Shown piece after piece: positions 1 through 64,000 of a DNA stretch of 64,000 nt. Origin of the DNA: Balneola sp. EhC07 (GTDB lineage Bacteria; Bacteroidota; Rhodothermia; Balneolales; Balneolaceae); NCBI RefSeq assembly GCF_001650905.1, contig NZ_LXYG01000002.1, forward strand, positions 124,001 to 188,000. The letters run 5' to 3'. The translations under genes and the position numbers were made by a program. The notes below the pieces were generated by a model. The model ran no database searches. It saw only the letters and a list, made by a program, of their open reading frames with translations, and was not told the DNA's origin. Each line of letters starts with the position of its first letter. Within the stretch, counting starts at the first letter, position 1.

Positions 1-1
1 C

Positions 2-931
2 GACATCAATCCATACCAAAACGCACTTTTGGATCTGAAATATGCACTTTTTGAATTCGGGAGTTTTGAGAAACTGAATTCTATGTTTCTGACGGGCAAA
101 ACAAAGCACTACCAATCAATATTCAATGATATAAAGCACCTGCTGAACCCGCATTCCCTGAATTTTTGGAGTAGCAATATCCATTGGTTTTCCGCGGATA
201 AAGGATTCTATAATTCCGGGCTAACAGGTTATTTTGCAGGAGTTTTAAATTTTTTGATCGATATAAAGGGTTTACGTTCTGCTGTAAATTCTATTATAAC
301 TGAAACTTCACCTGATAAAAGAGCCCGAATATTTGAAACAGAAATAGCTCCGGCTCTTTGGCAAGGATTCAGTCAGCATTTCTGGAAGTCTAAACTCATA
401 CTAAGTCTTGCCGGTGTGCCTGATACTCAGCGCGGTAGTATTACCGATCTCAACGAGTATATGAAGACCACACTTTGGAATTTGTTCGTTAAACAAGGCG
501 TTAACAAAAATTACTTCTGGAAGCTGTATCTGGAAGGAAACTACACCGAAACTTGCCGGCCTAATTATCTAAAAAAAGAAAACTTTGAACTGATTCGATC
601 ACAACTCCATAGTCTATCCCACTCAACCGGAACTGTGACTGAATTTTTAAATACTTCCTCAAAAAAATATTCTCATTTTGTATTGTTAGATCATCAGGAC
701 TGGCTTGTTGGAAATGGTACCGATCAGCTGGAAAAAGAATGGATTTCTATTCTTAGATCAGCTAAGCCGAAAGCCAAGATTCTGATGCGATCTGTTCATA
801 AAAACACGGAATTCTTACCACCGTTTGTTCAAAGCAAAGTTAAACCAGTACCGGTTTCTACGGATTATTTATTGCAGAACGACAGAGTCGGAACCTACCC
901 TTCCACTTTTCTTCTTGAAGTAGATGTTTGA
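2..931 (+). CDS. btaA: BtaA: SAM:diacylglycerol 3-amino-3-carboxypropyltransferase (5' truncated)
   Basis: This DUF3419/BtaA-family enzyme transfers the 3-amino-3-carboxypropyl group of S-adenosylmethionine to diacylglycerol, the first step of betaine-lipid (DGTS) synthesis at the membrane. The reading frame is open to the left edge and begins DINPYQNALLDLKYALF, matching the NPYQNALLDLK-like motif inside family members, so the true start lies outside the window. A TTG at 29 is internal, not a start. Other family-like blocks are the ITDLNEYM stretch, NYFWKLYLEGNYT followed by a YLKKENF block, and HFVLLDHQDWL. The stop overlaps the btaB start by 8 nt, indicating translational coupling. Identification rests on motif pattern and on the btaB neighbour. 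The N-terminal SAM-binding part is missing from view. Confidence 0.88.
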   Translation, partial: DINPYQNALLDLKYALFEFGSFEKLNSMFLTGKTKHYQSIFNDIKHLLNPHSLNFWSSNIHWFSADKGFYNSGLTGYFAGVLNFLIDIKGLRSAVNSIITETSPDKRARIFETEIAPALWQGFSQHFWKSKLILSLAGVPDTQRGSITDLNEYMKTTLWNLFVKQGVNKNYFWKLYLEGNYTETCRPNYLKKENFELIRSQLHSLSHSTGTVTEFLNTSSKKYSHFVLLDHQDWLVGNGTDQLEKEWISILRSAKPKAKILMRSVHKNTEFLPPFVQSKVKPVPVSTDYLLQNDRVGTYPSTFLLEVDV

Positions 932-1520
932 TTCTGTAAACTCATATTACAAAGTACATTCCGGGATCTATGATCTTACACGTTGGGGAATTTTGTTTGG
1001 ACGAAATCGTTTACTTGAATTAATTCCTGACGATTTCCGTCCCGAAAGGATTTTAGATCTGGGCTGTGGAACCGGAAAGCATATCATCAAACTGGCTGAA
1101 CAGTTCCCTGATGCTAAAATCATTGGAGTTGATGCCTCTAAAGAAATGCTGAACAAAGCTTCAGCTAAAATAAAGACCTTTGATCGTATTGAATTAGCTC
1201 ACACTCCTATCAATACTTATTTAAACAACTGCGAGCCTTTTGATCTTATCCTGTGCTCTTACTCTATTTCCATGTTCGGGGATGATCGCAATTATTTAGA
1301 ATTGATACACGATTCATTAACACAAAATGGCTTGATTGCTATAGTGGATTTTGATCACACTCCTCTAAAATTTTTTGAACACTGGATGAACTTTAATCAT
1401 GTTGAAATTTCAGGAAGTTTATTCACCGAGCTAAAAAACACTTTTCAAGTAAAGTGTTCAGAAACCAAAAGTGCTTATTCAGGGTTATGGAGGTACTCAT
1501 TTTTTGTAGGCCGACCATAA
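924..1520 (+). CDS. btaB: BtaB: SAM-dependent N-methyltransferase for betaine lipid
   Basis: Class I SAM-dependent methyltransferase of 198 aa. In the BtaB family it trimethylates the diacylglyceryl-homoserine made by BtaA to give DGTS. Motif I is ILDLGCGTGK (about residues 43-52), and the acidic residue ending the second strand is in GVDASKEML. The N-terminal YYKVHSGIYDLTRWGILFGR block is the pattern I associate with BtaB rather than generic methyltransferases. The ATG lies inside the end of btaA (ATG at 924, btaA stop at 929-931), a classic coupled pair. The next gene follows after 62 nt. Pairing with btaA makes the assignment strong; alone it would be only a generic methyltransferase. Confidence 0.85.
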   Translation: MFDSVNSYYKVHSGIYDLTRWGILFGRNRLLELIPDDFRPERILDLGCGTGKHIIKLAEQFPDAKIIGVDASKEMLNKASAKIKTFDRIELAHTPINTYLNNCEPFDLILCSYSISMFGDDRNYLELIHDSLTQNGLIAIVDFDHTPLKFFEHWMNFNHVEISGSLFTELKNTFQVKCSETKSAYSGLWRYSFFVGRP

Positions 1521-1582
1521 TGGATTCTATAAAATTTTCAGTATCATTGACTCGCCCAAAAAGCGCTTTCATTTTTTAATAC

Positions 1583-2767
1583 ATGCAAGAACTACTCACA
1601 AATACTAAAACTGCTTTCAAGTATAAGTCCACTAAGGATCTAAAACTTGCTAAATGGATCTATGGCATCATGCATCAATATCCTGATCTGGTTTTGAGTA
1701 TGAGTCAACTTGGAATGTTTGCCGTGGAATGGAAAATTCCGTTTGCCGACCAAGTAGTTTATAACACATTCTATAAAGTTTTTTGTGGAGGAAAAGACCT
1801 TAAAGATTGTATTTCTGTTGTTGAGAATCTTGCAGAATTTGGCGTTGAAACCGTTCTGGATTACGGAGCTGAAGCCAAAGATTCCGAAGAAGAATATGAA
1901 GCTGTAACACAGGAATTTCTTAAAGCTATTCGCTTTGCAGGGAAACACGCTTCCATCCCTCTTATAAGTATGAAGATCACCGCAATTGCTGATTTTGAGT
2001 TGTTGGAAAAGTATAGCAACCCGTCTTCAACGAAATCTCCTCAGGAAGTCATTGACTGGGAACGGGCTATGGCCAGATTTGATCTGATCTGTAAAACAGC
2101 TTATGAAAACGGTACCAGTATTTTTGTGGATGCGGAAGAAAGCTGGATCCAACCTGCTCTGGATACCATGGTCATGGAAATGATGAAGTTGTACAATACA
2201 GAGGCTCCTGTTCTGTACAACACGTATCAGATGTACCTGAAGAGCTCAAGAGATCGATTGATTTCCCATCATTCTGAATTAAAGAAAGCCGGCTTGGTTT
2301 TGGGTGCAAAGATCGTTCGTGGTGCATATATGGATAAAGAGTCAAAGCGAGCAGAAGAACTTGGATTAGAAGATCCCATTTATCCCACAAAAGGTGATAC
2401 GGACGACGCTTACAACGAAGCGATTCTCTACAGTTTTCAGGAGCGGGATAACATGGCTTTTTGCTGTGCTTCACACAACAGGGAAAGCTGTATCATTTTG
2501 CTGGAACTGATTAAAGAAAATAAAGTAGAGAATCATCCCAATATTTCCTTCTGCCAGCTTTACGGAATGAGTGACAATCTTACCTTCAATCTGGCTACTC
2601 AGGGCGTCAGAAGTATGAAATACTTACCTTATGGTTCTGTTGAAAACACCTTCCCTTATTTGGTTCGCAGAGCTCACGAAAACACTTCTATCACAAACGA
2701 TGCTTCCCGTGAATATCTGATGTTAAGCGAAGAACTTGAACGACGTGAAAAAGCGAAAAGAAAGTGA
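1583..2767 (+). CDS. Proline dehydrogenase (monofunctional, FAD-dependent)
   Basis: FAD-linked proline dehydrogenase that oxidises proline to delta-1-pyrroline-5-carboxylate and feeds electrons to the quinone pool at the inner membrane. The 394-aa length fits stand-alone Bacteroidetes/eukaryote-type PRODH, without the DNA-binding or P5C dehydrogenase parts of PutA. Visible signatures are the LYNTYQMYLK block, KIVRGAYMDKES in the barrel, and near the C-terminus YGSVENTFPYLVRRAHEN, which corresponds to the family YLxRRxxEN substrate/FAD motif. The ATG at 1583 gives a natural N-terminus. It is on the same strand as btaAB with a 62-nt gap, so cotranscription is possible but no functional link is evident. 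A P5C dehydrogenase gene is not present in the window. Confidence 0.92.
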   Translation: MQELLTNTKTAFKYKSTKDLKLAKWIYGIMHQYPDLVLSMSQLGMFAVEWKIPFADQVVYNTFYKVFCGGKDLKDCISVVENLAEFGVETVLDYGAEAKDSEEEYEAVTQEFLKAIRFAGKHASIPLISMKITAIADFELLEKYSNPSSTKSPQEVIDWERAMARFDLICKTAYENGTSIFVDAEESWIQPALDTMVMEMMKLYNTEAPVLYNTYQMYLKSSRDRLISHHSELKKAGLVLGAKIVRGAYMDKESKRAEELGLEDPIYPTKGDTDDAYNEAILYSFQERDNMAFCCASHNRESCIILLELIKENKVENHPNISFCQLYGMSDNLTFNLATQGVRSMKYLPYGSVENTFPYLVRRAHENTSITNDASREYLMLSEELERREKAKRK

Positions 2768-2774
2768 GAAAAGA

Positions 2775-2798
2775 GAATATTGAACAAGGAATATTCAA
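2775..2798. repeat. GAATATTGAAC/ATATTC small inverted repeat
   Basis: A short GAATATTGAACAAGGAATATTC palindrome-like repeat sits just after the proline dehydrogenase stop. A related ATTCAATATTC-rich unit occurs at 4353-4392, downstream of another gene. Its position at 3' ends suggests a transcript-end or processing element, but there is no U-run typical of an intrinsic terminator. Function is unknown. Confidence 0.5.
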
Positions 2799-2840
2799 TG
2801 ATGAGTTTCTAAATTGACTTGGGTTGTTCAATAATTGATA

Positions 2841-3290
2841 GTTCTAAGAAATATTCGGCCTTAGTATTTAAGACGGAGAAGAGAACATGATCCGGAAGCG
2901 TCTGTTAAGCAGGAATAATCCTTTTACGGTTGTTATCAGGACTAAAGTCCTTGCTTGTTTATGTACGAGTTTAAGACAAGAACATAAGCTAGAAGGGGAT
3001 TTATCCCCGGGTTTCTAATGTCCATCGAATAATTTATACATGTTCATGTACTTTTGTACCGATACTGAGCTTCCTCTGCACAGGCTCCAGTACCAAAAGC
3101 TCCCGACAAGAATTATTGGCGCGAACTCCATTACATCGACTAATCATTACAAAAGGTCTTCGTTCGTTTGATACTTATTCAAGAATCATCCTGAATGTAA
3201 TGATTGCTCCTTCGGAGCCGTCGATTTCATTGCGTTCTTGGTTCGCCAATAATTCTAAAGATCGGTGTAATTGGAAGCTTTTCTGAAATT
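2841..3290. repeat. Mosaic dispersed intergenic repeat, copy A
   Basis: The first of three related intergenic mosaics (others 28295-28980 and 61515-61974). It shares the left block GTTCTAAG...TTAGTATTTAAGACGG...GGAATAATCCTTTT, then the TGTACTTTTGTACC...CAGTACCAAAA block, then a 146-bp hairpin unit (3110-3255), and ends GGAAGCTTTTCTGAAAT. In place of the central block found in copies B and C it carries two small palindromes, AGGACTAAAGTCCT (2938-2951) and GGGGATTTATCCCC (2995-3008). No ORF with coding character is visible in 2768-3387. This repeat accounts for most of that gap. Confidence 0.8.
3110..3255. repeat. 146-bp long imperfect hairpin unit (copy A)
   Basis: The ends are GAATTATTGGCGCGAAC and GTTCGCCAATAATTC, which are inverted. 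Inner arms also pair: the ATCGACTAATCATTACA stretch on the left against TGTAATGATT...GTCGAT on the right. A tight inner CTCCTTCGGAG hairpin lies in the right arm. The same unit with the same length is at 28800-28945. Copy C at 61927 keeps only the right arm. The structure is MITE-like or REP-like, but no target-site duplication could be defined. Confidence 0.7.
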
Positions 3291-3323
3291 CTCCGATTCA
3301 TTTTCATGTATTTTCTCATACAT

Positions 3324-3355
3324 GATTCTTAACTGATTTTATTTATCTTGGAAAA
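3324..3355 (+). promoter_or_regulatory. Duplicated 32-bp leader upstream of first small lipoprotein
   Basis: A 32-bp segment running from GATTCTTAACT through TTTATCTTGGAAAA is repeated at 3853-3884 with one mismatch. Both copies end about 30 nt before the start codon of a small lipoprotein gene (3388 and 3913). The TATCTTGG core resembles a Bacteroidetes -7 element (TAnnTTTG) imperfectly. It is most likely a promoter or initially transcribed region duplicated with the genes. Confidence 0.5.
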
Positions 3356-3387
3356 TAAAATTTCGTCAATAAAATGGGTTTCTATAG

Positions 3388-3693
3388 GTGCCTAAAATAG
3401 TTTACTTAACAATTTTACTAGTCATACTTTTTGGAGGAGTTTCTTGTATTTCTAAGGATATTGCCTCGGAACAATCAAATTTAGAATCGGAATATCCAAA
3501 TCCATTTTGTTCTTGCCCAAATCTAGATATTCTATTCAATGTAGATAAAGAGCAAGAAGTTTTGATTTTACTTTTAAACAACGAAAGTGAAAGAATGGAT
3601 ACACTATTTTCAGGAAAATTCACTACCGGTAAGAATATCATTACGCCTCAATTTAGCAATTTAAATTCGGGGGTTTACTTTTCAAATTCATAG
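3388..3693 (+). CDS. Small lipoprotein made of one sorting-domain-like module, probably frameshifted near its end
   Basis: The N-terminus is a lipoprotein signal (KIVYLTILLVILFGGVSC), so the mature protein would be lipid-anchored at Cys20. The remaining residues align by eye to a Por/T9SS-type C-terminal sorting domain: YPNPF, then a LFNVDKEQEVLILLLNN block, TLFSGKFTTGKNI and SNLNSGVYF. The frame stops right after GVYF with NS. A one-base shift into the next frame at the TTTT run (3679-3682) restores KFIGIDTTYIKRFTLVK and a stop at 3737, the expected end of such a domain. The start is GTG at 3388, directly after an in-frame TAG, so it cannot extend upstream. Either the gene is decaying or a T was lost in sequencing. 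Function unknown. Confidence 0.55.
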   Translation: MPKIVYLTILLVILFGGVSCISKDIASEQSNLESEYPNPFCSCPNLDILFNVDKEQEVLILLLNNESERMDTLFSGKFTTGKNIITPQFSNLNSGVYFSNS

Positions 3694-3737
3694 GTATTGA
3701 CACCACCTACATTAAAAGGTTTACTCTTGTTAAGTAA
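3681..3737 (+). pseudogene. Out-of-frame C-terminal end of the sorting-domain-like lipoprotein
   Basis: This 18-codon stretch reads FKFIGIDTTYIKRFTLVK in the frame one base off the upstream lipoprotein. It matches the closing strand of sorting domains elsewhere in this window, for example [18 protein letters not shown] at the end of the 1638-aa protein at 11920. One extra T in the homopolymer at 3679-3682 would join the two parts into a protein of about 120 aa. Confidence 0.6.
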
Positions 3738-3852
3738 GAATCAATACTAAAAGCTCCCCAGCTTAGTACAAGCGTCTAGTTTGCCCTTTTTCTTATTTTT
3801 AAATGAGTCAAAAGAAAGAGTTATCTACAATTGTTCTGAACTAAACTGTGCA

Positions 3853-3884
3853 GATTCTTAACTCATTTTATTTATCTTGGAAAA
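3853..3884 (+). promoter_or_regulatory. Second copy of the 32-bp lipoprotein leader
   Basis: One mismatch from the segment at 3324-3355 and at a similar distance from the downstream start codon (ATG at 3913). It is preceded by AACTGTGCAGATTCTT, which recurs at 4292-4307 after the lipoprotein gene, so this short region has been built by local duplication. Confidence 0.5.
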
Positions 3885-3912
3885 ACGATATAAACATAAA
3901 AAAACAAACCTT

Positions 3913-4284
3913 ATGAGAGTATTCAGTTTAATTCTTCTTTTTGGATTCCTGATCAGTTGTTCTGACAATCAAACGTTCAGCCCGTCTGAAGATATTGAGT
4001 TTGGCGCTCCTTACAGGATTATCAAGACATCAGATATGCCGACGATCAACAATGGGGTTCTAAATAGCAGAGTTGGGTACAGCGGTTGTAATCCGGATCA
4101 CTATTTTGAACTTAAAAGTAACAACGATAATTCTGTGTCTGAAATCTGGCTGTTTAAAAAAACCTCTCAACTCTGTGAGGCTTATTTTGAGGAAGAAAGA
4201 GAATTTACGCTATCCGAAAGCATCCTTAGATCCGATAAAATCATTCTGATCACTCCGAGCGAAGAAAGAATTTCTCTTAAGTAG
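3913..4284 (+). CDS. Small putative lipoprotein, function unknown
   Basis: Predicted lipoprotein of 123 aa. It begins MRVFSLILLFGFLISC, with a clear lipobox and the modified Cys at residue 16. The ATG at 3913 is preferred over a TTG at 3877 because it directly starts the signal peptide. The mature part has a GYSGCNPDHYFELK block and a QLCEAYFEEEREFTL block, suggesting two conserved cysteines in a small beta domain, and ends with an EERISLK segment. I recognise a pattern seen in small uncharacterised lipoproteins but no named family. It follows the duplicated 32-bp leader, implying it shares its expression signal with the preceding lipoprotein, though the two proteins are not obviously homologous. 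Confidence 0.7.
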   Translation: MRVFSLILLFGFLISCSDNQTFSPSEDIEFGAPYRIIKTSDMPTINNGVLNSRVGYSGCNPDHYFELKSNNDNSVSEIWLFKKTSQLCEAYFEEEREFTLSESILRSDKIILITPSEERISLK

Positions 4285-4352
4285 AAAAATTAAACTGTGC
4301 AGATTCTTCGCAAGTAAGCTCAGAATGACAAAACAGGATCAAAAATCTCCAC

Positions 4353-4392
4353 TTCAACATTGAATATTCCCTGTTCAATATTCAGTATTCAA
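4353..4392. repeat. ATTGAATATTCC / AATATTCAGTATTCAA repeat cluster
   Basis: A run of near-palindromic TTCAACATTGAATATTCC and GTTCAATATTCAGTATTC units lies just beyond the 3' end of the minus-strand ABC transporter gene. It resembles the unit at 2775-2798. It may act as a bidirectional transcript-end structure between convergent genes. No stem followed by a U-run is evident. Confidence 0.45.
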
Positions 4393-4396
4393 ACCC

Positions 4397-6172
4397 TTAG
4401 CCTTCTACAAGCTGATCTTTATATTGTAATTCATAGAGTTTTTTGTACAAGCCGTTTTCCTGAAGAATCAATTCCTGATGAGAACCGGATTCCCTGATAA
4501 CACCTTTATGCATCACCAGAATTTTGTCTGCTCCCTGGATGGTTGACAGTCGGTGAGCGACTACAATGGATGTTCTCCCCTTCATCATTTTATCACTAGC
4601 TGCAGTCACCAAAGCTTCTGTTTCGGAATCCACACTGGAAGTGGCTTCATCCAAGATTAATATCTGAGGGTTGTAGACCAAAGCACGAACGAAACAGATC
4701 AGCTGTTTTTGTCCCATAGAAAGCGAAGCACCACGTTCACGAAGTTTGTAATCGTAGGTTCCTTTCAGTTTTTCTATGAAGCGATGAGCTTCCACTTTAT
4801 GTGCAGCTTCGATCACTTCTTCCCTGCTGATATCAGGATTTTCCAAAGTGATGTTTTCTAAAATCGTCCCTGAGAACAATGCGTTATCTTGCAACACTAA
4901 TCCAAAATTAGATCGAAGTTCATTCAAACTCAGATCACGGATATCAATCCCATCCAGTTTTATACTTCCTTTCTGAATATCGTAGAATCGCAGTAATAAA
5001 TTAATGATGGTCGTCTTCCCTGCCCCGGTTGCTCCAACAATAGCGATGGTTTCTCCGGCTTTGGCAGTAAAAGAAACGTCTTTCAGAATTTGTTCGCCGT
5101 CTTCGTTGTATTTGAACCAAACATCTTCGAAAGTGATCTCCCCTTTCGGATCAGCAATGGTTTTGGGTTCATCAGGTTCCTGAACTTCAGTTTCAATATC
5201 CATCACATTGAAAATTCGTTCTGATGAAGCCAGTGCAGATTGGAGTGTATTGAATTTTTCTGAAAGTCCACGGATAGGCATAAAAAACTGTCGAGCGTAC
5301 TGTATAAAAGCCAGAAGTACACCAAATGTCACTCCACCCATCAGTGCGCGACCACCTCCGTACCAAACGACCAACGCCATGGCGAAACTTGCCATAACTT
5401 CTACCAAAGGCCAGAAAATAGAGAAGTAGAAAATGGTTTCAATATGCGCTTTGCGATGAGCCGCATTTATGTTTTTGAATTTATCCTGCTGCTTTTTCTC
5501 TCTGTTGAAAAGCTGAACGATGTCCATTCCGTTGATATGCTCCTGCACAAAAGAATTAAGGCGAGCGATCTGATCTCTTACTTCAAGAAAAGATATACGC
5601 ACTTTACCTTTGAACCAAAACGTAGCATAGAACAGAGCCGGAAGTATCGCTATGGTAACCAGAGTAAGTTCCCAGCTCATACTGAACATAAAGTAGAGAA
5701 TGAATATGATCCGGAAACAATCCCCGATGATAGCTACTACGCCGTCTGAAAGAAGCTCACTAAGTGCTTCAATATCACTGGTAGTCCGCGTGATAAGCTT
5801 ACCGATCGGATTCTTATCAAAGAATTGAATATTTAAATTCTGAATTTTCTTAAACACTGCATTTCGCAATGAGAAGAGTGATCCCTGACCAAACCAGCGT
5901 GTGATATAAGTGTTGATAACCTGAAGTACAAACTCACCTATCTGAGCAAGAAAAAGAAGTCCAATGATCTTGAGTAGTCCATCCAAGTCATTGAATGCAA
6001 TGTAATCATCAACGGCGATCTGAGTAAGTTTTGGGCGTACAGTTCCCAGAAATGCCGCTGTCAGTGTTAAACCTATGGCAAGTACTACAAACCATCTGTA
6101 TGGACGTATATAAAAATAAAGCCGCCGAATTAGTTTTCTATCGACGGCTTTTTTGGTTTCTTTCTTACCCAA
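4397..6172 (-). CDS. ABC exporter half-transporter, consensus-ATPase-site subunit (TM288/BmrD-like)
   Basis: Fused membrane and ATPase ABC exporter subunit of 591 aa. About six membrane segments fill residues 20-310. The nucleotide-binding domain has Walker A GATGAGKTT, Walker B ILILDEATSSVD with the catalytic Glu, and the H-loop His in VVAHRLSTI. The signature is LSMGQKQL rather than LSGGQ. An intact Walker B combined with an altered signature is what the second subunit of heterodimeric exporters (TM287/288, BmrCD, LmrCD) shows. The partner is the gene at 7467-9272, whose Walker B is degenerate. It starts 11 nt after the RNase Z gene, in the same minus-strand run. The substrate (lipid or drug) cannot be told from sequence. 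Confidence 0.9.
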   Translation of the reverse strand: MGKKETKKAVDRKLIRRLYFYIRPYRWFVVLAIGLTLTAAFLGTVRPKLTQIAVDDYIAFNDLDGLLKIIGLLFLAQIGEFVLQVINTYITRWFGQGSLFSLRNAVFKKIQNLNIQFFDKNPIGKLITRTTSDIEALSELLSDGVVAIIGDCFRIIFILYFMFSMSWELTLVTIAILPALFYATFWFKGKVRISFLEVRDQIARLNSFVQEHINGMDIVQLFNREKKQQDKFKNINAAHRKAHIETIFYFSIFWPLVEVMASFAMALVVWYGGGRALMGGVTFGVLLAFIQYARQFFMPIRGLSEKFNTLQSALASSERIFNVMDIETEVQEPDEPKTIADPKGEITFEDVWFKYNEDGEQILKDVSFTAKAGETIAIVGATGAGKTTIINLLLRFYDIQKGSIKLDGIDIRDLSLNELRSNFGLVLQDNALFSGTILENITLENPDISREEVIEAAHKVEAHRFIEKLKGTYDYKLRERGASLSMGQKQLICFVRALVYNPQILILDEATSSVDSETEALVTAASDKMMKGRTSIVVAHRLSTIQGADKILVMHKGVIRESGSHQELILQENGLYKKLYELQYKDQLVEG

Positions 6173-6183
6173 TGCTTTTCAGT

Positions 6184-7401
6184 TTAAAATCTGTCCTGAT
6201 CTCTGTATGAAGATCTGGAGCGATTACTTGAATCTTTGTTCCAACGGTTTTCATCGTTGCTTTTGGGTCTGTCACTATCTGAAGACCTTCTGCTTTTATA
6301 TCCACTGTTACGATCTCTACTATTGCTTCTGTAATTGCTTCCGCTACTTTTCCTTCTTGGACGGAAGTTCTTTCTGCCGCCTCCTCTTCGATCACTGCTT
6401 CCTTTGCTGTAACTGCTACTGCTTCCGGAATCCTTTGTCAGATCTTTTAACTCAACTTTTGCTTTAACAATTCCACGCTCATGGGTAGGATCTGTAAAAA
6501 TTGGTCGTAACTCATTAGCTAGCCATGCTGGATAAAAACCTTCTCTGGCTTCTTTCAAAAGCAGATGTGCGTTTGTGTATCGTGCGGAAAAATGACCGAT
6601 AACCAACAGTTTTGTTTGAGCTTCAGTAGCCACTCTTGCAGCATCTTTTGCTGAAGAATGTCCTGTTTCTGAGGCCTTATCAGATAGCGAATCACTAAAT
6701 GTAGCTTCGTGATAAAGGATGTTGGTGTTCATCCCTAGTTTAACAGCATTCGGGCAGTATTCTGTGTCGGTCACATAAGCAAAACTGTCTCCGGGTCGCG
6801 GATGTCCTACGATATCAGAAGATTCTACGACTGTTCCGTCGCTTAAGGTAACATCTTGTCCGTCTTTCAGATCTTTGAACTGCTGATCTTCCGTGATTCC
6901 CATTTCAGTAGCTTTCTCAGCATTTACTTTACCAGGTTTATCTTTTTCCTGAAATCGGTAGCCAAGACAATATCTTCTGTGTTTGAGTGCTCTCGCTTCT
7001 ACATAATAATCCTCTTCATCGATGACCCGAGCTTCATCCGTTCCTTCTTCTACTTCTATGAAGATGATCTCAAAGCCGAGTTCTACTCCCGAAAACTTAA
7101 GATTCCATTCCACATATTCCTGAATTCCTTCCGGAGCAACAATTCTCAATGGCTTATCGCGACGTTGAAGTTGTAATGTAGATAACAATCCAATTAGTCC
7201 GGAATAATGATCCACGTCAAAATGAGAAATAAAAATGCATTCTATTTTAGAGCGTTTTATTCCGGCCTGAAGCATTCTCATTTGTGCATTTTCGCCACAA
7301 TCGAAAAGAAAAACGCTTCCTTCGCGCCAAAGGGCTACTGCAGGTAAATGTCGTACTGCTGTTGGGGTTGCTGAGGCTACGCCTAGTGGAACTACTATCA
7401 T
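6184..7401 (-). CDS. rnz: Ribonuclease Z-like metallo-beta-lactamase protein with Arg/Ser-rich tail
   Basis: RNase Z-type metallo-beta-lactamase fold nuclease, expected to trim tRNA 3' ends. Family features are the N-terminal VVPLGVASATPT strand, FLFDCGENAQMRM, the metal motif, DTEYCP, HEATF, GHSSAKDAA and GHFSARY. The metal motif here is HFDVDH, where the family normally has HxHxDH, so the second His is Asp. Such HxDxDH variants occur in other metallo-beta-lactamase branches. The core ends near residue 325. About 80 residues follow that are very rich in Ser, Arg, Asn, Asp and Gly, with several RGG/RS-like steps, and are probably disordered and RNA-binding. The gene lies between the two ABC exporter halves, 65 nt and 11 nt from them. 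Confidence 0.85.
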   Translation of the reverse strand: MIVVPLGVASATPTAVRHLPAVALWREGSVFLFDCGENAQMRMLQAGIKRSKIECIFISHFDVDHYSGLIGLLSTLQLQRRDKPLRIVAPEGIQEYVEWNLKFSGVELGFEIIFIEVEEGTDEARVIDEEDYYVEARALKHRRYCLGYRFQEKDKPGKVNAEKATEMGITEDQQFKDLKDGQDVTLSDGTVVESSDIVGHPRPGDSFAYVTDTEYCPNAVKLGMNTNILYHEATFSDSLSDKASETGHSSAKDAARVATEAQTKLLVIGHFSARYTNAHLLLKEAREGFYPAWLANELRPIFTDPTHERGIVKAKVELKDLTKDSGSSSSYSKGSSDRRGGGRKNFRPRRKSSGSNYRSNSRDRNSGYKSRRSSDSDRPKSNDENRWNKDSSNRSRSSYRDQDRF

Positions 7402-7466
7402 TGTGTGTCTCCCGTAAGTTATTTTAAATGAGGAATCGCGTTCAGGCTATCCTCATATGTCCAGTT

Positions 7467-9272
7467 TTATATTTCAGCCAGTTCTTGTTCTAGTATTTGC
7501 TTGTTATACATGTTAGTATAATGTCCTTCAAGTGCTAAAAGTTCTTGGTGATTCCCAGATTCTACAATTTCACCATCTTTTAAATAATAAATCACATCCG
7601 CATCTTTTATAGTTGAAATACGGTGACTTATCATTATTGTTGTCCTGCCACTTAATTCTTGTCTCAAATGTTTTAGTATGGCTTCTTCTGTTTTTGTGTC
7701 AACTGCGCTTAGTGAATCATCAAAAATCAGAATATTCGGGTCTTTAATTAATGCCCTTGCAATAGCCGTACGCTGTTTTTGCCCACCCGAAAGAGTTATT
7801 CCCCTTTCTCCTAACATAGTCTCAAATTTTTTCTCAAAATCCAAAATATTCTCTTTAACCTGAGCTTTTTCTGCAGCCTCTTCTATCATCTCAGTAGTAG
7901 CTCCCTCAATACCGAATGAAATATTATCACTGATGGTATCAGAAAAAAGAAAAGTATCCTGAGGTACAAAGCCAATAGCTGATCGAAGCTTTTCCAGATC
8001 CAGAGATTTGATATCCTGTCCGTCTATCAGCACTTCGCCTTCATTTGGATCGAATAAACGTGGGATAAGTTGTACAAGGCTTGTTTTCCCTGACCCGGTT
8101 CTACCTACAATGGCTATATTTTGTCCTTTCTCGATCTTGAAACTTACATTCTTGATCACATTTTCAGTGGTATCGGGATATTTGAAACTTACATTTTTAA
8201 ACTCGATTGAACCAAAAGAAGGTTTTTTACTGTCCTGATCATCAACTTTTGTTAAGCTTTCAATTTCGATAGGCTGATCCAACACTTCTTCAATTCTGTT
8301 CCATGACGCAAGAGATTTTTGGAATCTGTTTGTGGTATATCCTAAAGCTGCAACCGGCCAGGTTAAGTACGCCACATAGATCAAGAATTCAGCAATATTA
8401 CCAACCGTTAGCGAACCCTGAATGATCATCTCTCCACCTTTCCAGATCACAATTAAAAGAGAGATACCGATCAGAAAATTTAGTGCCGGATGAAACAGAG
8501 ATTCGATCATATCTAAACGAAGCTTTTTCTTTCGATACTGTTCGCTCATCTTCTCGAACTTCTTTTGTTCGTTATCGAGTCTGTTGTATGCTTTTATTAA
8601 CCGGATACTGGAAAAGGTTTCCTTTGCCTGTCCTGCCAGTTCAGAGTATTGCTCCTGAATTATAATTGAGTGCTTGTGTATGTAACCTGTTATCCAGTAA
8701 GCAAATACAGAAATGAACGGAAGTGGAATTAATGCCCAGATCATGAGGTCTTTACTCACTATATACATCATGGTTATCACAAAACCCGCTCTGGTAATCG
8801 TGTTAATGCTATACATGATAACCGGACCGTAGTATTCGCGGACTTTGTTTACATCTTCAGTTGCCCTAACATAAATTTCTCCGGAGGAATACTTTGCATA
8901 GAAACGTTGAGGCAGCTTCATGAGTTTTTCCAGAATCTCGTTTCTCATATCAAATTCAACTTTTCTGGAAGAAACGATCAAAGTCTGTCGTGTTGCAAAC
9001 AGCAGAATTCCATATAAAGCTACTGCTCCGATCAGATAGCCTGCATTTTCAGCAAGTACTATTCCGGCTTCTGTTGAGAAAAGCGTCGAAAAAAGAGTGT
9101 CTGCACCATCGTAATCAGCATTTTTCAGCGCTTCTACTTCATCCATTGTTTTACGGATAAGACCGGGAATCCAAACCAGAAAGAAGTTAGCACCTGTAAG
9201 GAACAGGGTACCCAGCACCACTGCCCACTTATATTTACTGAGATAGCTATTTAATCGTTTTAAAGCACCCAA
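7467..9272 (-). CDS. ABC exporter half-transporter, degenerate-site subunit (TM287/BmrC-like)
   Basis: Fused membrane and ATPase ABC exporter subunit of 601 aa. The nucleotide-binding domain has Walker A GRTGSGKTS, a canonical signature LSGGQKQR, and the H-loop in MISHRISTI. Walker B reads ILIFDDSLSAVD, with Asp where catalytic Glu is normal. That Asp is characteristic of the degenerate-site subunit of heterodimeric exporters. It pairs logically with the gene at 4397-6172: this subunit supplies the normal signature, the other the normal Glu. The ATG at 9272 gives MGALKRLNSYLSKYKW ahead of the first membrane helix. It lies 27 nt after the FAD oxidoreductase gene. Confidence 0.9.
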   Translation of the reverse strand: MGALKRLNSYLSKYKWAVVLGTLFLTGANFFLVWIPGLIRKTMDEVEALKNADYDGADTLFSTLFSTEAGIVLAENAGYLIGAVALYGILLFATRQTLIVSSRKVEFDMRNEILEKLMKLPQRFYAKYSSGEIYVRATEDVNKVREYYGPVIMYSINTITRAGFVITMMYIVSKDLMIWALIPLPFISVFAYWITGYIHKHSIIIQEQYSELAGQAKETFSSIRLIKAYNRLDNEQKKFEKMSEQYRKKKLRLDMIESLFHPALNFLIGISLLIVIWKGGEMIIQGSLTVGNIAEFLIYVAYLTWPVAALGYTTNRFQKSLASWNRIEEVLDQPIEIESLTKVDDQDSKKPSFGSIEFKNVSFKYPDTTENVIKNVSFKIEKGQNIAIVGRTGSGKTSLVQLIPRLFDPNEGEVLIDGQDIKSLDLEKLRSAIGFVPQDTFLFSDTISDNISFGIEGATTEMIEEAAEKAQVKENILDFEKKFETMLGERGITLSGGQKQRTAIARALIKDPNILIFDDSLSAVDTKTEEAILKHLRQELSGRTTIMISHRISTIKDADVIYYLKDGEIVESGNHQELLALEGHYTNMYNKQILEQELAEI

Positions 9273-9299
9273 AAGGTCGGGTTTTAAAAGTTTATTTAT

Positions 9300-10331
9300 T
9301 TAGTCTGAAAATTTATCTGACCAGAATTTACCAATCGCAAGGCCGGATAAATATGCAGATTCTACAGAATCACCATTCATATAACTACCTACCAAAGCTA
9401 TGGGGGCATCGTTCCCAACTACTTCCATAAACGGAGATGGTAAAGGATTAACCGCTTTTGTGTATCTCCAGAAATGCAGTTGTTTCCACTCCGGAAGAGC
9501 ACTCCACCCGCCTAAGATCTCCGCGAGTTCATCCAGAATAATTTCCTGCACTTCATCGCGATCAGAATCCTTGAATTTAGTTGCAAATTCTGAGGTAGTA
9601 TGAACTACAAATGCACATTCTGAGTCTTCTGATCTTTTTGAAGTTTCATTTGTTATAGATTCGATAACGTCATTATCGCAAGTCATCATTGCCCAATCAG
9701 GGTTATCTGTTGAACCATATCCAACCATAAGTGAAAAAGAAGGAGCGTATTCCACATCATCCACTTCCCGAAGAAGCTTAAGCGTTTGAACTTCATCGAT
9801 CGTTGTATTCAGAATTGCATATGCCTGTTTTGACGGTGTAGCAAGAATAACGGCATCAAAATTTTCTGTTAGACCGGTCGGGAAGTTTAGCATCCAGGAA
9901 CGTTTCTTGGTTCGGTCCTCGCCAATATGTGTTACGCCACTGACTTTAGTTTCAGTTCTGACATCCACCATTCTGGCTAGTTTTTTCCCAACCTGATTCA
10001 TTCCCTTTGGAGCAATGTATCTTTTTTTGGATGGTTTAACATCAGAGAGCTCACCTTTCTCATTCATATGCACGAACGGGCCTTGCCAAGGAGTTAATAT
10101 TCCAGCTTCAACCAGCTCATCAATTAATGGTTCAATATCAGGAGAAGAAACTTCTATATATGGTAAACCATGATCAACTTTAGTGGAATTATCTGATCCT
10201 GCATAACGGGTAGCTAACCTGCCGCCGTAGCCTCGGCTCTTTTCAAAAACAACAACTTCATGTCCTGACCCGGCTAATACTTTTCCGGCTGTTAATCCTG
10301 CTACCCCTGCTCCAATTACTGCAATCTTCAT
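9300..10331 (-). CDS. Renalase-like FAD/NAD(P)-dependent oxidoreductase
   Basis: Flavin-dependent amine-oxidase-superfamily protein of 343 aa. The N-terminal Rossmann motif is IAVIGAGVAGLTAGKVLAG, followed by VVVFEKSRGYGGRLATR. The GGRLATR block is typical of the renalase-like branch (COG3380). The C-terminus has the FAD-contacting segment ALVGSYMNGDSVESAYLSGLAIG. No signal peptide is present, so it is cytoplasmic. The substrate is unknown; renalases proper oxidise aberrant dihydronicotinamides, but that activity cannot be claimed here. It sits between the AtuA-family gene (25 nt) and the ABC exporter subunit (27 nt), probably in one operon. Confidence 0.85.
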   Translation of the reverse strand: MKIAVIGAGVAGLTAGKVLAGSGHEVVVFEKSRGYGGRLATRYAGSDNSTKVDHGLPYIEVSSPDIEPLIDELVEAGILTPWQGPFVHMNEKGELSDVKPSKKRYIAPKGMNQVGKKLARMVDVRTETKVSGVTHIGEDRTKKRSWMLNFPTGLTENFDAVILATPSKQAYAILNTTIDEVQTLKLLREVDDVEYAPSFSLMVGYGSTDNPDWAMMTCDNDVIESITNETSKRSEDSECAFVVHTTSEFATKFKDSDRDEVQEIILDELAEILGGWSALPEWKQLHFWRYTKAVNPLPSPFMEVVGNDAPIALVGSYMNGDSVESAYLSGLAIGKFWSDKFSD

Positions 10332-10356
10332 TATCTGTTCTGATTGATTTAGTTAG

Positions 10357-11727
10357 TTAGTTAATTTCGTAAATAGTTACTCTTGGTTGAACTGCTTTCT
10401 TTGCCAACAACGCCGGCCAATAAGCCACCACGTCGCTTGCTTTAGGACGTCCTCCGGCAAAACCCGTAACACCGCTTGGTCCGGTCAATATCAATGGCGC
10501 TATTTCCATACCAAAGCGGTTCAAATCTTCCTTTTTTGGTCCTGTAACTGAAATTCGCATTTGAATTTCATCAATATCATCATTCTCGGGATCATCATTG
10601 GTAGGACGTTCATCCACACCATTGTATCCAATATATTCTTTTTTGAATTCTGTTAGATTCAAGCCAAGAGCCTTTGCTCTCTCTTCCAGTATTTCGGCTC
10701 CTTTTTGAGCTTTTTTAAGAGCGTCAGGCCATGAGTACACCAAGGTTGCTGATAATTTATATCCATCGTTGTAGCTAGCGGAAACTTTATAGGAATCCGT
10801 AAATGGCTCACCTTTAATTCCGTACACTTTAACTCTGTTCTTACCAACATCTTCAACATGAATGGAAGTAAAATCAGCTACTACATCCGGAGTTATATAA
10901 TCTTTCGGATCACCGATTTCATATAACAATTGCTCTTTTACTGTTTGCGAACTAACCAATCCACCTGTCCCTTCATGTTTAGTAACAAAAAATTCACCGC
11001 TTGGATAAGCTTCTACTATAGGAAATCCTATATCTGTAAAATCTTCAACTTTTTCCCAGTCTGTGAAATTACCACCTGATGCCTGAGCACCACATTCTAA
11101 GATATGTCCGGCAATAGTACCAACCGACATTTTATCAAAATCATCGTATTCCCAGCCAAACTCATGGATCATTGGAGCTAAAGTAAGTCCGGTATCAGTT
11201 ACACGTCCGGTAATGATAACATCAGCACCTAATTTCAAAGCTTCAACAATTGGCTGACAGCCAAAATAGATATTTGCACTTAACAACTGATCTTTAACCG
11301 TCGTGATCGGCTCACCGGTTTCCATATTTTTAAGGGCATGTCCATCTGCAATCAATTCGTCAATGTTCGGAAGAATATCATCACCGTCTACAACGGCAAC
11401 TTTAAGGTTTTTATAACCTTTATCTTTAGCGATCTTCAGAATCTCATCCTTGCAAGCCTGAGGATTTACCCCCCCTGCATTGCTGATCACTTTAATTCCG
11501 TCTTTTTCAATCTCGGGCAGAACTTGTTCAACTACTCCAACAAAATCCCGTGCATAACCCCAATCCGGATTTCGCATTCTTTGTTTCTGCATAATGGACA
11601 TGGTCACTTCTGCCAGATAATCCATTACTAAATAATCTATAGGCCCTTTTTTAGCCTGATTTACCGGAGCAATTGGGAGATCTCCCCAAAAACCTTGTCC
11701 TGATGCTATACGAATAAATTCTTTCAC
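10357..11727 (-). CDS. AtuA-family (DUF1446) protein
   Basis: DUF1446 family protein of 456 aa, named after AtuA of acyclic terpene utilisation. Typical features are the N-terminal IRIASGQGFWGD, a YLVMDYLAEVTM block, VISNAGGVNPQAC, ITGRVTDTGLTLAPMIHEFGW, and near the C-terminus GPSGVTGFAGGRPKASDV. The family is widespread and its biochemical role is poorly defined; in Pseudomonas it is genetically linked to citronellol/geraniol breakdown. Here it leads a five-gene minus-strand run with an FAD oxidoreductase and an ABC exporter. No AtuC/F-like carboxylase genes are nearby, so terpene use is not supported by context. The start at 11727 (MKEFIRIASGQG) fits the family N-terminus. Confidence 0.88.
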   Translation of the reverse strand: MKEFIRIASGQGFWGDLPIAPVNQAKKGPIDYLVMDYLAEVTMSIMQKQRMRNPDWGYARDFVGVVEQVLPEIEKDGIKVISNAGGVNPQACKDEILKIAKDKGYKNLKVAVVDGDDILPNIDELIADGHALKNMETGEPITTVKDQLLSANIYFGCQPIVEALKLGADVIITGRVTDTGLTLAPMIHEFGWEYDDFDKMSVGTIAGHILECGAQASGGNFTDWEKVEDFTDIGFPIVEAYPSGEFFVTKHEGTGGLVSSQTVKEQLLYEIGDPKDYITPDVVADFTSIHVEDVGKNRVKVYGIKGEPFTDSYKVSASYNDGYKLSATLVYSWPDALKKAQKGAEILEERAKALGLNLTEFKKEYIGYNGVDERPTNDDPENDDIDEIQMRISVTGPKKEDLNRFGMEIAPLILTGPSGVTGFAGGRPKASDVVAYWPALLAKKAVQPRVTIYEIN

Positions 11728-11795
11728 GAAAAGCTACGTCTTGATTAAGTCTTTTAATTGGACTGAATATCGTGAAAAATAGAGTGGTTGTGAAA

Positions 11796-11827
11796 TAAAA
11801 AAACCCTGTCTTTCAAAACAAGGTTTC
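11796..11827 (-). terminator. Intrinsic terminator after the 1638-aa secreted protein gene
   Basis: On the minus strand AAACCTTG pairs with CAGGGTTT around a 10-nt loop and runs into T-rich sequence (GTTTTTTTAT). It lies about 95 nt past the stop of the minus-strand gene at 11920, so it would end that transcript before the AtuA-family operon. Confidence 0.75.
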
Positions 11828-11919
11828 TCGATGAACATATGTTGTTCAGGTTAGTAAGGACAATCTAACCTAATACAAATCAGAAGGTATAAAAACGCAT
11901 ATTCAGGTGGTTTCGGGTA

Positions 11920-14900
11920 TTATTTTATCAAAGTCATTCTTTTAATTTGCACAAAATCTCCTGCCTGAATTCTGTAAATGTACATTCCTGATGACAGATC
12001 AGACGCATTAAAAGTTACTGTATGATAACCTGCTGATTTTTGAGCGTTAACAAGTGATTTAACTCTTTGTCCCAACAAATTATAAACATCCAGTTTTACT
12101 ACTGCGGCTTCAGGAATACCAAATTTAATGGTAGAGCTTGGATTAAATGGATTTGGATAGTTTTGTGAAAGTGAAAATTGAGCAGGTAACTGTCCATCAT
12201 CCTCATTTGATGTTGACATAGTTACAACAAGAATAACATCTACAGAAACTGAATCACCGTCTGCATCTTTAGCAGTAAAGGTTAACAATCCTTCTCCGGT
12301 AAAAGTATCTGAAGAAAGTTCGATTAGCCCGTTTTCTGCATCCAGTGAAAAAGTTATTTGTTCCGGTACAACAACAGCGGAAAATATAAGCTCTTCAAAA
12401 GGAGTCTCAACGTCATTAACTTTTCCTGCGAAATTAAATTCTCCCGGAAGTTTAGTAGTAAATGAAACTGTATCAACCAGGTTCTCAACATAAGGAATGT
12501 CGTTTATTGAGAGCACTTCAACAGTAAGTGTGTCATGAACAAACAAACCACCTGTGTCAGTAGCTTTAATAACTAACTGATTAACACCATTAGAATCCTG
12601 TACTGATGAAATAAACAGTGAATCCTGATTTAAGCTCGCATTTATATTTTCTGAGGTAAAAACGATCTCATAGACAAGTTCCGGCGATTCATTATCCGTA
12701 AACACTGAATCAAGACTTTTCACAAAGTATGTTGCAAAATCCTCTTCCAGAGTGATCTCACCTAGTGCACTTTTAACTGTCGGAGCACTTTCAGGTGCTT
12801 CTTTAGTCGTAAAAGAATTAGCTGTTGAATAATCACTATCTCCTGCCGTATTACTTGCCTTAACCCTCCAGAAATAAGTGCTTTCGTATTCAAATTGATC
12901 TACAAGTATTGATGTGTCTGATAAAGTTGAATCATACAATACAGAACTGAATACATCACTTCCTGAAATTTGAATAGTATAATCCTCAGCAGACCCAATA
13001 TTAGTCCATACAAATTCTGTCTGTATTTCCAGATTATTGGCGCCGTCAGCCGGACTGATAAGCGTCGGAACGTTCGGAATATCAGGTGTAGTGGTGAAAG
13101 TCATAACCGGTGACCAGTCAGAATAATCTGAAGCAGCGCCGATTCCACGAACTCTCCAGAAGTAAGTAGTCTCAAAATTTAAGTCACTACTGATTCCGGT
13201 TGTAGTGTCTGATTGTATATCTGACACCAAAGTTGTGTTGAATTGAACATCATCCGAAAGCTGAAATTCATATTGAACTGCACCTTGTGCATTAGTCCAG
13301 ATAAATTCCGGAGACACACTCACATTTTCACTGTTGTTTTCAGGTGACAAAGGTGCCGGTACAGATGCATCTTCCGCTTTTACAGTAAATGAAAAGGTAG
13401 TTGAATAATCGCTGTCACCGGTAGAATTTGAAGCTTTTACTCTCCAGAAATAAACGGACTGATAATCAAACCCACCAGCTGTTTCCATGGTATCGGAAAG
13501 CGTTGATTCTAAAAACATAGTTGTAAAATCACTTACTTCTGATATTTGTAGTGTATAAGATTCAGCATTTACTACTGATGACCATTTGAATAAAGAAGTG
13601 ATGTCTAAATCCACAGCCTCATCTTCAGGTGAAACCAAAACCGGAGCTTCAGGTTTATCAAATATTGTTTTAAAATTAAATACCGGCGACCAATCAGATG
13701 TATCACTCACTCCAATTCCACGAACTCTCCAGTAATACTGCGTTTCATAATCAAGATCGGAGCCAAGACTGTATGTAGTGTCGGTCAGAGTCTGATTATC
13801 TGTTAATGAAGAGAAATCCAATATGGACGAAAGCTGGAACTCATATTTAGTTGCACCTTGTGCTGCACTCCATACAAAGTCAGGAGAAAGCTCACTATTT
13901 TGAACATTATTTGCAGGACTTAACAATTCAGGAACGGAAGCATCTTCAGCTTTAACTGTAAAAGAGCTTACTGTTGAGTATTCACTTTCACCTGCAGAAT
14001 TAGAAGATTTTACTCTCCAGAAATACTTTTGCTGAAATTCCATCCCTCCTACATTTTCTGAAGTATCTGATGTGATCACATCAAAGAATATACTCCCGAA
14101 TAAGCTATCCGTAGATAATTGGAATGTATATGAATTTGCTCTGTCAGCGTTATTCCAGACAAATGTTGTTAAGGTATCAACATCAACATGATCATCTGCC
14201 GGGAAAAAAAGTTGCGGAATTTCCGGTTCCTGTTCTTTTACAGTGAAGGTTCTTGCCGAAGTCCAGACACTTTCTCCAACTGAATTTACAGCTCTGACTC
14301 TCCAATAGTACGTGCTTGCAAACTCGAATTTTATGTCCTCAACCATTGTAGCACTCAGGCTATCTTCAAAAAAGAGGATGTTGAATTCCGAATCTGTCGC
14401 AACCTGAATTTCATAAGCTTCTGCATCATTAGAAGCATTCCACTGGAAACTCACCAGCGTATCCAGATCTGTTGCATTGTTTAGCGGAGATGTTAGCTGT
14501 GGTACATCCGGTAATCCATCTTCGGTAGTAAAACTTCTGGTAGAACTAGCTGCACTCTCCCCTGTTGCGTTAGATGCATAAACTCGCCAGAAGTATTTGA
14601 TATCGTAATCCAGATTCTGCAACGTCATGAATGTTTGGGAATTACTTAGGGTGCTATCTAACAACGTAGTTGAAAAAAGTGAATCATTTGATATTTCAAC
14701 GCGATAATTAGTGGCATAAGTAACACTATTCCATTGCACAATTGTTGTCAGCGGTTGGTCTGTGGCATTATCAGATGGACTAGTCTGTACCGGTGATTCA
14801 GGAACCGGATCTTGTGTTCTGAATGACCATGCAGAAGTCCAGTTGCTGGTTCCGCTTGAATTTACAGACCGAACTCTCCAGTAATGCGTGGTACTTCCTG

Positions 14901-16836
14901 ACAGACCCGTTACATTCAAATTATCAGACAGAACTCCGGTAGTATCTAAAACCGGTGAAGAGAAACTACCATTGTCAGAGATCTGAACATCGTAAGATTC
15001 TGCACCAACTGCATTCATCCAATCAAGATTCGGATCTAATGAAGTATTTTGTTCACCATTTGCAGGATATAAAAGCTCCGGAGTTAGTGGTTTGGTGGAT
15101 ATAAAAATTCTTCCGTTATCTTTTTTAAGATTCGGCGATCCTTCGTTCAGAAAAACTTCATTCAAGATTGGGTATGAATATAAGTCCGAATCAACAGTGG
15201 TATCTGCTTTAAACATCAGGTAGCCAATATCGCCGTTGGTTTCTATTGGATTAACTCCTCCTCCAACTAATTTAACCTGAGAAGATGTAAGCTGGTTTTC
15301 AGCAAAGCTCCATCCATCTATAAGTGAAGCATCCTGTGCAAAACCAAGGTAATTTAACTGTGTATTTGTATAACTAAAGGTTATATCGGTTGAAAGAATA
15401 GATGAACCCGATCTGTCGACATTAGAAATTCTCACCGGATAGTATAAAGTATCAGTAACAAGCATTGACGTATCCGGAAGTTCAACCAACACATCATAAA
15501 AAGTGAAGTTATTAGTACTTGCAGTAGCTCCAATGGAATCTTCAGCAGATATAAAAAAGGTACCTCCCTTTTTTGTGATCACTTTTCCACTACTGTCTAT
15601 CTCTGCAAGACTATTATTCGAAACACTCCAGCTTACAGGACCTGTGTTGTTAGACACTGAAAACTGAAGAGTATCTCCGACTAAATCACCTTCTGACCCT
15701 GTATTTGTTATCGATAAGGAAGGTAACGCGTTTGATCGGATTGTAAATGGTTCCATTCCTCCTTTCAGGTCCTCGTTTATCAACACATCACTAAAATATG
15801 AGTAATTACTGAACGTCTTAGAGTCAGAATACTTCAAACGTATACTCAATAGTCTTCCGGAACCGATTATATCCGCTGTCTGAGCAAATGCTACAGATAT
15901 TCCGTTTGATTCAACATTGTATGATACATTAGCTGATCCATCGAGTAATTCGCCTGCATCTATTCCCAGTACTTCGAAATTGTCGCTTACGTTCGTGTTC
16001 AGAAAAAATGAACCTGATTGAGCATTCAAAGTCGTCAGGTCAGAAGCGTTTATATGTACCGTGACTTCCTGTCCCTGAAAGTTTGTGGTGTCCTCACCTG
16101 TCAATCTGAAACCTAATATTTTAAGATCAGAGGTATCCCTTATTCCCCTGTTGTCTTCTGCAATTATACCGACTGTACCGAACGCTTTGGATTGAACGAT
16201 GCCATTTGGTTTTACGAACGCTAAAGAAGTATCGGTTACAGACCAGACTGTGGGATCTTCTTGCCCCGAAACAAAAGCCTGTACGGAATCACCGAGTACA
16301 ATCTCACCTGAACTTGCCAAACTTACATTTATTGTAGGTTTCGCAGCTATATAGGTCTGTCCATAATCATTATTATAAACGATCGGAATATCATCCACAC
16401 TTTCATTGAAGAATGTATTCGGTTTATCAAAAAAGATATTGCCTGTTCCTCTACGGACAAGTTCAAAATCTATAGAAAATAAACGCCCCGAACCTGTTAG
16501 TTCACTTGTTCCTGCTGCAGCGATAGAAATTACATCAGAATCCGATAAATTTGGAGTGACTGACCAACCTGCATCCTTTAAAATGCTGCTGTCTGTTTTA
16601 ACAGAAAGAGGCAACAAATAATAATCATCGTATGTCAACCTCATTGTAAGAGCCAGAGCTCCTTCACCTGTTAAGCTTGAATCTGCGAACACAGAAATAT
16701 TTACGGTATCTCCTTCCACATATCCTGCATCGGAAGTTATTCTCTCGAATGTTAACCCAACCTGAGCATTTGCTGATATCGAAACTATTGCCGATATCGC
16801 AATGACTGTTAAGATCTTTAGTTTGCTTAGTCTCAT
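11920..16836 (-). CDS. Giant secreted protein: cohesin-like and Ig modules, eight FnIII-like repeats, sorting tail
   Basis: Secreted 1638-aa protein. The signal peptide is residues 1-24 (SISANAQ end). Three cohesin-like beta modules (about 26-165, 240-365, 447-580) alternate with two Big_2-like segments. Eight FnIII-like repeats of about 95 aa follow (about 582-1347), each with a YxxQxS strand and a YFWRVKASN-type block, then two cadherin-like domains (about 1350-1545). The C-terminus is a Por/T9SS-type sorting domain with [24 protein letters not shown] and [11 protein letters not shown]. It likely sits on the cell surface. The neighbour 50 nt upstream carries a dockerin, suggesting a binding pair. 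A GAGG sequence 8 nt before the ATG may be its ribosome site. Domain names are by eye; the cohesin calls are the least certain. Confidence 0.82.
12795..15090 (-). repeat. Eight tandem FnIII-like coding repeats with a higher-order AB duplication
   Basis: About 287-bp coding units, eight in tandem. Units 4 and 6 both end in a [12 protein letters not shown] linker. Units 5 and 7 both carry a WRVRGIG...SDWSPV block. This shows a two-unit (about 570 bp) duplication inside the array. Nucleotide divergence between units is substantial, so the array is not very recent. Confidence 0.75.
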
Positions 16837-16857
16837 AACTTATACCTCGATGATTTT

Positions 16858-16877
16858 AAGGGGAATTGCTCCCCCTT
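16858..16877 (-). terminator. GC hairpin between the two giant secreted protein genes
   Basis: On the minus strand AAGGGG(G) AGCAATT CCCCTT forms a short strong stem in the 50-nt gap between the genes. It is followed by AAAAT rather than a U-run, so it may attenuate or stabilise the message instead of ending it fully. Confidence 0.4.
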
Positions 16878-16886
16878 TATCATCAA

Positions 16887-19800
16887 TTATTTTATGAAGG
16901 TTAGTTTTTTGGACTGTACTATATCGCCGGCTTGCATTCTGTAAATATAAACTCCGGTACTTACTCTGCCGCCTACATTATTGGTTCCGTCCCAGCTTAC
17001 TTTGTATCGGCCTGCTGTATACACATCATTTACGAGTGTTTTAACTCTTTGGCCCAGAATATTATATATCTCCAACCTGACCAGTGTCTTACCGCTTGGA
17101 ACATCAAAGCCAATGGTTGTAGATGGGTTAAAGGGATTGGGATAGTTCTGATAAAGCTGGAACTCATCAGGAATATTCAGTGACAGGTCTTCATTACTTA
17201 CTGAAGTGGTCATCAGATCAACTTCGTTTGCCTGAAATCTGTCAATTGAAATAGATGGAGATGAGTTTCGGTCTTTAAGTCTGAATGTTAAATTAGCTAT
17301 TTCTCCATTCTCAGAAACCGGCTCACCGGAAGCTATTGCAACTGAATACTTCCCTCTTGATCCTTTGTTCTCTGATACCATAGCCTCATCAAAGATTTGA
17401 GATACATTTGATTCAATTAATTCCAGGTTATTCTCATCAAACGCTATGGTAATTTCTGATGAATACAATTTGGATACATTATCGATATTAATTAAAACTG
17501 TGAATTCTGTTTCGCTTACTGAGACAGGATTTCCTAAAGTAAGAATCATATCCTCTGTTCCTTCGATAGAATTCATATCAAATCTTTCTTTGGAATTCAG
17601 TTCTGCAGGAAATGCTTCAATTAAACCAACTACGTATTGTAAAACATAGGATGCATCCATTGCACTTACAGTTCCATTCCCTGAAACATCTGCTACCTTC
17701 AATTGAGTCGCATTCAAAGTATCGATCAAAGCTGCTACTCTTAGTAATTTTGCGGCGTCAAATGATTGTACTTTACCATTCAGAGAAACGTCACCGAGAA
17801 CAGGATTTGAAGCACCGCTTCCTGTAAAAGCCCCGAAATCAACACCGTCGCTTACCTCGTCGCCTGTTCCTGTTGGATTGGTAGTATGAGTTGGGCCCGA
17901 GTTATTGCCCCACCAGTTATTGGTAGCATCAATGGTAAAGGTTTTATCACGGTTAAATATTCCAAATTCTGTATTACCGGAAATGTCACTATTTGTGATA
18001 GAGGGGTTGCCAGATCCATACACCATAATTCCTCGGTCGTTTTCTGCAATTATGGAATTGGTAATAGTTGGACTTGAATTATCCGCTAAAACTCCGGCGT
18101 AACTACTTCCACCACGAGCGTGTTTAATAATAGTATGATCCAGACTTGATACATTCTGAAGTGAGGTTCCTTCGTATTTAATTCCAAGCCAGTTACCGGG
18201 CTCCGCCTTTGTTGCGTTACTGTCAGCATTGGTATCTCCCCCATAAAAATCATCGTATATAGATGTAAATACGATCATGCTGTCCGGTGTGTTTCCCCCT
18301 TCTGCAATCAAACCCTTTTGAACATTTAATTGTCGGCTATTATTGAATTTATTCACCACTCCCGGTGCAATTGTAAGTACCGCTCCGGTTCCGACTGTAT
18401 AGGTTCCTGTAAAGAAGTATGGAATACCAACTTTACCTCCGAAATCTCTTTTCTCAAGAGTAATATCCTGTACTAATGTCTCAGTACGCACCCCAATAGC
18501 CTTGTAAGTACTTCCACTCATTTCATTTCCTGAAACAGTTTGTGGGTATGAAACCAAGGAAATTAATAAAGGTGTAAAATCAAGATTGTGGAAAGTGTTG
18601 TTTTCAACATATGGCTCTGAAACCCCCGTAAGTGAAATTCCATATCTATTTTGCTCAAACATTGAGTTTATTATTGTTGGGTTCGCACTATTTGCAACAA
18701 TAGCCTCTGATCCAAATTTAAAAATAGCATTGTTAATAATGTTACTTGTATCATTGCTGGTAGCGTTATAAATAATCCAATGTCCTGATTTATAATCATC
18801 ATCTTCATCAACAGATCCATTCCCATATATATCTGCTGGTTGTCCGTAGCTGTCATCCGTATCCGACGTAAAAATAACAGGATTTGAAGAAGTACCGGCT
18901 ATTTCAAGAGCTCCATTTACAGTAAACATATTGAAATTTACTCTGGATGCACCAAACCGAGTATCTCTTTTAAGTACCATCCCATCCGGTATAGTAATTT
19001 TAGAACCCGAAGGAATTGTAATTCCCGATGTCATATGGTAGGTAATGCTATCAGTTCCTGCGAATGAACGAAAAGGAAGAGTAGCATCGCTACCCCAGGT
19101 TCCACCTTTTATCGCCAAGCCTTTCAAAGATACATTAGATTCAACGTTTCCAGAGAAAGTTGGATTTGAAAACATATCCATTAGGATGGAATGTCTTCTT
19201 GAAAAGCTACTTGGCGATCCAATGTTTTCAAATCTGTTATTGGTTATCACAGGATCAGCATTTCCGGAGATGTCTATTCCATTATCTGAGGTTAATTGAA
19301 TTAAAGAACTATCTATTTTTCCTCCTGCATTAATAAACCTGATCGGGTTTCCCGGATATCTGAATTCAGTATTTTTAATTAAGTTTGCTGAATCTAAAGA
19401 AGATGCCCTGAATTGAATTTGAGCGGACTGCCCCGGGCTTGGTACAGTATTGTTCCCATCGTTGTTAGAATCTCCACCTGCGCTGTCATCATTGTAAGAA
19501 GTAAAGATAATCGGTTCTGTTTCAGTGCCAAGTACTCTTAGTGCACCATCTACATATAAAATATCATCTCCCTTAAACACTGATAAAGGATCAATAGTAA
19601 CTGTCGCATTTGCTCCTACTACCCATCTTTGCCTGGTTATAAATGGAATATTCGTAAATCCGGCAACCGTATATGGAGATATGGTCACATCAGATGAAAT
19701 TGTTTCTCGGGTATCAAAAAATTTATTCCCTTGATTTATCCCGCTCGATGTATGAAACGTGTTTGCTTCTAAAATACCCACCGCATTAGAGCCATTTCCA

Positions 19801-22202
19801 TTAAAATTATTACCTGAAAACGTTGGAAGTGCATTTGAGCTGATTGCAATAGGTTCCCAACCACAATTTTGGATAGTAGAATTATTTATGGAAACCGTTG
19901 AACCACTTTCTATTCCAAAACCGTACAGACCACATGAAAGTATTGTTACATTATCAATAGTAGGAGCTGCATCTGTGAAGATCACCCCATGCCTGCCATA
20001 TCTAAGTTCCGCATTAGAAATTTCTGAATTTACATCATCAGAAGTACCCATAAAACGTATAGCTCCCCAGTTATTTGCTCCGGGTGAAGATCCTCCACCA
20101 TCGTTATTAGTATCTAAGGGATTCCCAACCTGATCATCAAAAATAGATGTAAAGTAGATCAAGCTATCCGGTGTTCCTGCCGCATCTAAAGCACCTTCTA
20201 CTCGAAGAGTTAATCCACCATAAGGTCCTGTTTGTGATTTAATTACTGTACCGGGCTCGATTGTTAGTTTAGTACCGCTTGCGATTGTAATATCTGACAA
20301 AAGGACCGAAGTGATATTATCATAGCCTGCAAACGTTCTGGCTCTGATTATCCCGTCATTATTGAAAGTACCTCCATGATAACCTATAGCTACCAAACCG
20401 GCATTTGCTAACGTATTTCCGTTGAAAGTCGGATCTGAAGAAAGGTCGAGTGCTACCGGAACGGAACCGGTGTTCGTAAACGAATTATTTGAGACCGTTG
20501 GAGCAGACGTTCCTCTGGAATCAATTGCAAACTCATACGTGTTGCCAATATCAGAGTTAGTAATTGAAATATCTGCATCGTATAAATTTAAAGCACCTCT
20601 TGGAGAGATCGAAGAACCGGATGATCCATATTGAAAGCTAGTGTTATAATAAGCATATCTGATTTCGTTGTAATCGATTACAGAGGCATCTGAGTCCTCT
20701 CCCAAAGCAATTCCTCTCCAATCCGTATTTCCCGGTACCGTGTTATTTCCGTCTTTATTGGTGTCATTCGGGTTTCCAACATTATCATCTTTTACCGAGG
20801 TAAAAATAATGGGATCTGTAACTGTACCATCACTAGTCAGGGTTCCTTTTACTCTGATTCCTGATCCTGTTGATTTAATGACAACTCCAGGTTCAATTTC
20901 TAAAGTTGCACCGGTATCCACATATAGTTCTCTCAGAAGCAAATAGGTCACATTAGGAATAGATGTAAAATTCCTTTTTGGAAGATAATTACTTCCCGTA
21001 ATGGTAGTTCCGATTAATCCAATAGCATCATATTCGTTGTTTGAAGATGAAAAAGCATTATTTGTAAATACGGGTTCACTGTCAAAAGTTAAAGCCACAG
21101 GTACCACTCCACTGCTTCCAATCGTATTATTGGTGATAGCCGCATCTGAACTATCTCTGAGTACAATTCCGTAATAGTTATTATTGAATGCGCTGCTGTC
21201 AACCTGAGAATTATTTTCTACCAATGTAATACCTCCTTGATAGGCTGAACTACTTGAATGAGGTACATATCCTGCAAAACTCACATTCACATGTTTAAAA
21301 GAACTGCTTGTTGATTTACCGTTTATTGTTATACCATACCAATCTCTGTTACCAGGAACAGAAGCAGTTCCATCATTATTAGTATCTCCTCCAATGTTAT
21401 CATTTCGATTTGAGGTAAAGTAGATGGGTTCCGACTCAGTACCTTCAGCAATTATTACCCCGCCATTCTGAGTATATAGCTGATGATTTTGATTAAACTT
21501 TAAGATATTTCCTCTCTTTATCGTTAACGTATCTCCGGAACTAACATACTTTGAACCACTTGGTAAATATGGGATACCCGGATTTTCAAGTGTAAAGTTA
21601 ACATCAATGTTAGACGCGTGACTCAGATATACTACATCATTGTCATTACCTGTAAAGTCGTTAGATCCTTCATAAGCGATGTATCCCTCAGATGCTATAT
21701 TGATCGGATATTCATTATTGGTAATTGTAGCCCCATTTATGGTTGTATTTGTATTCTGAGTGATCGTGACTCCACGATTGGAATCACTGATCGTGACTGT
21801 ATCAAGACGAACCTCACCTGCTCCTACATAAATAGCATCTGTTGCAAACTGAAGCGTTGAATTTCTTAAATGAATCCAGCTACTTTCAAAATTGGTGAAT
21901 ATTCGATTCCAGGCTCCTCTAGAAGTCCCTGTATTTCCTGTGAACGTAACTCCGTTTCCAACCAAAGCTCCTGAAACAGTAAGCTGAGTTCCATTATCGA
22001 ATTTTACTTCCACACCATCATCAATAGTTAAGGTGTCTCCATTTGTAATAGTTGTGCTCCCTACTATTATATAAGGACTTCCTGCTGTGGTCCATGTTGT
22101 ATTTGTAGTAATGTTTCCGGAAATACTGGTCTGAGCATTAAGATGCGCTCCGATAGTTCCCAGTAAAATGACAAGAATGGTAGCTTTTAAAGTTTTCATC
22201 AC
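16887..22202 (-). CDS. Giant secreted beta-helix protein with dockerin, cohesin-like module and sorting tail
   Basis: Secreted 1771-aa protein with a signal peptide at residues 1-23 (AHLNAQ). Residues about 30-1460 are right-handed beta-helix arrays in which a block of the form LTIxPGxVxKF...GALxxxGTxxxPIxFTS recurs about seven times. Each block is followed by a DTNxDG...PGNxDW loop that looks like a Ca-binding turn. A type I dockerin lies near 1465-1530, with two complete Ca loops (DVSLNGKVQSFD and DVSGNGTVSAMD). A cohesin-like domain follows (about 1545-1670), then the sorting tail ([13 protein letters not shown]...IVQSKKLTFIK). A dockerin here and cohesin-like modules in the adjacent protein suggest surface assembly. 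An ACTACCT...GTAGT palindrome lies 71 nt upstream. Confidence 0.85.
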   Translation of the reverse strand: MMKTLKATILVILLGTIGAHLNAQTSISGNITTNTTWTTAGSPYIIVGSTTITNGDTLTIDDGVEVKFDNGTQLTVSGALVGNGVTFTGNTGTSRGAWNRIFTNFESSWIHLRNSTLQFATDAIYVGAGEVRLDTVTISDSNRGVTITQNTNTTINGATITNNEYPINIASEGYIAYEGSNDFTGNDNDVVYLSHASNIDVNFTLENPGIPYLPSGSKYVSSGDTLTIKRGNILKFNQNHQLYTQNGGVIIAEGTESEPIYFTSNRNDNIGGDTNNDGTASVPGNRDWYGITINGKSTSSSFKHVNVSFAGYVPHSSSSAYQGGITLVENNSQVDSSAFNNNYYGIVLRDSSDAAITNNTIGSSGVVPVALTFDSEPVFTNNAFSSSNNEYDAIGLIGTTITGSNYLPKRNFTSIPNVTYLLLRELYVDTGATLEIEPGVVIKSTGSGIRVKGTLTSDGTVTDPIIFTSVKDDNVGNPNDTNKDGNNTVPGNTDWRGIALGEDSDASVIDYNEIRYAYYNTSFQYGSSGSSISPRGALNLYDADISITNSDIGNTYEFAIDSRGTSAPTVSNNSFTNTGSVPVALDLSSDPTFNGNTLANAGLVAIGYHGGTFNNDGIIRARTFAGYDNITSVLLSDITIASGTKLTIEPGTVIKSQTGPYGGLTLRVEGALDAAGTPDSLIYFTSIFDDQVGNPLDTNNDGGGSSPGANNWGAIRFMGTSDDVNSEISNAELRYGRHGVIFTDAAPTIDNVTILSCGLYGFGIESGSTVSINNSTIQNCGWEPIAISSNALPTFSGNNFNGNGSNAVGILEANTFHTSSGINQGNKFFDTRETISSDVTISPYTVAGFTNIPFITRQRWVVGANATVTIDPLSVFKGDDILYVDGALRVLGTETEPIIFTSYNDDSAGGDSNNDGNNTVPSPGQSAQIQFRASSLDSANLIKNTEFRYPGNPIRFINAGGKIDSSLIQLTSDNGIDISGNADPVITNNRFENIGSPSSFSRRHSILMDMFSNPTFSGNVESNVSLKGLAIKGGTWGSDATLPFRSFAGTDSITYHMTSGITIPSGSKITIPDGMVLKRDTRFGASRVNFNMFTVNGALEIAGTSSNPVIFTSDTDDSYGQPADIYGNGSVDEDDDYKSGHWIIYNATSNDTSNIINNAIFKFGSEAIVANSANPTIINSMFEQNRYGISLTGVSEPYVENNTFHNLDFTPLLISLVSYPQTVSGNEMSGSTYKAIGVRTETLVQDITLEKRDFGGKVGIPYFFTGTYTVGTGAVLTIAPGVVNKFNNSRQLNVQKGLIAEGGNTPDSMIVFTSIYDDFYGGDTNADSNATKAEPGNWLGIKYEGTSLQNVSSLDHTIIKHARGGSSYAGVLADNSSPTITNSIIAENDRGIMVYGSGNPSITNSDISGNTEFGIFNRDKTFTIDATNNWWGNNSGPTHTTNPTGTGDEVSDGVDFGAFTGSGASNPVLGDVSLNGKVQSFDAAKLLRVAALIDTLNATQLKVADVSGNGTVSAMDASYVLQYVVGLIEAFPAELNSKERFDMNSIEGTEDMILTLGNPVSVSETEFTVLINIDNVSKLYSSEITIAFDENNLELIESNVSQIFDEAMVSENKGSRGKYSVAIASGEPVSENGEIANLTFRLKDRNSSPSISIDRFQANEVDLMTTSVSNEDLSLNIPDEFQLYQNYPNPFNPSTTIGFDVPSGKTLVRLEIYNILGQRVKTLVNDVYTAGRYKVSWDGTNNVGGRVSTGVYIYRMQAGDIVQSKKLTFIK

Positions 22203-22272
22203 TTTTGAATTGAATTAACATTAAACCTTTTCAGGGTTTCAATTCACAATAATCATGACTTTAAAAAATTAC

Positions 22273-22290
22273 ACTACCTAAATATGTAGT
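22273..22290. promoter_or_regulatory. ACTACCT-N6-GTAGT palindrome upstream of the dockerin protein gene
   Basis: ACTACCTAAATATGTAGT lies 71 bp upstream of the start at 22202, within a promoter-sized gap. It has the same 18-bp length and matching ends as the core of the palindrome at 23095-23114 beside the response regulator gene. The TACCT half resembles heptamers bound by NarL-type regulators. It is a candidate operator. A further palindrome ATTTCAGCCTGAAAT is at 22352-22366 in the same 231-bp gap. Confidence 0.5.
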
Positions 22291-22433
22291 ATTCCGGAAT
22301 CTAATATTATCCGATTGTTAGGCAAGGAATTCTAATCTGAAAAACATACTTATTTCAGCCTGAAATTAAATGAAAATCAAAGAATTCAACTACTATAAAA
22401 TTTAAATAACTCTCTCTTAAGTAAAGCGATTGA

Positions 22434-23063
22434 TCAGGGTTGTATTAGATTAAAGTTAATCCCTTTGGCTACAGCTTCGCTTCGATTTTTTGCTTCCAGT
22501 TTTTGGTAAATATTTCTGATGTGATACCGTACCCCATCAACAGAAAGATAGATTTTATTTGAAATAGCTTTATAAGACAGACCCGCTGCCAATTCACCTA
22601 ATATTTGTTCTTCGGTATCGGTCAGTTCTACTTCTATTTCTTGTTTTTTTTGGAAAGAAGAGATCACTTTTCTTGCTATGTTAGGACTCATAGGAGATCC
22701 GCCATTTACTGCGTCGGTAATAGCTTCAATTAATTCGGAAGGAGATGTTTTTTTCAGCAAGTACCCTACTGCCCCATTTCTTAGTGCTGTAAATACTTTT
22801 TCGTTTTCGTCGTGCATGGTTACCATCAACACGATAAGATGCTCGTACTTTTCTTTGATAACCTTAACTCCTTCAGTCCCATGCATCCCCGGAAGTTCAA
22901 TATCCAGCAGTAGAACATCACTTTTTCCAAGTTGATTTTCTTTCAGAGCATCTTCACAGCTGCTATAGGTCGCAATTACACATAGTTCTGGTTCGAAATC
23001 CAAAATGGTTTCCCAGCCCTCCCTCATATGTTTATTGTCTTCTATTATAGAAATCTTAATCAT
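22434..23063 (-). CDS. NarL/LuxR-family response regulator
   Basis: Two-domain response regulator of 209 aa. The receiver domain starts MIKISIIEDN (acidic pair) and has the phospho-acceptor Asp in VLLLDIELPG and a Lys in GYLLKKTSP. The C-terminal LuxR-type helix-turn-helix begins ELTDTEEQILGELAAGLSYK and continues DGVRYHIRNIYQKL. The ATG at 23063 is chosen because an upstream in-frame start at 23096 adds 11 residues before the receiver and overlaps the palindrome there. It lies about 50 nt after the propeller histidine kinase gene and is the obvious partner of both histidine kinases. Candidate targets are the giant secreted protein genes downstream. Confidence 0.93.
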   Translation of the reverse strand: MIKISIIEDNKHMREGWETILDFEPELCVIATYSSCEDALKENQLGKSDVLLLDIELPGMHGTEGVKVIKEKYEHLIVLMVTMHDENEKVFTALRNGAVGYLLKKTSPSELIEAITDAVNGGSPMSPNIARKVISSFQKKQEIEVELTDTEEQILGELAAGLSYKAISNKIYLSVDGVRYHIRNIYQKLEAKNRSEAVAKGINFNLIQP

Positions 23064-23094
23064 AAATAAATAAACAACATTATAAAGACTTATC

Positions 23095-23114
23095 AACTAC
23101 CTGTTCAGGTAGTT
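23095..23114. promoter_or_regulatory. Perfect 20-bp palindrome between kinase and regulator genes
   Basis: AACTACCTGTTCAGGTAGTT has perfect 9-bp arms and a 2-bp centre. It overlaps the stop of the propeller kinase gene and lies 32 bp before the regulator ATG. Its 18-bp core shares both ends and spacing with the palindrome at 22273-22290. It could be an autoregulatory operator or an RNA hairpin separating the two genes. Confidence 0.55.
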
Positions 23115-26061
23115 ATACCGATATTGAAAGTACCACCCTTGTTCCTGACGGTGAAATTGATTCTATTTTCAATATTGCCCCCATTCTATCTGATCTGTAT
23201 CTAAGATTAGAGATTCCATTCCCTTTATCCAAATCTTTATCTTTGAGACCTATCCCATCATCTTCAATAAGCAGTTGAAGCACTGATTTTTTCTTTTTAA
23301 AAGACACCCTGACATTAGTTGCTTCAGAATGCCTCACAACATTAGTTACTAACTCTTTAAATACCAACCAAAGATCCTGCCTTAAGCTATAGTCTGTGAT
23401 CTTGTAAACGGAACTTCCGAAACTGATCTGATATTCAATATCTTTGCTCTCAAACATTTCAGCAGCATAGCGTTTGCATTTAGTCAAAAATGCTTCCCAA
23501 TCATCATTTTCAGGATCAATAGCCCAAATTATATCATTGATCTTTTCTTTGGCTTCAATAGCGCTTTCATCTATCCTTTGTAAAAATTTCCCTGAAGATT
23601 CCAGCTGATTTCGCTTTGCGGCTTCGCTGAAGAAACTAATACTACTCAGTGTAGCGCTCAAATCGTCATGCAGATCTCTTGCGATCTTGTTTCGGGTTCT
23701 TTCTTCTTTTAAAAGGAAATACATCCTGTACCTGAATAAAGAATACACTGCACCAAAAAGAATTATGAGTAAAGAAACCGAAAAGTACCATGTTTTCCAG
23801 AACGGGGTTTTAATGTAAAAAGGAATACTTTTTGATACCGTTTCTATCCCATTTAAATTATTTAACGCCCTGATACTAAACTCATATTCTCCGGGTTGAA
23901 GACCAGAAAAGTTGATACTTCTTCTGTTTTTTACAGGAATCCAATTCTCGCTTAACCCTGACAACTTAAATTCAAGTTTATATTTATCGGCATTAGCAAA
24001 ATTCAGATATGAAAATTCGAATTGTATATAATCCTGATCATGCTGTATTTCTATATCTTCTGCTGTAATAGTGTTAATAATACTTCCGTCTACATTCATT
24101 GAATGAATTCTTATCTCTCCGGACAAACTGACATTTTCAATTTTTTCAGGATTGAACGCTGTATACCCTTTGATGCCACCAAAATAAAAGGTCCCTCTTG
24201 AGTCTTTAAAATAAGCTCCGCCATTGAATTCATTGCTTAATAAACCATCCTGTATGGAATAATTTATAAATGTCTTTTTCTCAGGGTCAAAGTTTGATAC
24301 TCCGGCATTAGTGCTCAACCATAAAGTATTATTTGAGTCTTCCAGTATGCCATAAACCACATCATTAGGCAAGCCATTAGCAGTAGTATATGTATTGAAT
24401 TGTTCATTCTTACGATCAAATTGAACGAGACCGGAATATGTTCCTAACCAGATTCTACCATTTGTATCGGTATAGATAGATTGGACTCTTTCAGGAGTTT
24501 CATTTTTGGAAGAGTTATTTTTTGAGTTTGAAGTTATTCGTCGAAATTCTTTAGAGATATTGTTGAAGTAAACTAATCCGTTACTGAATGTGCCGATCAA
24601 ATATTCCTCTTCATTTAAACTTTCAATGGCAAGCACTCTGTCATCCTGAAGATAGTCCGGTATAAAATCACGGTTTTGTACAACACCATTTTTTATAATG
24701 TTAAGCCCTTTATAAGTACCAACTAAAATCAAGCCTGAACTTCCTTCATGCAGACTTAAAACACTTTCATTGGTTAAATTCTCAATAGTATCAATAGAGT
24801 TTAGCTCTTTTTGATCCTTAATAAGTTTTAGGCCCGAACCGTCCGTAGCTACCCATAGTTGTTTCTTAGAATCTTTCAGAACTGCGATAACATTTTCATC
24901 ACTAAGCGAAGTTATACTATAATATGAATTCTTCTGAATGTTATGGACAACCAAACCATTTTGCTCAAGACCAATTAAAATATTTCCATTATCCAGTTCA
25001 TTAAATGAAAGAACCACATCTCCCGAAAGCCTTCTGTTTGTATTCTCGGTAGAAAAGCTTTCAAACTGATATCTGTATTTATAGTAGTTACTGAATCCCG
25101 CATTATTAAGCCCAATCCAAATCAGACCGTTTTCATCTTTGTATATGGTTCTGATACTGTTATTTTTTAAGTCAGTATCATTAGAAGTTTTTGGGGCCTT
25201 TAACTTCGCGATAACTTTACCCAGATTATCAGTAATAAAAATTCCGTTATTGTCAGTACCGATCCATAACTGTTTACTTTCATCTATCTCTAAAGATGAT
25301 ATTTCCTTCTCACTCAATTCGTTACTAAAAACCTCTATTCTGTTGGATTGAAGCTCCATTATGAGAACTCCTTTATCTTTTGATCCAATTAACAACGAGC
25401 CGTTTTCCAATACTTTTATCGCCCTGATATTATCAGCCGGAAGAAAGTTCTGAGTCTGATCTTTTCCTACTTTCAACAGCCCTTCAGAGGTAGCCAACCA
25501 CAAATTATCTTTGGTTGAAGCTATATCCCATATTGTGGAGCTTGTTTCAATTTTTTTTCTGAAAGTTTTATCAACCAAATGGAATGAAATCAAGCCTCTG
25601 CTTCGGGTTCCTATTAAAAGCTCGTTTCCTCTTATTTGGAGGCTGGTTACATTTAGTTCAGAGACACATTCCGAAAGAATTGACAGATCACAGAGTTTAA
25701 TAAATTGATTCGTTTTTGGATCTAATCTATCTACGCCGCCACCATCAGTGCCTACCCAAATATATCCATCAGAATCTTTGGCAAGTGCCCGAATTGAACG
25801 ATTGCTAATGGAGTTTGAATCGGTGTTTGAAGGATAAAATTTTAAAAAAGAAACTGCATCAAACCTGTTTAAACCGTCTTTAGTACCAATCCAAATATAT
25901 CCCAGATCATCTTTAATAAAGGAATATACAGTAGATTGAGAAAGACCTTCTTTTTGGGAAAAATTCTTAAACCGGTAAGAGGTATCCTGTGCAGCAACAG
26001 TAACGTTGTTAATAACAAGTAGAAAAATGCTCAATTTGACGAATCGCTTTATCAAGCTCAT
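23113..26061 (-). CDS. Two-component regulator-propeller sensor histidine kinase
   Basis: Membrane sensor kinase of 982 aa. It has a signal peptide (residues 1-24), then many Reg_prop blades of the GYIWIGTKDGLNR / LWLATSEGLLK type over about 30-640, then a Y_Y_Y domain (YKLEFKLSGLSENW...LQPGEYEFSIRALN) near 680-750. One membrane helix (FSVSLLIILFGAVYSLF) leads to a HisKA_3-type domain with phospho-acceptor His in IARDLHDDLSATLSS. The ATPase shows the N-box KELVTNVVRHSEA, and DDGIGL and GNGISNL. The propeller is expected to sense an extracellular or periplasmic ligand, often polysaccharide in Bacteroidetes. There is no fused receiver, so it likely signals to the regulator at 22434. Its kinase core is almost the same as in the neighbouring TPR kinase. 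Confidence 0.92.
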   Translation of the reverse strand: MSLIKRFVKLSIFLLVINNVTVAAQDTSYRFKNFSQKEGLSQSTVYSFIKDDLGYIWIGTKDGLNRFDAVSFLKFYPSNTDSNSISNRSIRALAKDSDGYIWVGTDGGGVDRLDPKTNQFIKLCDLSILSECVSELNVTSLQIRGNELLIGTRSRGLISFHLVDKTFRKKIETSSTIWDIASTKDNLWLATSEGLLKVGKDQTQNFLPADNIRAIKVLENGSLLIGSKDKGVLIMELQSNRIEVFSNELSEKEISSLEIDESKQLWIGTDNNGIFITDNLGKVIAKLKAPKTSNDTDLKNNSIRTIYKDENGLIWIGLNNAGFSNYYKYRYQFESFSTENTNRRLSGDVVLSFNELDNGNILIGLEQNGLVVHNIQKNSYYSITSLSDENVIAVLKDSKKQLWVATDGSGLKLIKDQKELNSIDTIENLTNESVLSLHEGSSGLILVGTYKGLNIIKNGVVQNRDFIPDYLQDDRVLAIESLNEEEYLIGTFSNGLVYFNNISKEFRRITSNSKNNSSKNETPERVQSIYTDTNGRIWLGTYSGLVQFDRKNEQFNTYTTANGLPNDVVYGILEDSNNTLWLSTNAGVSNFDPEKKTFINYSIQDGLLSNEFNGGAYFKDSRGTFYFGGIKGYTAFNPEKIENVSLSGEIRIHSMNVDGSIINTITAEDIEIQHDQDYIQFEFSYLNFANADKYKLEFKLSGLSENWIPVKNRRSINFSGLQPGEYEFSIRALNNLNGIETVSKSIPFYIKTPFWKTWYFSVSLLIILFGAVYSLFRYRMYFLLKEERTRNKIARDLHDDLSATLSSISFFSEAAKRNQLESSGKFLQRIDESAIEAKEKINDIIWAIDPENDDWEAFLTKCKRYAAEMFESKDIEYQISFGSSVYKITDYSLRQDLWLVFKELVTNVVRHSEATNVRVSFKKKKSVLQLLIEDDGIGLKDKDLDKGNGISNLRYRSDRMGAILKIESISPSGTRVVLSISV
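23488..23559. repeat. 72-bp segment identical to 26529-26600 (kinase core)
   Basis: These 72 bases are identical, including all synonymous positions, to those in the neighbouring histidine kinase gene. They encode an EAKEKINDIIWAIDPEN stretch after the phospho-acceptor helix. Flanking codons differ synonymously, pointing to gene conversion after duplication. Confidence 0.85.
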
Positions 26062-26147
26062 TTCTCAATTGTTTAATATTTTAGTTGGTACAATACACCG
26101 GGTAGAATCAGATTTATTCTCGCGAAAAGTTTAATTAAAAACTAATT

Positions 26148-28130
26148 CTAAAAAATAAATTTTAATTCCCATTTAGTACCTTTTCCGGGTTCGGAATCAA
26201 TATCTAAAGTGTTCTTTGGACTAACGTTATCCATTCTTTTTTTGATATTGGGGATACCATGACCATTGCCATCACTATGTTCTCTAAAACCCACCCCATT
26301 ATCTCGTACACTTAAATTAATTTTATTTTTTGAAGTGGTAAAACTAACCCATGCATTTGTCGCTTCAGAATGACGAACTAAATTGGTGATCAATTCTTTA
26401 TATATGAGCCACAGATCTTGTCTGGCTTTGATTTTTTGGGGTACTTCGGTCGAAGTATCAATATCGATCTCATAATTTATATTTTTGCTCTCAAACATTT
26501 CAGCACCATAGCGTTTACATTTCGTAAGAAATGCTTCCCAATCATCATTTTCAGGATCAATAGCCCAAATTATATCATTGATCTTTTCTTTGGCTTCAAT
26601 TGCACTTTCATCTATTCTCTGTAAAAATCTACTTGGCTCATTTGAATCCTCTCTTTTAGCCGCTTCACTAAAAAAACTGATACTACTAAGGGTTGCACTC
26701 AAATCATCATGCAAGTCTCTTGCAATTTTATTCCTTGTTCGCTCCTCTTTTAGTAAGAAATGTAGTCTGTAACGATATAATATATACGAAGACAACAACA
26801 CTAACAGAATAATGATTATCGCATTTCTGGTCTTTACTGTACCCAGTTCGCTTGTTACTTCGGCTAATTCCTGATTTTTAGCCCTCATTTGAAAACGTAC
26901 TTTAGAATTAGCTTCTTCTCTCGCATCCACTCTTTCTCTTAGTATATCACTAACTGTTTCGCTGGTTTTAGTGATATCATAAGCCTTTTTATAATCACCC
27001 AACTTGCTATATATTTCCGCCTGTAATGTATAAACGTCGATTTCGAGAGGTGTTTCAGGGAGCCGTTCTAGAATCTTCAGGGCTTGGTCTAATATTACAA
27101 GGGTTTCATTTAATTTATTGGCTTGGTGAAGCAATTTAGCTTTCAAAAAAAGAATATGGAATTGAGTAAAAGGCTGAACCCGTTTTAATTCTCTTTCGCC
27201 CACTTGTTGTAATACAGAGTCTGATTTGAAATATTCCTGTTTATCATAATAAGCTTCAGCTAGAAATAAATAAGCGGTTAGATCTCTATATGGGGTCTGC
27301 TCCTGTAGAGAAACTGCTTTTTTGATATAGAAAAGTCTTTCATCGTAATTGCCTAGATTTTTTTCCAGATCAGAGTAACTTTTTATAACAGCAATTTGAA
27401 CAGGGAGGGTAATATTTGTTTCATCTAAACAGGGATCAAGGTATAATTTAGCATCTTCCAATTTATGACCTGCTTTAAATGCATTACTGACACTTATACG
27501 AACTCTACACTCTCTTTCTTTAGACGTCTCTATTTCCAACATCTGCTGATATCTTTGTATTGCAATTTCAGTAGCTCCAACCCGCATATACATGTCTGCC
27601 AACATGTTTAGAAGATTATTAATCTCTTCATTACTTGAATTAACCTCTTCGCTTTGTGCAATTTCGATAGCACGAAACAATGTTTCTTCAGCTTCTAGGT
27701 AATTATTTAATTGAGAGTGGATTCTCGACTCAATATTTAGGACACCAACAATCGATTTTAAATCGTCCAGCTTTTGAAACTTTTGAATAGATGAGTGTAC
27801 ATATTTCAATGCAGAATCAGGATATGGCCGTGATAGCAGGTTAGCTTTGATAAAATCTGAATAAGCACCTAATTTCAATTCAGGTAGCTCACTCATTTCA
27901 TTCATTCTTTTTAAAGCAGCTTCTGTAGTATCCGGATTGCGTCTTAGATTCTGTAATGCATAAGTTGTATATAGTTCAATTATAGAATCAGGAGAATCCG
28001 TAGAATTTAAACTTTCCTGAAATTGTAAATATGATTCCTGAGGAGACGGAGGCATAGTCCTCACTCTTTGTTGTGCGTGCAGTCCAATAGTAATTGAACT
28101 AAGAATGATACCCACAATCAATCTTATCAT
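26148..28130 (-). CDS. TPR-containing sensor histidine kinase
   Basis: Sensor kinase of 660 aa. A signal peptide (MIRLIVGIILSSITIGLHAQ) precedes about 370 residues of TPR-like helical repeats, for example EAEETLFRAIEIAQ and ATEIAIQRYQQMLEIE, predicted outside the cytoplasm. One membrane helix (NAIIIILLVLLSSYILY) is followed by a kinase core that shares IARDLHDDLSATLSS and the linker to the ATPase with the propeller kinase. N-box KELITNLVRHSEA and G-boxes DNGVGF and GHGIPNI are present. It is cotranscribed upstream of the propeller kinase (86 nt gap) and probably shares its response regulator. TPR sensors of this type may respond to protein partners; no ligand can be named. Confidence 0.9.
   Translation of the reverse strand: MIRLIVGIILSSITIGLHAQQRVRTMPPSPQESYLQFQESLNSTDSPDSIIELYTTYALQNLRRNPDTTEAALKRMNEMSELPELKLGAYSDFIKANLLSRPYPDSALKYVHSSIQKFQKLDDLKSIVGVLNIESRIHSQLNNYLEAEETLFRAIEIAQSEEVNSSNEEINNLLNMLADMYMRVGATEIAIQRYQQMLEIETSKERECRVRISVSNAFKAGHKLEDAKLYLDPCLDETNITLPVQIAVIKSYSDLEKNLGNYDERLFYIKKAVSLQEQTPYRDLTAYLFLAEAYYDKQEYFKSDSVLQQVGERELKRVQPFTQFHILFLKAKLLHQANKLNETLVILDQALKILERLPETPLEIDVYTLQAEIYSKLGDYKKAYDITKTSETVSDILRERVDAREEANSKVRFQMRAKNQELAEVTSELGTVKTRNAIIIILLVLLSSYILYRYRLHFLLKEERTRNKIARDLHDDLSATLSSISFFSEAAKREDSNEPSRFLQRIDESAIEAKEKINDIIWAIDPENDDWEAFLTKCKRYGAEMFESKNINYEIDIDTSTEVPQKIKARQDLWLIYKELITNLVRHSEATNAWVSFTTSKNKINLSVRDNGVGFREHSDGNGHGIPNIKKRMDNVSPKNTLDIDSEPGKGTKWELKFIF
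26529..26600. repeat. 72-bp segment identical to 23488-23559 (kinase core)
   Basis: Second member of the identical pair shared by the two histidine kinase genes. The segments are about 3.0 kb apart in direct orientation, so recombination between them would delete most of the propeller kinase. Confidence 0.85.
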
Positions 28131-28294
28131 ACTAAATATCCTAAAAATTGTCCTAGATTTTTAACTGGAAATAGAATACTAAAAGGAAATGAAAAATCAG
28201 AATGAGAATAGAAATTATTAAGTAAAAATGTATGAGCGGCTATTTAGGACATCCTTGTAGATGTCATGTAATTCGTTGACAGTTTAGTAAAGAT

Positions 28295-28980
28295 CGTTCT
28301 GGAAGAATTCGCTCTTAGTATTTAAGACGGAAAAGTGAGCATGATCAGGGAGCGTCTGCGAAGTAGGAATAATCCTTTCAGGTGAAAAGTGTCATAATCT
28401 TCTCAGAATGAATGAAGACCTTTAGGATTATTCAGCGCAGGATCAGTGAGCCCGTCTTAAATACTTCGGCTTGATCTTTTGCTACTTTTGTATCAAGACA
28501 AAAGTAGGTACCCTTGTGCTAAGTTAAGCGTTTTATCTGGTCTCGATGCTATGCGTTGGAAACGGACCTCCCCGGCTACGAAACAGATTCTTTGGTTCTG
28601 AGTAGTTCGCCCCTCCTTGGATAAGGAGGGGAATTCCCGAGTTGATTCTAATTCTTATCAACGAGTCCTCCTCCTGTTGTAGGAGGAGACAGAGGAGGTC
28701 TTTACTTAAGTATTGTGAGTAAATTTACTTGCTATGTGTACTTTTGTACCGCTACTGAGCTTCCTCAGCACAGGCGCCAGTACCAAAAACTCCCGACAAG
28801 AATTATTGGCGCGAACTCCATTGCATCGACTAATCATTACAAAAGGTCTTCGTTCTAATGATACATATTCACGAATCAGCCTGAGTGTAATGATTACTCC
28901 TTCGGAGCCGTCGATTCCATTACGTTCTTTGCTCGCCAATAATTCTAAAGGTCGGTGTAATTGGAAGCTTTTTTGGAAAT
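28295..28980. repeat. Mosaic dispersed intergenic repeat, copy B (longest)
   Basis: It fills most of the 904-bp gap 28131-29034. Blocks in order are: a hairpin block (28317-28465) with perfect 14-bp ends AGTATTTAAGACGG/CCGTCTTAAATACT; a CTACTTTTG...CAAAAGTAG inverted repeat (about 28481-28506); a GGACCTCC...GGAGGTCT block (about 28551-28705) that includes CCCTCCTTGGATAAGGAGGGG; the TGTACTTTTGTACC...CAGTACCAAAA block; and a 146-bp hairpin (28800-28945). Copies A (2841-3290) and C (61515-61974) keep subsets in the same order. Short ORFs on both strands here are products of the repeat, not genes. Confidence 0.82.
28800..28945. repeat. 146-bp long imperfect hairpin unit (copy B)
   Basis: Same length and ends as 3110-3255 (GAATTATTGGCGCGAAC left, CTCGCCAATAATTC right). 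Differences from copy A are point changes with no net indel. Confidence 0.7.
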
Positions 28981-29034
28981 CGTAAGGATCATAAACAAGT
29001 CAATTTTTGTAAGTGAATTATCTAATTTCTAAAA

Positions 29035-29574
29035 TCATAAACTTATCAATTCTTTAAACGCCCGGGATTCCAAATATTCTTTTATATAGGAGTTTTTTGA
29101 ACCAAACCCGGATTCTATCAAGTTTTTAAGAATTTGTTTACTCATTTCTACTTTAGCAAAACCTCTGAACACTCCATCTTTTTCGAAGTGTTCTGTATCC
29201 ACAACTGATGCTTCCTCTTCTACTTTAAGATGAGCATTTCGAAGCATGAGTATAAAATTTGGCTCTTTAACTATACTTGATCCATCTCTTTCTAATTCAG
29301 ATCTCACGTCTTCCAGTTCCTGTGCAATGTAGCTTTCAAGTAAAGCACGGGCTTCTTTCTCTGCTCTTAGTTTTGCCATGTCAGCATCAGATGCAACGGC
29401 TGTTGCTCTGGCATAAAAACCGGATGTATCCGAAGAAAACTCATAGGCTCCATACCAGGATGGATAAAGATCATTGGCCCCTGAGGTATTAGTGTTCTGT
29501 AGTTCGTTCGCACCTGAGCAGGCAACCATTAATAATACTATTGCTATGAAAACTAGTTTGGTCGTATTTTTCAT
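29035..29574 (-). CDS. LPP20-like lipoprotein
   Basis: Lipoprotein of 179 aa with the signal KLVFIAIVLLMVAC and modified Cys at about residue 19. The mature part opens with a PSWYGAYE motif and then the FYARATAVASDADMAKLRAE stretch, the pattern of the LPP20 family, in which a Pro-x-Trp start is followed by a domain with A-rich helices. Function of such lipoproteins is unclear; many are outer-membrane associated. Its ATG overlaps the stop of the HtrA gene by one base (TAATG), so it is translated in the same operon and could be a client or partner of that protease. That link is inference. Confidence 0.78.
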   Translation of the reverse strand: MKNTTKLVFIAIVLLMVACSGANELQNTNTSGANDLYPSWYGAYEFSSDTSGFYARATAVASDADMAKLRAEKEARALLESYIAQELEDVRSELERDGSSIVKEPNFILMLRNAHLKVEEEASVVDTEHFEKDGVFRGFAKVEMSKQILKNLIESGFGSKNSYIKEYLESRAFKELISL

Positions 29575-31094
29575 TAATTATCTTTCAATTCAACGTAACC
29601 ACGGGCATTATCTTCATCCAACACCTCTAAAGTTACAGACTTATTTTTATTTAAATTTTCGATGATAAGTTCTTTTAAACTTTCGAGATCTTCAACTTCA
29701 ATTTCGTCTACCGAAATTACTTTTTGATTCTTTTTCAACCCTCGGTTCCAGGCTTCTGAATACTTATACACTTTTGAAATGATCAACTGATTTAGCTGTC
29801 CATTTTGAACAGGCACTTCAATAACTCTGAAGCCAAGATCAAATTCATGAAAATCCACATCCAACTCAAATACTTCGGGCTCATTTTCTTCTTCTTGTGG
29901 AGATTCCGGAATCCCAACCAGATCATTTATTTGTTGTTGTTCCAGCATTTTTAATTCTACAAATTGATTGAATTCTTCACCATCCCTCCAGATCGTAAGT
30001 TCAACTTTTTCACCGGGTCTTACGATGGCAATTTTTTCCTGAAGTTGGTTGGATTCATTTACTTCCACTCCATTTACTTCCAGAATAACATCTCCAAGTT
30101 CTAAACCTGCTTCAAAAGCAGCACCGTTTTCTGTAATAACTATGATCTCCACACCTTTTACTTCTTCCAACCCAATATCGACAGCTCTGTTGTAATCCAC
30201 AGAAGCGATACTGACTCCCAGCAAAGCTCTTCGAACTTCACCAAATTCGATAAGATCTGTAGCCACTTTCATAGCTAAGTTTACAGGTACTGCGAACCCA
30301 TAACCCTGGTAGCTTCCGCTTTGAGAAGCAATTGCGGTATTTATTCCTACTAATTGTCCACTGGTGTTAACTAAAGCTCCACCACTGTTCCCTTTGTTGA
30401 TTGCGGCATCGGTCTGAATAAAACTCTCAATTCTGAAATTATCGTCAATGATCTGAACATCTCTGCTAAGCGCACTCACAATGCCTGCGGTTACAGTTGA
30501 CCGAAGTCGGAAAGGATTCCCGATCGCCAAAACCCATTCTCCTACATCCACGGATTCTGAGTTACCGACGGTAATAGCTGAATGATTCCCTCCTTCTATT
30601 TTAATTACTGCCAGATCTGTACTGGGATCTAACCCAACAACTTTTGCGGGGTATTCTCTTTTATCGTTCAATACTACTTTAATGCCTTTATCTACCGCAT
30701 CCTCAATTACATGATTATTGGTAAGAATATAACCGTCGCTTGTTATCAAAACTCCCGAACCCACTGTTCGTGCTCTGCGGGGAATTACACGATTCCAAAA
30801 ACTATCGGAAGTGCTTTCTCCGTTTTCTGAGACAGGGATTATAGTTTCAATATACACAACAGAAGGAGTCACATTTGTTGCTATGGTTTTAAAAACAAAC
30901 CGGGGATCAATGTCTGCTAATTCTTCATCTTCAAAAAAGGGTGATTCACTTTTCATTATTTCTGTATAACGTACTTCTGAAAGTGGAGCCAGATCATCAT
31001 TAATGGTATATAAAGCAAATAATGTCCCTATCGCTACCCCGATGAGAATCAAAAGTATTCCGGTTAAAAATCTGTCCCTCTTTCTCATGATCAA
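29574..31094 (-). CDS. HtrA/Deg-family serine protease with two PDZ domains
   Basis: Periplasmic, membrane-anchored trypsin-like protease of 506 aa. One N-terminal membrane helix (FLTGILLILIGVAIGTLFAL) is present. The catalytic triad is visible as His in ILTNNHVI (about 126), Asp in STDLAVIKI (about 160) and Ser in NKGNSGGAL (about 236). PDZ1 lies near 280-365 (RRALLGVSI ... GDVILEVNG). A second PDZ-like domain near 410-500 ends ITLEV-like, with WNRGLKKNQKVISVDE. Members degrade or refold damaged envelope proteins. The start overlaps the recO stop by 4 nt and the end touches the lipoprotein start, giving a tightly coupled trio. Two ATGs (31094 and 31088) are possible. Confidence 0.93.
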   Translation of the reverse strand: MIMRKRDRFLTGILLILIGVAIGTLFALYTINDDLAPLSEVRYTEIMKSESPFFEDEELADIDPRFVFKTIATNVTPSVVYIETIIPVSENGESTSDSFWNRVIPRRARTVGSGVLITSDGYILTNNHVIEDAVDKGIKVVLNDKREYPAKVVGLDPSTDLAVIKIEGGNHSAITVGNSESVDVGEWVLAIGNPFRLRSTVTAGIVSALSRDVQIIDDNFRIESFIQTDAAINKGNSGGALVNTSGQLVGINTAIASQSGSYQGYGFAVPVNLAMKVATDLIEFGEVRRALLGVSIASVDYNRAVDIGLEEVKGVEIIVITENGAAFEAGLELGDVILEVNGVEVNESNQLQEKIAIVRPGEKVELTIWRDGEEFNQFVELKMLEQQQINDLVGIPESPQEEENEPEVFELDVDFHEFDLGFRVIEVPVQNGQLNQLIISKVYKYSEAWNRGLKKNQKVISVDEIEVEDLESLKELIIENLNKNKSVTLEVLDEDNARGYVELKDN

Positions 31095-31828
31095 GTCTCC
31101 TTTAGCATCTGTTCAAAAATTGTATCTGATCTACGATCTTTAAAGCCTTCAATATGGTATTTAAAGTAAACATCTAAATGATGAATAAGTTGCTTTAATT
31201 CCGCATTTGCAAAATCAATATTAAAAATTTCAGTATTCCTGGAATTAACTCCAACTTTTAAAAACAACGCCTGGTTTTTGGTTAGCTTGTATGATAATTC
31301 TGAATCAGGATTTTCCGTTAAAGTTCCACTACTAATATTCAGATAAACTGTTTCATTTTCATTGATCTTCTGAACCACTAAACCCACACCTGCTATCTGA
31401 GCAAGTCTTAATTGTACATAAGGAAAAACAGATGGTGTTACCGGTTCTGTGTCACCAAGCCATTGAATAAAAGTACTTGCAAATAAAAACAGCTCGTCGT
31501 TTTCTTCGTTTTCATGGATAAGTTGAGAAATAAGCTCTAAAGTTGAGTAAAGTATGGAGGCTTTTTCAAAATCTTTTCTGAAGTTCAAAGATTGGTATTC
31601 AATAGAGGCCTCGGCAAGTGTTTGAATATTTCTTGAGGCTTTATAGTAATAAGTAACTTCGAGTACATTCCCTACTTCAATAGCTCCGGCAAGCTTATTC
31701 TTAGGCTTTTTTGCTCCTTTTGCAATTAAAGCGATCTTTCCGTGCGTACGGCTAAGTACAGTAATTATCTTACTGGAACCCTGATAATCAATAGAGCGAA
31801 GTACAATAGCTTTTGAGGTTGTGATCAT
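31091..31828 (-). CDS. recO: DNA repair protein RecO
   Basis: RecO of 245 aa, which anneals SSB-coated DNA and loads RecA with RecR. The N-terminal OB-fold strand MITTSKAIVLRSIDYQGSSK and the block GKIALIAKGAKKPKNKLAGAI are diagnostic, with a helical C-terminal domain. The four-Cys zinc site present in some RecO proteins is absent here, as is common in Bacteroidetes. It overlaps the htrA-like gene by 4 nt downstream and follows the single-domain receiver after 52 nt. Confidence 0.93.
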   Translation of the reverse strand: MITTSKAIVLRSIDYQGSSKIITVLSRTHGKIALIAKGAKKPKNKLAGAIEVGNVLEVTYYYKASRNIQTLAEASIEYQSLNFRKDFEKASILYSTLELISQLIHENEENDELFLFASTFIQWLGDTEPVTPSVFPYVQLRLAQIAGVGLVVQKINENETVYLNISSGTLTENPDSELSYKLTKNQALFLKVGVNSRNTEIFNIDFANAELKQLIHHLDVYFKYHIEGFKDRRSDTIFEQMLKET

Positions 31829-31880
31829 GCGTTGAATCTATCTCAACAAGCTATAAAATGAAACTTTTATTCAGGAATAT

Positions 31881-32276
31881 TTATGCTGCGGCAAACTTAT
31901 TTATAGCTCTTTTCAAGGTTCTGGAAAGTTCTTCGGGTTTAGCCGGTTTTTGTACCAGTTGCTCTATACTTAAAGAATTTGCTCTGTCAATCACACTTTT
32001 CTCCGTAGTGGAAGAAATGTATTGAAACGGAACCTTTATATTCGGATACAGATCTTCAATTTTCTCATGAAGCGTAAACCCGTCCATGCCGGGCATTTGT
32101 ATATCTGACAGAATTATATTCGGAATTATAAACTCCAGCATTTCCAATGCTTTATATCCGTCAGAAAATAAAAGAACTAAAAATCCTCTCTGTTCCAACA
32201 TTCTCCCTGTAAGTACTCGGTAAGCATCATTGTCTTCAACAATAAATACTATTGGTTTTGTTATTTCTCTACGCAT
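31881..32276 (-). CDS. Single-domain response regulator (CheY-like receiver)
   Basis: Stand-alone receiver domain of 131 aa: acidic pair in IVFIVEDNDAY, phospho-acceptor Asp in IILSDIQMPGMDG, Thr/Ser in YISSTTE and Lys in LVQKPAKPEEL. There is no output domain, so it must act by protein contact. The ATG at 32276 is preferred: a TTG at 32297 would overlap the preceding giant gene, and a GAGG sequence lies about 10 nt upstream of the ATG. It starts 10 nt after the stop of the 3260-aa surface protein gene, so it is likely the last gene of that surface operon or the bridge to recO. No cognate kinase is adjacent. Confidence 0.9.
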   Translation of the reverse strand: MRREITKPIVFIVEDNDAYRVLTGRMLEQRGFLVLLFSDGYKALEMLEFIIPNIILSDIQMPGMDGFTLHEKIEDLYPNIKVPFQYISSTTEKSVIDRANSLSIEQLVQKPAKPEELSRTLKRAINKFAAA

Positions 32277-32286
32277 TTTATTAGCC

Positions 32287-35200
32287 TCAATTATCAATTT
32301 TAACAGTAAATGTTACTACTCCGGTACCCCCGGGTTGCAGTGTTCCTGTAAATGTCCATTTTATACCACCTGCAGTACCTACAGATGGGGTTGTAATCGT
32401 ACAATCGGTTAGATTGTTTGGCAAACTCCCACAAGCTGCCGTATTAAAAGTTGTGTAATTCGGAGTGTTATCAATGATCTCAAGAGAACTTATTGGTTCA
32501 TCTCCATTATTTTGATAACTAACCGTATAAGTTAAAGTTGCTCCAGGTAATGCCTGATTTTGATCTACAGTTTTTATCAGAACCAAACCGGCTTCGTTGT
32601 TATTTACCGTAACAAGATCACTTCTTGATAAATTTTGTTCGATCACCGGTGAAGTATTTGAGTAACTCATCACTGCAGAAATTGTAGTATTACTTGTTGA
32701 CCCGTTATTAAGCCCTTGTGGAACACTGACTTTCAGCAACAAACACAATGTTTGCTGAGCTGTAACAACTACAGGAGTACTCCCATCCAGAATTGTTTCA
32801 CCACTTTCTACAGAACCATTACAATTCAAATCATTGTAAAGTATTACAGGCCATGTAACATTGTTCGGGTTATTCACTGAATTTGTTGTAAATACTATAC
32901 TTCCGGCAGTTTTAGCTTCAAAAGTGTGCTGAAAGAATGCAATTGCTCCCGGAAGCACATTCTGACTACCATTTGTATTAAAAGTACTCACTTGTACATC
33001 CGCAAAGTCAACACCCGTATACGAAGACCCAACTGTATTCGTAAAAGTAGTTACGTCAGTATTTTTGTCATAGGAGCCGGAGGTTGTACCTGAAGAACCG
33101 TCTATAGTCAGATAAGAAGCTTTATTTACTTCTTGAATTTTAACAGTTCCACCACTTGGTATGGTCGATTTTGGAATAAACAGTTCATAAGTACCGTTGG
33201 CATTTGCTGATGTTTGCTCGATCAATACATCAGAACTGGTTAATGCTTTAACAATGGTTCCGTTGATACCAATTTCAGTTCCATTTTTAATTCCATCATT
33301 AGCTGTTCCTCCACCAATTCCGTTATCAGTAAAAACTGTACCTGTAACTTTTGAACCTTCATAATCACCAAAATTTTGCTGTGCCGGAAGGTTGTTTACA
33401 ATTACTGTTCTTAAATTTGGCGTAGTTGAAATATGATCGGTCGGATCTGTTTCTGCAGGAGTACACACATCCGGGGTTGGAACACTTTGTCCAAAGGATT
33501 CAATTAAGTCATACTCGCCATTAAGAACATTACTGAATTGGTAGAATCCATTCGCATCAGTAAGAACACTCTTACAGTTATTCAGGTTTTTGTTAAAGAG
33601 AACAATAGTGACGTTTTCAATACCACTTTCTCCGCCTTCTCTCAGCGCGTTGTGATTATCATCTTTATATACATATCCGTTTACAGTAACTCCGGTAGCT
33701 ACAACACGTTGATTGGTTGAAAATTCAGAAGTGTTATTTCCGGAATCAAAAGTAAGAGCAGTTATTCTGTCATTAATAACAATGCTTGTTGAAGAAACAG
33801 TAAAAGTTTCACTGAACGTACCGTTTGCATTTGTATTGATGGTACCGATAAGAGTTTGTCCCTCTCCGTGAGGACGAATTAACGAACCACCTTCTTCAAT
33901 TAATCCCTGCTGATTACCGTCGTCTGCAGCTTTATAAATTTCAATGGTATATACACCTGTTAACCTCGTTGAGTTCTTACCAATATAACCTTCAACTGTA
34001 AGTTGATTTCCATCTACAGTTGCTAAAGTAAATACAGGATAATCAAGCCCTTTATTTGGTTCTGTAGTAGCATTTTCTATTACGCCATCGTTAGGGGATA
34101 CACCGTCAGCTTGTCCGTTAACGGAAGTAACGATATCGATTGCAAGTCCTTTGTTATTGGAGAAGCTGTTTTTAGTTATAAATACACCTTGTTGAGACTG
34201 AGCGTCCGGGAAACTTAACCGAACCCCAGCTCCTTTATATGGACTTGAAGAGTAATCTGTTCCATTTCCTGTAATAATGTTTTTCTCAACAAGCGTATTT
34301 GATACTCTATTCAAAACATTAATACCAGTTGTTCTTTGATCTCGAATAGTGTTATTTCTGATTGTGTTTCCTGAAGTCAGTGTTCCTGCGATATTACCCA
34401 GTTCTATACCTGCTCCACCGTAAACATCACTTCCGCTTGTTTTTCCATTTTCGTGGAATAAGTTCTGAGTAATTGACCATGTACCAATTCCTTCTAATCC
34501 ATCAGCATTATTTACAGAAGAACCAGCTCTGTACACCTCATTTTTAGTGAACTGAATAGTGGCATTTCCATTTTCTGATCTCACTCCGCTGTCTTTTGTA
34601 TAAGCGATATAGTTTCTTTGGATCAACGGTGTTTGAGATCCTGAACCTGTGATAAGAATACCAAGATCAGATTGGTTAAGTCCTGTTGGATCAGTTCCGT
34701 CTGCTCTGGTACCAATCATATTATTTTCAATAGTTCCACCCACTATATTTACGAGTGAAACAGTTCTAGCATTATTGAAAAGAGCGAAATGTCTTAGTAC
34801 AACAGCACCTGAACTGTTGACAGAAAGTGCGTTATTCCCTACGTCATTAAGATCTAATTCCAGTTCTTTTCTCTCAAAAGTGCTTAATGAAATTCCATCA
34901 ATACCAACTGAACCACCAGTGCCAACCGTACCGGAGTTAGGATTCAGAATAGAAAGCGGAGAGTTCAAATTAAAAGAACGTCCGTCAAGTGTGGTAAGAG
35001 GATCTGTTATTGCAGGAAGTTCTGAGCTCAATGTGATTTTCCACCAGTTTCCACCACTTCCGGTTTCATTAGTAGCTACTGACGGAACGAATCTCATCGT
35101 GTTAGCGCCCGAGATCTCGTTCGCATTAGTAATGAACTGTCTCAACGAACCTTGAACACTACGATTTGAAGAAAGATCGTCATCACCATCTCTGATATCT

Positions 35201-38200
35201 GTAACCACATTAAAACTGAACCCAAAGTTAAGCCCGGAAACATTATTACTTGCCATCGTGAACTTTGCAACATGTTCAGCGTTTGCAAGATCAGCATTAG
35301 ATGGAGCCGTTCCTACAGGCAGATTATCAGATTGATTTCCTCTTCTACCTCCAAAGCAATTCCCTGCTGACCCTTTTGTTCCAATTCCACCCGCTCCATC
35401 TGAACAAAGTGCTCCTGTCGGGGCATAAACTTGTTCGGCCCAGCTTGCACCGTTTGTCAGATTTCCTGTTTTAGAATTTACAACTACCCAATAGTCAGCA
35501 TCTTCTCCGATCTGAAATGTAAATGCACCAGAAATAGTAGTTGTATCGGATCTTAAGAATACATCATCACTACCGTCAGCCAGGCCATCACCACCATCTT
35601 TAAATAAATGAACGATCACATCTTTTACTGCTTGTTGATCACCGGAAGCATCACCAAAGTTTGTGTCTCCGTCGGTTATACCGTTTCCGGTTTTGTCTTT
35701 GAAAACAATACCTTCAACTTTATTACTGATGTATATAGCTACTTTAGATGTATCGTTTGCCTGATTTGGGTCAAACTGATTCAGTCCCAACAGGTATGCT
35801 TTATTTACCAAAGAATCAGCTGTTACACCTGAGTTTACGCTTGCTTCCACAGTCATTGTTACTGAACTGCCGTTGTTAAGAGTACCGATAGACCAAATCT
35901 TATTAATCTGGTTGTAAGTTCCCTGACTTGGACTTGCTTGCACTAAAGCCAATCCGGAAGGTAATGTTTCATTAACATCTACTTCGGTAGCTCTTTCAGG
36001 TCCATTGTTTGTAACTGTAATAGTGAAATTTATGGATTCGTTTTCCAGCGGATTTGCATTATCCACTGTCTTAGTTACGGAAATATCAGCATCACGAGTA
36101 GTTACAACTTCAGGGTCAAAATCCTGATTTCTACACTGGACGAAATCAATATCCACTAAACGGTCAATAGTATAACCATTTGTTAAATTGGATCCGGTTC
36201 TGAATTCAAATACAGAAGTATAATTATACTTTATGTACGCCATATGATCGAAATCTAATGACCCGTTTCCATCTGTTGCAGGAGTAGAAGTAAAGAACTG
36301 GAAAGCACCTGAAGTAGTTTCAGTTAGATTATTCCCTCCCTGAACAGAATTAGACTGATTCTGAGTAAATCCTAAGAAATCACGAATAGTTTGAGTGTTA
36401 TCATTCTGATTTACAAAACCATCAATGTCCAATGCAGTCATTGCAAAATTCTTTTTTACAGGATTCGTGGTTCCTGTAGCAACAAATTTAACTTCCCAGT
36501 CAATATAACCTCCACTTTGAGTAGCCTGGAATAGTGGACTGAAATTTGCTGCACTATTACCTGAAGTATTATTATCAATATTACTCAGAGTAGCATTACT
36601 GATTGCTTTTATTTTCACCAAGGCATCAAGTCCCGACGCGATATTATTAAATCTGTAAACCGCGTTTACCTGCCCGCCAATACCTTGCTCTAATGTATTA
36701 TTACTGAAATTAAATAAAGGTGGCTCACTACAGCTTAAACCTGAGGACGGATCAAATACTATAATATCAACTTCTGCACTATTGTTACTTTGATTACCAT
36801 CACCACCCGTAAAATTTGAGAAGCTGGCAGTATTTTTGATCGTATTTCCTTCCTGCCCTGTATTAACTGTGGCTTTTAAGGTAAGTGTTGCAGATTGTAA
36901 TCCGGAAAGCGAGCCTATATCCCAAATTCCTGTTCCGTTTGTATAACTACCTAATGTTGTAGTACCCGAAACGAAGGTTAATCCTGCCGGAAGTTGGTCT
37001 GTAACCTCAACATTGCCTACTGCATTTCCTTTTTCATTTTTTGCAGTTATGGTATACGATACAGTATCACCAACTGAAGGAGAAACATTATCCACAGCTT
37101 TTGTAACAGAAACATCAATTATGTTTTCTGAAACCGGATCATTAAAATTGTTAATCTCACAAGGATCAAAACTTAATCTGTATAAACGATTTGAAGTTGA
37201 TCCCCCACCCTGTATACCTGCTCTGAATCTGAATTTCGGTTCATTAGTGTACGCACTGTATACCGTATGGTCTGAAAAATCAGGGTCTGTGGAAGATACT
37301 CCATTGAAATTATCAGGCGTGTAGGTTGCGTAAATTCCTGCTGAACCAATAACAAGGTCAGTTGTACTTTCGATGGTGTAGGAACTCAGATTTTGAAAAC
37401 CGACGTATTCTTTCAGACTTCCGCCTGTACCATCCACATCACTGGAGGTTGCCGCAAAAGACAAGTACTTCTCAACATTTGTAACTGAATCATAAAATGA
37501 AATCTCAAAATCCATGAAAGCATCATTGCCATCAGCACTTTGAATTCGCGGAGAAAATGCTTCGTTAAAAGCCGTTGTACCGCTAGTTTCATCAATATCA
37601 GTTATAGTCGCGTTATTATCAGTTATAATTTCGATACGTGCATATACTCCAGGAAGTACCGAATCAAACTTATAAACCGCTCCAAGTTGTAAAGCCGTAC
37701 CACTTTCCAGAGTGTAATTTGTAAATCGAAGTAACGGACGATCATTACAAGATGTAGGAGCATTTGCTTCGTCTACTGTAATATTAACCGTGGATGAGTT
37801 ATTTGAATTATTTGGGTCATTCTGATCAAGCGTCTGAACTGCAGCAGTGTTAGCAATAGTGTTTCCTTCTGTATTTTGATCTACTCTAACATTAATAACT
37901 AAAGACGCGCTGGCTCCATTTATAAAAGTACCTATATCCCAAATTCCTGTCGAATTATTATATGTTCCCACGCTCGGATTAGCACTTTGAAAAACTACTC
38001 CGGATGGAAGCTGATCAATGATCTTCAGATTTGAAGCATCTCTTGGCCCCTGATTGGTAACAGAAATTGTATAGTTAATAAAATCACCTTCAATAGGAAC
38101 CGAATTATCTACAATTTTGAGTACCTGAATATCTGCAGCTTCAGCAACCACTGTAATTCCGGCTGAAGCAGAGTTATTATTTAACTCGGGATCGTTCTCA

Positions 38201-41200
38201 TTTAACTGAGTAATTTCAGCATTATTAGTGATCGTATTTCCTTCTGTTCCGCTATTAACAGTAGCAACAATAGTTAATGTAACTGTAGTAGTATCACCTT
38301 CAGCTAAACTGCCAATGTTCCAAATATTTGTAGAAGTATTATACGTTCCCTGGCTTGTTGTATGCGACTGATATGTAATTCCATTTGGCAAATCATCTGT
38401 AACCTGAATATTTGTTGCTTCAAACTCTCCAGGGTTTGTAACGGATACAGTATAAGTGATTGTCTCTCCCTGAACCGGAGTGGAATTATCAACCACTTTA
38501 TCAATTTCCAGATCTGGAGTAGCAGGTTCCTGAATACTAACTCCGTAATCTTCAACTTCTCCACCAATTGCAATTCCATATGGAGAAGCTACACTACTTG
38601 TTTGCGACGCAATTCTGAATCGTGCAAAAGTATCTCCGGTAATCAATCCTGAAAGACCACCCCAGCTTAGTGTTGCCACCCCGCTTAAACATTCTGCAAA
38701 AGCATATTCAGAATTATCAAAAGTACCATTTTGATTTATATCGAGCCAAGCACCCACTTTCGCTCCGGAAGTACAAACCAGATTCACATCATATTCTGTG
38801 TAATTAGTTCTAAGAACCGGAAGTATTGTAATTGCATCTTCATCGTCTCCCGAACCAATTCCTGAAGATTCAGAATCATCTCCGTTTGCTTGAGAACCTG
38901 CAGCTCCGTTTCCATCTGCATCAACTGTACCACCAAAGTAAACAGGGTTTGTTCCGGTATTGCTCAATACATGAAAAGCCGGATCGTTACCTCTTGAATT
39001 GTAAGAAGTTCTGTAGGAATTTGGTGCATCCCCGTAATCAGCAACCAAAGCTAATCCTACGTGAATATTATCGGTTTGAGCTACGATTTTTCTGATCTCA
39101 ATTCTTTCCACACCGGGAGTATTTACTCTGAACCAAATTGCATTTGAAGAAGACGTACAGGAAGGATTACCAGAAACTACAGGTTGAAATTCAATCGTTG
39201 TGTTGGCATTGGTATAATTCAGATTAACGGAGTTTGTACAAACACCGCCATCCACACCCTGGCCGGTTACCCAACCATTAACAACGATTTTAGTATTGGT
39301 TCCATCAAAAGCTTCTAATGTATAAGAAGTATTTCCTGAGTTTGGTTTTAATTTATTTAAGCTCAGTATAAATGCGTCAGAAGGAATTCCATCAGCTATG
39401 TTTATATCAAAAGAGGTCGCATTACCGGTGTTACCACTTGCATTAACCTGAGGGCCATTGAATTGATCTCCTGAAAATGCACCAGTAGACCATTCCTGAA
39501 GTGCGTTTGGAGAAAATGTGGTTTGAGTACCACCTTGAGCATCAACTGTAGCAATTTCAACATTTCCTACTTTTGCTGAAATCGTAGTAGAATTATTAGT
39601 TCCGTCGAAACATGCCCAACTAGCATCATTTCCGTTAATGATCGGACATGGATCGGGTCCAAATGGAATATTGGTAGAAGTGTAATTAATAGCATTTGTG
39701 CCTGTAAACGCTGCCGCTTCATTAGTGGCTATATCTCGAATTCTATTTGTTCCGGGAGTGTAATCAAAGGTTACATTATCACCTTGTTGAATAGCATTGG
39801 TTAATTCAATACTAACTCTAACATTTGTTATAGAAATACTTGAGATGCTTACTTGTGAACCATTCACTCTAACTTCAAAATCAGTTGTTGCGGGTACTGA
39901 ACTAGCATCCAGAATTTCATCGTAATCGAGTAAAAGAGAGCTTCCACCTACAAGACTTGTTTCATAAACAGGAGCAACATTGTCTGAAATAGCTGAAGCT
40001 TCAGCAGAGTTATTACTTTCATTTAAATTGCCATCCTCGGACGCTACTACATAATAGTATGTATTGCCGTTAAGAGAAGTGTTATCTGTGAAGGTGTAAC
40101 CAGAACTTTCGTTATCCACAACAACTCCAACTTGTGAGTATGGACCGCCGGGAGAAGTGGACCTTCTGATCCAATATCTGGCAACTTCCCCTCCTGTTCC
40201 TACATCCAGGAAAGAAACTTCAATAGCCCCATTGGCAATAGCAGTAGCACTTACACCCAATGGTGGTGTTGGAGTATATCCAGTAGTTTGATTCGTAACT
40301 GACTGATCATTTAACGAGGATGCTAAATTCCCTACATTATCCCGAATTTTATTAATACCCGGAGTGTAATCCAGTTCAACATTGTCAGTAGGTTGAATCA
40401 CATTGGTTAAAGTAAGTATTACCTGATTTCCTGAAATCGTTAAGCTGCTTACAGGATTATTATTTGTGACATTTACTGTAACCGAATAATCAGAATTAGC
40501 AGGTGCAGAAGAAATATCAATTGGTTCATCATAATAAAGAGTCAGTGTTTCTCCATTTACAATAACAGAATCCAGTTGAGGCGAAACACCATCAGCAGTT
40601 GCAAATACTTCGGCAGAATTTCCACTTTCATTAGAGGATCCGTCAATTGCACTAACTACGTAATAGTAGGTGGTTCCACTAACCGGAGTATTATCTGTAA
40701 ATGCATAGCTTATGCTTTCATTATCATTTACAGTGCCAACCTGAGAATAAGGACCACCCGAACTTGTAGCTCTTTTTACGGAATATGTGGTCACGCCACT
40801 TCCGTTTGATTCATCTACATCATCAAAGTTAATTCTAATAGCACCACCTGATATCGCACTTGCAGATACATTCTGTGGAATTCCCGGTGGAGTATTATCC
40901 GGAGTATTATTTGTTACAGCTTCATTGGAAAGGTTTGCTGATTGTGTTCCCTGCTGATCTTGAATAGGATTTGTACCGGCTGTATAATCTATAGTTACAT
41001 TATCACTCAAGTCTACACCCGGCGACACAGTTATAGTTACTATATCATTGTTAATAGATACATTTGTTACCGTGATAGATGAACCATTAACTCTTACATC
41101 AAAATCACCTGTTGCAGGAGTGGACGCTGCGTCCAGAGTTTCATTATAGTCCAGTGTTAAAGTAGTACCACTTATAGAACTAGATTCTAACCCAGGAGGA

Positions 41201-42069
41201 TTGTTTGTATAATTAACAACAATAGATCCATTATTCTCATTTCCTGCACCATCACCTCCTGCTGTAAAATTGCTTGATGTAGCTGAAGCTGCTATGAATG
41301 AACCTCCACCACCTGCTCCACCATTAGCACCTGCACCACCACCACCGGAATAACCGGCTCCACCACCACTATAATTAGAGTCTGCGCCACCACCACCGGT
41401 AAATCCACGGCCACCTGCTGAACCTGTTCCATTGCCATTTCCGCCATTTGCAATATCCAGAAGCTGAGATGTATCTGTTGTAGTTGCATCTGCCCGAGCT
41501 CCACCTCCTGCATCAGACGAACCACCTGCAGAAAACACACCACCACCACCACCGGCAGCTGCTGTATTTGTAGTTGTGCCTCCTCCATTTCCATTGGTAC
41601 CCGCTGCACCAGGTCCATCCCCTGTTCCTGAATCACCTGCAGTAATATTATTTCCACCCAAACCAAGAGCGCCATTAGAATTATCACCACCACCACCTGC
41701 ACCGGCAACCATTACCAATACATCATTTATATAAACACCTGTACTACCACCACCACCTGCACTGGAACCTCCATGAGTAACTCCGGCTTCTCCAACTACA
41801 TAACGAATTACATCTCCTGCATTTACTGCAAAAGTAGCAACGGCAGTGGCTCCTTCTCCACCAATAGTGTTGGAACCATTTCCTCCATCACCACCTTTTA
41901 TAGTTATAGTAACTTCTCCACCAGAAGGCACTGTATAAGAACCCGATGTAAGCGTTGTCTCATTTACAACTACCTGAGCTGTTGCATCCTCAGTTGGAAG
42001 AAAAAATAAATACCCGAGCATCAAGAGTCCGGCTATTCTTAATTGATATTTAATTTTACTAATACTCAA
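32287..42069 (-). CDS. Giant 3260-aa surface protein: Gly-rich, SwmB/FnIII, GEVED, DUF11, SdrB, beta-helix
   Basis: Secreted mosaic protein. After a signal peptide (ends EDATAQ) come a glycine-rich region (about 36-290), three SwmB-like repeats alternating with two FnIII domains (about 295-800), a GEVED domain (about 1010-1176), and four DUF11 domains (about 1183-1420, 1652-1765, 1990-2105). These flank two copies of an unnamed module of about 205 residues (1436-1640, 1773-1981). SdrB-like domains (about 2117-2230, 2793-2890) and a beta-helix (about 2310-2610) follow. The last about 240 residues match the end of the protein at 49328. There is no YPNPFNPS sorting tail. The start is TTG at 42069, supported by GGAGG at 42077-42081 and by a complete signal peptide. 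It is contiguous with the barrel gene. Confidence 0.85.
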   Translation of the reverse strand: MSISKIKYQLRIAGLLMLGYLFFLPTEDATAQVVVNETTLTSGSYTVPSGGEVTITIKGGDGGNGSNTIGGEGATAVATFAVNAGDVIRYVVGEAGVTHGGSSAGGGGSTGVYINDVLVMVAGAGGGGDNSNGALGLGGNNITAGDSGTGDGPGAAGTNGNGGGTTTNTAAAGGGGGVFSAGGSSDAGGGARADATTTDTSQLLDIANGGNGNGTGSAGGRGFTGGGGADSNYSGGGAGYSGGGGAGANGGAGGGGSFIAASATSSNFTAGGDGAGNENNGSIVVNYTNNPPGLESSSISGTTLTLDYNETLDAASTPATGDFDVRVNGSSITVTNVSINNDIVTITVSPGVDLSDNVTIDYTAGTNPIQDQQGTQSANLSNEAVTNNTPDNTPPGIPQNVSASAISGGAIRINFDDVDESNGSGVTTYSVKRATSSGGPYSQVGTVNDNESISYAFTDNTPVSGTTYYYVVSAIDGSSNESGNSAEVFATADGVSPQLDSVIVNGETLTLYYDEPIDISSAPANSDYSVTVNVTNNNPVSSLTISGNQVILTLTNVIQPTDNVELDYTPGINKIRDNVGNLASSLNDQSVTNQTTGYTPTPPLGVSATAIANGAIEVSFLDVGTGGEVARYWIRRSTSPGGPYSQVGVVVDNESSGYTFTDNTSLNGNTYYYVVASEDGNLNESNNSAEASAISDNVAPVYETSLVGGSSLLLDYDEILDASSVPATTDFEVRVNGSQVSISSISITNVRVSIELTNAIQQGDNVTFDYTPGTNRIRDIATNEAAAFTGTNAINYTSTNIPFGPDPCPIINGNDASWACFDGTNNSTTISAKVGNVEIATVDAQGGTQTTFSPNALQEWSTGAFSGDQFNGPQVNASGNTGNATSFDINIADGIPSDAFILSLNKLKPNSGNTSYTLEAFDGTNTKIVVNGWVTGQGVDGGVCTNSVNLNYTNANTTIEFQPVVSGNPSCTSSSNAIWFRVNTPGVERIEIRKIVAQTDNIHVGLALVADYGDAPNSYRTSYNSRGNDPAFHVLSNTGTNPVYFGGTVDADGNGAAGSQANGDDSESSGIGSGDDEDAITILPVLRTNYTEYDVNLVCTSGAKVGAWLDINQNGTFDNSEYAFAECLSGVATLSWGGLSGLITGDTFARFRIASQTSSVASPYGIAIGGEVEDYGVSIQEPATPDLEIDKVVDNSTPVQGETITYTVSVTNPGEFEATNIQVTDDLPNGITYQSHTTSQGTYNTSTNIWNIGSLAEGDTTTVTLTIVATVNSGTEGNTITNNAEITQLNENDPELNNNSASAGITVVAEAADIQVLKIVDNSVPIEGDFINYTISVTNQGPRDASNLKIIDQLPSGVVFQSANPSVGTYNNSTGIWDIGTFINGASASLVINVRVDQNTEGNTIANTAAVQTLDQNDPNNSNNSSTVNITVDEANAPTSCNDRPLLRFTNYTLESGTALQLGAVYKFDSVLPGVYARIEIITDNNATITDIDETSGTTAFNEAFSPRIQSADGNDAFMDFEISFYDSVTNVEKYLSFAATSSDVDGTGGSLKEYVGFQNLSSYTIESTTDLVIGSAGIYATYTPDNFNGVSSTDPDFSDHTVYSAYTNEPKFRFRAGIQGGGSTSNRLYRLSFDPCEINNFNDPVSENIIDVSVTKAVDNVSPSVGDTVSYTITAKNEKGNAVGNVEVTDQLPAGLTFVSGTTTLGSYTNGTGIWDIGSLSGLQSATLTLKATVNTGQEGNTIKNTASFSNFTGGDGNQSNNSAEVDIIVFDPSSGLSCSEPPLFNFSNNTLEQGIGGQVNAVYRFNNIASGLDALVKIKAISNATLSNIDNNTSGNSAANFSPLFQATQSGGYIDWEVKFVATGTTNPVKKNFAMTALDIDGFVNQNDNTQTIRDFLGFTQNQSNSVQGGNNLTETTSGAFQFFTSTPATDGNGSLDFDHMAYIKYNYTSVFEFRTGSNLTNGYTIDRLVDIDFVQCRNQDFDPEVVTTRDADISVTKTVDNANPLENESINFTITVTNNGPERATEVDVNETLPSGLALVQASPSQGTYNQINKIWSIGTLNNGSSVTMTVEASVNSGVTADSLVNKAYLLGLNQFDPNQANDTSKVAIYISNKVEGIVFKDKTGNGITDGDTNFGDASGDQQAVKDVIVHLFKDGGDGLADGSDDVFLRSDTTTISGAFTFQIGEDADYWVVVNSKTGNLTNGASWAEQVYAPTGALCSDGAGGIGTKGSAGNCFGGRRGNQSDNLPVGTAPSNADLANAEHVAKFTMASNNVSGLNFGFSFNVVTDIRDGDDDLSSNRSVQGSLRQFITNANEISGANTMRFVPSVATNETGSGGNWWKITLSSELPAITDPLTTLDGRSFNLNSPLSILNPNSGTVGTGGSVGIDGISLSTFERKELELDLNDVGNNALSVNSSGAVVLRHFALFNNARTVSLVNIVGGTIENNMIGTRADGTDPTGLNQSDLGILITGSGSQTPLIQRNYIAYTKDSGVRSENGNATIQFTKNEVYRAGSSVNNADGLEGIGTWSITQNLFHENGKTSGSDVYGGAGIELGNIAGTLTSGNTIRNNTIRDQRTTGINVLNRVSNTLVEKNIITGNGTDYSSSPYKGAGVRLSFPDAQSQQGVFITKNSFSNNKGLAIDIVTSVNGQADGVSPNDGVIENATTEPNKGLDYPVFTLATVDGNQLTVEGYIGKNSTRLTGVYTIEIYKAADDGNQQGLIEEGGSLIRPHGEGQTLIGTINTNANGTFSETFTVSSTSIVINDRITALTFDSGNNTSEFSTNQRVVATGVTVNGYVYKDDNHNALREGGESGIENVTIVLFNKNLNNCKSVLTDANGFYQFSNVLNGEYDLIESFGQSVPTPDVCTPAETDPTDHISTTPNLRTVIVNNLPAQQNFGDYEGSKVTGTVFTDNGIGGGTANDGIKNGTEIGINGTIVKALTSSDVLIEQTSANANGTYELFIPKSTIPSGGTVKIQEVNKASYLTIDGSSGTTSGSYDKNTDVTTFTNTVGSSYTGVDFADVQVSTFNTNGSQNVLPGAIAFFQHTFEAKTAGSIVFTTNSVNNPNNVTWPVILYNDLNCNGSVESGETILDGSTPVVVTAQQTLCLLLKVSVPQGLNNGSTSNTTISAVMSYSNTSPVIEQNLSRSDLVTVNNNEAGLVLIKTVDQNQALPGATLTYTVSYQNNGDEPISSLEIIDNTPNYTTFNTAACGSLPNNLTDCTITTPSVGTAGGIKWTFTGTLQPGGTGVVTFTVKIDN

Positions 42070-45000
42070 TTATTTACCTCCGCCTTTACCATCTTTGATA
42101 AGGTCTAATTCTAAAAGGTTGATTGAATCTGCATTCAGATATTCAATGTTCACTTGATTTTCTGATGCTCTTGATTCATTACTGATTTCAATTCTGTTTG
42201 CATCAATGCCCCATTCAACTAAGTAGTCCTTCATAGCTTTCAATCTTGAAGAAGAAGCTCTGCTACCATCTCCTGTTATTGCGATTCTAACTGATACTGA
42301 ATTTTTCAGGTAAGAACCAATTCTGGACAGAATTGCCTGCACTTCATTACTCAATTGAGTACTACTTCCTGCAAATGTTACCATGTTTGGTACAGTATAG
42401 CTTTGAGAGAAGTCTCTTATTAATAACAAGTCTTCTCTTTGTCTTAAAATATTCATCAGATTATCCATCATTCTTAATGCAAGACTGTTATTTATAAGAT
42501 CGATGTCATCTGTTTGGTCATAGATTCTTAAGAATGAATCATCAGAGTAATCAAATTCAACTTCAGATCCGGAAATTTGAGATACGATCATTCTATCCTG
42601 AGCAATGCCTTCTCCATACAGAATAGCTTTAACTCTGTTTCCAATTTCAAGTGACGGAGCATTTATCTGTACTGTTAAATTCTGGTATTCTTTCATCGGC
42701 AATGAAACACGTCGTACGAGGTACTCATGAATTCTGTTAAGAGATGAACCTGCACCCAGATTTAAACCACTCGGAACAGCATTGTGCTCTGCTATAAATA
42801 CATAATCCCAACTTCTGATACCTCTGATTCTTGGGTTAACCTGAAGATCTTCAACCTGAGAAATAAATCTGATGTTTCTGTTTTCCACACTTAGGTCAAG
42901 TTCTACACGTCTGTTTCTAGCCATATCCACTCGATCTTTTTCAGGAGCTGCATTTTTGCTGAAGCTCAATCCTTCGAACTGTAATTTATCTGCATCCACA
43001 CCAGCTGCAACCATATAAGCACGTACTGCTTTAGCTCTTCTTTCCGACAGTGCTAAGTTGTAAGATTGAGAACTCTTGCTATCCGTGTGACCGGTTACTC
43101 TGATGAAGTAATCCTCATCGCGTTCGATTAAGAATTTAGCAACCTTATCCAACATTTGAGCAGCAGGCTGATTAATGTAAGTGCTGTTGTTGTTAAAGTG
43201 GATATGCTTTGGAAGTACAGTTAGAGTTTCAAGTTCTCCGAAAGCGATGCTTCTTGCAGCAATTGGGTTTACAGTCAAATCATGTGGAATAGCTTCCGCA
43301 GTAAATGGCAAGATCTCAATTTCCGGAGCTTCACATATTTCCACACAAGTCAGGTAATTATTTGGGTCGATTATTGGAGTTTTCTTAACTCTGTCCGGGA
43401 TCAGGTTATCGAATAGACGCTCATCAAATTTGTAGCTGAATCCTAAATAAGCACCTTTTTGCGTATAGTTGTTTGCAACGAGGTCCTGATCATCATATCC
43501 GAAGAAATTAAAACCTGCAGCTAAACGAAGGTTTGTAGCAACCAAGAAGCCGGCTTCAACACCCAGTCCATAATCTTTAGTTGTAAAATCACTGTTAGCC
43601 AGCAAACTTGCATTTATGCCGGCATCCCATTTTTCGTCTATATCATAAATAGCTCTACCTGAAATTAATTCAAGGAAGCTTGAAGTCCTTAATTGGCTGT
43701 CGGACTCTAAAGAATACTTCGCCGCTACTCTACCTGATAAAGTCAGGTCTGTAGTTGGATGATAGTTTCCATGAGAAGAAAGTACATGTGCAGTTCTGAA
43801 GAAATCCTCATCAACATTCTTGTCAATTTCATGTTTGAATTCATAACGGAAAAGAGCATCAAATTTATTTGTTGATGTACTTCGGTATGCTGCTCCAACT
43901 TGTAAACGTTCTTGCAATTTGCTTAAACCGGATACCCCATCTCTGGTATTCAATGAAATGATATTCTTAGTTAAAAGTGTCCAGTCAGTATTTAATTTCA
44001 ATCCATAACCAAGACTATTCAGGTACAGGTTATCAGTAGATGTAAATCTCGCTTCAGCTCTTGCGGTAGCTTTCCAATTTGTGCTGCCGGTGTAATCTAC
44101 TGCAGAAGTAATTGCTGTTCCGTCGTTCACAGCCTGACCTTCCAGAGTAAATACTCTTTCAAAACCAAAGTTCAATCCAAGACCTTTTGCTAACTGGAAT
44201 TGATTTCTCAATCCAATGGCAGCCTGACCGCTTCTTCCGTTAAAAGAATCATTAACTCTGTATTCACTGTACACTTTACCGTTTTTCATGTAACTGGCAT
44301 CAATACCAACTACCGTGTTATTTCTTTGCTGTGAACCGCTAAGTGTATTAATACCTGCCGCACTTGAAATGAACTCATGTCGGGCGTACAGCTTTGCAAG
44401 CTTTCTGAGTCTATAATCTGCTCCAATTGCAATTAATCGCTTGTCTGCTTCATTCAGATCTTGTTCAACTTCACCGAAAGCTGAGGCTCCTGAAAGGAAT
44501 GGAAGATCAGCTTTAACTTTTCCTCTTATGTTCGTGTTATAAGATGTTGAATCGAGAGCTGATTTATAATTTTCAGAATATCTCAGCCCCATTTCAGCGT
44601 TGATATTGTTTCCAAAAGTTTTTTCAGCTGAGATCAATCCACCAAACGTTCGATCACTGGTTGTATCGTTTCTTGTAAATAGAAGCTCGTTCTTAAGTGA
44701 AGTTGAACTGTTTAGTTTATAACGCGTTCTTGCTCTCGCTTCTGTTCTACCCTGTCCTAAACCGGAACCTTCATTGCTGAAGTTCTCATTTGACTTACCT
44801 AACTGAGCAAATACATCCAGTTTGGAACCTTTGTGATTTACCTGAACTCGTGCTGCGCTACCACTGCCCTTATTATCAGTATTGGTGTTAGCAAATTCAC
44901 CAACTACTTTTGTTGCTTTACCCATTTCCGCAGAGAAATTACCGGAAAGTAATCTGAAATTATTTTCAGGATTGTTATCCTGAACTGCATTTGCACCTAT

Positions 45001-48000
45001 CTTGATTCCTTCTCTTAGTTCCGTTTCGGCTTTTACACCACCTATCAAGTATCTGTCCTGGTTGTTTGTAACTTCATAAGTAGCTCTTATAAATACCGGA
45101 TTGAAATCAATATCCACACTTGAAACAGGATTTTTAAAAGTGATCACTCCTGAAAATGGGTCAATAACATAGTCACGGAAACGAGTAAGTCTCTCAACGC
45201 TTAAAACAACATCAGGCTGTTCTCTGTCATAAGTTACTATCTCTATGATCTCACTATTATCTACAATGTCTCTGTCAGGAAGATCATATCTTGAAATCCC
45301 TTGTCCCTGGAATTCTCTTACTTTTCTGCTTGAGAATGCATTTACACCAAATGCCTGTGCTTTGATCTTTCCTTGTTCGAAACTTGTTTTTAAACCGGTT
45401 TGAGCTCTGCTATATGTTCCCAGTTGTACATTCTGATCTCTATCCTGAGTAATAAAATCACCATACAGAGCATAGGTTTTACCACGATCAACACGCACAT
45501 ATAGTCTACTTGAAGACTGGGCATCGAACCCCTTAATAGAAGACTCTCCATATACCGGATAAAATTCGTCTGGTCTGATATCTCTAAATAATCTGTCTTC
45601 TTTTGACTTTTCAGAGTCAAAACCTGCCGTCAAAAGTGATCTTCCGCTTATTTTACCTTTAATAAAGAAAGCAAGTCTTGCATCTCCTGTAAAGTTTTGG
45701 AAATCATATGAAAGTTGCTTCAACTCTCTTTCAAAACCATCAGCTTCTTTTTCGGAGCTTATGTTTACCTGTTGGTTGAATCTAAGTGTACCCTCAATTA
45801 TACCTGCAGCAATTAATGGTCTTAAGTCAGGTAAAAATTCAACTTTTAATTCACCTTTTATGATACCAAGATTAGCACGAACTATAGAAGTTTTTGGTTG
45901 AGAGGTTGAAGTAAGTTCAAATTCAGCAAAACCACCCTCAATAAATGTTTGAGTTCCGGGCTCATTAGTATTATTGTCTTTAACTTTCCAGTTTCCGAAT
46001 TCCGTATCCAGTGTTACTAATACACGATCTCCTACGTTGATATCGTTTTCATCCAATATCTCTACTCTTATCAAGGCCGAAGATACTCCATCTGCAGAAA
46101 CATAATTTCTTGGAGCGGTTACTTTAAGTCGGCTTGCTTTACCCGGTGCAAATACTTGTATTTCTTCTCTGCCTCTGATGTTACCAAACGGATCAACCTC
46201 TTCTAATACCAACACGTTCTTACCAGCTTCAAAATCGATACTCACATATTCCCAACCTTGTAAATTATTTGATGGTGAAATAGAAGATTGACCAACTTTC
46301 TCATCAGCAATTAAATTTCCATTTAATGTCAGTAAGAACTTGGCTCCTGATTTACCTTTAGCCCAAATCGTATAATTGTTAACTGTAAGCGTATCATTAT
46401 TTGAAAGATTCAAAAATCCTAAACCATCTTCAGCTTTCATTAAGGCTTCTTCAAGTAATACACCTTGTGATGGAGCTATTTCTTCTTCTTTAGCTGCGTT
46501 TGTTATTTTTCCGTCAGGGCTAGTTGCAGCTTTTTTGGATACTGAAACCTTTCCGTCTACAGTACCACTTGCATTTTCAAACTGACCTCTGCCTGATTGA
46601 GCGTTACTTTCATTTAATGTGAAGCTTCTTTTTAAAGAACCGGTCAGTGCATCTTTAGATGTTTGAGAAAGCAACTCTCTTCTGGAATTAATTTCCTCAT
46701 TTACCCCCGGAGTACATTCACAAATTGCAAAGTCAGCTCTATGAAGTTGACCTTTTTTAACATCCACAAATCTACTGGAAGGATCATTTGCATGACGGTT
46801 ATCCAAAACAGAAAGCTTACTTCCTTCCGGCAATGAATAGTTATCAACTTTAAGAACATGCTTATTAGGGCTTACTGCATAGAATGTATATTTCCCTTCA
46901 CTATCGGTAACAACATAAGTACCATTCTCCATATATAATCGCACACCAGGCACTCCAACTTCACCGGCGTCCTGCATATCATTTTCGTTACAGTCCTGGA
47001 AAACTTTACCTATTACATAAGCATTGTCATTAAACAGACCACCACGAACCTCAACTTTTACTTTAGCTTCATTACTGCTTTTAACTACTACTTCGTCACT
47101 CTTGGCTATTGCAACGTTAATTCCTTTCCCTTTTTCTGATCCAGGACCTACAAATACTCTGTATGTTAATTCTTTGGTTGTTCCTGATTCTATGTCTCCT
47201 ACATCAAATTTTAAACTCGGGCCTTTACCACCTTCGGGATCCTGAAGTTTTACCCCATCCAGTTTTGTAGATCCCAATTGATATTCGAAACCGAATGGAA
47301 GCAGATCATCAATAAACAGGTTTCTAACTGTATTAATCGCTTCACTCTTTATAGTAATTGTGTAATTGATATAATCACCAATTTCTGCAGTTGGACGATC
47401 TACTGTTTTATTGGTGAACAGAACACCTCTAGCCTGTGGATCTAAAGGAATATCAAAATCTGTACCTTGAGGAACATTGCTGAAAACCCAATCCTTGCCA
47501 TAAGATGCTAAGGTATCGACTTTACGACCTGCCGGCAGAAGTCCCAATGGTACTTCTGATGTAAAGGTATAACCCTCCGGAGTTTCTACTTCAACTTTAT
47601 AAGTTCCGGTTTCAAGATATCGGAAAGCAAATCTACCGTCAGGACCGGTCACATATTCGCTTGGAGCAGGAGTTGTTCCGTCTGTTTCAAAAACCTTAGC
47701 TCTTCCACCGGCGTCACCGCCATTGTTAGCTCCTGTAACATCTATTACTGTTACTTTTGCATTTCTGATCGGCTGATTAGTTTCGCTGTCGAAAACAATA
47801 CCATAAGGATCTACAATAACCGTAGTTTCAATTCTAGCTCCTTCACCACCACCTCCGGTGTTATTGATCCCGCTACAATTCAATCTTGCTTGGATTACAT
47901 CATCTTCAACCGTTTCAAGAATATTGTTACCAATTATCACATCAAAATCAGCGGCATTTCGGGTTGGTACACCCCCTGCAATTCTGAATAAACTGGTATT

Positions 48001-49245
48001 GATCCCTGTTTCAATTCCAATGAATTTTTCAGAATCACTGGTTTCAAAAGATTGTAGCGTTATTTCTGTTGTATCAATCCTGGATCTGAACTCATTACAT
48101 GCTGCAGCAGTTGCCTGGAGATTAAGTTTACGACCTATACTTGATGTACCTGTTTTCTTTCCAAAAGTATCATCAGTATAATAATCAATCGTAGCACCGT
48201 TTGAAGGAAGGAATGCAACTACATTATCCGAAGCCGCATCAACAACTATATTTTGTTCCGGATCACTATAGCTTATTTCTGCTCTGTTTTGTACGGTATC
48301 GCTCGCTCCCGGATTGATCTGTACCTGGAAAGTCGTACTAAATTCTTCTCCCGGACCTAGTTCATCAAAAGCAAGACCAATGAAAGAAACTAAAGCCGGA
48401 TCTGAAGGTAATGAGCTGGTAAATTCATATTTACCATTCCCTTCATAACCATAAAGCTCTTGTCCGTTTGTTGTTTCTGTAAATTGAACAAAACTCACAT
48501 TCGAAGGGATAGAGTCAAGCAGTATAATTTTATTCGACGCTATTCCATCAATCGTAATTCCGCTTCTAGGTAATGCTGAAACATCTCCCTTGTTTATTCC
48601 GGCAATTGTATATGTAAAGTTTTCATTCGGTAGTTTTTCCTCACTACCTGACTGAGTTTTATTTAACTCAATTCTAGCTCCTGATAAAACATATACGGAA
48701 TCACGTTTTAACAACTTGACGTCAAACTCTCTTGAAATGGCCTCTACATTAATGATAGAAGTGATCGAATCATCTTCAGCTTCATTAATTGCACCTGAAT
48801 ATCTGAAGTCGAATCGCTCTCCCGGATTTAAAGTTATTGTCTGAAATAAAGTGTCGGTATTCTGAATTTTAGACTTAGTTCCATTCAACCATTCCAGATC
48901 TTCAAGGTCATAATCACCTTGATCCCAATTGTAGATCTTGATATCAAATGTAGAGGCTATATTTCCTCGGTTAATCAGAAAATGATCAAACTCTACCTTT
49001 TCCCCTCTGAACCTTTTATATGAATTATTGAGTTCCAGAGCAAAATCGACTGTTGCATCAACAACAACATTAACTTCATTTGAAAATATTTCAATTGGAT
49101 TAGTTTCGCCAGTTTCGGAATAAGTTGTAGTTGCTTGATTCTTAATTGAAGTTCCGCTGGTTGGCGCGTTTTGTGCACGAACCTCTCCCATCGCTGCTAA
49201 CAGAAGCAGTATCAGAAACGATATGAGAGAGTTAATTTTGTACAC
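42070..49245 (-). CDS. 2391-aa outer-membrane protein: DUF11/Cna_B/Big_1 region, beta-barrel, OmpA domains
   Basis: Order by eye: signal peptide (to about 24), an N-terminal module opening SIKNQATTTYSETG, a Cna_B-like domain (about 477-575, IVDPYGIVFDSETNQPI), a DUF11 domain (about 607-740), an SdrB-like domain (about 742-830), and an invasin-type Big_1 domain (about 1032-1130, YVSADGVSSALIRVEILDEN). A long stretch of alternating amphipathic strands typical of an outer-membrane barrel follows (about 1140-1943). An OmpA peptidoglycan-binding domain (about 2007-2117, VTGHTDSKSSQSYNLALSER) and a weaker OmpA-like copy (about 2285-2372) come last. It ends KDGKGGGK. It sits mid-operon: 82 nt after one DUF11 gene and directly abutting the next. 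Likely an envelope anchor or assembly platform; the role is inference. Confidence 0.85.
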   Translation of the reverse strand: MYKINSLISFLILLLLAAMGEVRAQNAPTSGTSIKNQATTTYSETGETNPIEIFSNEVNVVVDATVDFALELNNSYKRFRGEKVEFDHFLINRGNIASTFDIKIYNWDQGDYDLEDLEWLNGTKSKIQNTDTLFQTITLNPGERFDFRYSGAINEAEDDSITSIINVEAISREFDVKLLKRDSVYVLSGARIELNKTQSGSEEKLPNENFTYTIAGINKGDVSALPRSGITIDGIASNKIILLDSIPSNVSFVQFTETTNGQELYGYEGNGKYEFTSSLPSDPALVSFIGLAFDELGPGEEFSTTFQVQINPGASDTVQNRAEISYSDPEQNIVVDAASDNVVAFLPSNGATIDYYTDDTFGKKTGTSSIGRKLNLQATAAACNEFRSRIDTTEITLQSFETSDSEKFIGIETGINTSLFRIAGGVPTRNAADFDVIIGNNILETVEDDVIQARLNCSGINNTGGGGEGARIETTVIVDPYGIVFDSETNQPIRNAKVTVIDVTGANNGGDAGGRAKVFETDGTTPAPSEYVTGPDGRFAFRYLETGTYKVEVETPEGYTFTSEVPLGLLPAGRKVDTLASYGKDWVFSNVPQGTDFDIPLDPQARGVLFTNKTVDRPTAEIGDYINYTITIKSEAINTVRNLFIDDLLPFGFEYQLGSTKLDGVKLQDPEGGKGPSLKFDVGDIESGTTKELTYRVFVGPGSEKGKGINVAIAKSDEVVVKSSNEAKVKVEVRGGLFNDNAYVIGKVFQDCNENDMQDAGEVGVPGVRLYMENGTYVVTDSEGKYTFYAVSPNKHVLKVDNYSLPEGSKLSVLDNRHANDPSSRFVDVKKGQLHRADFAICECTPGVNEEINSRRELLSQTSKDALTGSLKRSFTLNESNAQSGRGQFENASGTVDGKVSVSKKAATSPDGKITNAAKEEEIAPSQGVLLEEALMKAEDGLGFLNLSNNDTLTVNNYTIWAKGKSGAKFLLTLNGNLIADEKVGQSSISPSNNLQGWEYVSIDFEAGKNVLVLEEVDPFGNIRGREEIQVFAPGKASRLKVTAPRNYVSADGVSSALIRVEILDENDINVGDRVLVTLDTEFGNWKVKDNNTNEPGTQTFIEGGFAEFELTSTSQPKTSIVRANLGIIKGELKVEFLPDLRPLIAAGIIEGTLRFNQQVNISSEKEADGFERELKQLSYDFQNFTGDARLAFFIKGKISGRSLLTAGFDSEKSKEDRLFRDIRPDEFYPVYGESSIKGFDAQSSSRLYVRVDRGKTYALYGDFITQDRDQNVQLGTYSRAQTGLKTSFEQGKIKAQAFGVNAFSSRKVREFQGQGISRYDLPDRDIVDNSEIIEIVTYDREQPDVVLSVERLTRFRDYVIDPFSGVITFKNPVSSVDIDFNPVFIRATYEVTNNQDRYLIGGVKAETELREGIKIGANAVQDNNPENNFRLLSGNFSAEMGKATKVVGEFANTNTDNKGSGSAARVQVNHKGSKLDVFAQLGKSNENFSNEGSGLGQGRTEARARTRYKLNSSTSLKNELLFTRNDTTSDRTFGGLISAEKTFGNNINAEMGLRYSENYKSALDSTSYNTNIRGKVKADLPFLSGASAFGEVEQDLNEADKRLIAIGADYRLRKLAKLYARHEFISSAAGINTLSGSQQRNNTVVGIDASYMKNGKVYSEYRVNDSFNGRSGQAAIGLRNQFQLAKGLGLNFGFERVFTLEGQAVNDGTAITSAVDYTGSTNWKATARAEARFTSTDNLYLNSLGYGLKLNTDWTLLTKNIISLNTRDGVSGLSKLQERLQVGAAYRSTSTNKFDALFRYEFKHEIDKNVDEDFFRTAHVLSSHGNYHPTTDLTLSGRVAAKYSLESDSQLRTSSFLELISGRAIYDIDEKWDAGINASLLANSDFTTKDYGLGVEAGFLVATNLRLAAGFNFFGYDDQDLVANNYTQKGAYLGFSYKFDERLFDNLIPDRVKKTPIIDPNNYLTCVEICEAPEIEILPFTAEAIPHDLTVNPIAARSIAFGELETLTVLPKHIHFNNNSTYINQPAAQMLDKVAKFLIERDEDYFIRVTGHTDSKSSQSYNLALSERRAKAVRAYMVAAGVDADKLQFEGLSFSKNAAPEKDRVDMARNRRVELDLSVENRNIRFISQVEDLQVNPRIRGIRSWDYVFIAEHNAVPSGLNLGAGSSLNRIHEYLVRRVSLPMKEYQNLTVQINAPSLEIGNRVKAILYGEGIAQDRMIVSQISGSEVEFDYSDDSFLRIYDQTDDIDLINNSLALRMMDNLMNILRQREDLLLIRDFSQSYTVPNMVTFAGSSTQLSNEVQAILSRIGSYLKNSVSVRIAITGDGSRASSSRLKAMKDYLVEWGIDANRIEISNESRASENQVNIEYLNADSINLLELDLIKDGKGGGK

Positions 49246-49327
49246 TTTTTATTTTTAAAACTTTTTAAAAGGAGAATGAGGGGTCAACCTCATTCTCATA
49301 ATTCTGGGTTATGAATATTTAGTTACT

Positions 49328-51994
49328 TCAACTGTCTACTTTCACTGCGAAAGTTATTTCTATCTCTTCGGTAGAATCCAATTCATCGATATCTACTTGA
49401 ATAGTACCTGTAGCACCGGCCACAGGCTCAGAAGTGATAGTTACTACCGGAGGAGTTGTTGCTCCTGCTCCTGAAGTAATAGTTGTAGATACTGCTACAA
49501 GCATCTTCGTAAATGATGGAGTATCATCAGTAACTGAAACAGTAGTTACAGGTTGAGAACCATCATTTCGGATAACAAGCTTGTAATAGACTGTATCTCC
49601 CGGAAGTACATTGAATGGGTTCTTTGTAAAAGTACCCGCTGTACCACTCGCATCCGGAGCTTGGAATTTATCTACTACAATTAAACCAGCTTGAACTTCT
49701 GTGATATCTGTATTGCTTTTGGAAGCAAGATTTGACTGAGTATCACTAATTGTAATTGTAGTTGTATTAGTTTCGCCATCATCGAGTCCGGCTAAACCTG
49801 TAACCTTTACTATGAATTTAACTTGATCGTTAAAACCAAGGTTTCCTACTTGCTCAGGTAAATTATAAGTTCCTGATGATGCTGCAGTTGTCAATAGTGA
49901 ATCATTAGCATCAATAGTACCGTTATTATTTGTATCCCAATAAACGTTAGCAGTCCAACCAACTGGTTTCGAATTCGTTAACTCGATCTCCAAGTTAGAA
50001 TTGGTAGTATCGTTTTCCGTTACGTTACTAAGAATAGTAAGCGTATGGAGATAGTTACGAGATCCACCCGGTGCAATTTGGCCTGATCCATTAGCTGTTA
50101 ACTGCATATTTTGAAGAGTATTCACAGTTACCTGGTCATGGATAATATCAACAGCATTTGTAGTAGGTGAAAAAGCACGGAAGTAAACTGCTTGCACACC
50201 TGGTTGATAACCTGCCGGTACAAATACTTCTGCAACAATTAGCTTACTTGCTCCAGATGCCAGATTACCCGTTTGTGAAATTTCACTGTTTCCTGCGTTA
50301 GGATCTTTGAATGTAACCGTCCATCCTGTTGGCACTGATCCAACATTTTGAAGATCTCCTCCTGCAGTAGTATCAGCAGCAAAGTCTAGATCATAAGCAT
50401 CTTGTCCCTGACTAGTGTTCTTAACATAAAGTGTAAAAGAAACCGTAGTACCAGGATTTGTTGTTTGGTTAACAACTGCATTAGTTTCCGGACCATCACC
50501 CTCACCTAAAGCGCCTGCATCTCCTGCCGCAGCATTGTTAGTAAGATCAACAGTAGGAGCTACAATTGTATTTAATCGGTCAGTATGCGTAGCGCTCTCG
50601 TTAGGATCTCCCAAAGAGGTAAGCGTCTTGTCTACAGAGTAAGGACCGGTTCCACTTGCACCTGAAGGTAATTGAACCTGTAAGATTACAACTATTGTAT
50701 CTCCCGGTTGAATATTACCTGTATCTGGGATTCCGTCTACTCCGGTATCCTGATAAGTACTTGTAGGATTGTTGTTAGCATCCGCTTTGTAAAGAAAGAA
50801 CTGTCTCCCACTTGGGTAGTTATCAGTACCTAGGGTAATATTATAAGTATCAGTAGTACTACCTGTGTTTACATAGCGGTTAATGAAATTGATAGTTGTT
50901 CCCTGCTGAGTAGAATCTATCTCAACAATTTGAGCATCTACCAATTCAATATCATAATTCTCATTAATGGTAACAGGCTGACCGGGAATGGTACTTTCAT
51001 TTGGTATATCATCATGAGTTGTGACAACCGTGTTAGTGATAGTTTCACCTTCCTGACCTGTATTAACAGTAACCTTAAAAGAAAGAGTACCGGAAGAACC
51101 GTTAGCTACGTTAGCAACAACAGCAGAAAGTGTATCCTGTAAACCACCGGTTATTCTTTCAAAAGTAATACCTGAAGGGTCCCCACCGGATGCATCTGTA
51201 AGTGCACCACCTCCACTCCAAACTGCAGAGTTTGGTACGTAGGTTAATCCCGAAGGAATTGGATCTTTTAATACAAGATTAGTTGCCGCAGCATTACCAT
51301 TTTCAGAATAGTTAATTGTGTAAGTAAGAGTGTCAGCTACATCTGCTGTAGTTTGGCTAACTCCTTTACTTACTGTAATTACAGCATCTTCATCAACCTG
51401 AGCTTTATCAGTAGCTGTTGCTGATTCGTTAGAATCAAAATCACTTGTTGCTGTAACCGTGATATCTTCGAACTGACCATCCTGAGCAGAAGCAGGTATA
51501 TCAGCTACAATAACAATACCATAAGTATTATCGGCTAATCCTGATCTGTCAATATTGGGAGTTACTGATATCTCAGTAAAGTTATCGGCAATACCATCTT
51601 CATTCGCATCGGGATATATCCTGATATTCGTGAAGTTAAATGCTCCATTATTAGCATCAACAGCTGTAACGGCAAAAAAATCAGATCCATTACCCGTGTT
51701 GGTAATAATGTGGCTGAATGTTACCTGACCACCGACACTAACCTGTTTGGTTACTCCGGCAGTGATTGTAACACCTGCTACCTGTTGTACCGTAGTAACA
51801 ACAGTGTTGGACGTAACGGACTGACTGTTATTCCCGTTATCGATGTACGTAGCAGTTGCCTGGTTACCAATGGAAGAAGACGCAGGTGGTATCTGAGCGA
51901 ATACATCCGTAGATGTACCCAATACCACAGCGAAAACCATAAGCAACCCAACAAGAGCTTGTACCCTTTGTCGTAGTTTATGTGTTGTTTTCAT
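49328..51994 (-). CDS. DUF11-repeat secreted protein (about 888 aa) with shared terminal module
   Basis: Secreted protein built of DUF11-like beta domains. The signal peptide is KLRQRVQALVGLLMVFAVVLG... ending in VFAQ. An N-terminal module opens SSIGNQATATYIDNG and is homologous to the start of the barrel protein. DUF11 domains recur, for example VSKGVSQTTADVADTLTYTI and the strand ending GTLSFKVTVNTGQEGETI. The last about 240 residues match the end of the 3260-aa protein and finish EITFAVKVDS. There is no YPNPFNPS tail. The ATG at 51994 is chosen because it begins the signal peptide. An alternative ATG at 52084 would add 30 residues and overlap the upstream gene by 4 nt (ATGA), so translational coupling to that start remains possible. 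Confidence 0.82.
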   Translation of the reverse strand: MKTTHKLRQRVQALVGLLMVFAVVLGTSTDVFAQIPPASSSIGNQATATYIDNGNNSQSVTSNTVVTTVQQVAGVTITAGVTKQVSVGGQVTFSHIITNTGNGSDFFAVTAVDANNGAFNFTNIRIYPDANEDGIADNFTEISVTPNIDRSGLADNTYGIVIVADIPASAQDGQFEDITVTATSDFDSNESATATDKAQVDEDAVITVSKGVSQTTADVADTLTYTINYSENGNAAATNLVLKDPIPSGLTYVPNSAVWSGGGALTDASGGDPSGITFERITGGLQDTLSAVVANVANGSSGTLSFKVTVNTGQEGETITNTVVTTHDDIPNESTIPGQPVTINENYDIELVDAQIVEIDSTQQGTTINFINRYVNTGSTTDTYNITLGTDNYPSGRQFFLYKADANNNPTSTYQDTGVDGIPDTGNIQPGDTIVVILQVQLPSGASGTGPYSVDKTLTSLGDPNESATHTDRLNTIVAPTVDLTNNAAAGDAGALGEGDGPETNAVVNQTTNPGTTVSFTLYVKNTSQGQDAYDLDFAADTTAGGDLQNVGSVPTGWTVTFKDPNAGNSEISQTGNLASGASKLIVAEVFVPAGYQPGVQAVYFRAFSPTTNAVDIIHDQVTVNTLQNMQLTANGSGQIAPGGSRNYLHTLTILSNVTENDTTNSNLEIELTNSKPVGWTANVYWDTNNNGTIDANDSLLTTAASSGTYNLPEQVGNLGFNDQVKFIVKVTGLAGLDDGETNTTTITISDTQSNLASKSNTDITEVQAGLIVVDKFQAPDASGTAGTFTKNPFNVLPGDTVYYKLVIRNDGSQPVTTVSVTDDTPSFTKMLVAVSTTITSGAGATTPPVVTITSEPVAGATGTIQVDIDELDSTEEIEITFAVKVDS

Positions 51995-52080
51995 TGTTTG
52001 AATCCTATTATTATGGTTCAATTGTTTGTTTTTTTGAACACTGTTTAGATTTGAATTTTGAAATCCCGTTTTAGTCCTGA

Positions 52081-52560
52081 TCATGATCGGACCTCAACTC
52101 TTGCGGTAAGAGTTATGCTTTCTCCAGCCGCAAGAGCAGGAACTAGCCATTGTAAGCGTCGATATTCCTGAGCAGGAATGACGCGGTTTACCTGTGATCC
52201 ATCCGGTTGTGTAACCTGACGAGTCAATGGTAGTTGTCTGAAGTCATTAGCAGTGGTGCTAACGCTTGCCCCACTCAGCTCCGGAGATGCAGAGCTTTCG
52301 AGATAGAACATCTCGGGTGGTATTGGCAAAACAGGCATAAGTTGAGTAATGTCTCCACCTGTTCCATTCTGGTAAGTTAGTCGATATTCAATAATATCTC
52401 CCGGCTTAACTTCGGTTACTTCAGTTGCAACCTCATTACTGTCTGCATCCAATGAGATCTTGTAGGCCTTCAGAACTGAAGACAACTCCCCATTTTGTGC
52501 ATATGTATTTACAGATAAACCCAGAAATAAAACGAATAAAAATAGATACTTATATTTCAT
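52081..52560 (-). CDS. Small secreted single-DUF11-like protein (159 aa)
   Basis: Secreted protein with a signal peptide (KYLFLFVLFLGLSVNTYAQ) and one DUF11-like beta domain: an EVKPGDIIEYRLTYQNGTGG block, then PVLPIPPEMFYLE, and final strand AAGESITLTARVEVRS. It corresponds to the terminal module found at the ends of the two larger DUF11 proteins downstream, but stands alone. It is the first gene of the surface operon, and its stop overlaps an upstream ATG of the next gene by 4 nt. Upstream lies a 306-bp divergent promoter gap. It may be a minor subunit or cap of a surface structure; this is inference. Confidence 0.8.
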   Translation of the reverse strand: MKYKYLFLFVLFLGLSVNTYAQNGELSSVLKAYKISLDADSNEVATEVTEVKPGDIIEYRLTYQNGTGGDITQLMPVLPIPPEMFYLESSASPELSGASVSTTANDFRQLPLTRQVTQPDGSQVNRVIPAQEYRRLQWLVPALAAGESITLTARVEVRS

Positions 52561-52866
52561 AAGTGTGTTTATTTTTAGTTATTTCGCGCTATTTGCGCTG
52601 GTAAAAAGATACCCATCCCATCATTTAAACCCCGTTAGATAGCTTTAATGAAAAGCATCTAATTATCTATTTTAGTATTAGAGTATTTTAATGTTTAAAG
52701 TTACGTTTGCATTACTTTAAGAAATGATTTTGGAAATTTGTCAGATATTTAAACATCCAACTATTAACTTTAATTAATTAATGCTTTATTATTCGTTAAA
52801 ATATATCTTTTAATGTATTTAATATGCTTAGATTAGCTATTGAATTTTTAACTACGATCACTGTTT
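52561..52866. promoter_or_regulatory. Divergent AT-rich promoter region between DUF11 operon and DUF58 gene
   Basis: A 306-bp gap separates the minus-strand DUF11 operon from the plus-strand DUF58 gene. It is strongly AT-rich, with A/T tracts such as TTAATTAATTAATG. It must hold promoters for both directions. I could not identify a convincing operator, RNA gene or small ORF, and the ACTACCT palindrome found near 22273 is absent. Confidence 0.5.
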
Positions 52867-53742
52867 ATGGTATCAAAAGAGGTTCTTAAAAAAATCAGGA
52901 AGCTGGAAGTACAGACAAAAGGCATTGTCAATACCTTGTTTGGAGGGGAATATCAGTCTGCTTTTAAGGGACGTGGAATGGAATTCTCAGAAGTGCGAGC
53001 TTATAATTATGGTGATGATATTCGCCAAATTGATTGGAATGTTACTGCCCGAACCGGCGATCCCTACATCAAAATTTTTGAAGAAGAACGTGAACAAACC
53101 TTAATGCTTTGTGTTGATATTTCACCAAGTGGAACCTTTGGTACCATCAACCAAACAAAAATGGACCTTGCTATCGAAATTTGTGCTGTGTTAGCTTTCA
53201 GTGCTATCAAAAACAGTGATAAAGTCGGTTTGGTTTTATTCAGCGATCACATCGAAAAGGTCGTTCCTCCTAAAAAAGGAAAAACCCATGTACTTAGATT
53301 AATCCGAGAACTTTATACTACTAAACCAACAGGGAAAGGAACGAGTATTGCTAATGCCCTGTCATACATCAACAGGTTGTTAGATAGAAAAGCAATAGTT
53401 GTCTTAGCTTCAGATTTTCAGGACAGTGACTTTGACAAACCGCTAAGAATCACAAATCAAAAACATGATCTTGTAAGCATTATTGTAAACGATGAACATG
53501 AAGAAACTTTACCAAATTTGGGTTTGATACCTTTCAGAGACTCCGAATCTGGACAGGAAATTTTGATCGATACTTCCAGCAAAAAGGTAAGAGAATCGTA
53601 CCGTAAAAAGAGATCAATGAACAGGCAAGTTCTATCAGATAAACTCTTAAAAATGAAGATCGATTCTGTTGAAGTAAGTACAAATCAATCCTATGTACAA
53701 CCTCTTATGAATTTCTTTTTAAGAAGAGTAAACAGATATTAA
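52867..53742 (+). CDS. DUF58 family protein (MoxR-associated, vWA-like)
   Basis: DUF58 protein of 291 aa. N-terminal RKLEVQTKGIVNTLFGGEYQS and FSEVRAYNYGDDIRQIDWNVTART are the family signature (GDDxRxIDWxxSAR). The following region is a vWA-like fold, with LMLCVDISPSGTFG in the MIDAS position (DxS present, degenerate afterwards). Members usually follow a MoxR AAA+ ATPase and precede Bat genes. Here no moxR is present in the window, and the partner Bat genes lie beyond an opposing M23 peptidase gene. It is cytoplasmic. The role is probably in envelope stress or complex assembly with MoxR, known only in outline. Confidence 0.9.
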   Translation: MVSKEVLKKIRKLEVQTKGIVNTLFGGEYQSAFKGRGMEFSEVRAYNYGDDIRQIDWNVTARTGDPYIKIFEEEREQTLMLCVDISPSGTFGTINQTKMDLAIEICAVLAFSAIKNSDKVGLVLFSDHIEKVVPPKKGKTHVLRLIRELYTTKPTGKGTSIANALSYINRLLDRKAIVVLASDFQDSDFDKPLRITNQKHDLVSIIVNDEHEETLPNLGLIPFRDSESGQEILIDTSSKKVRESYRKKRSMNRQVLSDKLLKMKIDSVEVSTNQSYVQPLMNFFLRRVNRY

Positions 53743-55017
53743 TTAATAAGTTGCTTTAACTATTTTTTCTTCGTCAGTTAAGAACTGTAATTGATCTCTT
53801 AAAGAAGAGATCGCATCTTTATACACTTCCAATTCAGAATTAGAAATTCCTTTTGATGGTGGCAAAACCAATTTAACGGGATTAACAGGTCTTCCATTCT
53901 TCATCACATTATAGTGCAAATGCACCCCTGTTACTCTTCCTGTTTTTCCTACATACCCAATTACCTGTCCTTGCTTAACTTGCCTTCCCTTCTTAATTCC
54001 ACTGGCAAAACCATTCAAATGTAAGTACGCAGTTGTATACGTGGCATTATGCCTGATCTTAACAATATTTCCACTTGGACCCCGGTATTGAGATTCTATT
54101 ACTTCTCCATCACCTACAGAAATAACCGGTGTTCCCAGTGGTGCAGCATAATCTACTCCATAATGTGGCAATGGTCGCTTTAGAACCGGATGAAATCTGT
54201 TATAGGAAAAATTGGAACTGATTTGCTGAGAATATTTGAATGGAGCTTTCAGCAAAGCTTTTTGCACACTATTCCCTACTTCGTCATAATACCCGTAAGC
54301 ATCATCACTTTCATAAAAATAAGCTTCATGCACCTCACCCCTGTGTTCGAATTCGGCGGCAATTATCTGACCAATTCCGTAGGGTTTGTCATCTACAAAA
54401 CGTTTTTCATAAATAACTTTAAACTTGTCTCCTTTATAAAGTCTGAAAAAATCGACTTCCCAACCGAAAATCTCGCTCAATCCATTTGCTACCAGAATAT
54501 TTACTCCCTGATCAACAAGGCTTTCATACAGAGAAGATTCTATAGTACCATATGCTGTTGCGATCTCCTTTCTGATCTCTTTAGAACCAAGAGCCACTTC
54601 AATTCCATTACTCCAATCAAAAACCACATAATCTGTAGCGGTTTGATGAAATACCATTCTCAATGGGATATCAGTATCAGGGTCATGATATGTATAGTAC
54701 TTCTGATTTTGGTTTATTCTTCTTGTATTGAACTTCCCTTTTGATTTCTCCTGAATCGTATAAATATCTTCGGGAGTTACATCCAACGAACGAAGAATAA
54801 CATACAAGCTTTCGTTTCTTTTAACTCTTGCTTCTTTAACCGTGGCTTCGTTTTTGATGAACCCATAAGAGTCATATCCCGGTAATTCCTCAATCTCTTC
54901 TAAATTCTGTAGCGTAATTGAATTCTCAGTTACTACCTCTTGATCCTGAAATAACGAACATGCCTGAAAAAGACATAGAAATGCTATTCCAAAAATAAAA
55001 TTTTTAACCCAAATCAT
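53743..55017 (-). CDS. M23-family peptidoglycan metallopeptidase lipoprotein
   Basis: Zinc endopeptidase of the lysostaphin/M23 type, 424 aa, expected to cut peptidoglycan cross-links in the periplasm. A lipoprotein signal, FIFGIAFLCLFQAC, gives a lipid-anchored Cys at about 20. The C-terminal M23 core has HYGVDYAAPLGTPV (His and Asp ligands near 286-290), GNIVKIRH, and the HLHYNV motif near 369, with a LysM-independent N-terminal region resembling MepM-like proteins. Its stop abuts the stop of the plus-strand DUF58 gene with no gap, so the two transcripts converge. It splits the DUF58 gene from the Bat genes. Confidence 0.92.
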   Translation of the reverse strand: MIWVKNFIFGIAFLCLFQACSLFQDQEVVTENSITLQNLEEIEELPGYDSYGFIKNEATVKEARVKRNESLYVILRSLDVTPEDIYTIQEKSKGKFNTRRINQNQKYYTYHDPDTDIPLRMVFHQTATDYVVFDWSNGIEVALGSKEIRKEIATAYGTIESSLYESLVDQGVNILVANGLSEIFGWEVDFFRLYKGDKFKVIYEKRFVDDKPYGIGQIIAAEFEHRGEVHEAYFYESDDAYGYYDEVGNSVQKALLKAPFKYSQQISSNFSYNRFHPVLKRPLPHYGVDYAAPLGTPVISVGDGEVIESQYRGPSGNIVKIRHNATYTTAYLHLNGFASGIKKGRQVKQGQVIGYVGKTGRVTGVHLHYNVMKNGRPVNPVKLVLPPSKGISNSELEVYKDAISSLRDQLQFLTDEEKIVKATY

Positions 55018-55182
55018 GTATAAGTTTTACTTTGCAGATGATTGTGAAAAACTAATACTATTTATGATTATTTCATAAAATCTTTGAGATGTAAATTTGA
55101 TTAAACAATACTTGTAAAAGCCGTTATATTGCGATCATTATTTTATATTCATCAAAAAAATTTAAAAGCTAAAAAATCTTTG

Positions 55183-56181
55183 ATGGTTGAGCTTAAACCA
55201 CGACTGATTAATAAAAGTCTCGTTTTACTTACCGCTTGTTTTTGTTTGTTATCCGGAAAAATATCCGCACAAACTATTTCAGTAAGCGCTCCCTCTGACT
55301 CTTTGACGGTTGGGGAAGTTTTTAATTTCTCCATCACAATTAAGAACTCTACTGCTGCAGAGAAAGTTGTTTTCCCTGATTCTAATTCTTTTGGTGGTGA
55401 TCTTGAATTTTTGTCCTCCCGACATTTCAAAGTCAGTTCATCTACTGATAGTACAGAATACGATCTTCAGTTTTTTGCGGTAGAGGATGTTACGATCCCT
55501 CCTCTTCCGGTTAAGATTGTGTCTAACGGTGATACTAATTTAGTTTTTACTGACCCACACATTCTTTTATATAAACAAACGATTTCTTCTGTAGACGATG
55601 AATTTAAACCGCTGAAACCCAACTTCACTTTCCCATATACTATATGGCCGTACATAGTTGGTCTGCTACTCTTACTTGCAGCCGGATTCTTTATTTGGCG
55701 GAAGTATTTCAGAAATAGAACCACTGAAGAAATTCAGACTAAGGCGGTTCCTGAATTTAAAAACCCGGTCAACGAATTAGAATCCAGATTGATCAGTATC
55801 AAGGATACTCATTCAGATCAGGTCGAAAAAGATTACAAATGGTTCTACAGTGAACTTGGAGATGCATTACGATGGTATGTTGAAGAGCTCTATAAAATTC
55901 CTGCTTTAGAATCTACTACAAGAGAAGTATTGCGGTATATGGATGCTTTCGGTGTGGATGTTCAAATAGTGAAACACTCCAGAATAGTGCTTAATGAAGC
56001 CGATATGACAAAATTCGCTAAGTTCAAACCAACACTCGATCAATCATGGAAAGCTTATAATGAAGGATTATTGTTTTTAGAAAGAGCTAAGATCGTAGAT
56101 AGCGCCAGAATTCAGAGAATTAAAAATGAATTTGAAGCTCAATTTAAAAATGATCAGGAGGACGAATATGGAATGGGCTAA
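55183..56181 (+). CDS. BatD/DUF4381-like membrane protein
   Basis: Membrane protein of 332 aa upstream of batA. The signal peptide is NKSLVLLTACFCLLSGKISAQ. An N-terminal beta domain of BatD type (ISVSAPSDSLTVGEVFNFSITI ... VEDVTIPPLPVKIV) precedes one membrane helix (YIVGLLLLLAAGFFIWRKYF). The cytoplasmic C-terminal part resembles DUF4381-like tails (YSELGDALRWYVEEL ... STTREVLRYM). The ATG at 55183 is chosen over a TTG at 55129 because it starts the signal peptide. The end overlaps the batA start by 14 nt. It is inferred to work with BatA and the DUF58 protein. Confidence 0.78.
   Translation: MVELKPRLINKSLVLLTACFCLLSGKISAQTISVSAPSDSLTVGEVFNFSITIKNSTAAEKVVFPDSNSFGGDLEFLSSRHFKVSSSTDSTEYDLQFFAVEDVTIPPLPVKIVSNGDTNLVFTDPHILLYKQTISSVDDEFKPLKPNFTFPYTIWPYIVGLLLLLAAGFFIWRKYFRNRTTEEIQTKAVPEFKNPVNELESRLISIKDTHSDQVEKDYKWFYSELGDALRWYVEELYKIPALESTTREVLRYMDAFGVDVQIVKHSRIVLNEADMTKFAKFKPTLDQSWKAYNEGLLFLERAKIVDSARIQRIKNEFEAQFKNDQEDEYGMG
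56156..56161 (+). promoter_or_regulatory. Strong AGGAGG ribosome-binding site for batA
   Basis: AGGAGG followed by a 6-nt spacer precedes the ATG at 56168. It decides the batA start over an ATG at 56126 and lies inside the preceding coding region. Full Shine-Dalgarno sequences are uncommon in Bacteroidota-type genomes. Confidence 0.75.
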
Positions 56182-57163
56182 TCCTGAATGGTTCTGGGCA
56201 CTTTTATTACTCCCGGTAGTTATCGGGTTATATTTGTACAGGTTTTTTGGAAAGAAACGAGCAGCACTTTCTTTTTCTTCACTGGATGATGCAAAGAGAT
56301 TACCCGGTAATTGGAAATCTCATCTTCATTGGCTTACGGCTTTGTTTTCCTGGGCAGGACTTAGCCTGTTGATAATAGCTTTAGCACGACCTCAGGAAAA
56401 ACTAACTACCATTGAAAGAAATGCCGAAGGAATCGATATCGTAATGGTTATTGATATTTCTTCATCAATGAGAGCTGAAGATCTGCAACCCAACAGATTT
56501 GAAGCGGCACGAGAAGTTGCAAAACAATTCGTGGATAAACGGGTATCAGATCGTATCGGTCTTGTTACTTTTGCAATGAAAAGTTTCACCGTTGTCCCTC
56601 CCACTCTGGATTACAAATTACTTACTCAGCTTCTCGAAGATCTGGAAATGGGAATTATCGAAGATGGAACAGCTATTGGAATGGGAATTGCCACAGCGAT
56701 CAATCGCCTAAAAGACGGCGAAACCAAAAGCAAAGTCATTATCCTTTTGACAGACGGACAAAATAACGCAGGGGAAATCGATCCTGTTACTGCAGCTGAT
56801 CTTGCCGTTACTTATGGTATCAAAATTTATACGATAGGTGCAGGAACAAGAGGCACTGCACCTTACCCTATTCAAGACCCGATCTTTGGCAGACGTTACC
56901 AAAACATCGAAGTTAATATTGATGAGGAAATGCTTACGTCTGTTGCTCAGCTAACAGGTGGAAAATATTATCGCGCAACGGATACGGAAGAATTGATCAA
57001 TGTTTATAATGAAATTGATGAACTTGAAAAGTCAGAAGTTGAAGAGCTGATCTACACTGATTATGAGGAGGAGTATCCTCTGTATTTAGGGCTTTCATTC
57101 TTGTTACTCGCATTGGCATTCACAACCGATCGTTTTGTGTTAAGAAGTGTTGTAGAAGCATAA
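56168..57163 (+). CDS. batA: BatA: vWA-domain membrane protein
   Basis: BatA-family protein of 331 aa. An N-terminal helix (WFWALLLLPVVIGLYLYRFF) and a second (HWLTALFSWAGLSLLIIALARPQ) precede a vWA domain with an intact MIDAS, DISSSM near residue 96 plus a Thr and Asp in DGTAIGMG and LTDGQNNAGEI. A C-terminal helix (LYLGLSFLLLALAFTTDRF) closes it. The vWA domain is predicted periplasmic. In Bacteroidetes, Bat proteins are linked to aerotolerance and envelope stress. The ATG at 56168 is set by AGGAGG just upstream and by the protein opening with MEWANPEWFW, a usual BatA start. It overlaps the preceding gene by 14 nt. BatB, C and E are not found downstream. Confidence 0.88.
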   Translation: MEWANPEWFWALLLLPVVIGLYLYRFFGKKRAALSFSSLDDAKRLPGNWKSHLHWLTALFSWAGLSLLIIALARPQEKLTTIERNAEGIDIVMVIDISSSMRAEDLQPNRFEAAREVAKQFVDKRVSDRIGLVTFAMKSFTVVPPTLDYKLLTQLLEDLEMGIIEDGTAIGMGIATAINRLKDGETKSKVIILLTDGQNNAGEIDPVTAADLAVTYGIKIYTIGAGTRGTAPYPIQDPIFGRRYQNIEVNIDEEMLTSVAQLTGGKYYRATDTEELINVYNEIDELEKSEVEELIYTDYEEEYPLYLGLSFLLLALAFTTDRFVLRSVVEA

Positions 57164-57213
57164 GCGAAATGCAAAAATCAATTTCCATCACTCAAATTCC
57201 AAATTCTTTATTT

Positions 57214-57251
57214 GAAAGTTGAATGTTCCTCTGTTGGATTTTGGATATTCA
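57214..57251 (+). repeat. 38-bp direct repeat, left copy
   Basis: The GAAAGTTGAATGTTCCTCTG ... GGATATTCA segment is repeated exactly at 57927-57964. The copies bracket one gene of about 630 bp. Confidence 0.85.
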
Positions 57252-57279
57252 ACTGTTTATTAAAATCACGTCTATTTCA

Positions 57280-57909
57280 ATGAAGTTCTTCAAGAGCAAA
57301 CAATTCTGGATTTTAAACACCTTATTCTTTGTTTTTATATTTCTTCAAATTTTGGATTTTCCTCAGCCATTCGATTTCCCTTGGATCTTTGGAATAGGAA
57401 AGTTTTTAATATTCGTTTCAATTCCTATTTACATTTCTCGCTTTGATAAAAAACGAAAACATAAAATCGCAATTTCCCTCTTATATCTAATACTAATCAT
57501 TTCAACTTACTCGATTCCTTTTTGGAAATTAAAAGCCAATATTTATTTATCCGGTATCCAAAATGATTATTCCCAAATCGTAGAAACTCTTGAGAAAAAA
57601 GAACATTTTACTATCATAACATATAAGAAACAGGGAGATTCACTACAAACAAACCCTGGAGATTTTAAATCGAATTTTACTACTAAAGAATTAAATTCGA
57701 TTAAAAATTTTATGAAAGATAATTACTATATCGAAATCTTTGATGAAAGAAATGGAATAGCGTTAATCTATCGTCGGTTTCTTGATAATAGAAGCGGCTT
57801 TATCTTGTGTGATAACCAAGAATGTAGAGCAAGAATGGATTCTGTAAATTTAAATAATGAGGATTATTACCGGTTTAATAATAGTTGGTATCATTTTTCA
57901 GCTCGATGA
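57280..57909 (+). CDS. Hypothetical membrane protein, possibly acquired
   Basis: Unrecognised 209-aa protein. Three hydrophobic segments in the first about 100 residues (WILNTLFFVFIFLQILDF, IFGIGKFLIFVSIPIYIS, IAISLLYLILIISTYSI) are followed by a soluble, Lys/Asn/Asp-rich domain of about 110 residues with one CDNQEC cysteine pair. The ATG at 57280 is preferred to a TTG at 57223 that falls within the direct repeat. Coding sequence is noticeably richer in A and T (AAA, AAT and TTT codons) than batA and mfd beside it. It lies between exact 38-bp direct repeats. These facts suggest an inserted or lineage-specific gene. No function can be assigned. Confidence 0.6.
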   Translation: MKFFKSKQFWILNTLFFVFIFLQILDFPQPFDFPWIFGIGKFLIFVSIPIYISRFDKKRKHKIAISLLYLILIISTYSIPFWKLKANIYLSGIQNDYSQIVETLEKKEHFTIITYKKQGDSLQTNPGDFKSNFTTKELNSIKNFMKDNYYIEIFDERNGIALIYRRFLDNRSGFILCDNQECRARMDSVNLNNEDYYRFNNSWYHFSAR

Positions 57910-57926
57910 CTTTCTTTTAATAATAT

Positions 57927-57964
57927 GAAAGTTGAATGTTCCTCTGTTGGATTTTGGATATTCA
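57927..57964 (+). repeat. 38-bp direct repeat, right copy
   Basis: Identical to 57214-57251. After the repeat the right side reads TTATTCAACTGTT and the left ACTGTT, so the two flanks are related beyond the exact match. This looks like a segmental duplication rather than a short target-site duplication. Confidence 0.85.
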
Positions 57965-58047
57965 TTATTCAACTGTTCTTACGTTCATTGTTCTGTCTTC
58001 TTTCGTACCTTTCCTGAAATTAGCGATCCGAACTTCCTAACCTATTC

Positions 58048-61000
58048 ATGAAAAAAAGCCATTTACTAAAGAAGATCTCTGAAACTGATCTGTTTTCGGA
58101 ATTCTCATCAACCTTAGAAAAAGAGAAAAAACTACATGTTAAAGAAAGTGTTGGATCACTAACCTCTTTCGCAATTAATGAATTAAGTAAGTCTTATCAG
58201 AACATAGTTTGTATTACTGATTCTGATGAAAATCTGCGTTTTTTAAAAGCTGATCTGGAAGTAATTTCAAAATCCAAGCTCATCAGCTTCCCTTCAACCA
58301 ATCATAAACCTTATGATAATGATCAAATTGTTGATTCAAGTGCATTGGTTCTTCGTTCTGAAGCACTGGAAGGAATCAAAAGCAGAGCAAAAAAGATCGT
58401 TGTATCATCCGCTCAAGCTATATCAGAAAAGGTAGCACCTCCTCAGGTCCTTGAAAAAGTAAGCCTGACGATTGCAAAAGGCGACAGCATAGAAATCGAC
58501 CGATTAAAAGAAAAGCTAGTGGATCAGGGATACAACCCAACGAGATTTGTAGATGAACCCGGCGATTTTGCAGTCCGGGGTGGAATCTTTGACGTTTATC
58601 CCTTTGCAGGAGAATACCCTGTCCGTCTGGAATTCTTCGGCGATGAGCTCGAATCAATAAGAGAGTTTGATGCAGACTCCCAACGATCTGTTTCTTTTCT
58701 CAACCAAGCCAGATTTATACCTGATCTGACAAACCTTCCCGATTCAGAGAAATCAGGTTTTCTCTCATACTTTGATGAAAGTACTGTACTGGTTCTTATA
58801 AATCCCGAATTAATTCGATCAAATATTGAAGAGTTTTATGAGCAAACAGAAAGTGCATTCAATGAACTGGATGATCAGGAAATATCAAAACCTGTAGATC
58901 TCTATTTATCTGGTGAAGAATACATTACAAGTATCACCGAATTTAATAATAATGTAATATTTGGTTCTTCAACACCTCCGAATAAAGCCTTTCGCTTCGG
59001 TTCAAAACCGCAACCTGATTTCCATGGAAACTTCGAGCTTCTGCGAAAGGAGATCACGCAACAAAGTGAATCCGGAAATCATGTTTTGATCTGTTGTGAC
59101 AATGACGGTCAACAAAAAAGATTTGAAGAACTACTAGGAGAACCAAGTGATGAATTTAAGTATTCGTTAATCATTGAATCCCTTCACGAAGGTTTTGTTT
59201 ATCCTCCCTCCAACATTTGTGTATATACTGATCATCAGATCTTTAACAGATACTATCGACCTAAAGTAAAACGAAGAAAGCATCAAGGCGGAATATCCTT
59301 TAAGGAACTGAAGGATCTGAACATCGGTGACTTTGTGGTTCATGTTGATTACGGAATCGGAAAATTTGCCGGCTTTAAACAGATCAGAGTAAAAGAGGCT
59401 GAGCAGGAAGTGGTTGTTCTTCGCTATAAAGATGATTCCGTTCTTTATGTGAATGTCAGCAGCCTCCATAAACTTCAAAAATATTCAGGGAAAGAAGGAA
59501 CCGCACCAAGAATTACAAAGCTTGGTTCCGGGGAGTGGGCTCGTAAAAAGGCTCAGACGAAGAAGAAAGTTAAAGATATAGCCAGAGAGCTTATCTTGTT
59601 GTACGCCAAAAGGAAAGCGCAAAAAGCTTATTCCTTTAGCGAAGATACCAGCTGGCAAACCGAGATGGAAGCCAACTTCCAATTTGAAGAAACTCCTGAT
59701 CAGGATATTGCAATTCAAGCCGTAAAGCAGGACATGGAAAGCGAACAACCCATGGATCGGTTGGTATGCGGAGATGTTGGCTTTGGCAAGACTGAAGTAG
59801 CGGTAAGAGCTGCATTCAAAGCAGTGATGGATCATAAACAAGTCGGAGTATTGGTTCCTACTACTATCCTGGCTGAGCAACATGCAAAGACCTTCAAAAA
59901 AAGAATGGGAAAGTTTCCGGTGAATATCGAAGCTCTTTCCAGGTTCAGATCTAAAGCAGAACAAACAAAAGTATTAAAGAAATTGGATGCCGGCGATGTA
60001 GATATACTGATCGGAACCCATCGAATTCTATCAAAAGACATAAAGTTCAAAGATCTGGGGCTCATCGTGGTTGATGAAGAGCAAAGATTTGGAGTCAGCG
60101 CGAAAGAAAAGCTTAAGGAATTCAGAGCCGCGGTTGATGTGCTCACTCTTACCGCTACACCAATACCAAGAACACTGCAATTTTCTCTTATGGGCGCGAG
60201 GGATCTGAGTGTCATAAACACTCCCCCACCTAACAGACAGCCAGTATACACCGAAATACACAGCTTTGATGAAGAATTAATACGAGATGCCATCCTGCAG
60301 GAAATGAGTCGGGGCGGACAAGTATTTTTTATCAATAACAGAGTAAAGAATATCGAAGAAGTAGCTGAAATGATCCGAAGATTGGTTCCGGACGTTCGGG
60401 TTCGTTTTGGTCATGGGCAAATGACAGCATCTCAGCTCGAAAAGATCATTGAGGACTTTTACGCACATAAATTTGATGTATTGGTATCAACTAATATCGT
60501 TGAAAATGGAATTGATATTGCCAATGCTAATACCATCATTATCAATCAGGCTGATAATTTTGGTCTGGCAGAACTGCATCAGCTCAGAGGTCGTGTTGGG
60601 CGTTCCAATCGCAAAGCTTTTTGTTATCTGATCACCCGTCCTATCCAAACACTTACTCCTGAAGCCAGAAAACGATTATTAGCACTTGAGGAATTTTCGG
60701 ATCTAGGTTCCGGCTTCAACATCGCTATGAGAGATCTGGACATTCGGGGAGCAGGAAACATTCTGGGCGGTGAACAAAGTGGTTTCATCAATGATATTGG
60801 CTTTGAATTGTATTCCAAGATCCTGAATGATGCCGTGCGGGAGCTTAAAGAATCTGAGTTCAGCGATATGTTTGAAGGCATTGAAGCAGAAATAGAGCTT
60901 CCGGAAACAGTAGTTGAGTTTGATGAATCTGCACTGCTTCCTAATAATTATGTAAGTGATAATGTGGAACGATTAAACCTGTACAGAAAACTATCTCAGG

Positions 61001-61368
61001 CTAAAACCGAAAAAGAGATTGAAGATTGGAAAGAGGAGATCGAAGATCGCTTTGGTCCTGCTCCAAAACCAGCTTTGTATCTGATTGAGGCTAGCAAGAT
61101 CAAACTGTTTGCTTCCAGGTGCTTATTCAAAAAAGTGACTATTCGGTCTCAACGCATGTGGGCGGTTTGTCCTAAAGCTGAGTCTAAGCTGGCTGAAGCA
61201 TTTTATGAACAAGGCAAATTTCAAGTAATTCTGAAGCAATTAGAGACTTTACGCCCTAATAAATTCCAACTCATCCAAAAAAATGAAGCTGTTCGATTAG
61301 CTATACAGGATATCCCAGATATTTTTGGCGCTACTGAGTTTTTGAAAGAATTGAGTGAGAATGTCTAA
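58048..61368 (+). CDS. mfd: Mfd, transcription-repair coupling factor
   Basis: Superfamily 2 DNA translocase that removes stalled RNA polymerase and recruits UvrA. The length of 1106 aa is near the usual about 1150. The N-terminal UvrB-like part carries PTRFVDEPGDFAVRGGIFDVYP. The RNA-polymerase-interacting domain starts GDFVVHVDYGIGKFAGFK. Motif I is CGDVGFGKTEVAVRA (about 574). Motif II is VVDEEQRFG (about 675). Motif III is [12 protein letters not shown]. The translocation motif with LHQLRGRVGRS and the C-terminal TRCF domain are present. No frameshift was seen. It is preceded by the repeat-bracketed orphan gene and followed by 822 bp without genes. Confidence 0.96.
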   Translation: MKKSHLLKKISETDLFSEFSSTLEKEKKLHVKESVGSLTSFAINELSKSYQNIVCITDSDENLRFLKADLEVISKSKLISFPSTNHKPYDNDQIVDSSALVLRSEALEGIKSRAKKIVVSSAQAISEKVAPPQVLEKVSLTIAKGDSIEIDRLKEKLVDQGYNPTRFVDEPGDFAVRGGIFDVYPFAGEYPVRLEFFGDELESIREFDADSQRSVSFLNQARFIPDLTNLPDSEKSGFLSYFDESTVLVLINPELIRSNIEEFYEQTESAFNELDDQEISKPVDLYLSGEEYITSITEFNNNVIFGSSTPPNKAFRFGSKPQPDFHGNFELLRKEITQQSESGNHVLICCDNDGQQKRFEELLGEPSDEFKYSLIIESLHEGFVYPPSNICVYTDHQIFNRYYRPKVKRRKHQGGISFKELKDLNIGDFVVHVDYGIGKFAGFKQIRVKEAEQEVVVLRYKDDSVLYVNVSSLHKLQKYSGKEGTAPRITKLGSGEWARKKAQTKKKVKDIARELILLYAKRKAQKAYSFSEDTSWQTEMEANFQFEETPDQDIAIQAVKQDMESEQPMDRLVCGDVGFGKTEVAVRAAFKAVMDHKQVGVLVPTTILAEQHAKTFKKRMGKFPVNIEALSRFRSKAEQTKVLKKLDAGDVDILIGTHRILSKDIKFKDLGLIVVDEEQRFGVSAKEKLKEFRAAVDVLTLTATPIPRTLQFSLMGARDLSVINTPPPNRQPVYTEIHSFDEELIRDAILQEMSRGGQVFFINNRVKNIEEVAEMIRRLVPDVRVRFGHGQMTASQLEKIIEDFYAHKFDVLVSTNIVENGIDIANANTIIINQADNFGLAELHQLRGRVGRSNRKAFCYLITRPIQTLTPEARKRLLALEEFSDLGSGFNIAMRDLDIRGAGNILGGEQSGFINDIGFELYSKILNDAVRELKESEFSDMFEGIEAEIELPETVVEFDESALLPNNYVSDNVERLNLYRKLSQAKTEKEIEDWKEEIEDRFGPAPKPALYLIEASKIKLFASRCLFKKVTIRSQRMWAVCPKAESKLAEAFYEQGKFQVILKQLETLRPNKFQLIQKNEAVRLAIQDIPDIFGATEFLKELSENV

Positions 61369-61393
61369 ATATTAATCCCGTAATAATTCAAGC

Positions 61394-61451
61394 GGACGTG
61401 AACGTCCTCCTAGTTTAAAATGCTGCTTAAGCCAGAAGAGCCTTCAGGCTC
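61394..61451 (+). terminator. Two small hairpins downstream of mfd
   Basis: GGACGTGAACGTCC (61394-61407) and GAGCCTTCAGGCTC (61438-61451) form short GC stems 25-85 nt after the mfd stop. Neither has a following U-run, so they may be processing or Rho-linked ends rather than classical terminators. Confidence 0.35.
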
Positions 61452-61514
61452 GACGAAGTGATGGATAGTCATCTCTGCAGATCTTAGGTATTTCTTTGAC
61501 GATTTAATGTGACA

Positions 61515-61974
61515 GTTCTAAGAAAAATTCGCCCTTAGTATTTAAGACGGAAAAGTGAGCATGATCCGGATGCGTCTGCGAAGCAGGATTAATCCTTTCT
61601 GGTGCGAAGTTTAGTAATTTCCTCAGAATGAACGAAGACCTTTAGGATTATTCAGCGTATGCAGGATTGATCTTTTGTCCCAATTCTATGCGCTGGAAAC
61701 GGACCTCCCCGGCTAAGAAATAGATTCTTTGATTCTGAGTAGCTCGCCCCTCCTTGGATAAGGAGGGGAATTCCAAAGTTAATTCTAATTTTTATCAACG
61801 AGTCCTCCTCCTGTTGCAGGATGAGACAGAGGAGGTCTTTCTTAAGGATCATGTGTACATTTACTTACAATGTACTTTTGTACCGCTACTGAGCTTCCTC
61901 AATACAGGCTCCAGTACCAAAAGCTCTCGCCAATAATTCTAAAGGTCGGTCGATGTGGAAGCTTTTACTGAAAT
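61515..61974. repeat. Mosaic dispersed intergenic repeat, copy C (internally deleted)
   Basis: This copy keeps the left block (AGTATTTAAGACGG, GGATTAATCC, AGGATTATTC), the GGACCTCC...GGAGGTCT block with CCCTCCTTGGATAAGGAGGGG, and the TGTACTTTTGTACC...CAGTACCAAAA block. It then jumps directly to TCGCCAATAATTCTAAAGG (61927 onward). The left arm and loop of the 146-bp hairpin are missing. Its right end keeps GGTCGGT and GGAAGCTTTT. No gene is seen elsewhere in 61369-62190. Confidence 0.8.
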
Positions 61975-62097
61975 CTTCAGGACTATAACTAGAATAATTT
62001 TTGAAGGAAATATCAAAAGACATCCAGCAAAGTCATCTCGCAGCGTATGCCCGAGATCTGGATCTATTGTAAGGGCGAGTTTATAATTAAGATTTAG

Positions 62098-62117
62098 ATT
62101 CCTGCCTTCGCAGGAAT
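62098..62117. repeat. ATTCCTGCCTTCGCAGGAAT hairpin
   Basis: Perfect stem ATTCCTGC/GCAGGAAT with a short CTTC loop, a small dispersed palindrome type seen in many bacteria. It lies about 70 nt before the sua5 start and could also form in its leader transcript. Confidence 0.65.
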
Positions 62118-62190
62118 AACTAGTTTTTTATACTGGTATGGATTTAGAAATTTAAATAGCTCCATTTCTAAGCATTCATTAACTTTAAAA

Positions 62191-63117
62191 ATGCCAATTG
62201 ACCAAAAATACATACAAGCCATAAAAAATGGCGATGTTGTAGCTTTCCCAACCGAAACGGTTTATGGGCTTGGTGCAGATGCATGGAACTCTGAAGCGAT
62301 TGCTAAAGTATTTGAAACCAAAGGGCGACCTTCTGATAATCCGTTGATCGTTCATGTATCAGACTTTGACCAGATCAATGATTTTGCAGCGGAAATACCC
62401 GAAGCTGCTCAGTTACTAATTGAGGAATTCTGGCCGGGACCGTTAACGTTGGTTTTCAAAAAAAAGCCTGAAGTATTGGATGCTGTAACAGCAGGATTGG
62501 ACACCATTGCTATCCGAATGCCTGCCAATGAAATAGCATTATCACTTATTTTAGAAACTAATCCTCTTGTTGCCCCAAGTGCTAACAGATCCGGAGCTCC
62601 CAGTCCTACAAAAGCGAGTCATATAAAGGCTGATTTTGGTTCTTCAGTTTTAGTTATTGATGGAGGTTCAACTCAGGTTGGCTTGGAATCCACTGTACTG
62701 GATATTTCTGGAGAACAACCAATGATCTTGCGGCCCGGTGTGATCGGAAAAGATCAAATAGAACAAGTCTTGAACCAAACAGTTCTTATTGATGATAAGA
62801 GTTCTGAAAAGCCTAAAAGTCCAGGGCAAAAATATTCACATTACAAGCCCAAAGCCGATGTAAAATGGCTGGATTCTGAAGATGAATTTGAGGATACCTC
62901 TTCCCTGTTTTTACTTTTGAATGCAGAAACCGAACAACAAAACATCATAAATTATACTCAGGACTTTGAAAAACTAGCTCGTGAATTATACGATAGATTT
63001 CGTCAGGCTGATTTAGATGGCTATAAGAAAGTGATTATAGAGCCCTTTGATGATCGATATGATTCTTCTGTTATCCCCGCATTACTGAACAGGATTGAAA
63101 AGGCAACTTCCCTTTAA
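62191..63117 (+). CDS. sua5: Threonylcarbamoyl-AMP synthase (Sua5 type)
   Basis: Sua5/TsaC enzyme that makes threonylcarbamoyl-AMP from threonine, bicarbonate and ATP for tRNA t6A37 synthesis. The YrdC domain starts with an FPTETVYGLGADAW block and includes KGRPSDNPLIVHV, LVAPSANRSGAPSPT and STVLDISG. The linker motif SPGQKYSHYKPKA (about 211) and a Sua5-specific C-terminal domain (to 308) make it the long Sua5 form rather than the short TsaC. It is somewhat shorter than the typical about 340 aa because the C-terminal domain is compact. The ATG at 62191 gives the expected short lead before the YrdC core. Confidence 0.95.
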   Translation: MPIDQKYIQAIKNGDVVAFPTETVYGLGADAWNSEAIAKVFETKGRPSDNPLIVHVSDFDQINDFAAEIPEAAQLLIEEFWPGPLTLVFKKKPEVLDAVTAGLDTIAIRMPANEIALSLILETNPLVAPSANRSGAPSPTKASHIKADFGSSVLVIDGGSTQVGLESTVLDISGEQPMILRPGVIGKDQIEQVLNQTVLIDDKSSEKPKSPGQKYSHYKPKADVKWLDSEDEFEDTSSLFLLLNAETEQQNIINYTQDFEKLARELYDRFRQADLDGYKKVIIEPFDDRYDSSVIPALLNRIEKATSL

Positions 63118-63277
63118 TGAATAGCATTTACCGATTTAATTAACCGTATATTGCTCGGACTTAAGTAGTGTATGGGAATAGGGTTGCTAAGGCACATGTA
63201 TGCTATCTTCAAATTAAACTGAGAAACTTTTCTGAGCTCTATCTTCAACTTTCTCCCCTTCTTTCTTACATATACAT

Positions 63278-64000
63278 ATGAAATTCCGCGATCTTCAAAT
63301 TATTGAACCTATCCAAAAGGCTCTTAAAGAACAGGGCTATGATAAGCCTACACCAATTCAGGAACAATCTATACCAATTTTACTGGCCGGAAAAGACCTT
63401 CTGGGTTGTGCGCAAACCGGTACCGGGAAAACTGCTGCTTTCGCAATTCCGATCCTTCAACATTTATCTGATTCTCATGAACCTGATAATCCCAGGCGCT
63501 CAATAAGATCTCTGGTGATCACTCCAACCAGAGAATTAGCGATTCAAATTGCTGACAGCTTTACTACATACGGACAATATACTGACATCAAAAATACCGT
63601 TATTTATGGAGGAGTTAAGCAGCAAAAGCAAGTTAAACGGCTTAAAGCAGGCGTTGATATACTTGTAGCCACCCCCGGAAGATTGTTGGATCTGATGAAT
63701 CAGGGATTCGTGTCGCTAAAAGATGTAGAGTATTTTGTACTTGATGAAGCCGATCAAATGCTGGATATGGGATTTATTCACGATATCAAGAAAGTAATTG
63801 CCAGATTACCCAAAAAACGACAATCACTATTCTTTTCGGCAACCATGCCTGCTGCTATTGTGAATCTTTCTAAATCCATTCTGGGAAACCCCGAACGAGT
63901 GACTATAACTCCTGAAAAAGCAACAGCAGAAAAAGTAGAACAGCATCTTTTTTATGTCAGCAATGGAAATAAGATCAAATTGCTGATCAATCTTCTTCAA
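63278..64000 (+). CDS. RhlE-like DEAD-box RNA helicase (3' truncated by window)
   Basis: An ATP-dependent RNA helicase reading frame is open from ATG 63278 to the right edge (241 codons). Visible motifs are the Q motif PTPIQEQSIP, motif I AQTGTGKT, Ia PTRELA, Ib TPGRLLD, motif II LDEADQMLDMGF and motif III SAT. The opening MKFRDLQIIEPIQKALKEQG and the short lead before the Q motif fit the RhlE group, which act in ribosome assembly or RNA turnover. The second RecA-like domain and any basic tail lie outside the window. The 160-bp gap from sua5 has no repeat or RNA gene that I can see. Confidence 0.93.
   Translation, partial: MKFRDLQIIEPIQKALKEQGYDKPTPIQEQSIPILLAGKDLLGCAQTGTGKTAAFAIPILQHLSDSHEPDNPRRSIRSLVITPTRELAIQIADSFTTYGQYTDIKNTVIYGGVKQQKQVKRLKAGVDILVATPGRLLDLMNQGFVSLKDVEYFVLDEADQMLDMGFIHDIKKVIARLPKKRQSLFFSATMPAAIVNLSKSILGNPERVTITPEKATAEKVEQHLFYVSNGNKIKLLINLLQ

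Follow-up and report, generated by a model that had tools for sequence, protein, structure and literature searches.

A four-gene DUF11 cluster of Balneola that probably encodes a surface fibre joined by split isopeptide domains

Four neighbouring minus-strand genes of Balneola sp. EhC07, at positions 32287-52560 of the window (the 64,000-nucleotide stretch of contig NZ_LXYG01000002.1 that was analysed, positions 124,001 to 188,000), encode predicted surface proteins, and their sequences make it likely that the cluster specifies a fibre whose subunits join through split DUF11 (CLIPPER) domains in the order giant-mid(n)-barrel/OmpA, with an isopeptide bond between chains probably sealing the joints in this case. 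In the giant, mid and small proteins the last DUF11 domain stops after a strand of the type '..TFTVKID', without the final two strands, and the mature N-termini of the mid and barrel proteins carry two strands like the missing ones (pattern 'G.I.NqAtatY...SN.V.t.V'). A preliminary description of this DNA, which proposed that the barrel protein recognises a shared C-terminal module or serves as the base on which that module polymerises, overlooked both the missing-strand truncation and these donor-like N-termini.

Table 1. Features of the cluster, in window positions; roles are predicted
Feature	Position	Strand	Remarks
Small protein, 159 aa	52081..52560	-	Signal-peptide-like start, then an acceptor-type DUF11 with Leu78 in place of the catalytic Asp; may be a chaperone or cap
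Mid protein, 918-aa ORF, likely start Met31 (888 aa)	49328..52084	-	Multiple Ig-like domains; donor hairpin N-terminal, acceptor C-terminal; presumed fibre repeat
Mid donor hairpin (IPPASSSIGNQATATYIDNGNNSQSVTSNTVVTTVQQV)	51779..51892	-	Asn10 codon 51863-51865
Mid acceptor (truncated terminal DUF11)	49331..49681	-	Lys742 codon 49667-49669, Asp789 codon 49526-49528 (mature numbering)
Barrel/anchor protein, 2391 aa	42070..49245	-	Donor hairpin, Ig-like/DUF11/SdrD_B domains, very large beta-barrel, OmpA domains
Barrel-protein donor hairpin (NAPTSGTSIKNQATTTYSETG...SNEVNVVVDAT)	49051..49170	-	Asn36 codon 49138-49140
Outer-membrane beta-barrel domain	43360..45864	-	About 40 strands of at least 8 residues, AF2 model
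OmpA peptidoglycan-binding domain	42910..43197	-	Family score 84.3 bits over barrel protein
Giant protein, 3260 aa	32287..42069	-	SWM repeats, GEVED, complete DUF11 repeats, SdrD_B; C-terminal acceptor; donor none seen; presumed distal tip
Giant fast-changing N-terminal region	40270..42069	-	Low mean identity to six relatives (values in text)
Giant two-domain C-terminal module	32290..33009	-	Truncated acceptor DUF11 as its final domain, about 32290-32601, with codons for Lys at 32572-32574 and Asp at 32470-32472

The genes lie where the preliminary description had placed them, with the sizes it gave, and its view that the small, mid and giant proteins all end in a DUF11-like module is borne out, on unequal grounds. 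Between the giant and mid C-termini there is 26% identity over 264 aa (E 2e-11), whereas the small protein compared one-against-one with the other three gave a best E of 0.04, to an internal giant stretch, which is not significant; it scores 13.2-13.9 bits against PF01345, under the 24.6 cut-off, and its membership comes through its family, of which 61/61 members score at least 3 bits (median 27.4) against a local DUF11 profile. Internal domains carry the giant, mid and barrel proteins over the PF01345 cut-off. Residues 1-600 of the giant show a mean identity of 8-22% by block to six relatives, versus 31-66% over 781-3260. Besides DUF11, the Pfam content of the barrel protein comprises SdrD_B, CarboxypepD_reg and two OmpA stretches; the Big_1 domain also attributed to it was not found, with only a weak Invasin_D3 match in Pfam to E 1. 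A module confined to C-termini was rejected as the defining trait, because the two-domain unit recurs inside chains: the end of the giant has further matches in an internal mid stretch (154-340, E 1e-5) and, within the giant itself, in the DUF11 at 1298-1397 (E 5e-6). The unique trait is the cut point.

That cut point is strikingly uniform. By a PF01345 completeness test the terminal DUF11 of the small, mid and giant proteins is not complete in itself (the small one being below the Pfam cut-off), and complete DUF11 domains are located inside the chains. Across 80 named loci, 126 of the 129 closed mid and giant proteins have a terminal domain that ends at position 93-98 of the 134-position DUF11 profile: at 94-98 in 70/71 mids, the exception (L111) being a broken ORF, and at 93-97 in 56/58 giants. 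Since giants were defined by a module match within 25 aa of the C-terminus, the C-terminal position of their module is partly by construction, whereas the cut point is not. Six long proteins in the loci were left outside the classes, and the giant-end alignment holds 19 of 51 giant ends plus that of the window. Among domains scoring at least 20 bits, 123/123 terminal ones end at or before position 99, against 6/397 internal ones, and generic DUF11 decay was rejected on this contrast. The preliminary description had named random placement of the modules as refuting; in these loci truncated ones are C-terminal and complete ones internal. The barrel proteins carry an acceptor in only 1/75, as a weak match.

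Searches of the first 130 aa for the complementary strands (at least 5 bits) found them in 53/66 mids and 64/72 barrel proteins, versus 5/52 giants, 0/61 small proteins, 0/528 other ORFs and 8/414 shuffles, and chance likeness of the N-termini was rejected on these controls. Single matches are weak, at 5-21 bits, and the window's donor peptides alone have no Pfam match. Conservation points the same way: 11 of the 47 near-invariant mid columns fall in the 38-residue hairpin (P 1.7e-6). Joining each acceptor to a donor of the same locus raised the score by a median of 10.8-14.1 bits for giants and mids and 8.7-11.6 for small proteins, versus -1.1 to +1.1 for controls, a gain that is not independent evidence because the donors were preselected with a related profile. 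Shuffled donors also carried the alignment past position 120 (20/52, 32/44, 20/63, 46/66, 18/53 and 35/52 per set), so real donors stand out by their gain in score and not by how far the alignment runs. With PF01345, an independent profile run without a control peptide, the giant acceptor scored 34.5 bits over positions 2-84 of 114 and 39.2 bits over 2-113 when joined to the mid donor, which also lifted the mid acceptor from 25.6 to 29.3 bits.

The catalytic residues are divided in the same way. Complete internal domains carry the Lys-Asp-Asn triad in 284/295 cases, and in 55/56 mids, or 19/19 clusters at 50% identity, Lys and Asp stand in the tail and Asn in the head; the lone exception has its Lys displaced by two residues. 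Donor Asn is found in 56/56 mids and in 65/67 barrel matches (72 proteins examined), where Asn36 is invariant in 10, and giant acceptors have both Lys and Asp in 58/58. In the main family the nucleophile Lys and the catalytic acid lie on one chain end and Asn on the other, the arrangement of a split isopeptide domain. Acceptor Lys was counted on full alignments, local alignment often having ended before it. The mid alignment holds 55 of 63 mids plus the window's, eight having been dropped (three near-duplicates and five second-cluster Acinetobacter paralogues), and the barrel alignment 59 of 69 segments plus the window's. In a profile alignment, Lys715 and Asn806 of the solved CLIPPER structure 9IFR fall on the Lys and Asn columns of the family. 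The aligned Asp is 749 under the chain offset that fits Lys715/Asn806; the paper prints 748 (PMC12617251).

Taken together, these ends suggest how the subunits might fit. The N-terminal hairpin (donor) of one subunit would complete the C-terminal domain (acceptor) of the next. Because the giant has an acceptor only, the mid protein both ends and the barrel protein a donor only, the chain would run giant-mid-barrel: the giant, with its variable N-terminus, as tip, the mid protein as repeating unit and the barrel protein as base, held to peptidoglycan by its OmpA domains, the large barrel serving for outer-membrane passage. Where the acceptor Lys and Asp and the donor Asn are all kept, as in this window, a Lys-Asn isopeptide bond should form spontaneously between chains and seal the joint. 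The small protein is an acceptor look-alike that lacks Asp at the catalytic column (0/61 family members have it), and probably acts as a chaperone that shields donor hairpins before assembly or as an end cap. We infer both this role and the side of the membrane on which the joints form. For the wider proposition, that Gram-negatives of several phyla possess a naturally split, self-ligating isopeptide domain building a covalent, sortase-free head-to-tail fibre of giant tip, repeating subunit and outer-membrane anchor, with a catalytically dead acceptor as chaperone or cap, we would put the chances as even.

The operon ranges over Balneolota, Pseudomonadota, Desulfuromonadales and Nitrospirae, and of the 57 loci that have small, mid and barrel genes together, 55 show them in that order. 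Its hosts include Gracilimonas mengyeensis (L077) as well as Acinetobacter and Polaromonas, the last two not known to have a type IX secretion system (T9SS); the source genome has one (SprA_N, 310 bits), whose tail was not found on these proteins. Together with the phylum sample below, this favours the separate display or assembly system of the preliminary description. The small protein was found at E 1e-30 or better in 14/58 relatives, the same genomes that have a full-length barrel. In a sample of 247 genomes from the phylum of the source organism, 18/18 barrel genomes also had acceptor-module matches, the cut point being checked in 12 Balneolota orthologue sets, G220 and 5 distant genomes, on a part of their DUF11 proteins. 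Seven other genomes had module matches, and a truncated terminal DUF11 was found in 0/7 (one DUF11 protein or stretch each; three genomes have further matches). The expectation that module and barrel go together holds to this extent; against it, a diverged barrel in G021 has as its neighbour a DUF11 protein of 3232 aa with neither donor nor acceptor. In a distant class (the G137 class), the barrel is encoded apart from the donor hairpin/OmpA anchor, and one or more residues of the triad are often missing. The donor pattern used there gave false matches (for example L194, the L180 giant, L200 and one L182 ORF), which were discarded by eye, and it missed the anchor donors of G274 and G159. Among the matches listed, we found no description of the operon in the open-licence PMC literature.

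The distant class also bears on covalency. A fibre of donor hairpins joined without an interchain isopeptide bond, Lys, Asp and Asn being leftovers, strikes us as rather unlikely. Such a joint seems to work in the G137 class, whose acceptors often lack Lys and/or Asp yet share the C-terminal cut point, so covalency is not general; moreover, G137 and the G274 anchor keep the donor Asn although their acceptors lack Lys. On the other hand, the main family retains the split triad (55/56 mids, 19/19 clusters, both giant residues in 58/58), and in the G274, G159 and G378 mids the absence of acceptor Lys goes with Ser or Thr in place of donor Asn. This co-loss is weakened by the G274 anchor, which retains Asn where the G159 anchor has none (both by eye). 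Self-closure, by which the mid hairpin completes its own C-terminal domain to give closed monomers and the barrel and giant ends are unrelated leftovers, seems to us very improbable. The mid protein does carry donor and acceptor in one chain, and its AF2 model is confident at the hairpin (about pLDDT 91 over the N-terminal 40 residues, mean 90.7), which self-docking could produce. Giants are rarely donor-like (5/52) and barrel proteins lack the acceptor (1/75, weak), although the end that each does have is conserved; left unpaired, such an end must find its partner on a different chain.

One form of the preliminary reading, in which the barrel domain acts as a translocon and reads the C-terminal module as a sorting signal, like a T9SS tail and without strand exchange, we judge improbable. 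It accords with the module matches in 18/18 barrel genomes and with a barrel of about 40 strands, large enough for a translocon. In a comparison with barrels of the FimD, SlpA, LptD or SprA type, outer-membrane barrels top the structure-search lists for this domain, with TM by query of at most 0.28 among the 50 matches listed; the likeness to FimD (the best Z, 15.8, at rmsd 8.4 Å over 360 residues), SlpA and SprA is distant. A sorting signal leaves unexplained the strands like the missing ones at the mid and barrel N-termini, as well as the division of the triad. Recognition by the barrel protein is nevertheless right in one sense: the tail would recognise a two-strand hairpin, present at the N-terminus of the barrel protein and of the mid protein alike, rather than the barrel domain, and in the distant class the hairpin/OmpA part lies in a gene apart from the barrel. 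Sorting and strand exchange could both hold. A T9SS signal at the C-termini was rejected: no tail family (Por_Secre_tail, CHU_C, FlgD_ig) matched the four proteins in Pfam to E 1, nor any in NCBIfam to E 1 (for the barrel protein, among the best 25 of 39 matches), while two neighbouring giants have such tails (Por_Secre_tail, 40.6 bits, 11920-16836; FlgD_ig, 37.3 bits, 16887-22202), as the preliminary description had noted. Nor is the barrel protein a member of PdsO (TIGR03789), which it matches in the OmpA region only (52.9 bits versus a 152.2 cut-off). Ordinary DUF11 stalks, with degraded terminal repeats and chance N-terminal likeness, we regard as scarcely credible. DUF11 proteins are common adhesin stalks (PMC12617251) and single donors score low; but against decay and chance stand a cut point uniform in 126/129 closed mids and giants versus 6/397 internal domains, donor strands in 53/66 and 64/72 versus 0/528, and the concentration of near-invariant columns in the hairpin (11/47). 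A fibre built from split DUF11 domains remains our preferred reading.

If it is right, proteins recognised only by DUF11 have concealed a surface fibre that is widespread and has an assembly chemistry of its own. It would explain the absence of secretion tails on the giants, assign to all four genes roles that can be tested and supply natural tag/catcher pairs of another fold class for protein engineering; with relatives that have the cut point but not the triad, covalent and non-covalent joints could be compared along a natural series.

Several known systems share parts of this architecture. Type IX cargo likewise comprises giant surface proteins with a C-terminal Ig-like module in the same organism, but here the T9SS tail was not found and the operon also occurs in groups that are not known to have a T9SS. 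In chaperone-usher pili, an N-terminal donor completes the incomplete Ig-like domain of the neighbour, the tip adhesin has an acceptor only, and an outer-membrane barrel is present. The cluster would work alike, judging by its donor/acceptor pattern, acceptor-only tip and barrel; its donor, in contrast, is a hairpin of two strands that look like the last part of the acceptor fold itself, it has an OmpA anchor and possibly a covalent seal, and usher and PapD-type chaperone families are absent from the Pfam matches to E 1 of the four proteins. The grappling-hook proteins GhpA, a 5,898-residue chain spanning the filament, and GhlA (6,596 residues, 49 DUF11 domains) are also giant filament proteins with DUF11, and the passages on them mention no split-domain joints (PMC13319060). 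Archaeal threads of Saci_0406 are head-to-tail donor-strand fibres with apparent covalent inter-subunit bonds, as proposed here; the bond described there links Asn57 to the N-terminal amino group two subunits along, in another subunit type described as archaea-specific (PMC9715654).

The closest likeness in fold is to the CLIPPER (DUF11, PF01345) isopeptide domain 9IFR of an Acinetobacter adhesin, with its Lys715-Asn806 bond; an internal DUF11 of the mid protein matches it at Z 12.7 (rmsd 2.8 Å, 120 residues). A phmmer search of the PDB with one Balneola DUF11 found nothing to E 0.01, though a profile did find 9IFR, and Foldseek with the whole mid protein returned generic multi-Ig matches only. 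In 9IFR the triad lies within one domain, its bond being intramolecular, and the main text of that paper nowhere uses the word 'split' (PMC12617251); in the cluster, two polypeptides share the triad between them. Split isopeptide domains that weld two proteins together are known as SpyTag/SpyCatcher and DogTag/DogCatcher, pairs presented as made in the laboratory from Gram-positive domains (PMC6539128, PMC8878318). Here, in contrast, the split looks natural and appears to serve assembly, and the cluster, if read correctly, would be a natural counterpart of SpyTag/SpyCatcher in the form of a polymer.

Signal-peptide-like N-termini were judged by eye in all four proteins of the cluster. Pfam places DUF11 domains in the giant, the mid and the barrel protein, with SWM repeats, GEVED and SdrD_B also in the giant and SdrD_B, CarboxypepD_reg and OmpA also in the barrel protein. 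The preliminary description held that these proteins, unlike the window's other giants, lack T9SS sorting tails. Indeed, Pfam and NCBIfam families found no such tail in any of the four, whereas two other giants of the window end in T9SS-type domains. A T9SS translocon of the SprA type is encoded in the same genome. DUF58 and M23 peptidase/Csd3-like genes flank the cluster, and similar genes hold the equivalent place in many Balneolota relatives. The receiver gene after the giant gene may be co-transcribed with it; a receiver-like protein also follows the giant in at least 9 of 13 relatives.

Genes of the cluster, neighbouring features in the window, and one divergent locus
Feature	Position	Strand	Length	Remark
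small	52081-52560	minus	159 aa	first in reading order
mid	49328-52084	minus	918-aa ORF	second; likely start Met31
barrel protein	42070-49245	minus	2391 aa	third
giant	32287-42069	minus	3260 aa	fourth
stand-alone response-regulator receiver protein	31881-32297	minus		Response_reg, 70.4 bits
DUF58 gene	52867-53742	plus
M23 peptidase/Csd3-like gene	53743-55017	minus
giant surface protein	11920-16836	minus		T9SS-type tail
giant surface protein	16887-22202	minus		T9SS-type tail; Dockerin_1, 29.7 bits
locus L068 (genome G021): DUF11 protein beside diverged barrel	4244-13942 and 13939-18258 (reverse complement of locus)		3232 aa	DUF11 protein with 13 DUF11 domains

Of 58 related genomes, the same 14 have both a full-length barrel and a small protein (E 1e-30 or better), separated by about 3 kb, with small, mid and giant all present around the barrel in 14/14 (the window and 13 others). 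A barrel-protein profile scan of one genome per species yielded 276 related stretches; the best 80, kept as loci, span Balneolota, Acinetobacter and other Moraxellaceae, Polaromonas and other Burkholderiales, Gallionella, Geobacteraceae/Desulfuromonadales, Nitrospirae, Verrucomicrobia and others. Profiles derived from the 14 Balneolota sets sorted the proteins of these loci into 77 barrels, 71 mids (recognised by the N-terminal part), 61 small proteins and 60 giants, the last recognised by a module match near the end, so that their C-terminal position is partly a matter of definition. Six further long proteins fell outside these classes; in three of them 39-44 aa follow the module, and two run off the contig. 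Small, mid and barrel are adjacent in that order in 55 of the 57 loci having all three; the exceptions have a broken mid (L111) or another ORF between (L126). The giant comes after the barrel in 38 of 77 barrel-bearing loci, many loci being cut by contig ends, and precedes the small gene in several Acinetobacter loci. Among four Verrucomicrobia loci, the class profiles recognised no small protein, and one has the order mid-barrel-giant.

Alignment of internal with terminal DUF11 domains revealed that the terminal domain ends just ahead of the last two strands, '..gtitNtAtvty....sNsatvtvtv'. Measured against a reference profile of 134 positions from 295 complete internal domains, the end lies at position 94-98 for 70 of 71 mids, leaving 0-4 aa before the stop. 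Of 58 closed giants, 56 have it at 93-97 and the other two at 81 and 89. In 59/61 small proteins the end falls at 93-106, at most 40 aa from the C-terminus. All 123 terminal domains scoring at least 20 bits end by position 99, versus 6 of 397 internal ones.

Likeness to the missing strands sits instead at the mature N-termini of mid and barrel proteins. At 5 bits or more, the missing-strand profile matched 53/66 mids and 64/72 barrels, versus 5/52 giants, 0/61 small proteins, 0/528 other ORFs of the same loci and 8/414 shuffles. When an acceptor (the truncated terminal domain) and a same-locus donor (the N-terminal strands) were joined in a script, they scored as one longer DUF11 domain, with median gains of 10.8-14.1 bits for giants and mids and 8.7-11.6 bits for small proteins against -1.1 to +1.1 bits for controls, the donors having previously been picked by means of a profile taken from the very model used for scoring. 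Shuffled donors also carry the alignment beyond position 120, at rates between one third and nearly three quarters (2/546 for other-ORF controls), so the score gain alone discriminates. Scores from the independent Pfam model PF01345 on the window's own sequences agree with this test: donor joining raised the giant acceptor from 34.5 to 39.2 bits (end 84 to 113) and the mid acceptor from 25.6 to 29.3 bits, and the window's donor peptides by themselves gave no PF01345 match. The split domains are diverged, given a median of 89.5 bits for complete internal domains. An AlphaFold2 monomer of the mid (mean pLDDT 90.7; about 91 over the N-terminal 40 residues) is consistent with a structured donor hairpin. 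Second mid-like sets, in most cases with giants too, occur in addition to the main cluster in Acinetobacter loci L097, L100, L103, L104, L113, L124 and L146, some of them having diverged donors (ISNMA..); these sets may form a second fibre or provide alternative tips.

DUF11 is now named CLIPPER, and the survey of these domains describes an intramolecular Lys715-Asn806 isopeptide bond in crystal structure 9IFR, with Asp748 the presumed catalyst, that makes the domain more stable to heat and protease (PMC12617251). A profile of eight internal domains matched 9IFR alone in the PDB to E 0.1 (9.5e-10), and a modelled internal domain of the mid superposed on it with Z 12.7 and rmsd 2.8 Å over 120 residues. 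The Lys-Asp-Asn triad is present in 284/295 internal domains. The split domain distributes it over chain ends, with Asn in the donor (56/56 mids; 65/67 barrel matches) and Lys and Asp in the acceptor (each 58/58 in giants); all three residues occur in 55/56 mids and in 19/19 clusters at 50% identity. The small-protein family has no conserved Lys, and its Asp column holds Leu, Val or Ile in 60/61 and a gap in one; from these residues, it should be an acceptor fold unable to form the isopeptide bond.

Among 247 genomes sampled from the window's phylum, the barrel occurs in 18 and module-like matches in 25, including all 18. No truncated terminal DUF11 was found in the other seven genomes with such matches, where a single DUF11 protein or stretch per genome was examined; each continues 6-690 aa past its last DUF11 domain, and five of the seven show a T9SS-like tail on visual inspection. 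In the distant G137 class (7/197 genomes with barrel), the barrel stands alone as a protein of about 1030-1060 aa, and donor, DUF11, SdrD_B and OmpA parts are united in another gene (Pfam, G271). Fetched stretches of these seven genomes contain 21 proteins, including giants of 2500, 2789 and 3081 aa, whose terminal DUF11 is cut at or before position 99, at most 4 aa from the stop; a 631-aa G271 mid, whose alignment runs to 111 and leaves 10 aa to the end, and a 577-aa G137 donor protein fall outside these limits. The triad is frequently incomplete in this class, which makes strand complementation look like the primary feature and the weld like an extra retained in the main family. Lys and Asp are retained by the mid and one long acceptor in G271 and by two acceptors of one locus in G233, each with donor Asn in the genome, and a further G233 acceptor lacks both. 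The mids of G274, G159 and G378 have lost the acceptor Lys, with donor Asn replaced by Ser or Thr; the G274 anchor (donor/OmpA protein) retains Asn and one G274 acceptor retains Asp. G137 retains donor Asn without acceptor Lys, and G369 is too incomplete for a triad reading. Joint loss of Lys and Asn is thus suggestive, not clean. Counting against the model, the diverged barrel of G021 adjoins a DUF11 protein that has no donor and no acceptor; this L068 protein may be a single-chain relative of the system. The six long proteins outside the classes also count against it.

AlphaFold2 of barrel residues 1128-1962 (60 sequences) gave a mean pLDDT of 77.8 and about 40 strands of at least 8 residues. 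The Foldseek matches listed were mostly outer-membrane barrels (LptD, SprA, SlpA, FimD; TM by query at most 0.28), and VIA-align matched FimD best (Z 15.8, rmsd 8.4 Å across 360 residues). The domain is thus modelled as an unusually large outer-membrane barrel with no close solved relative among the matches listed.

In the proposed fibre, the giant, with an acceptor only, would form the tip and be linked via the donor of a mid; the mid, with donor and acceptor, would be the repeating subunit; and the last mid acceptor would receive the barrel-protein donor, with the OmpA domains of that protein gripping peptidoglycan. Fibre exit from the cell through the barrel, shielding of donors by the small protein and the number of mids per fibre are parts of the scheme that we infer. 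Mean identity of the giant to six relatives, in 60-residue blocks, is 8-22% over residues 1-600 and 31-66% over residues 781-3260, a pattern that would fit a conserved stalk carrying a variable tip.

Our literature search, which covered sources in part, found no description of a split DUF11 joint or of a small-mid-barrel-giant operon. Among the papers listed, the nearest published work comprises the CLIPPER survey (PMC12617251), the DUF11 grappling hooks (PMC13319060) and the archaeal threads, which feature a donor strand and a bond between Asn57 and the N-terminus (PMC9715654).
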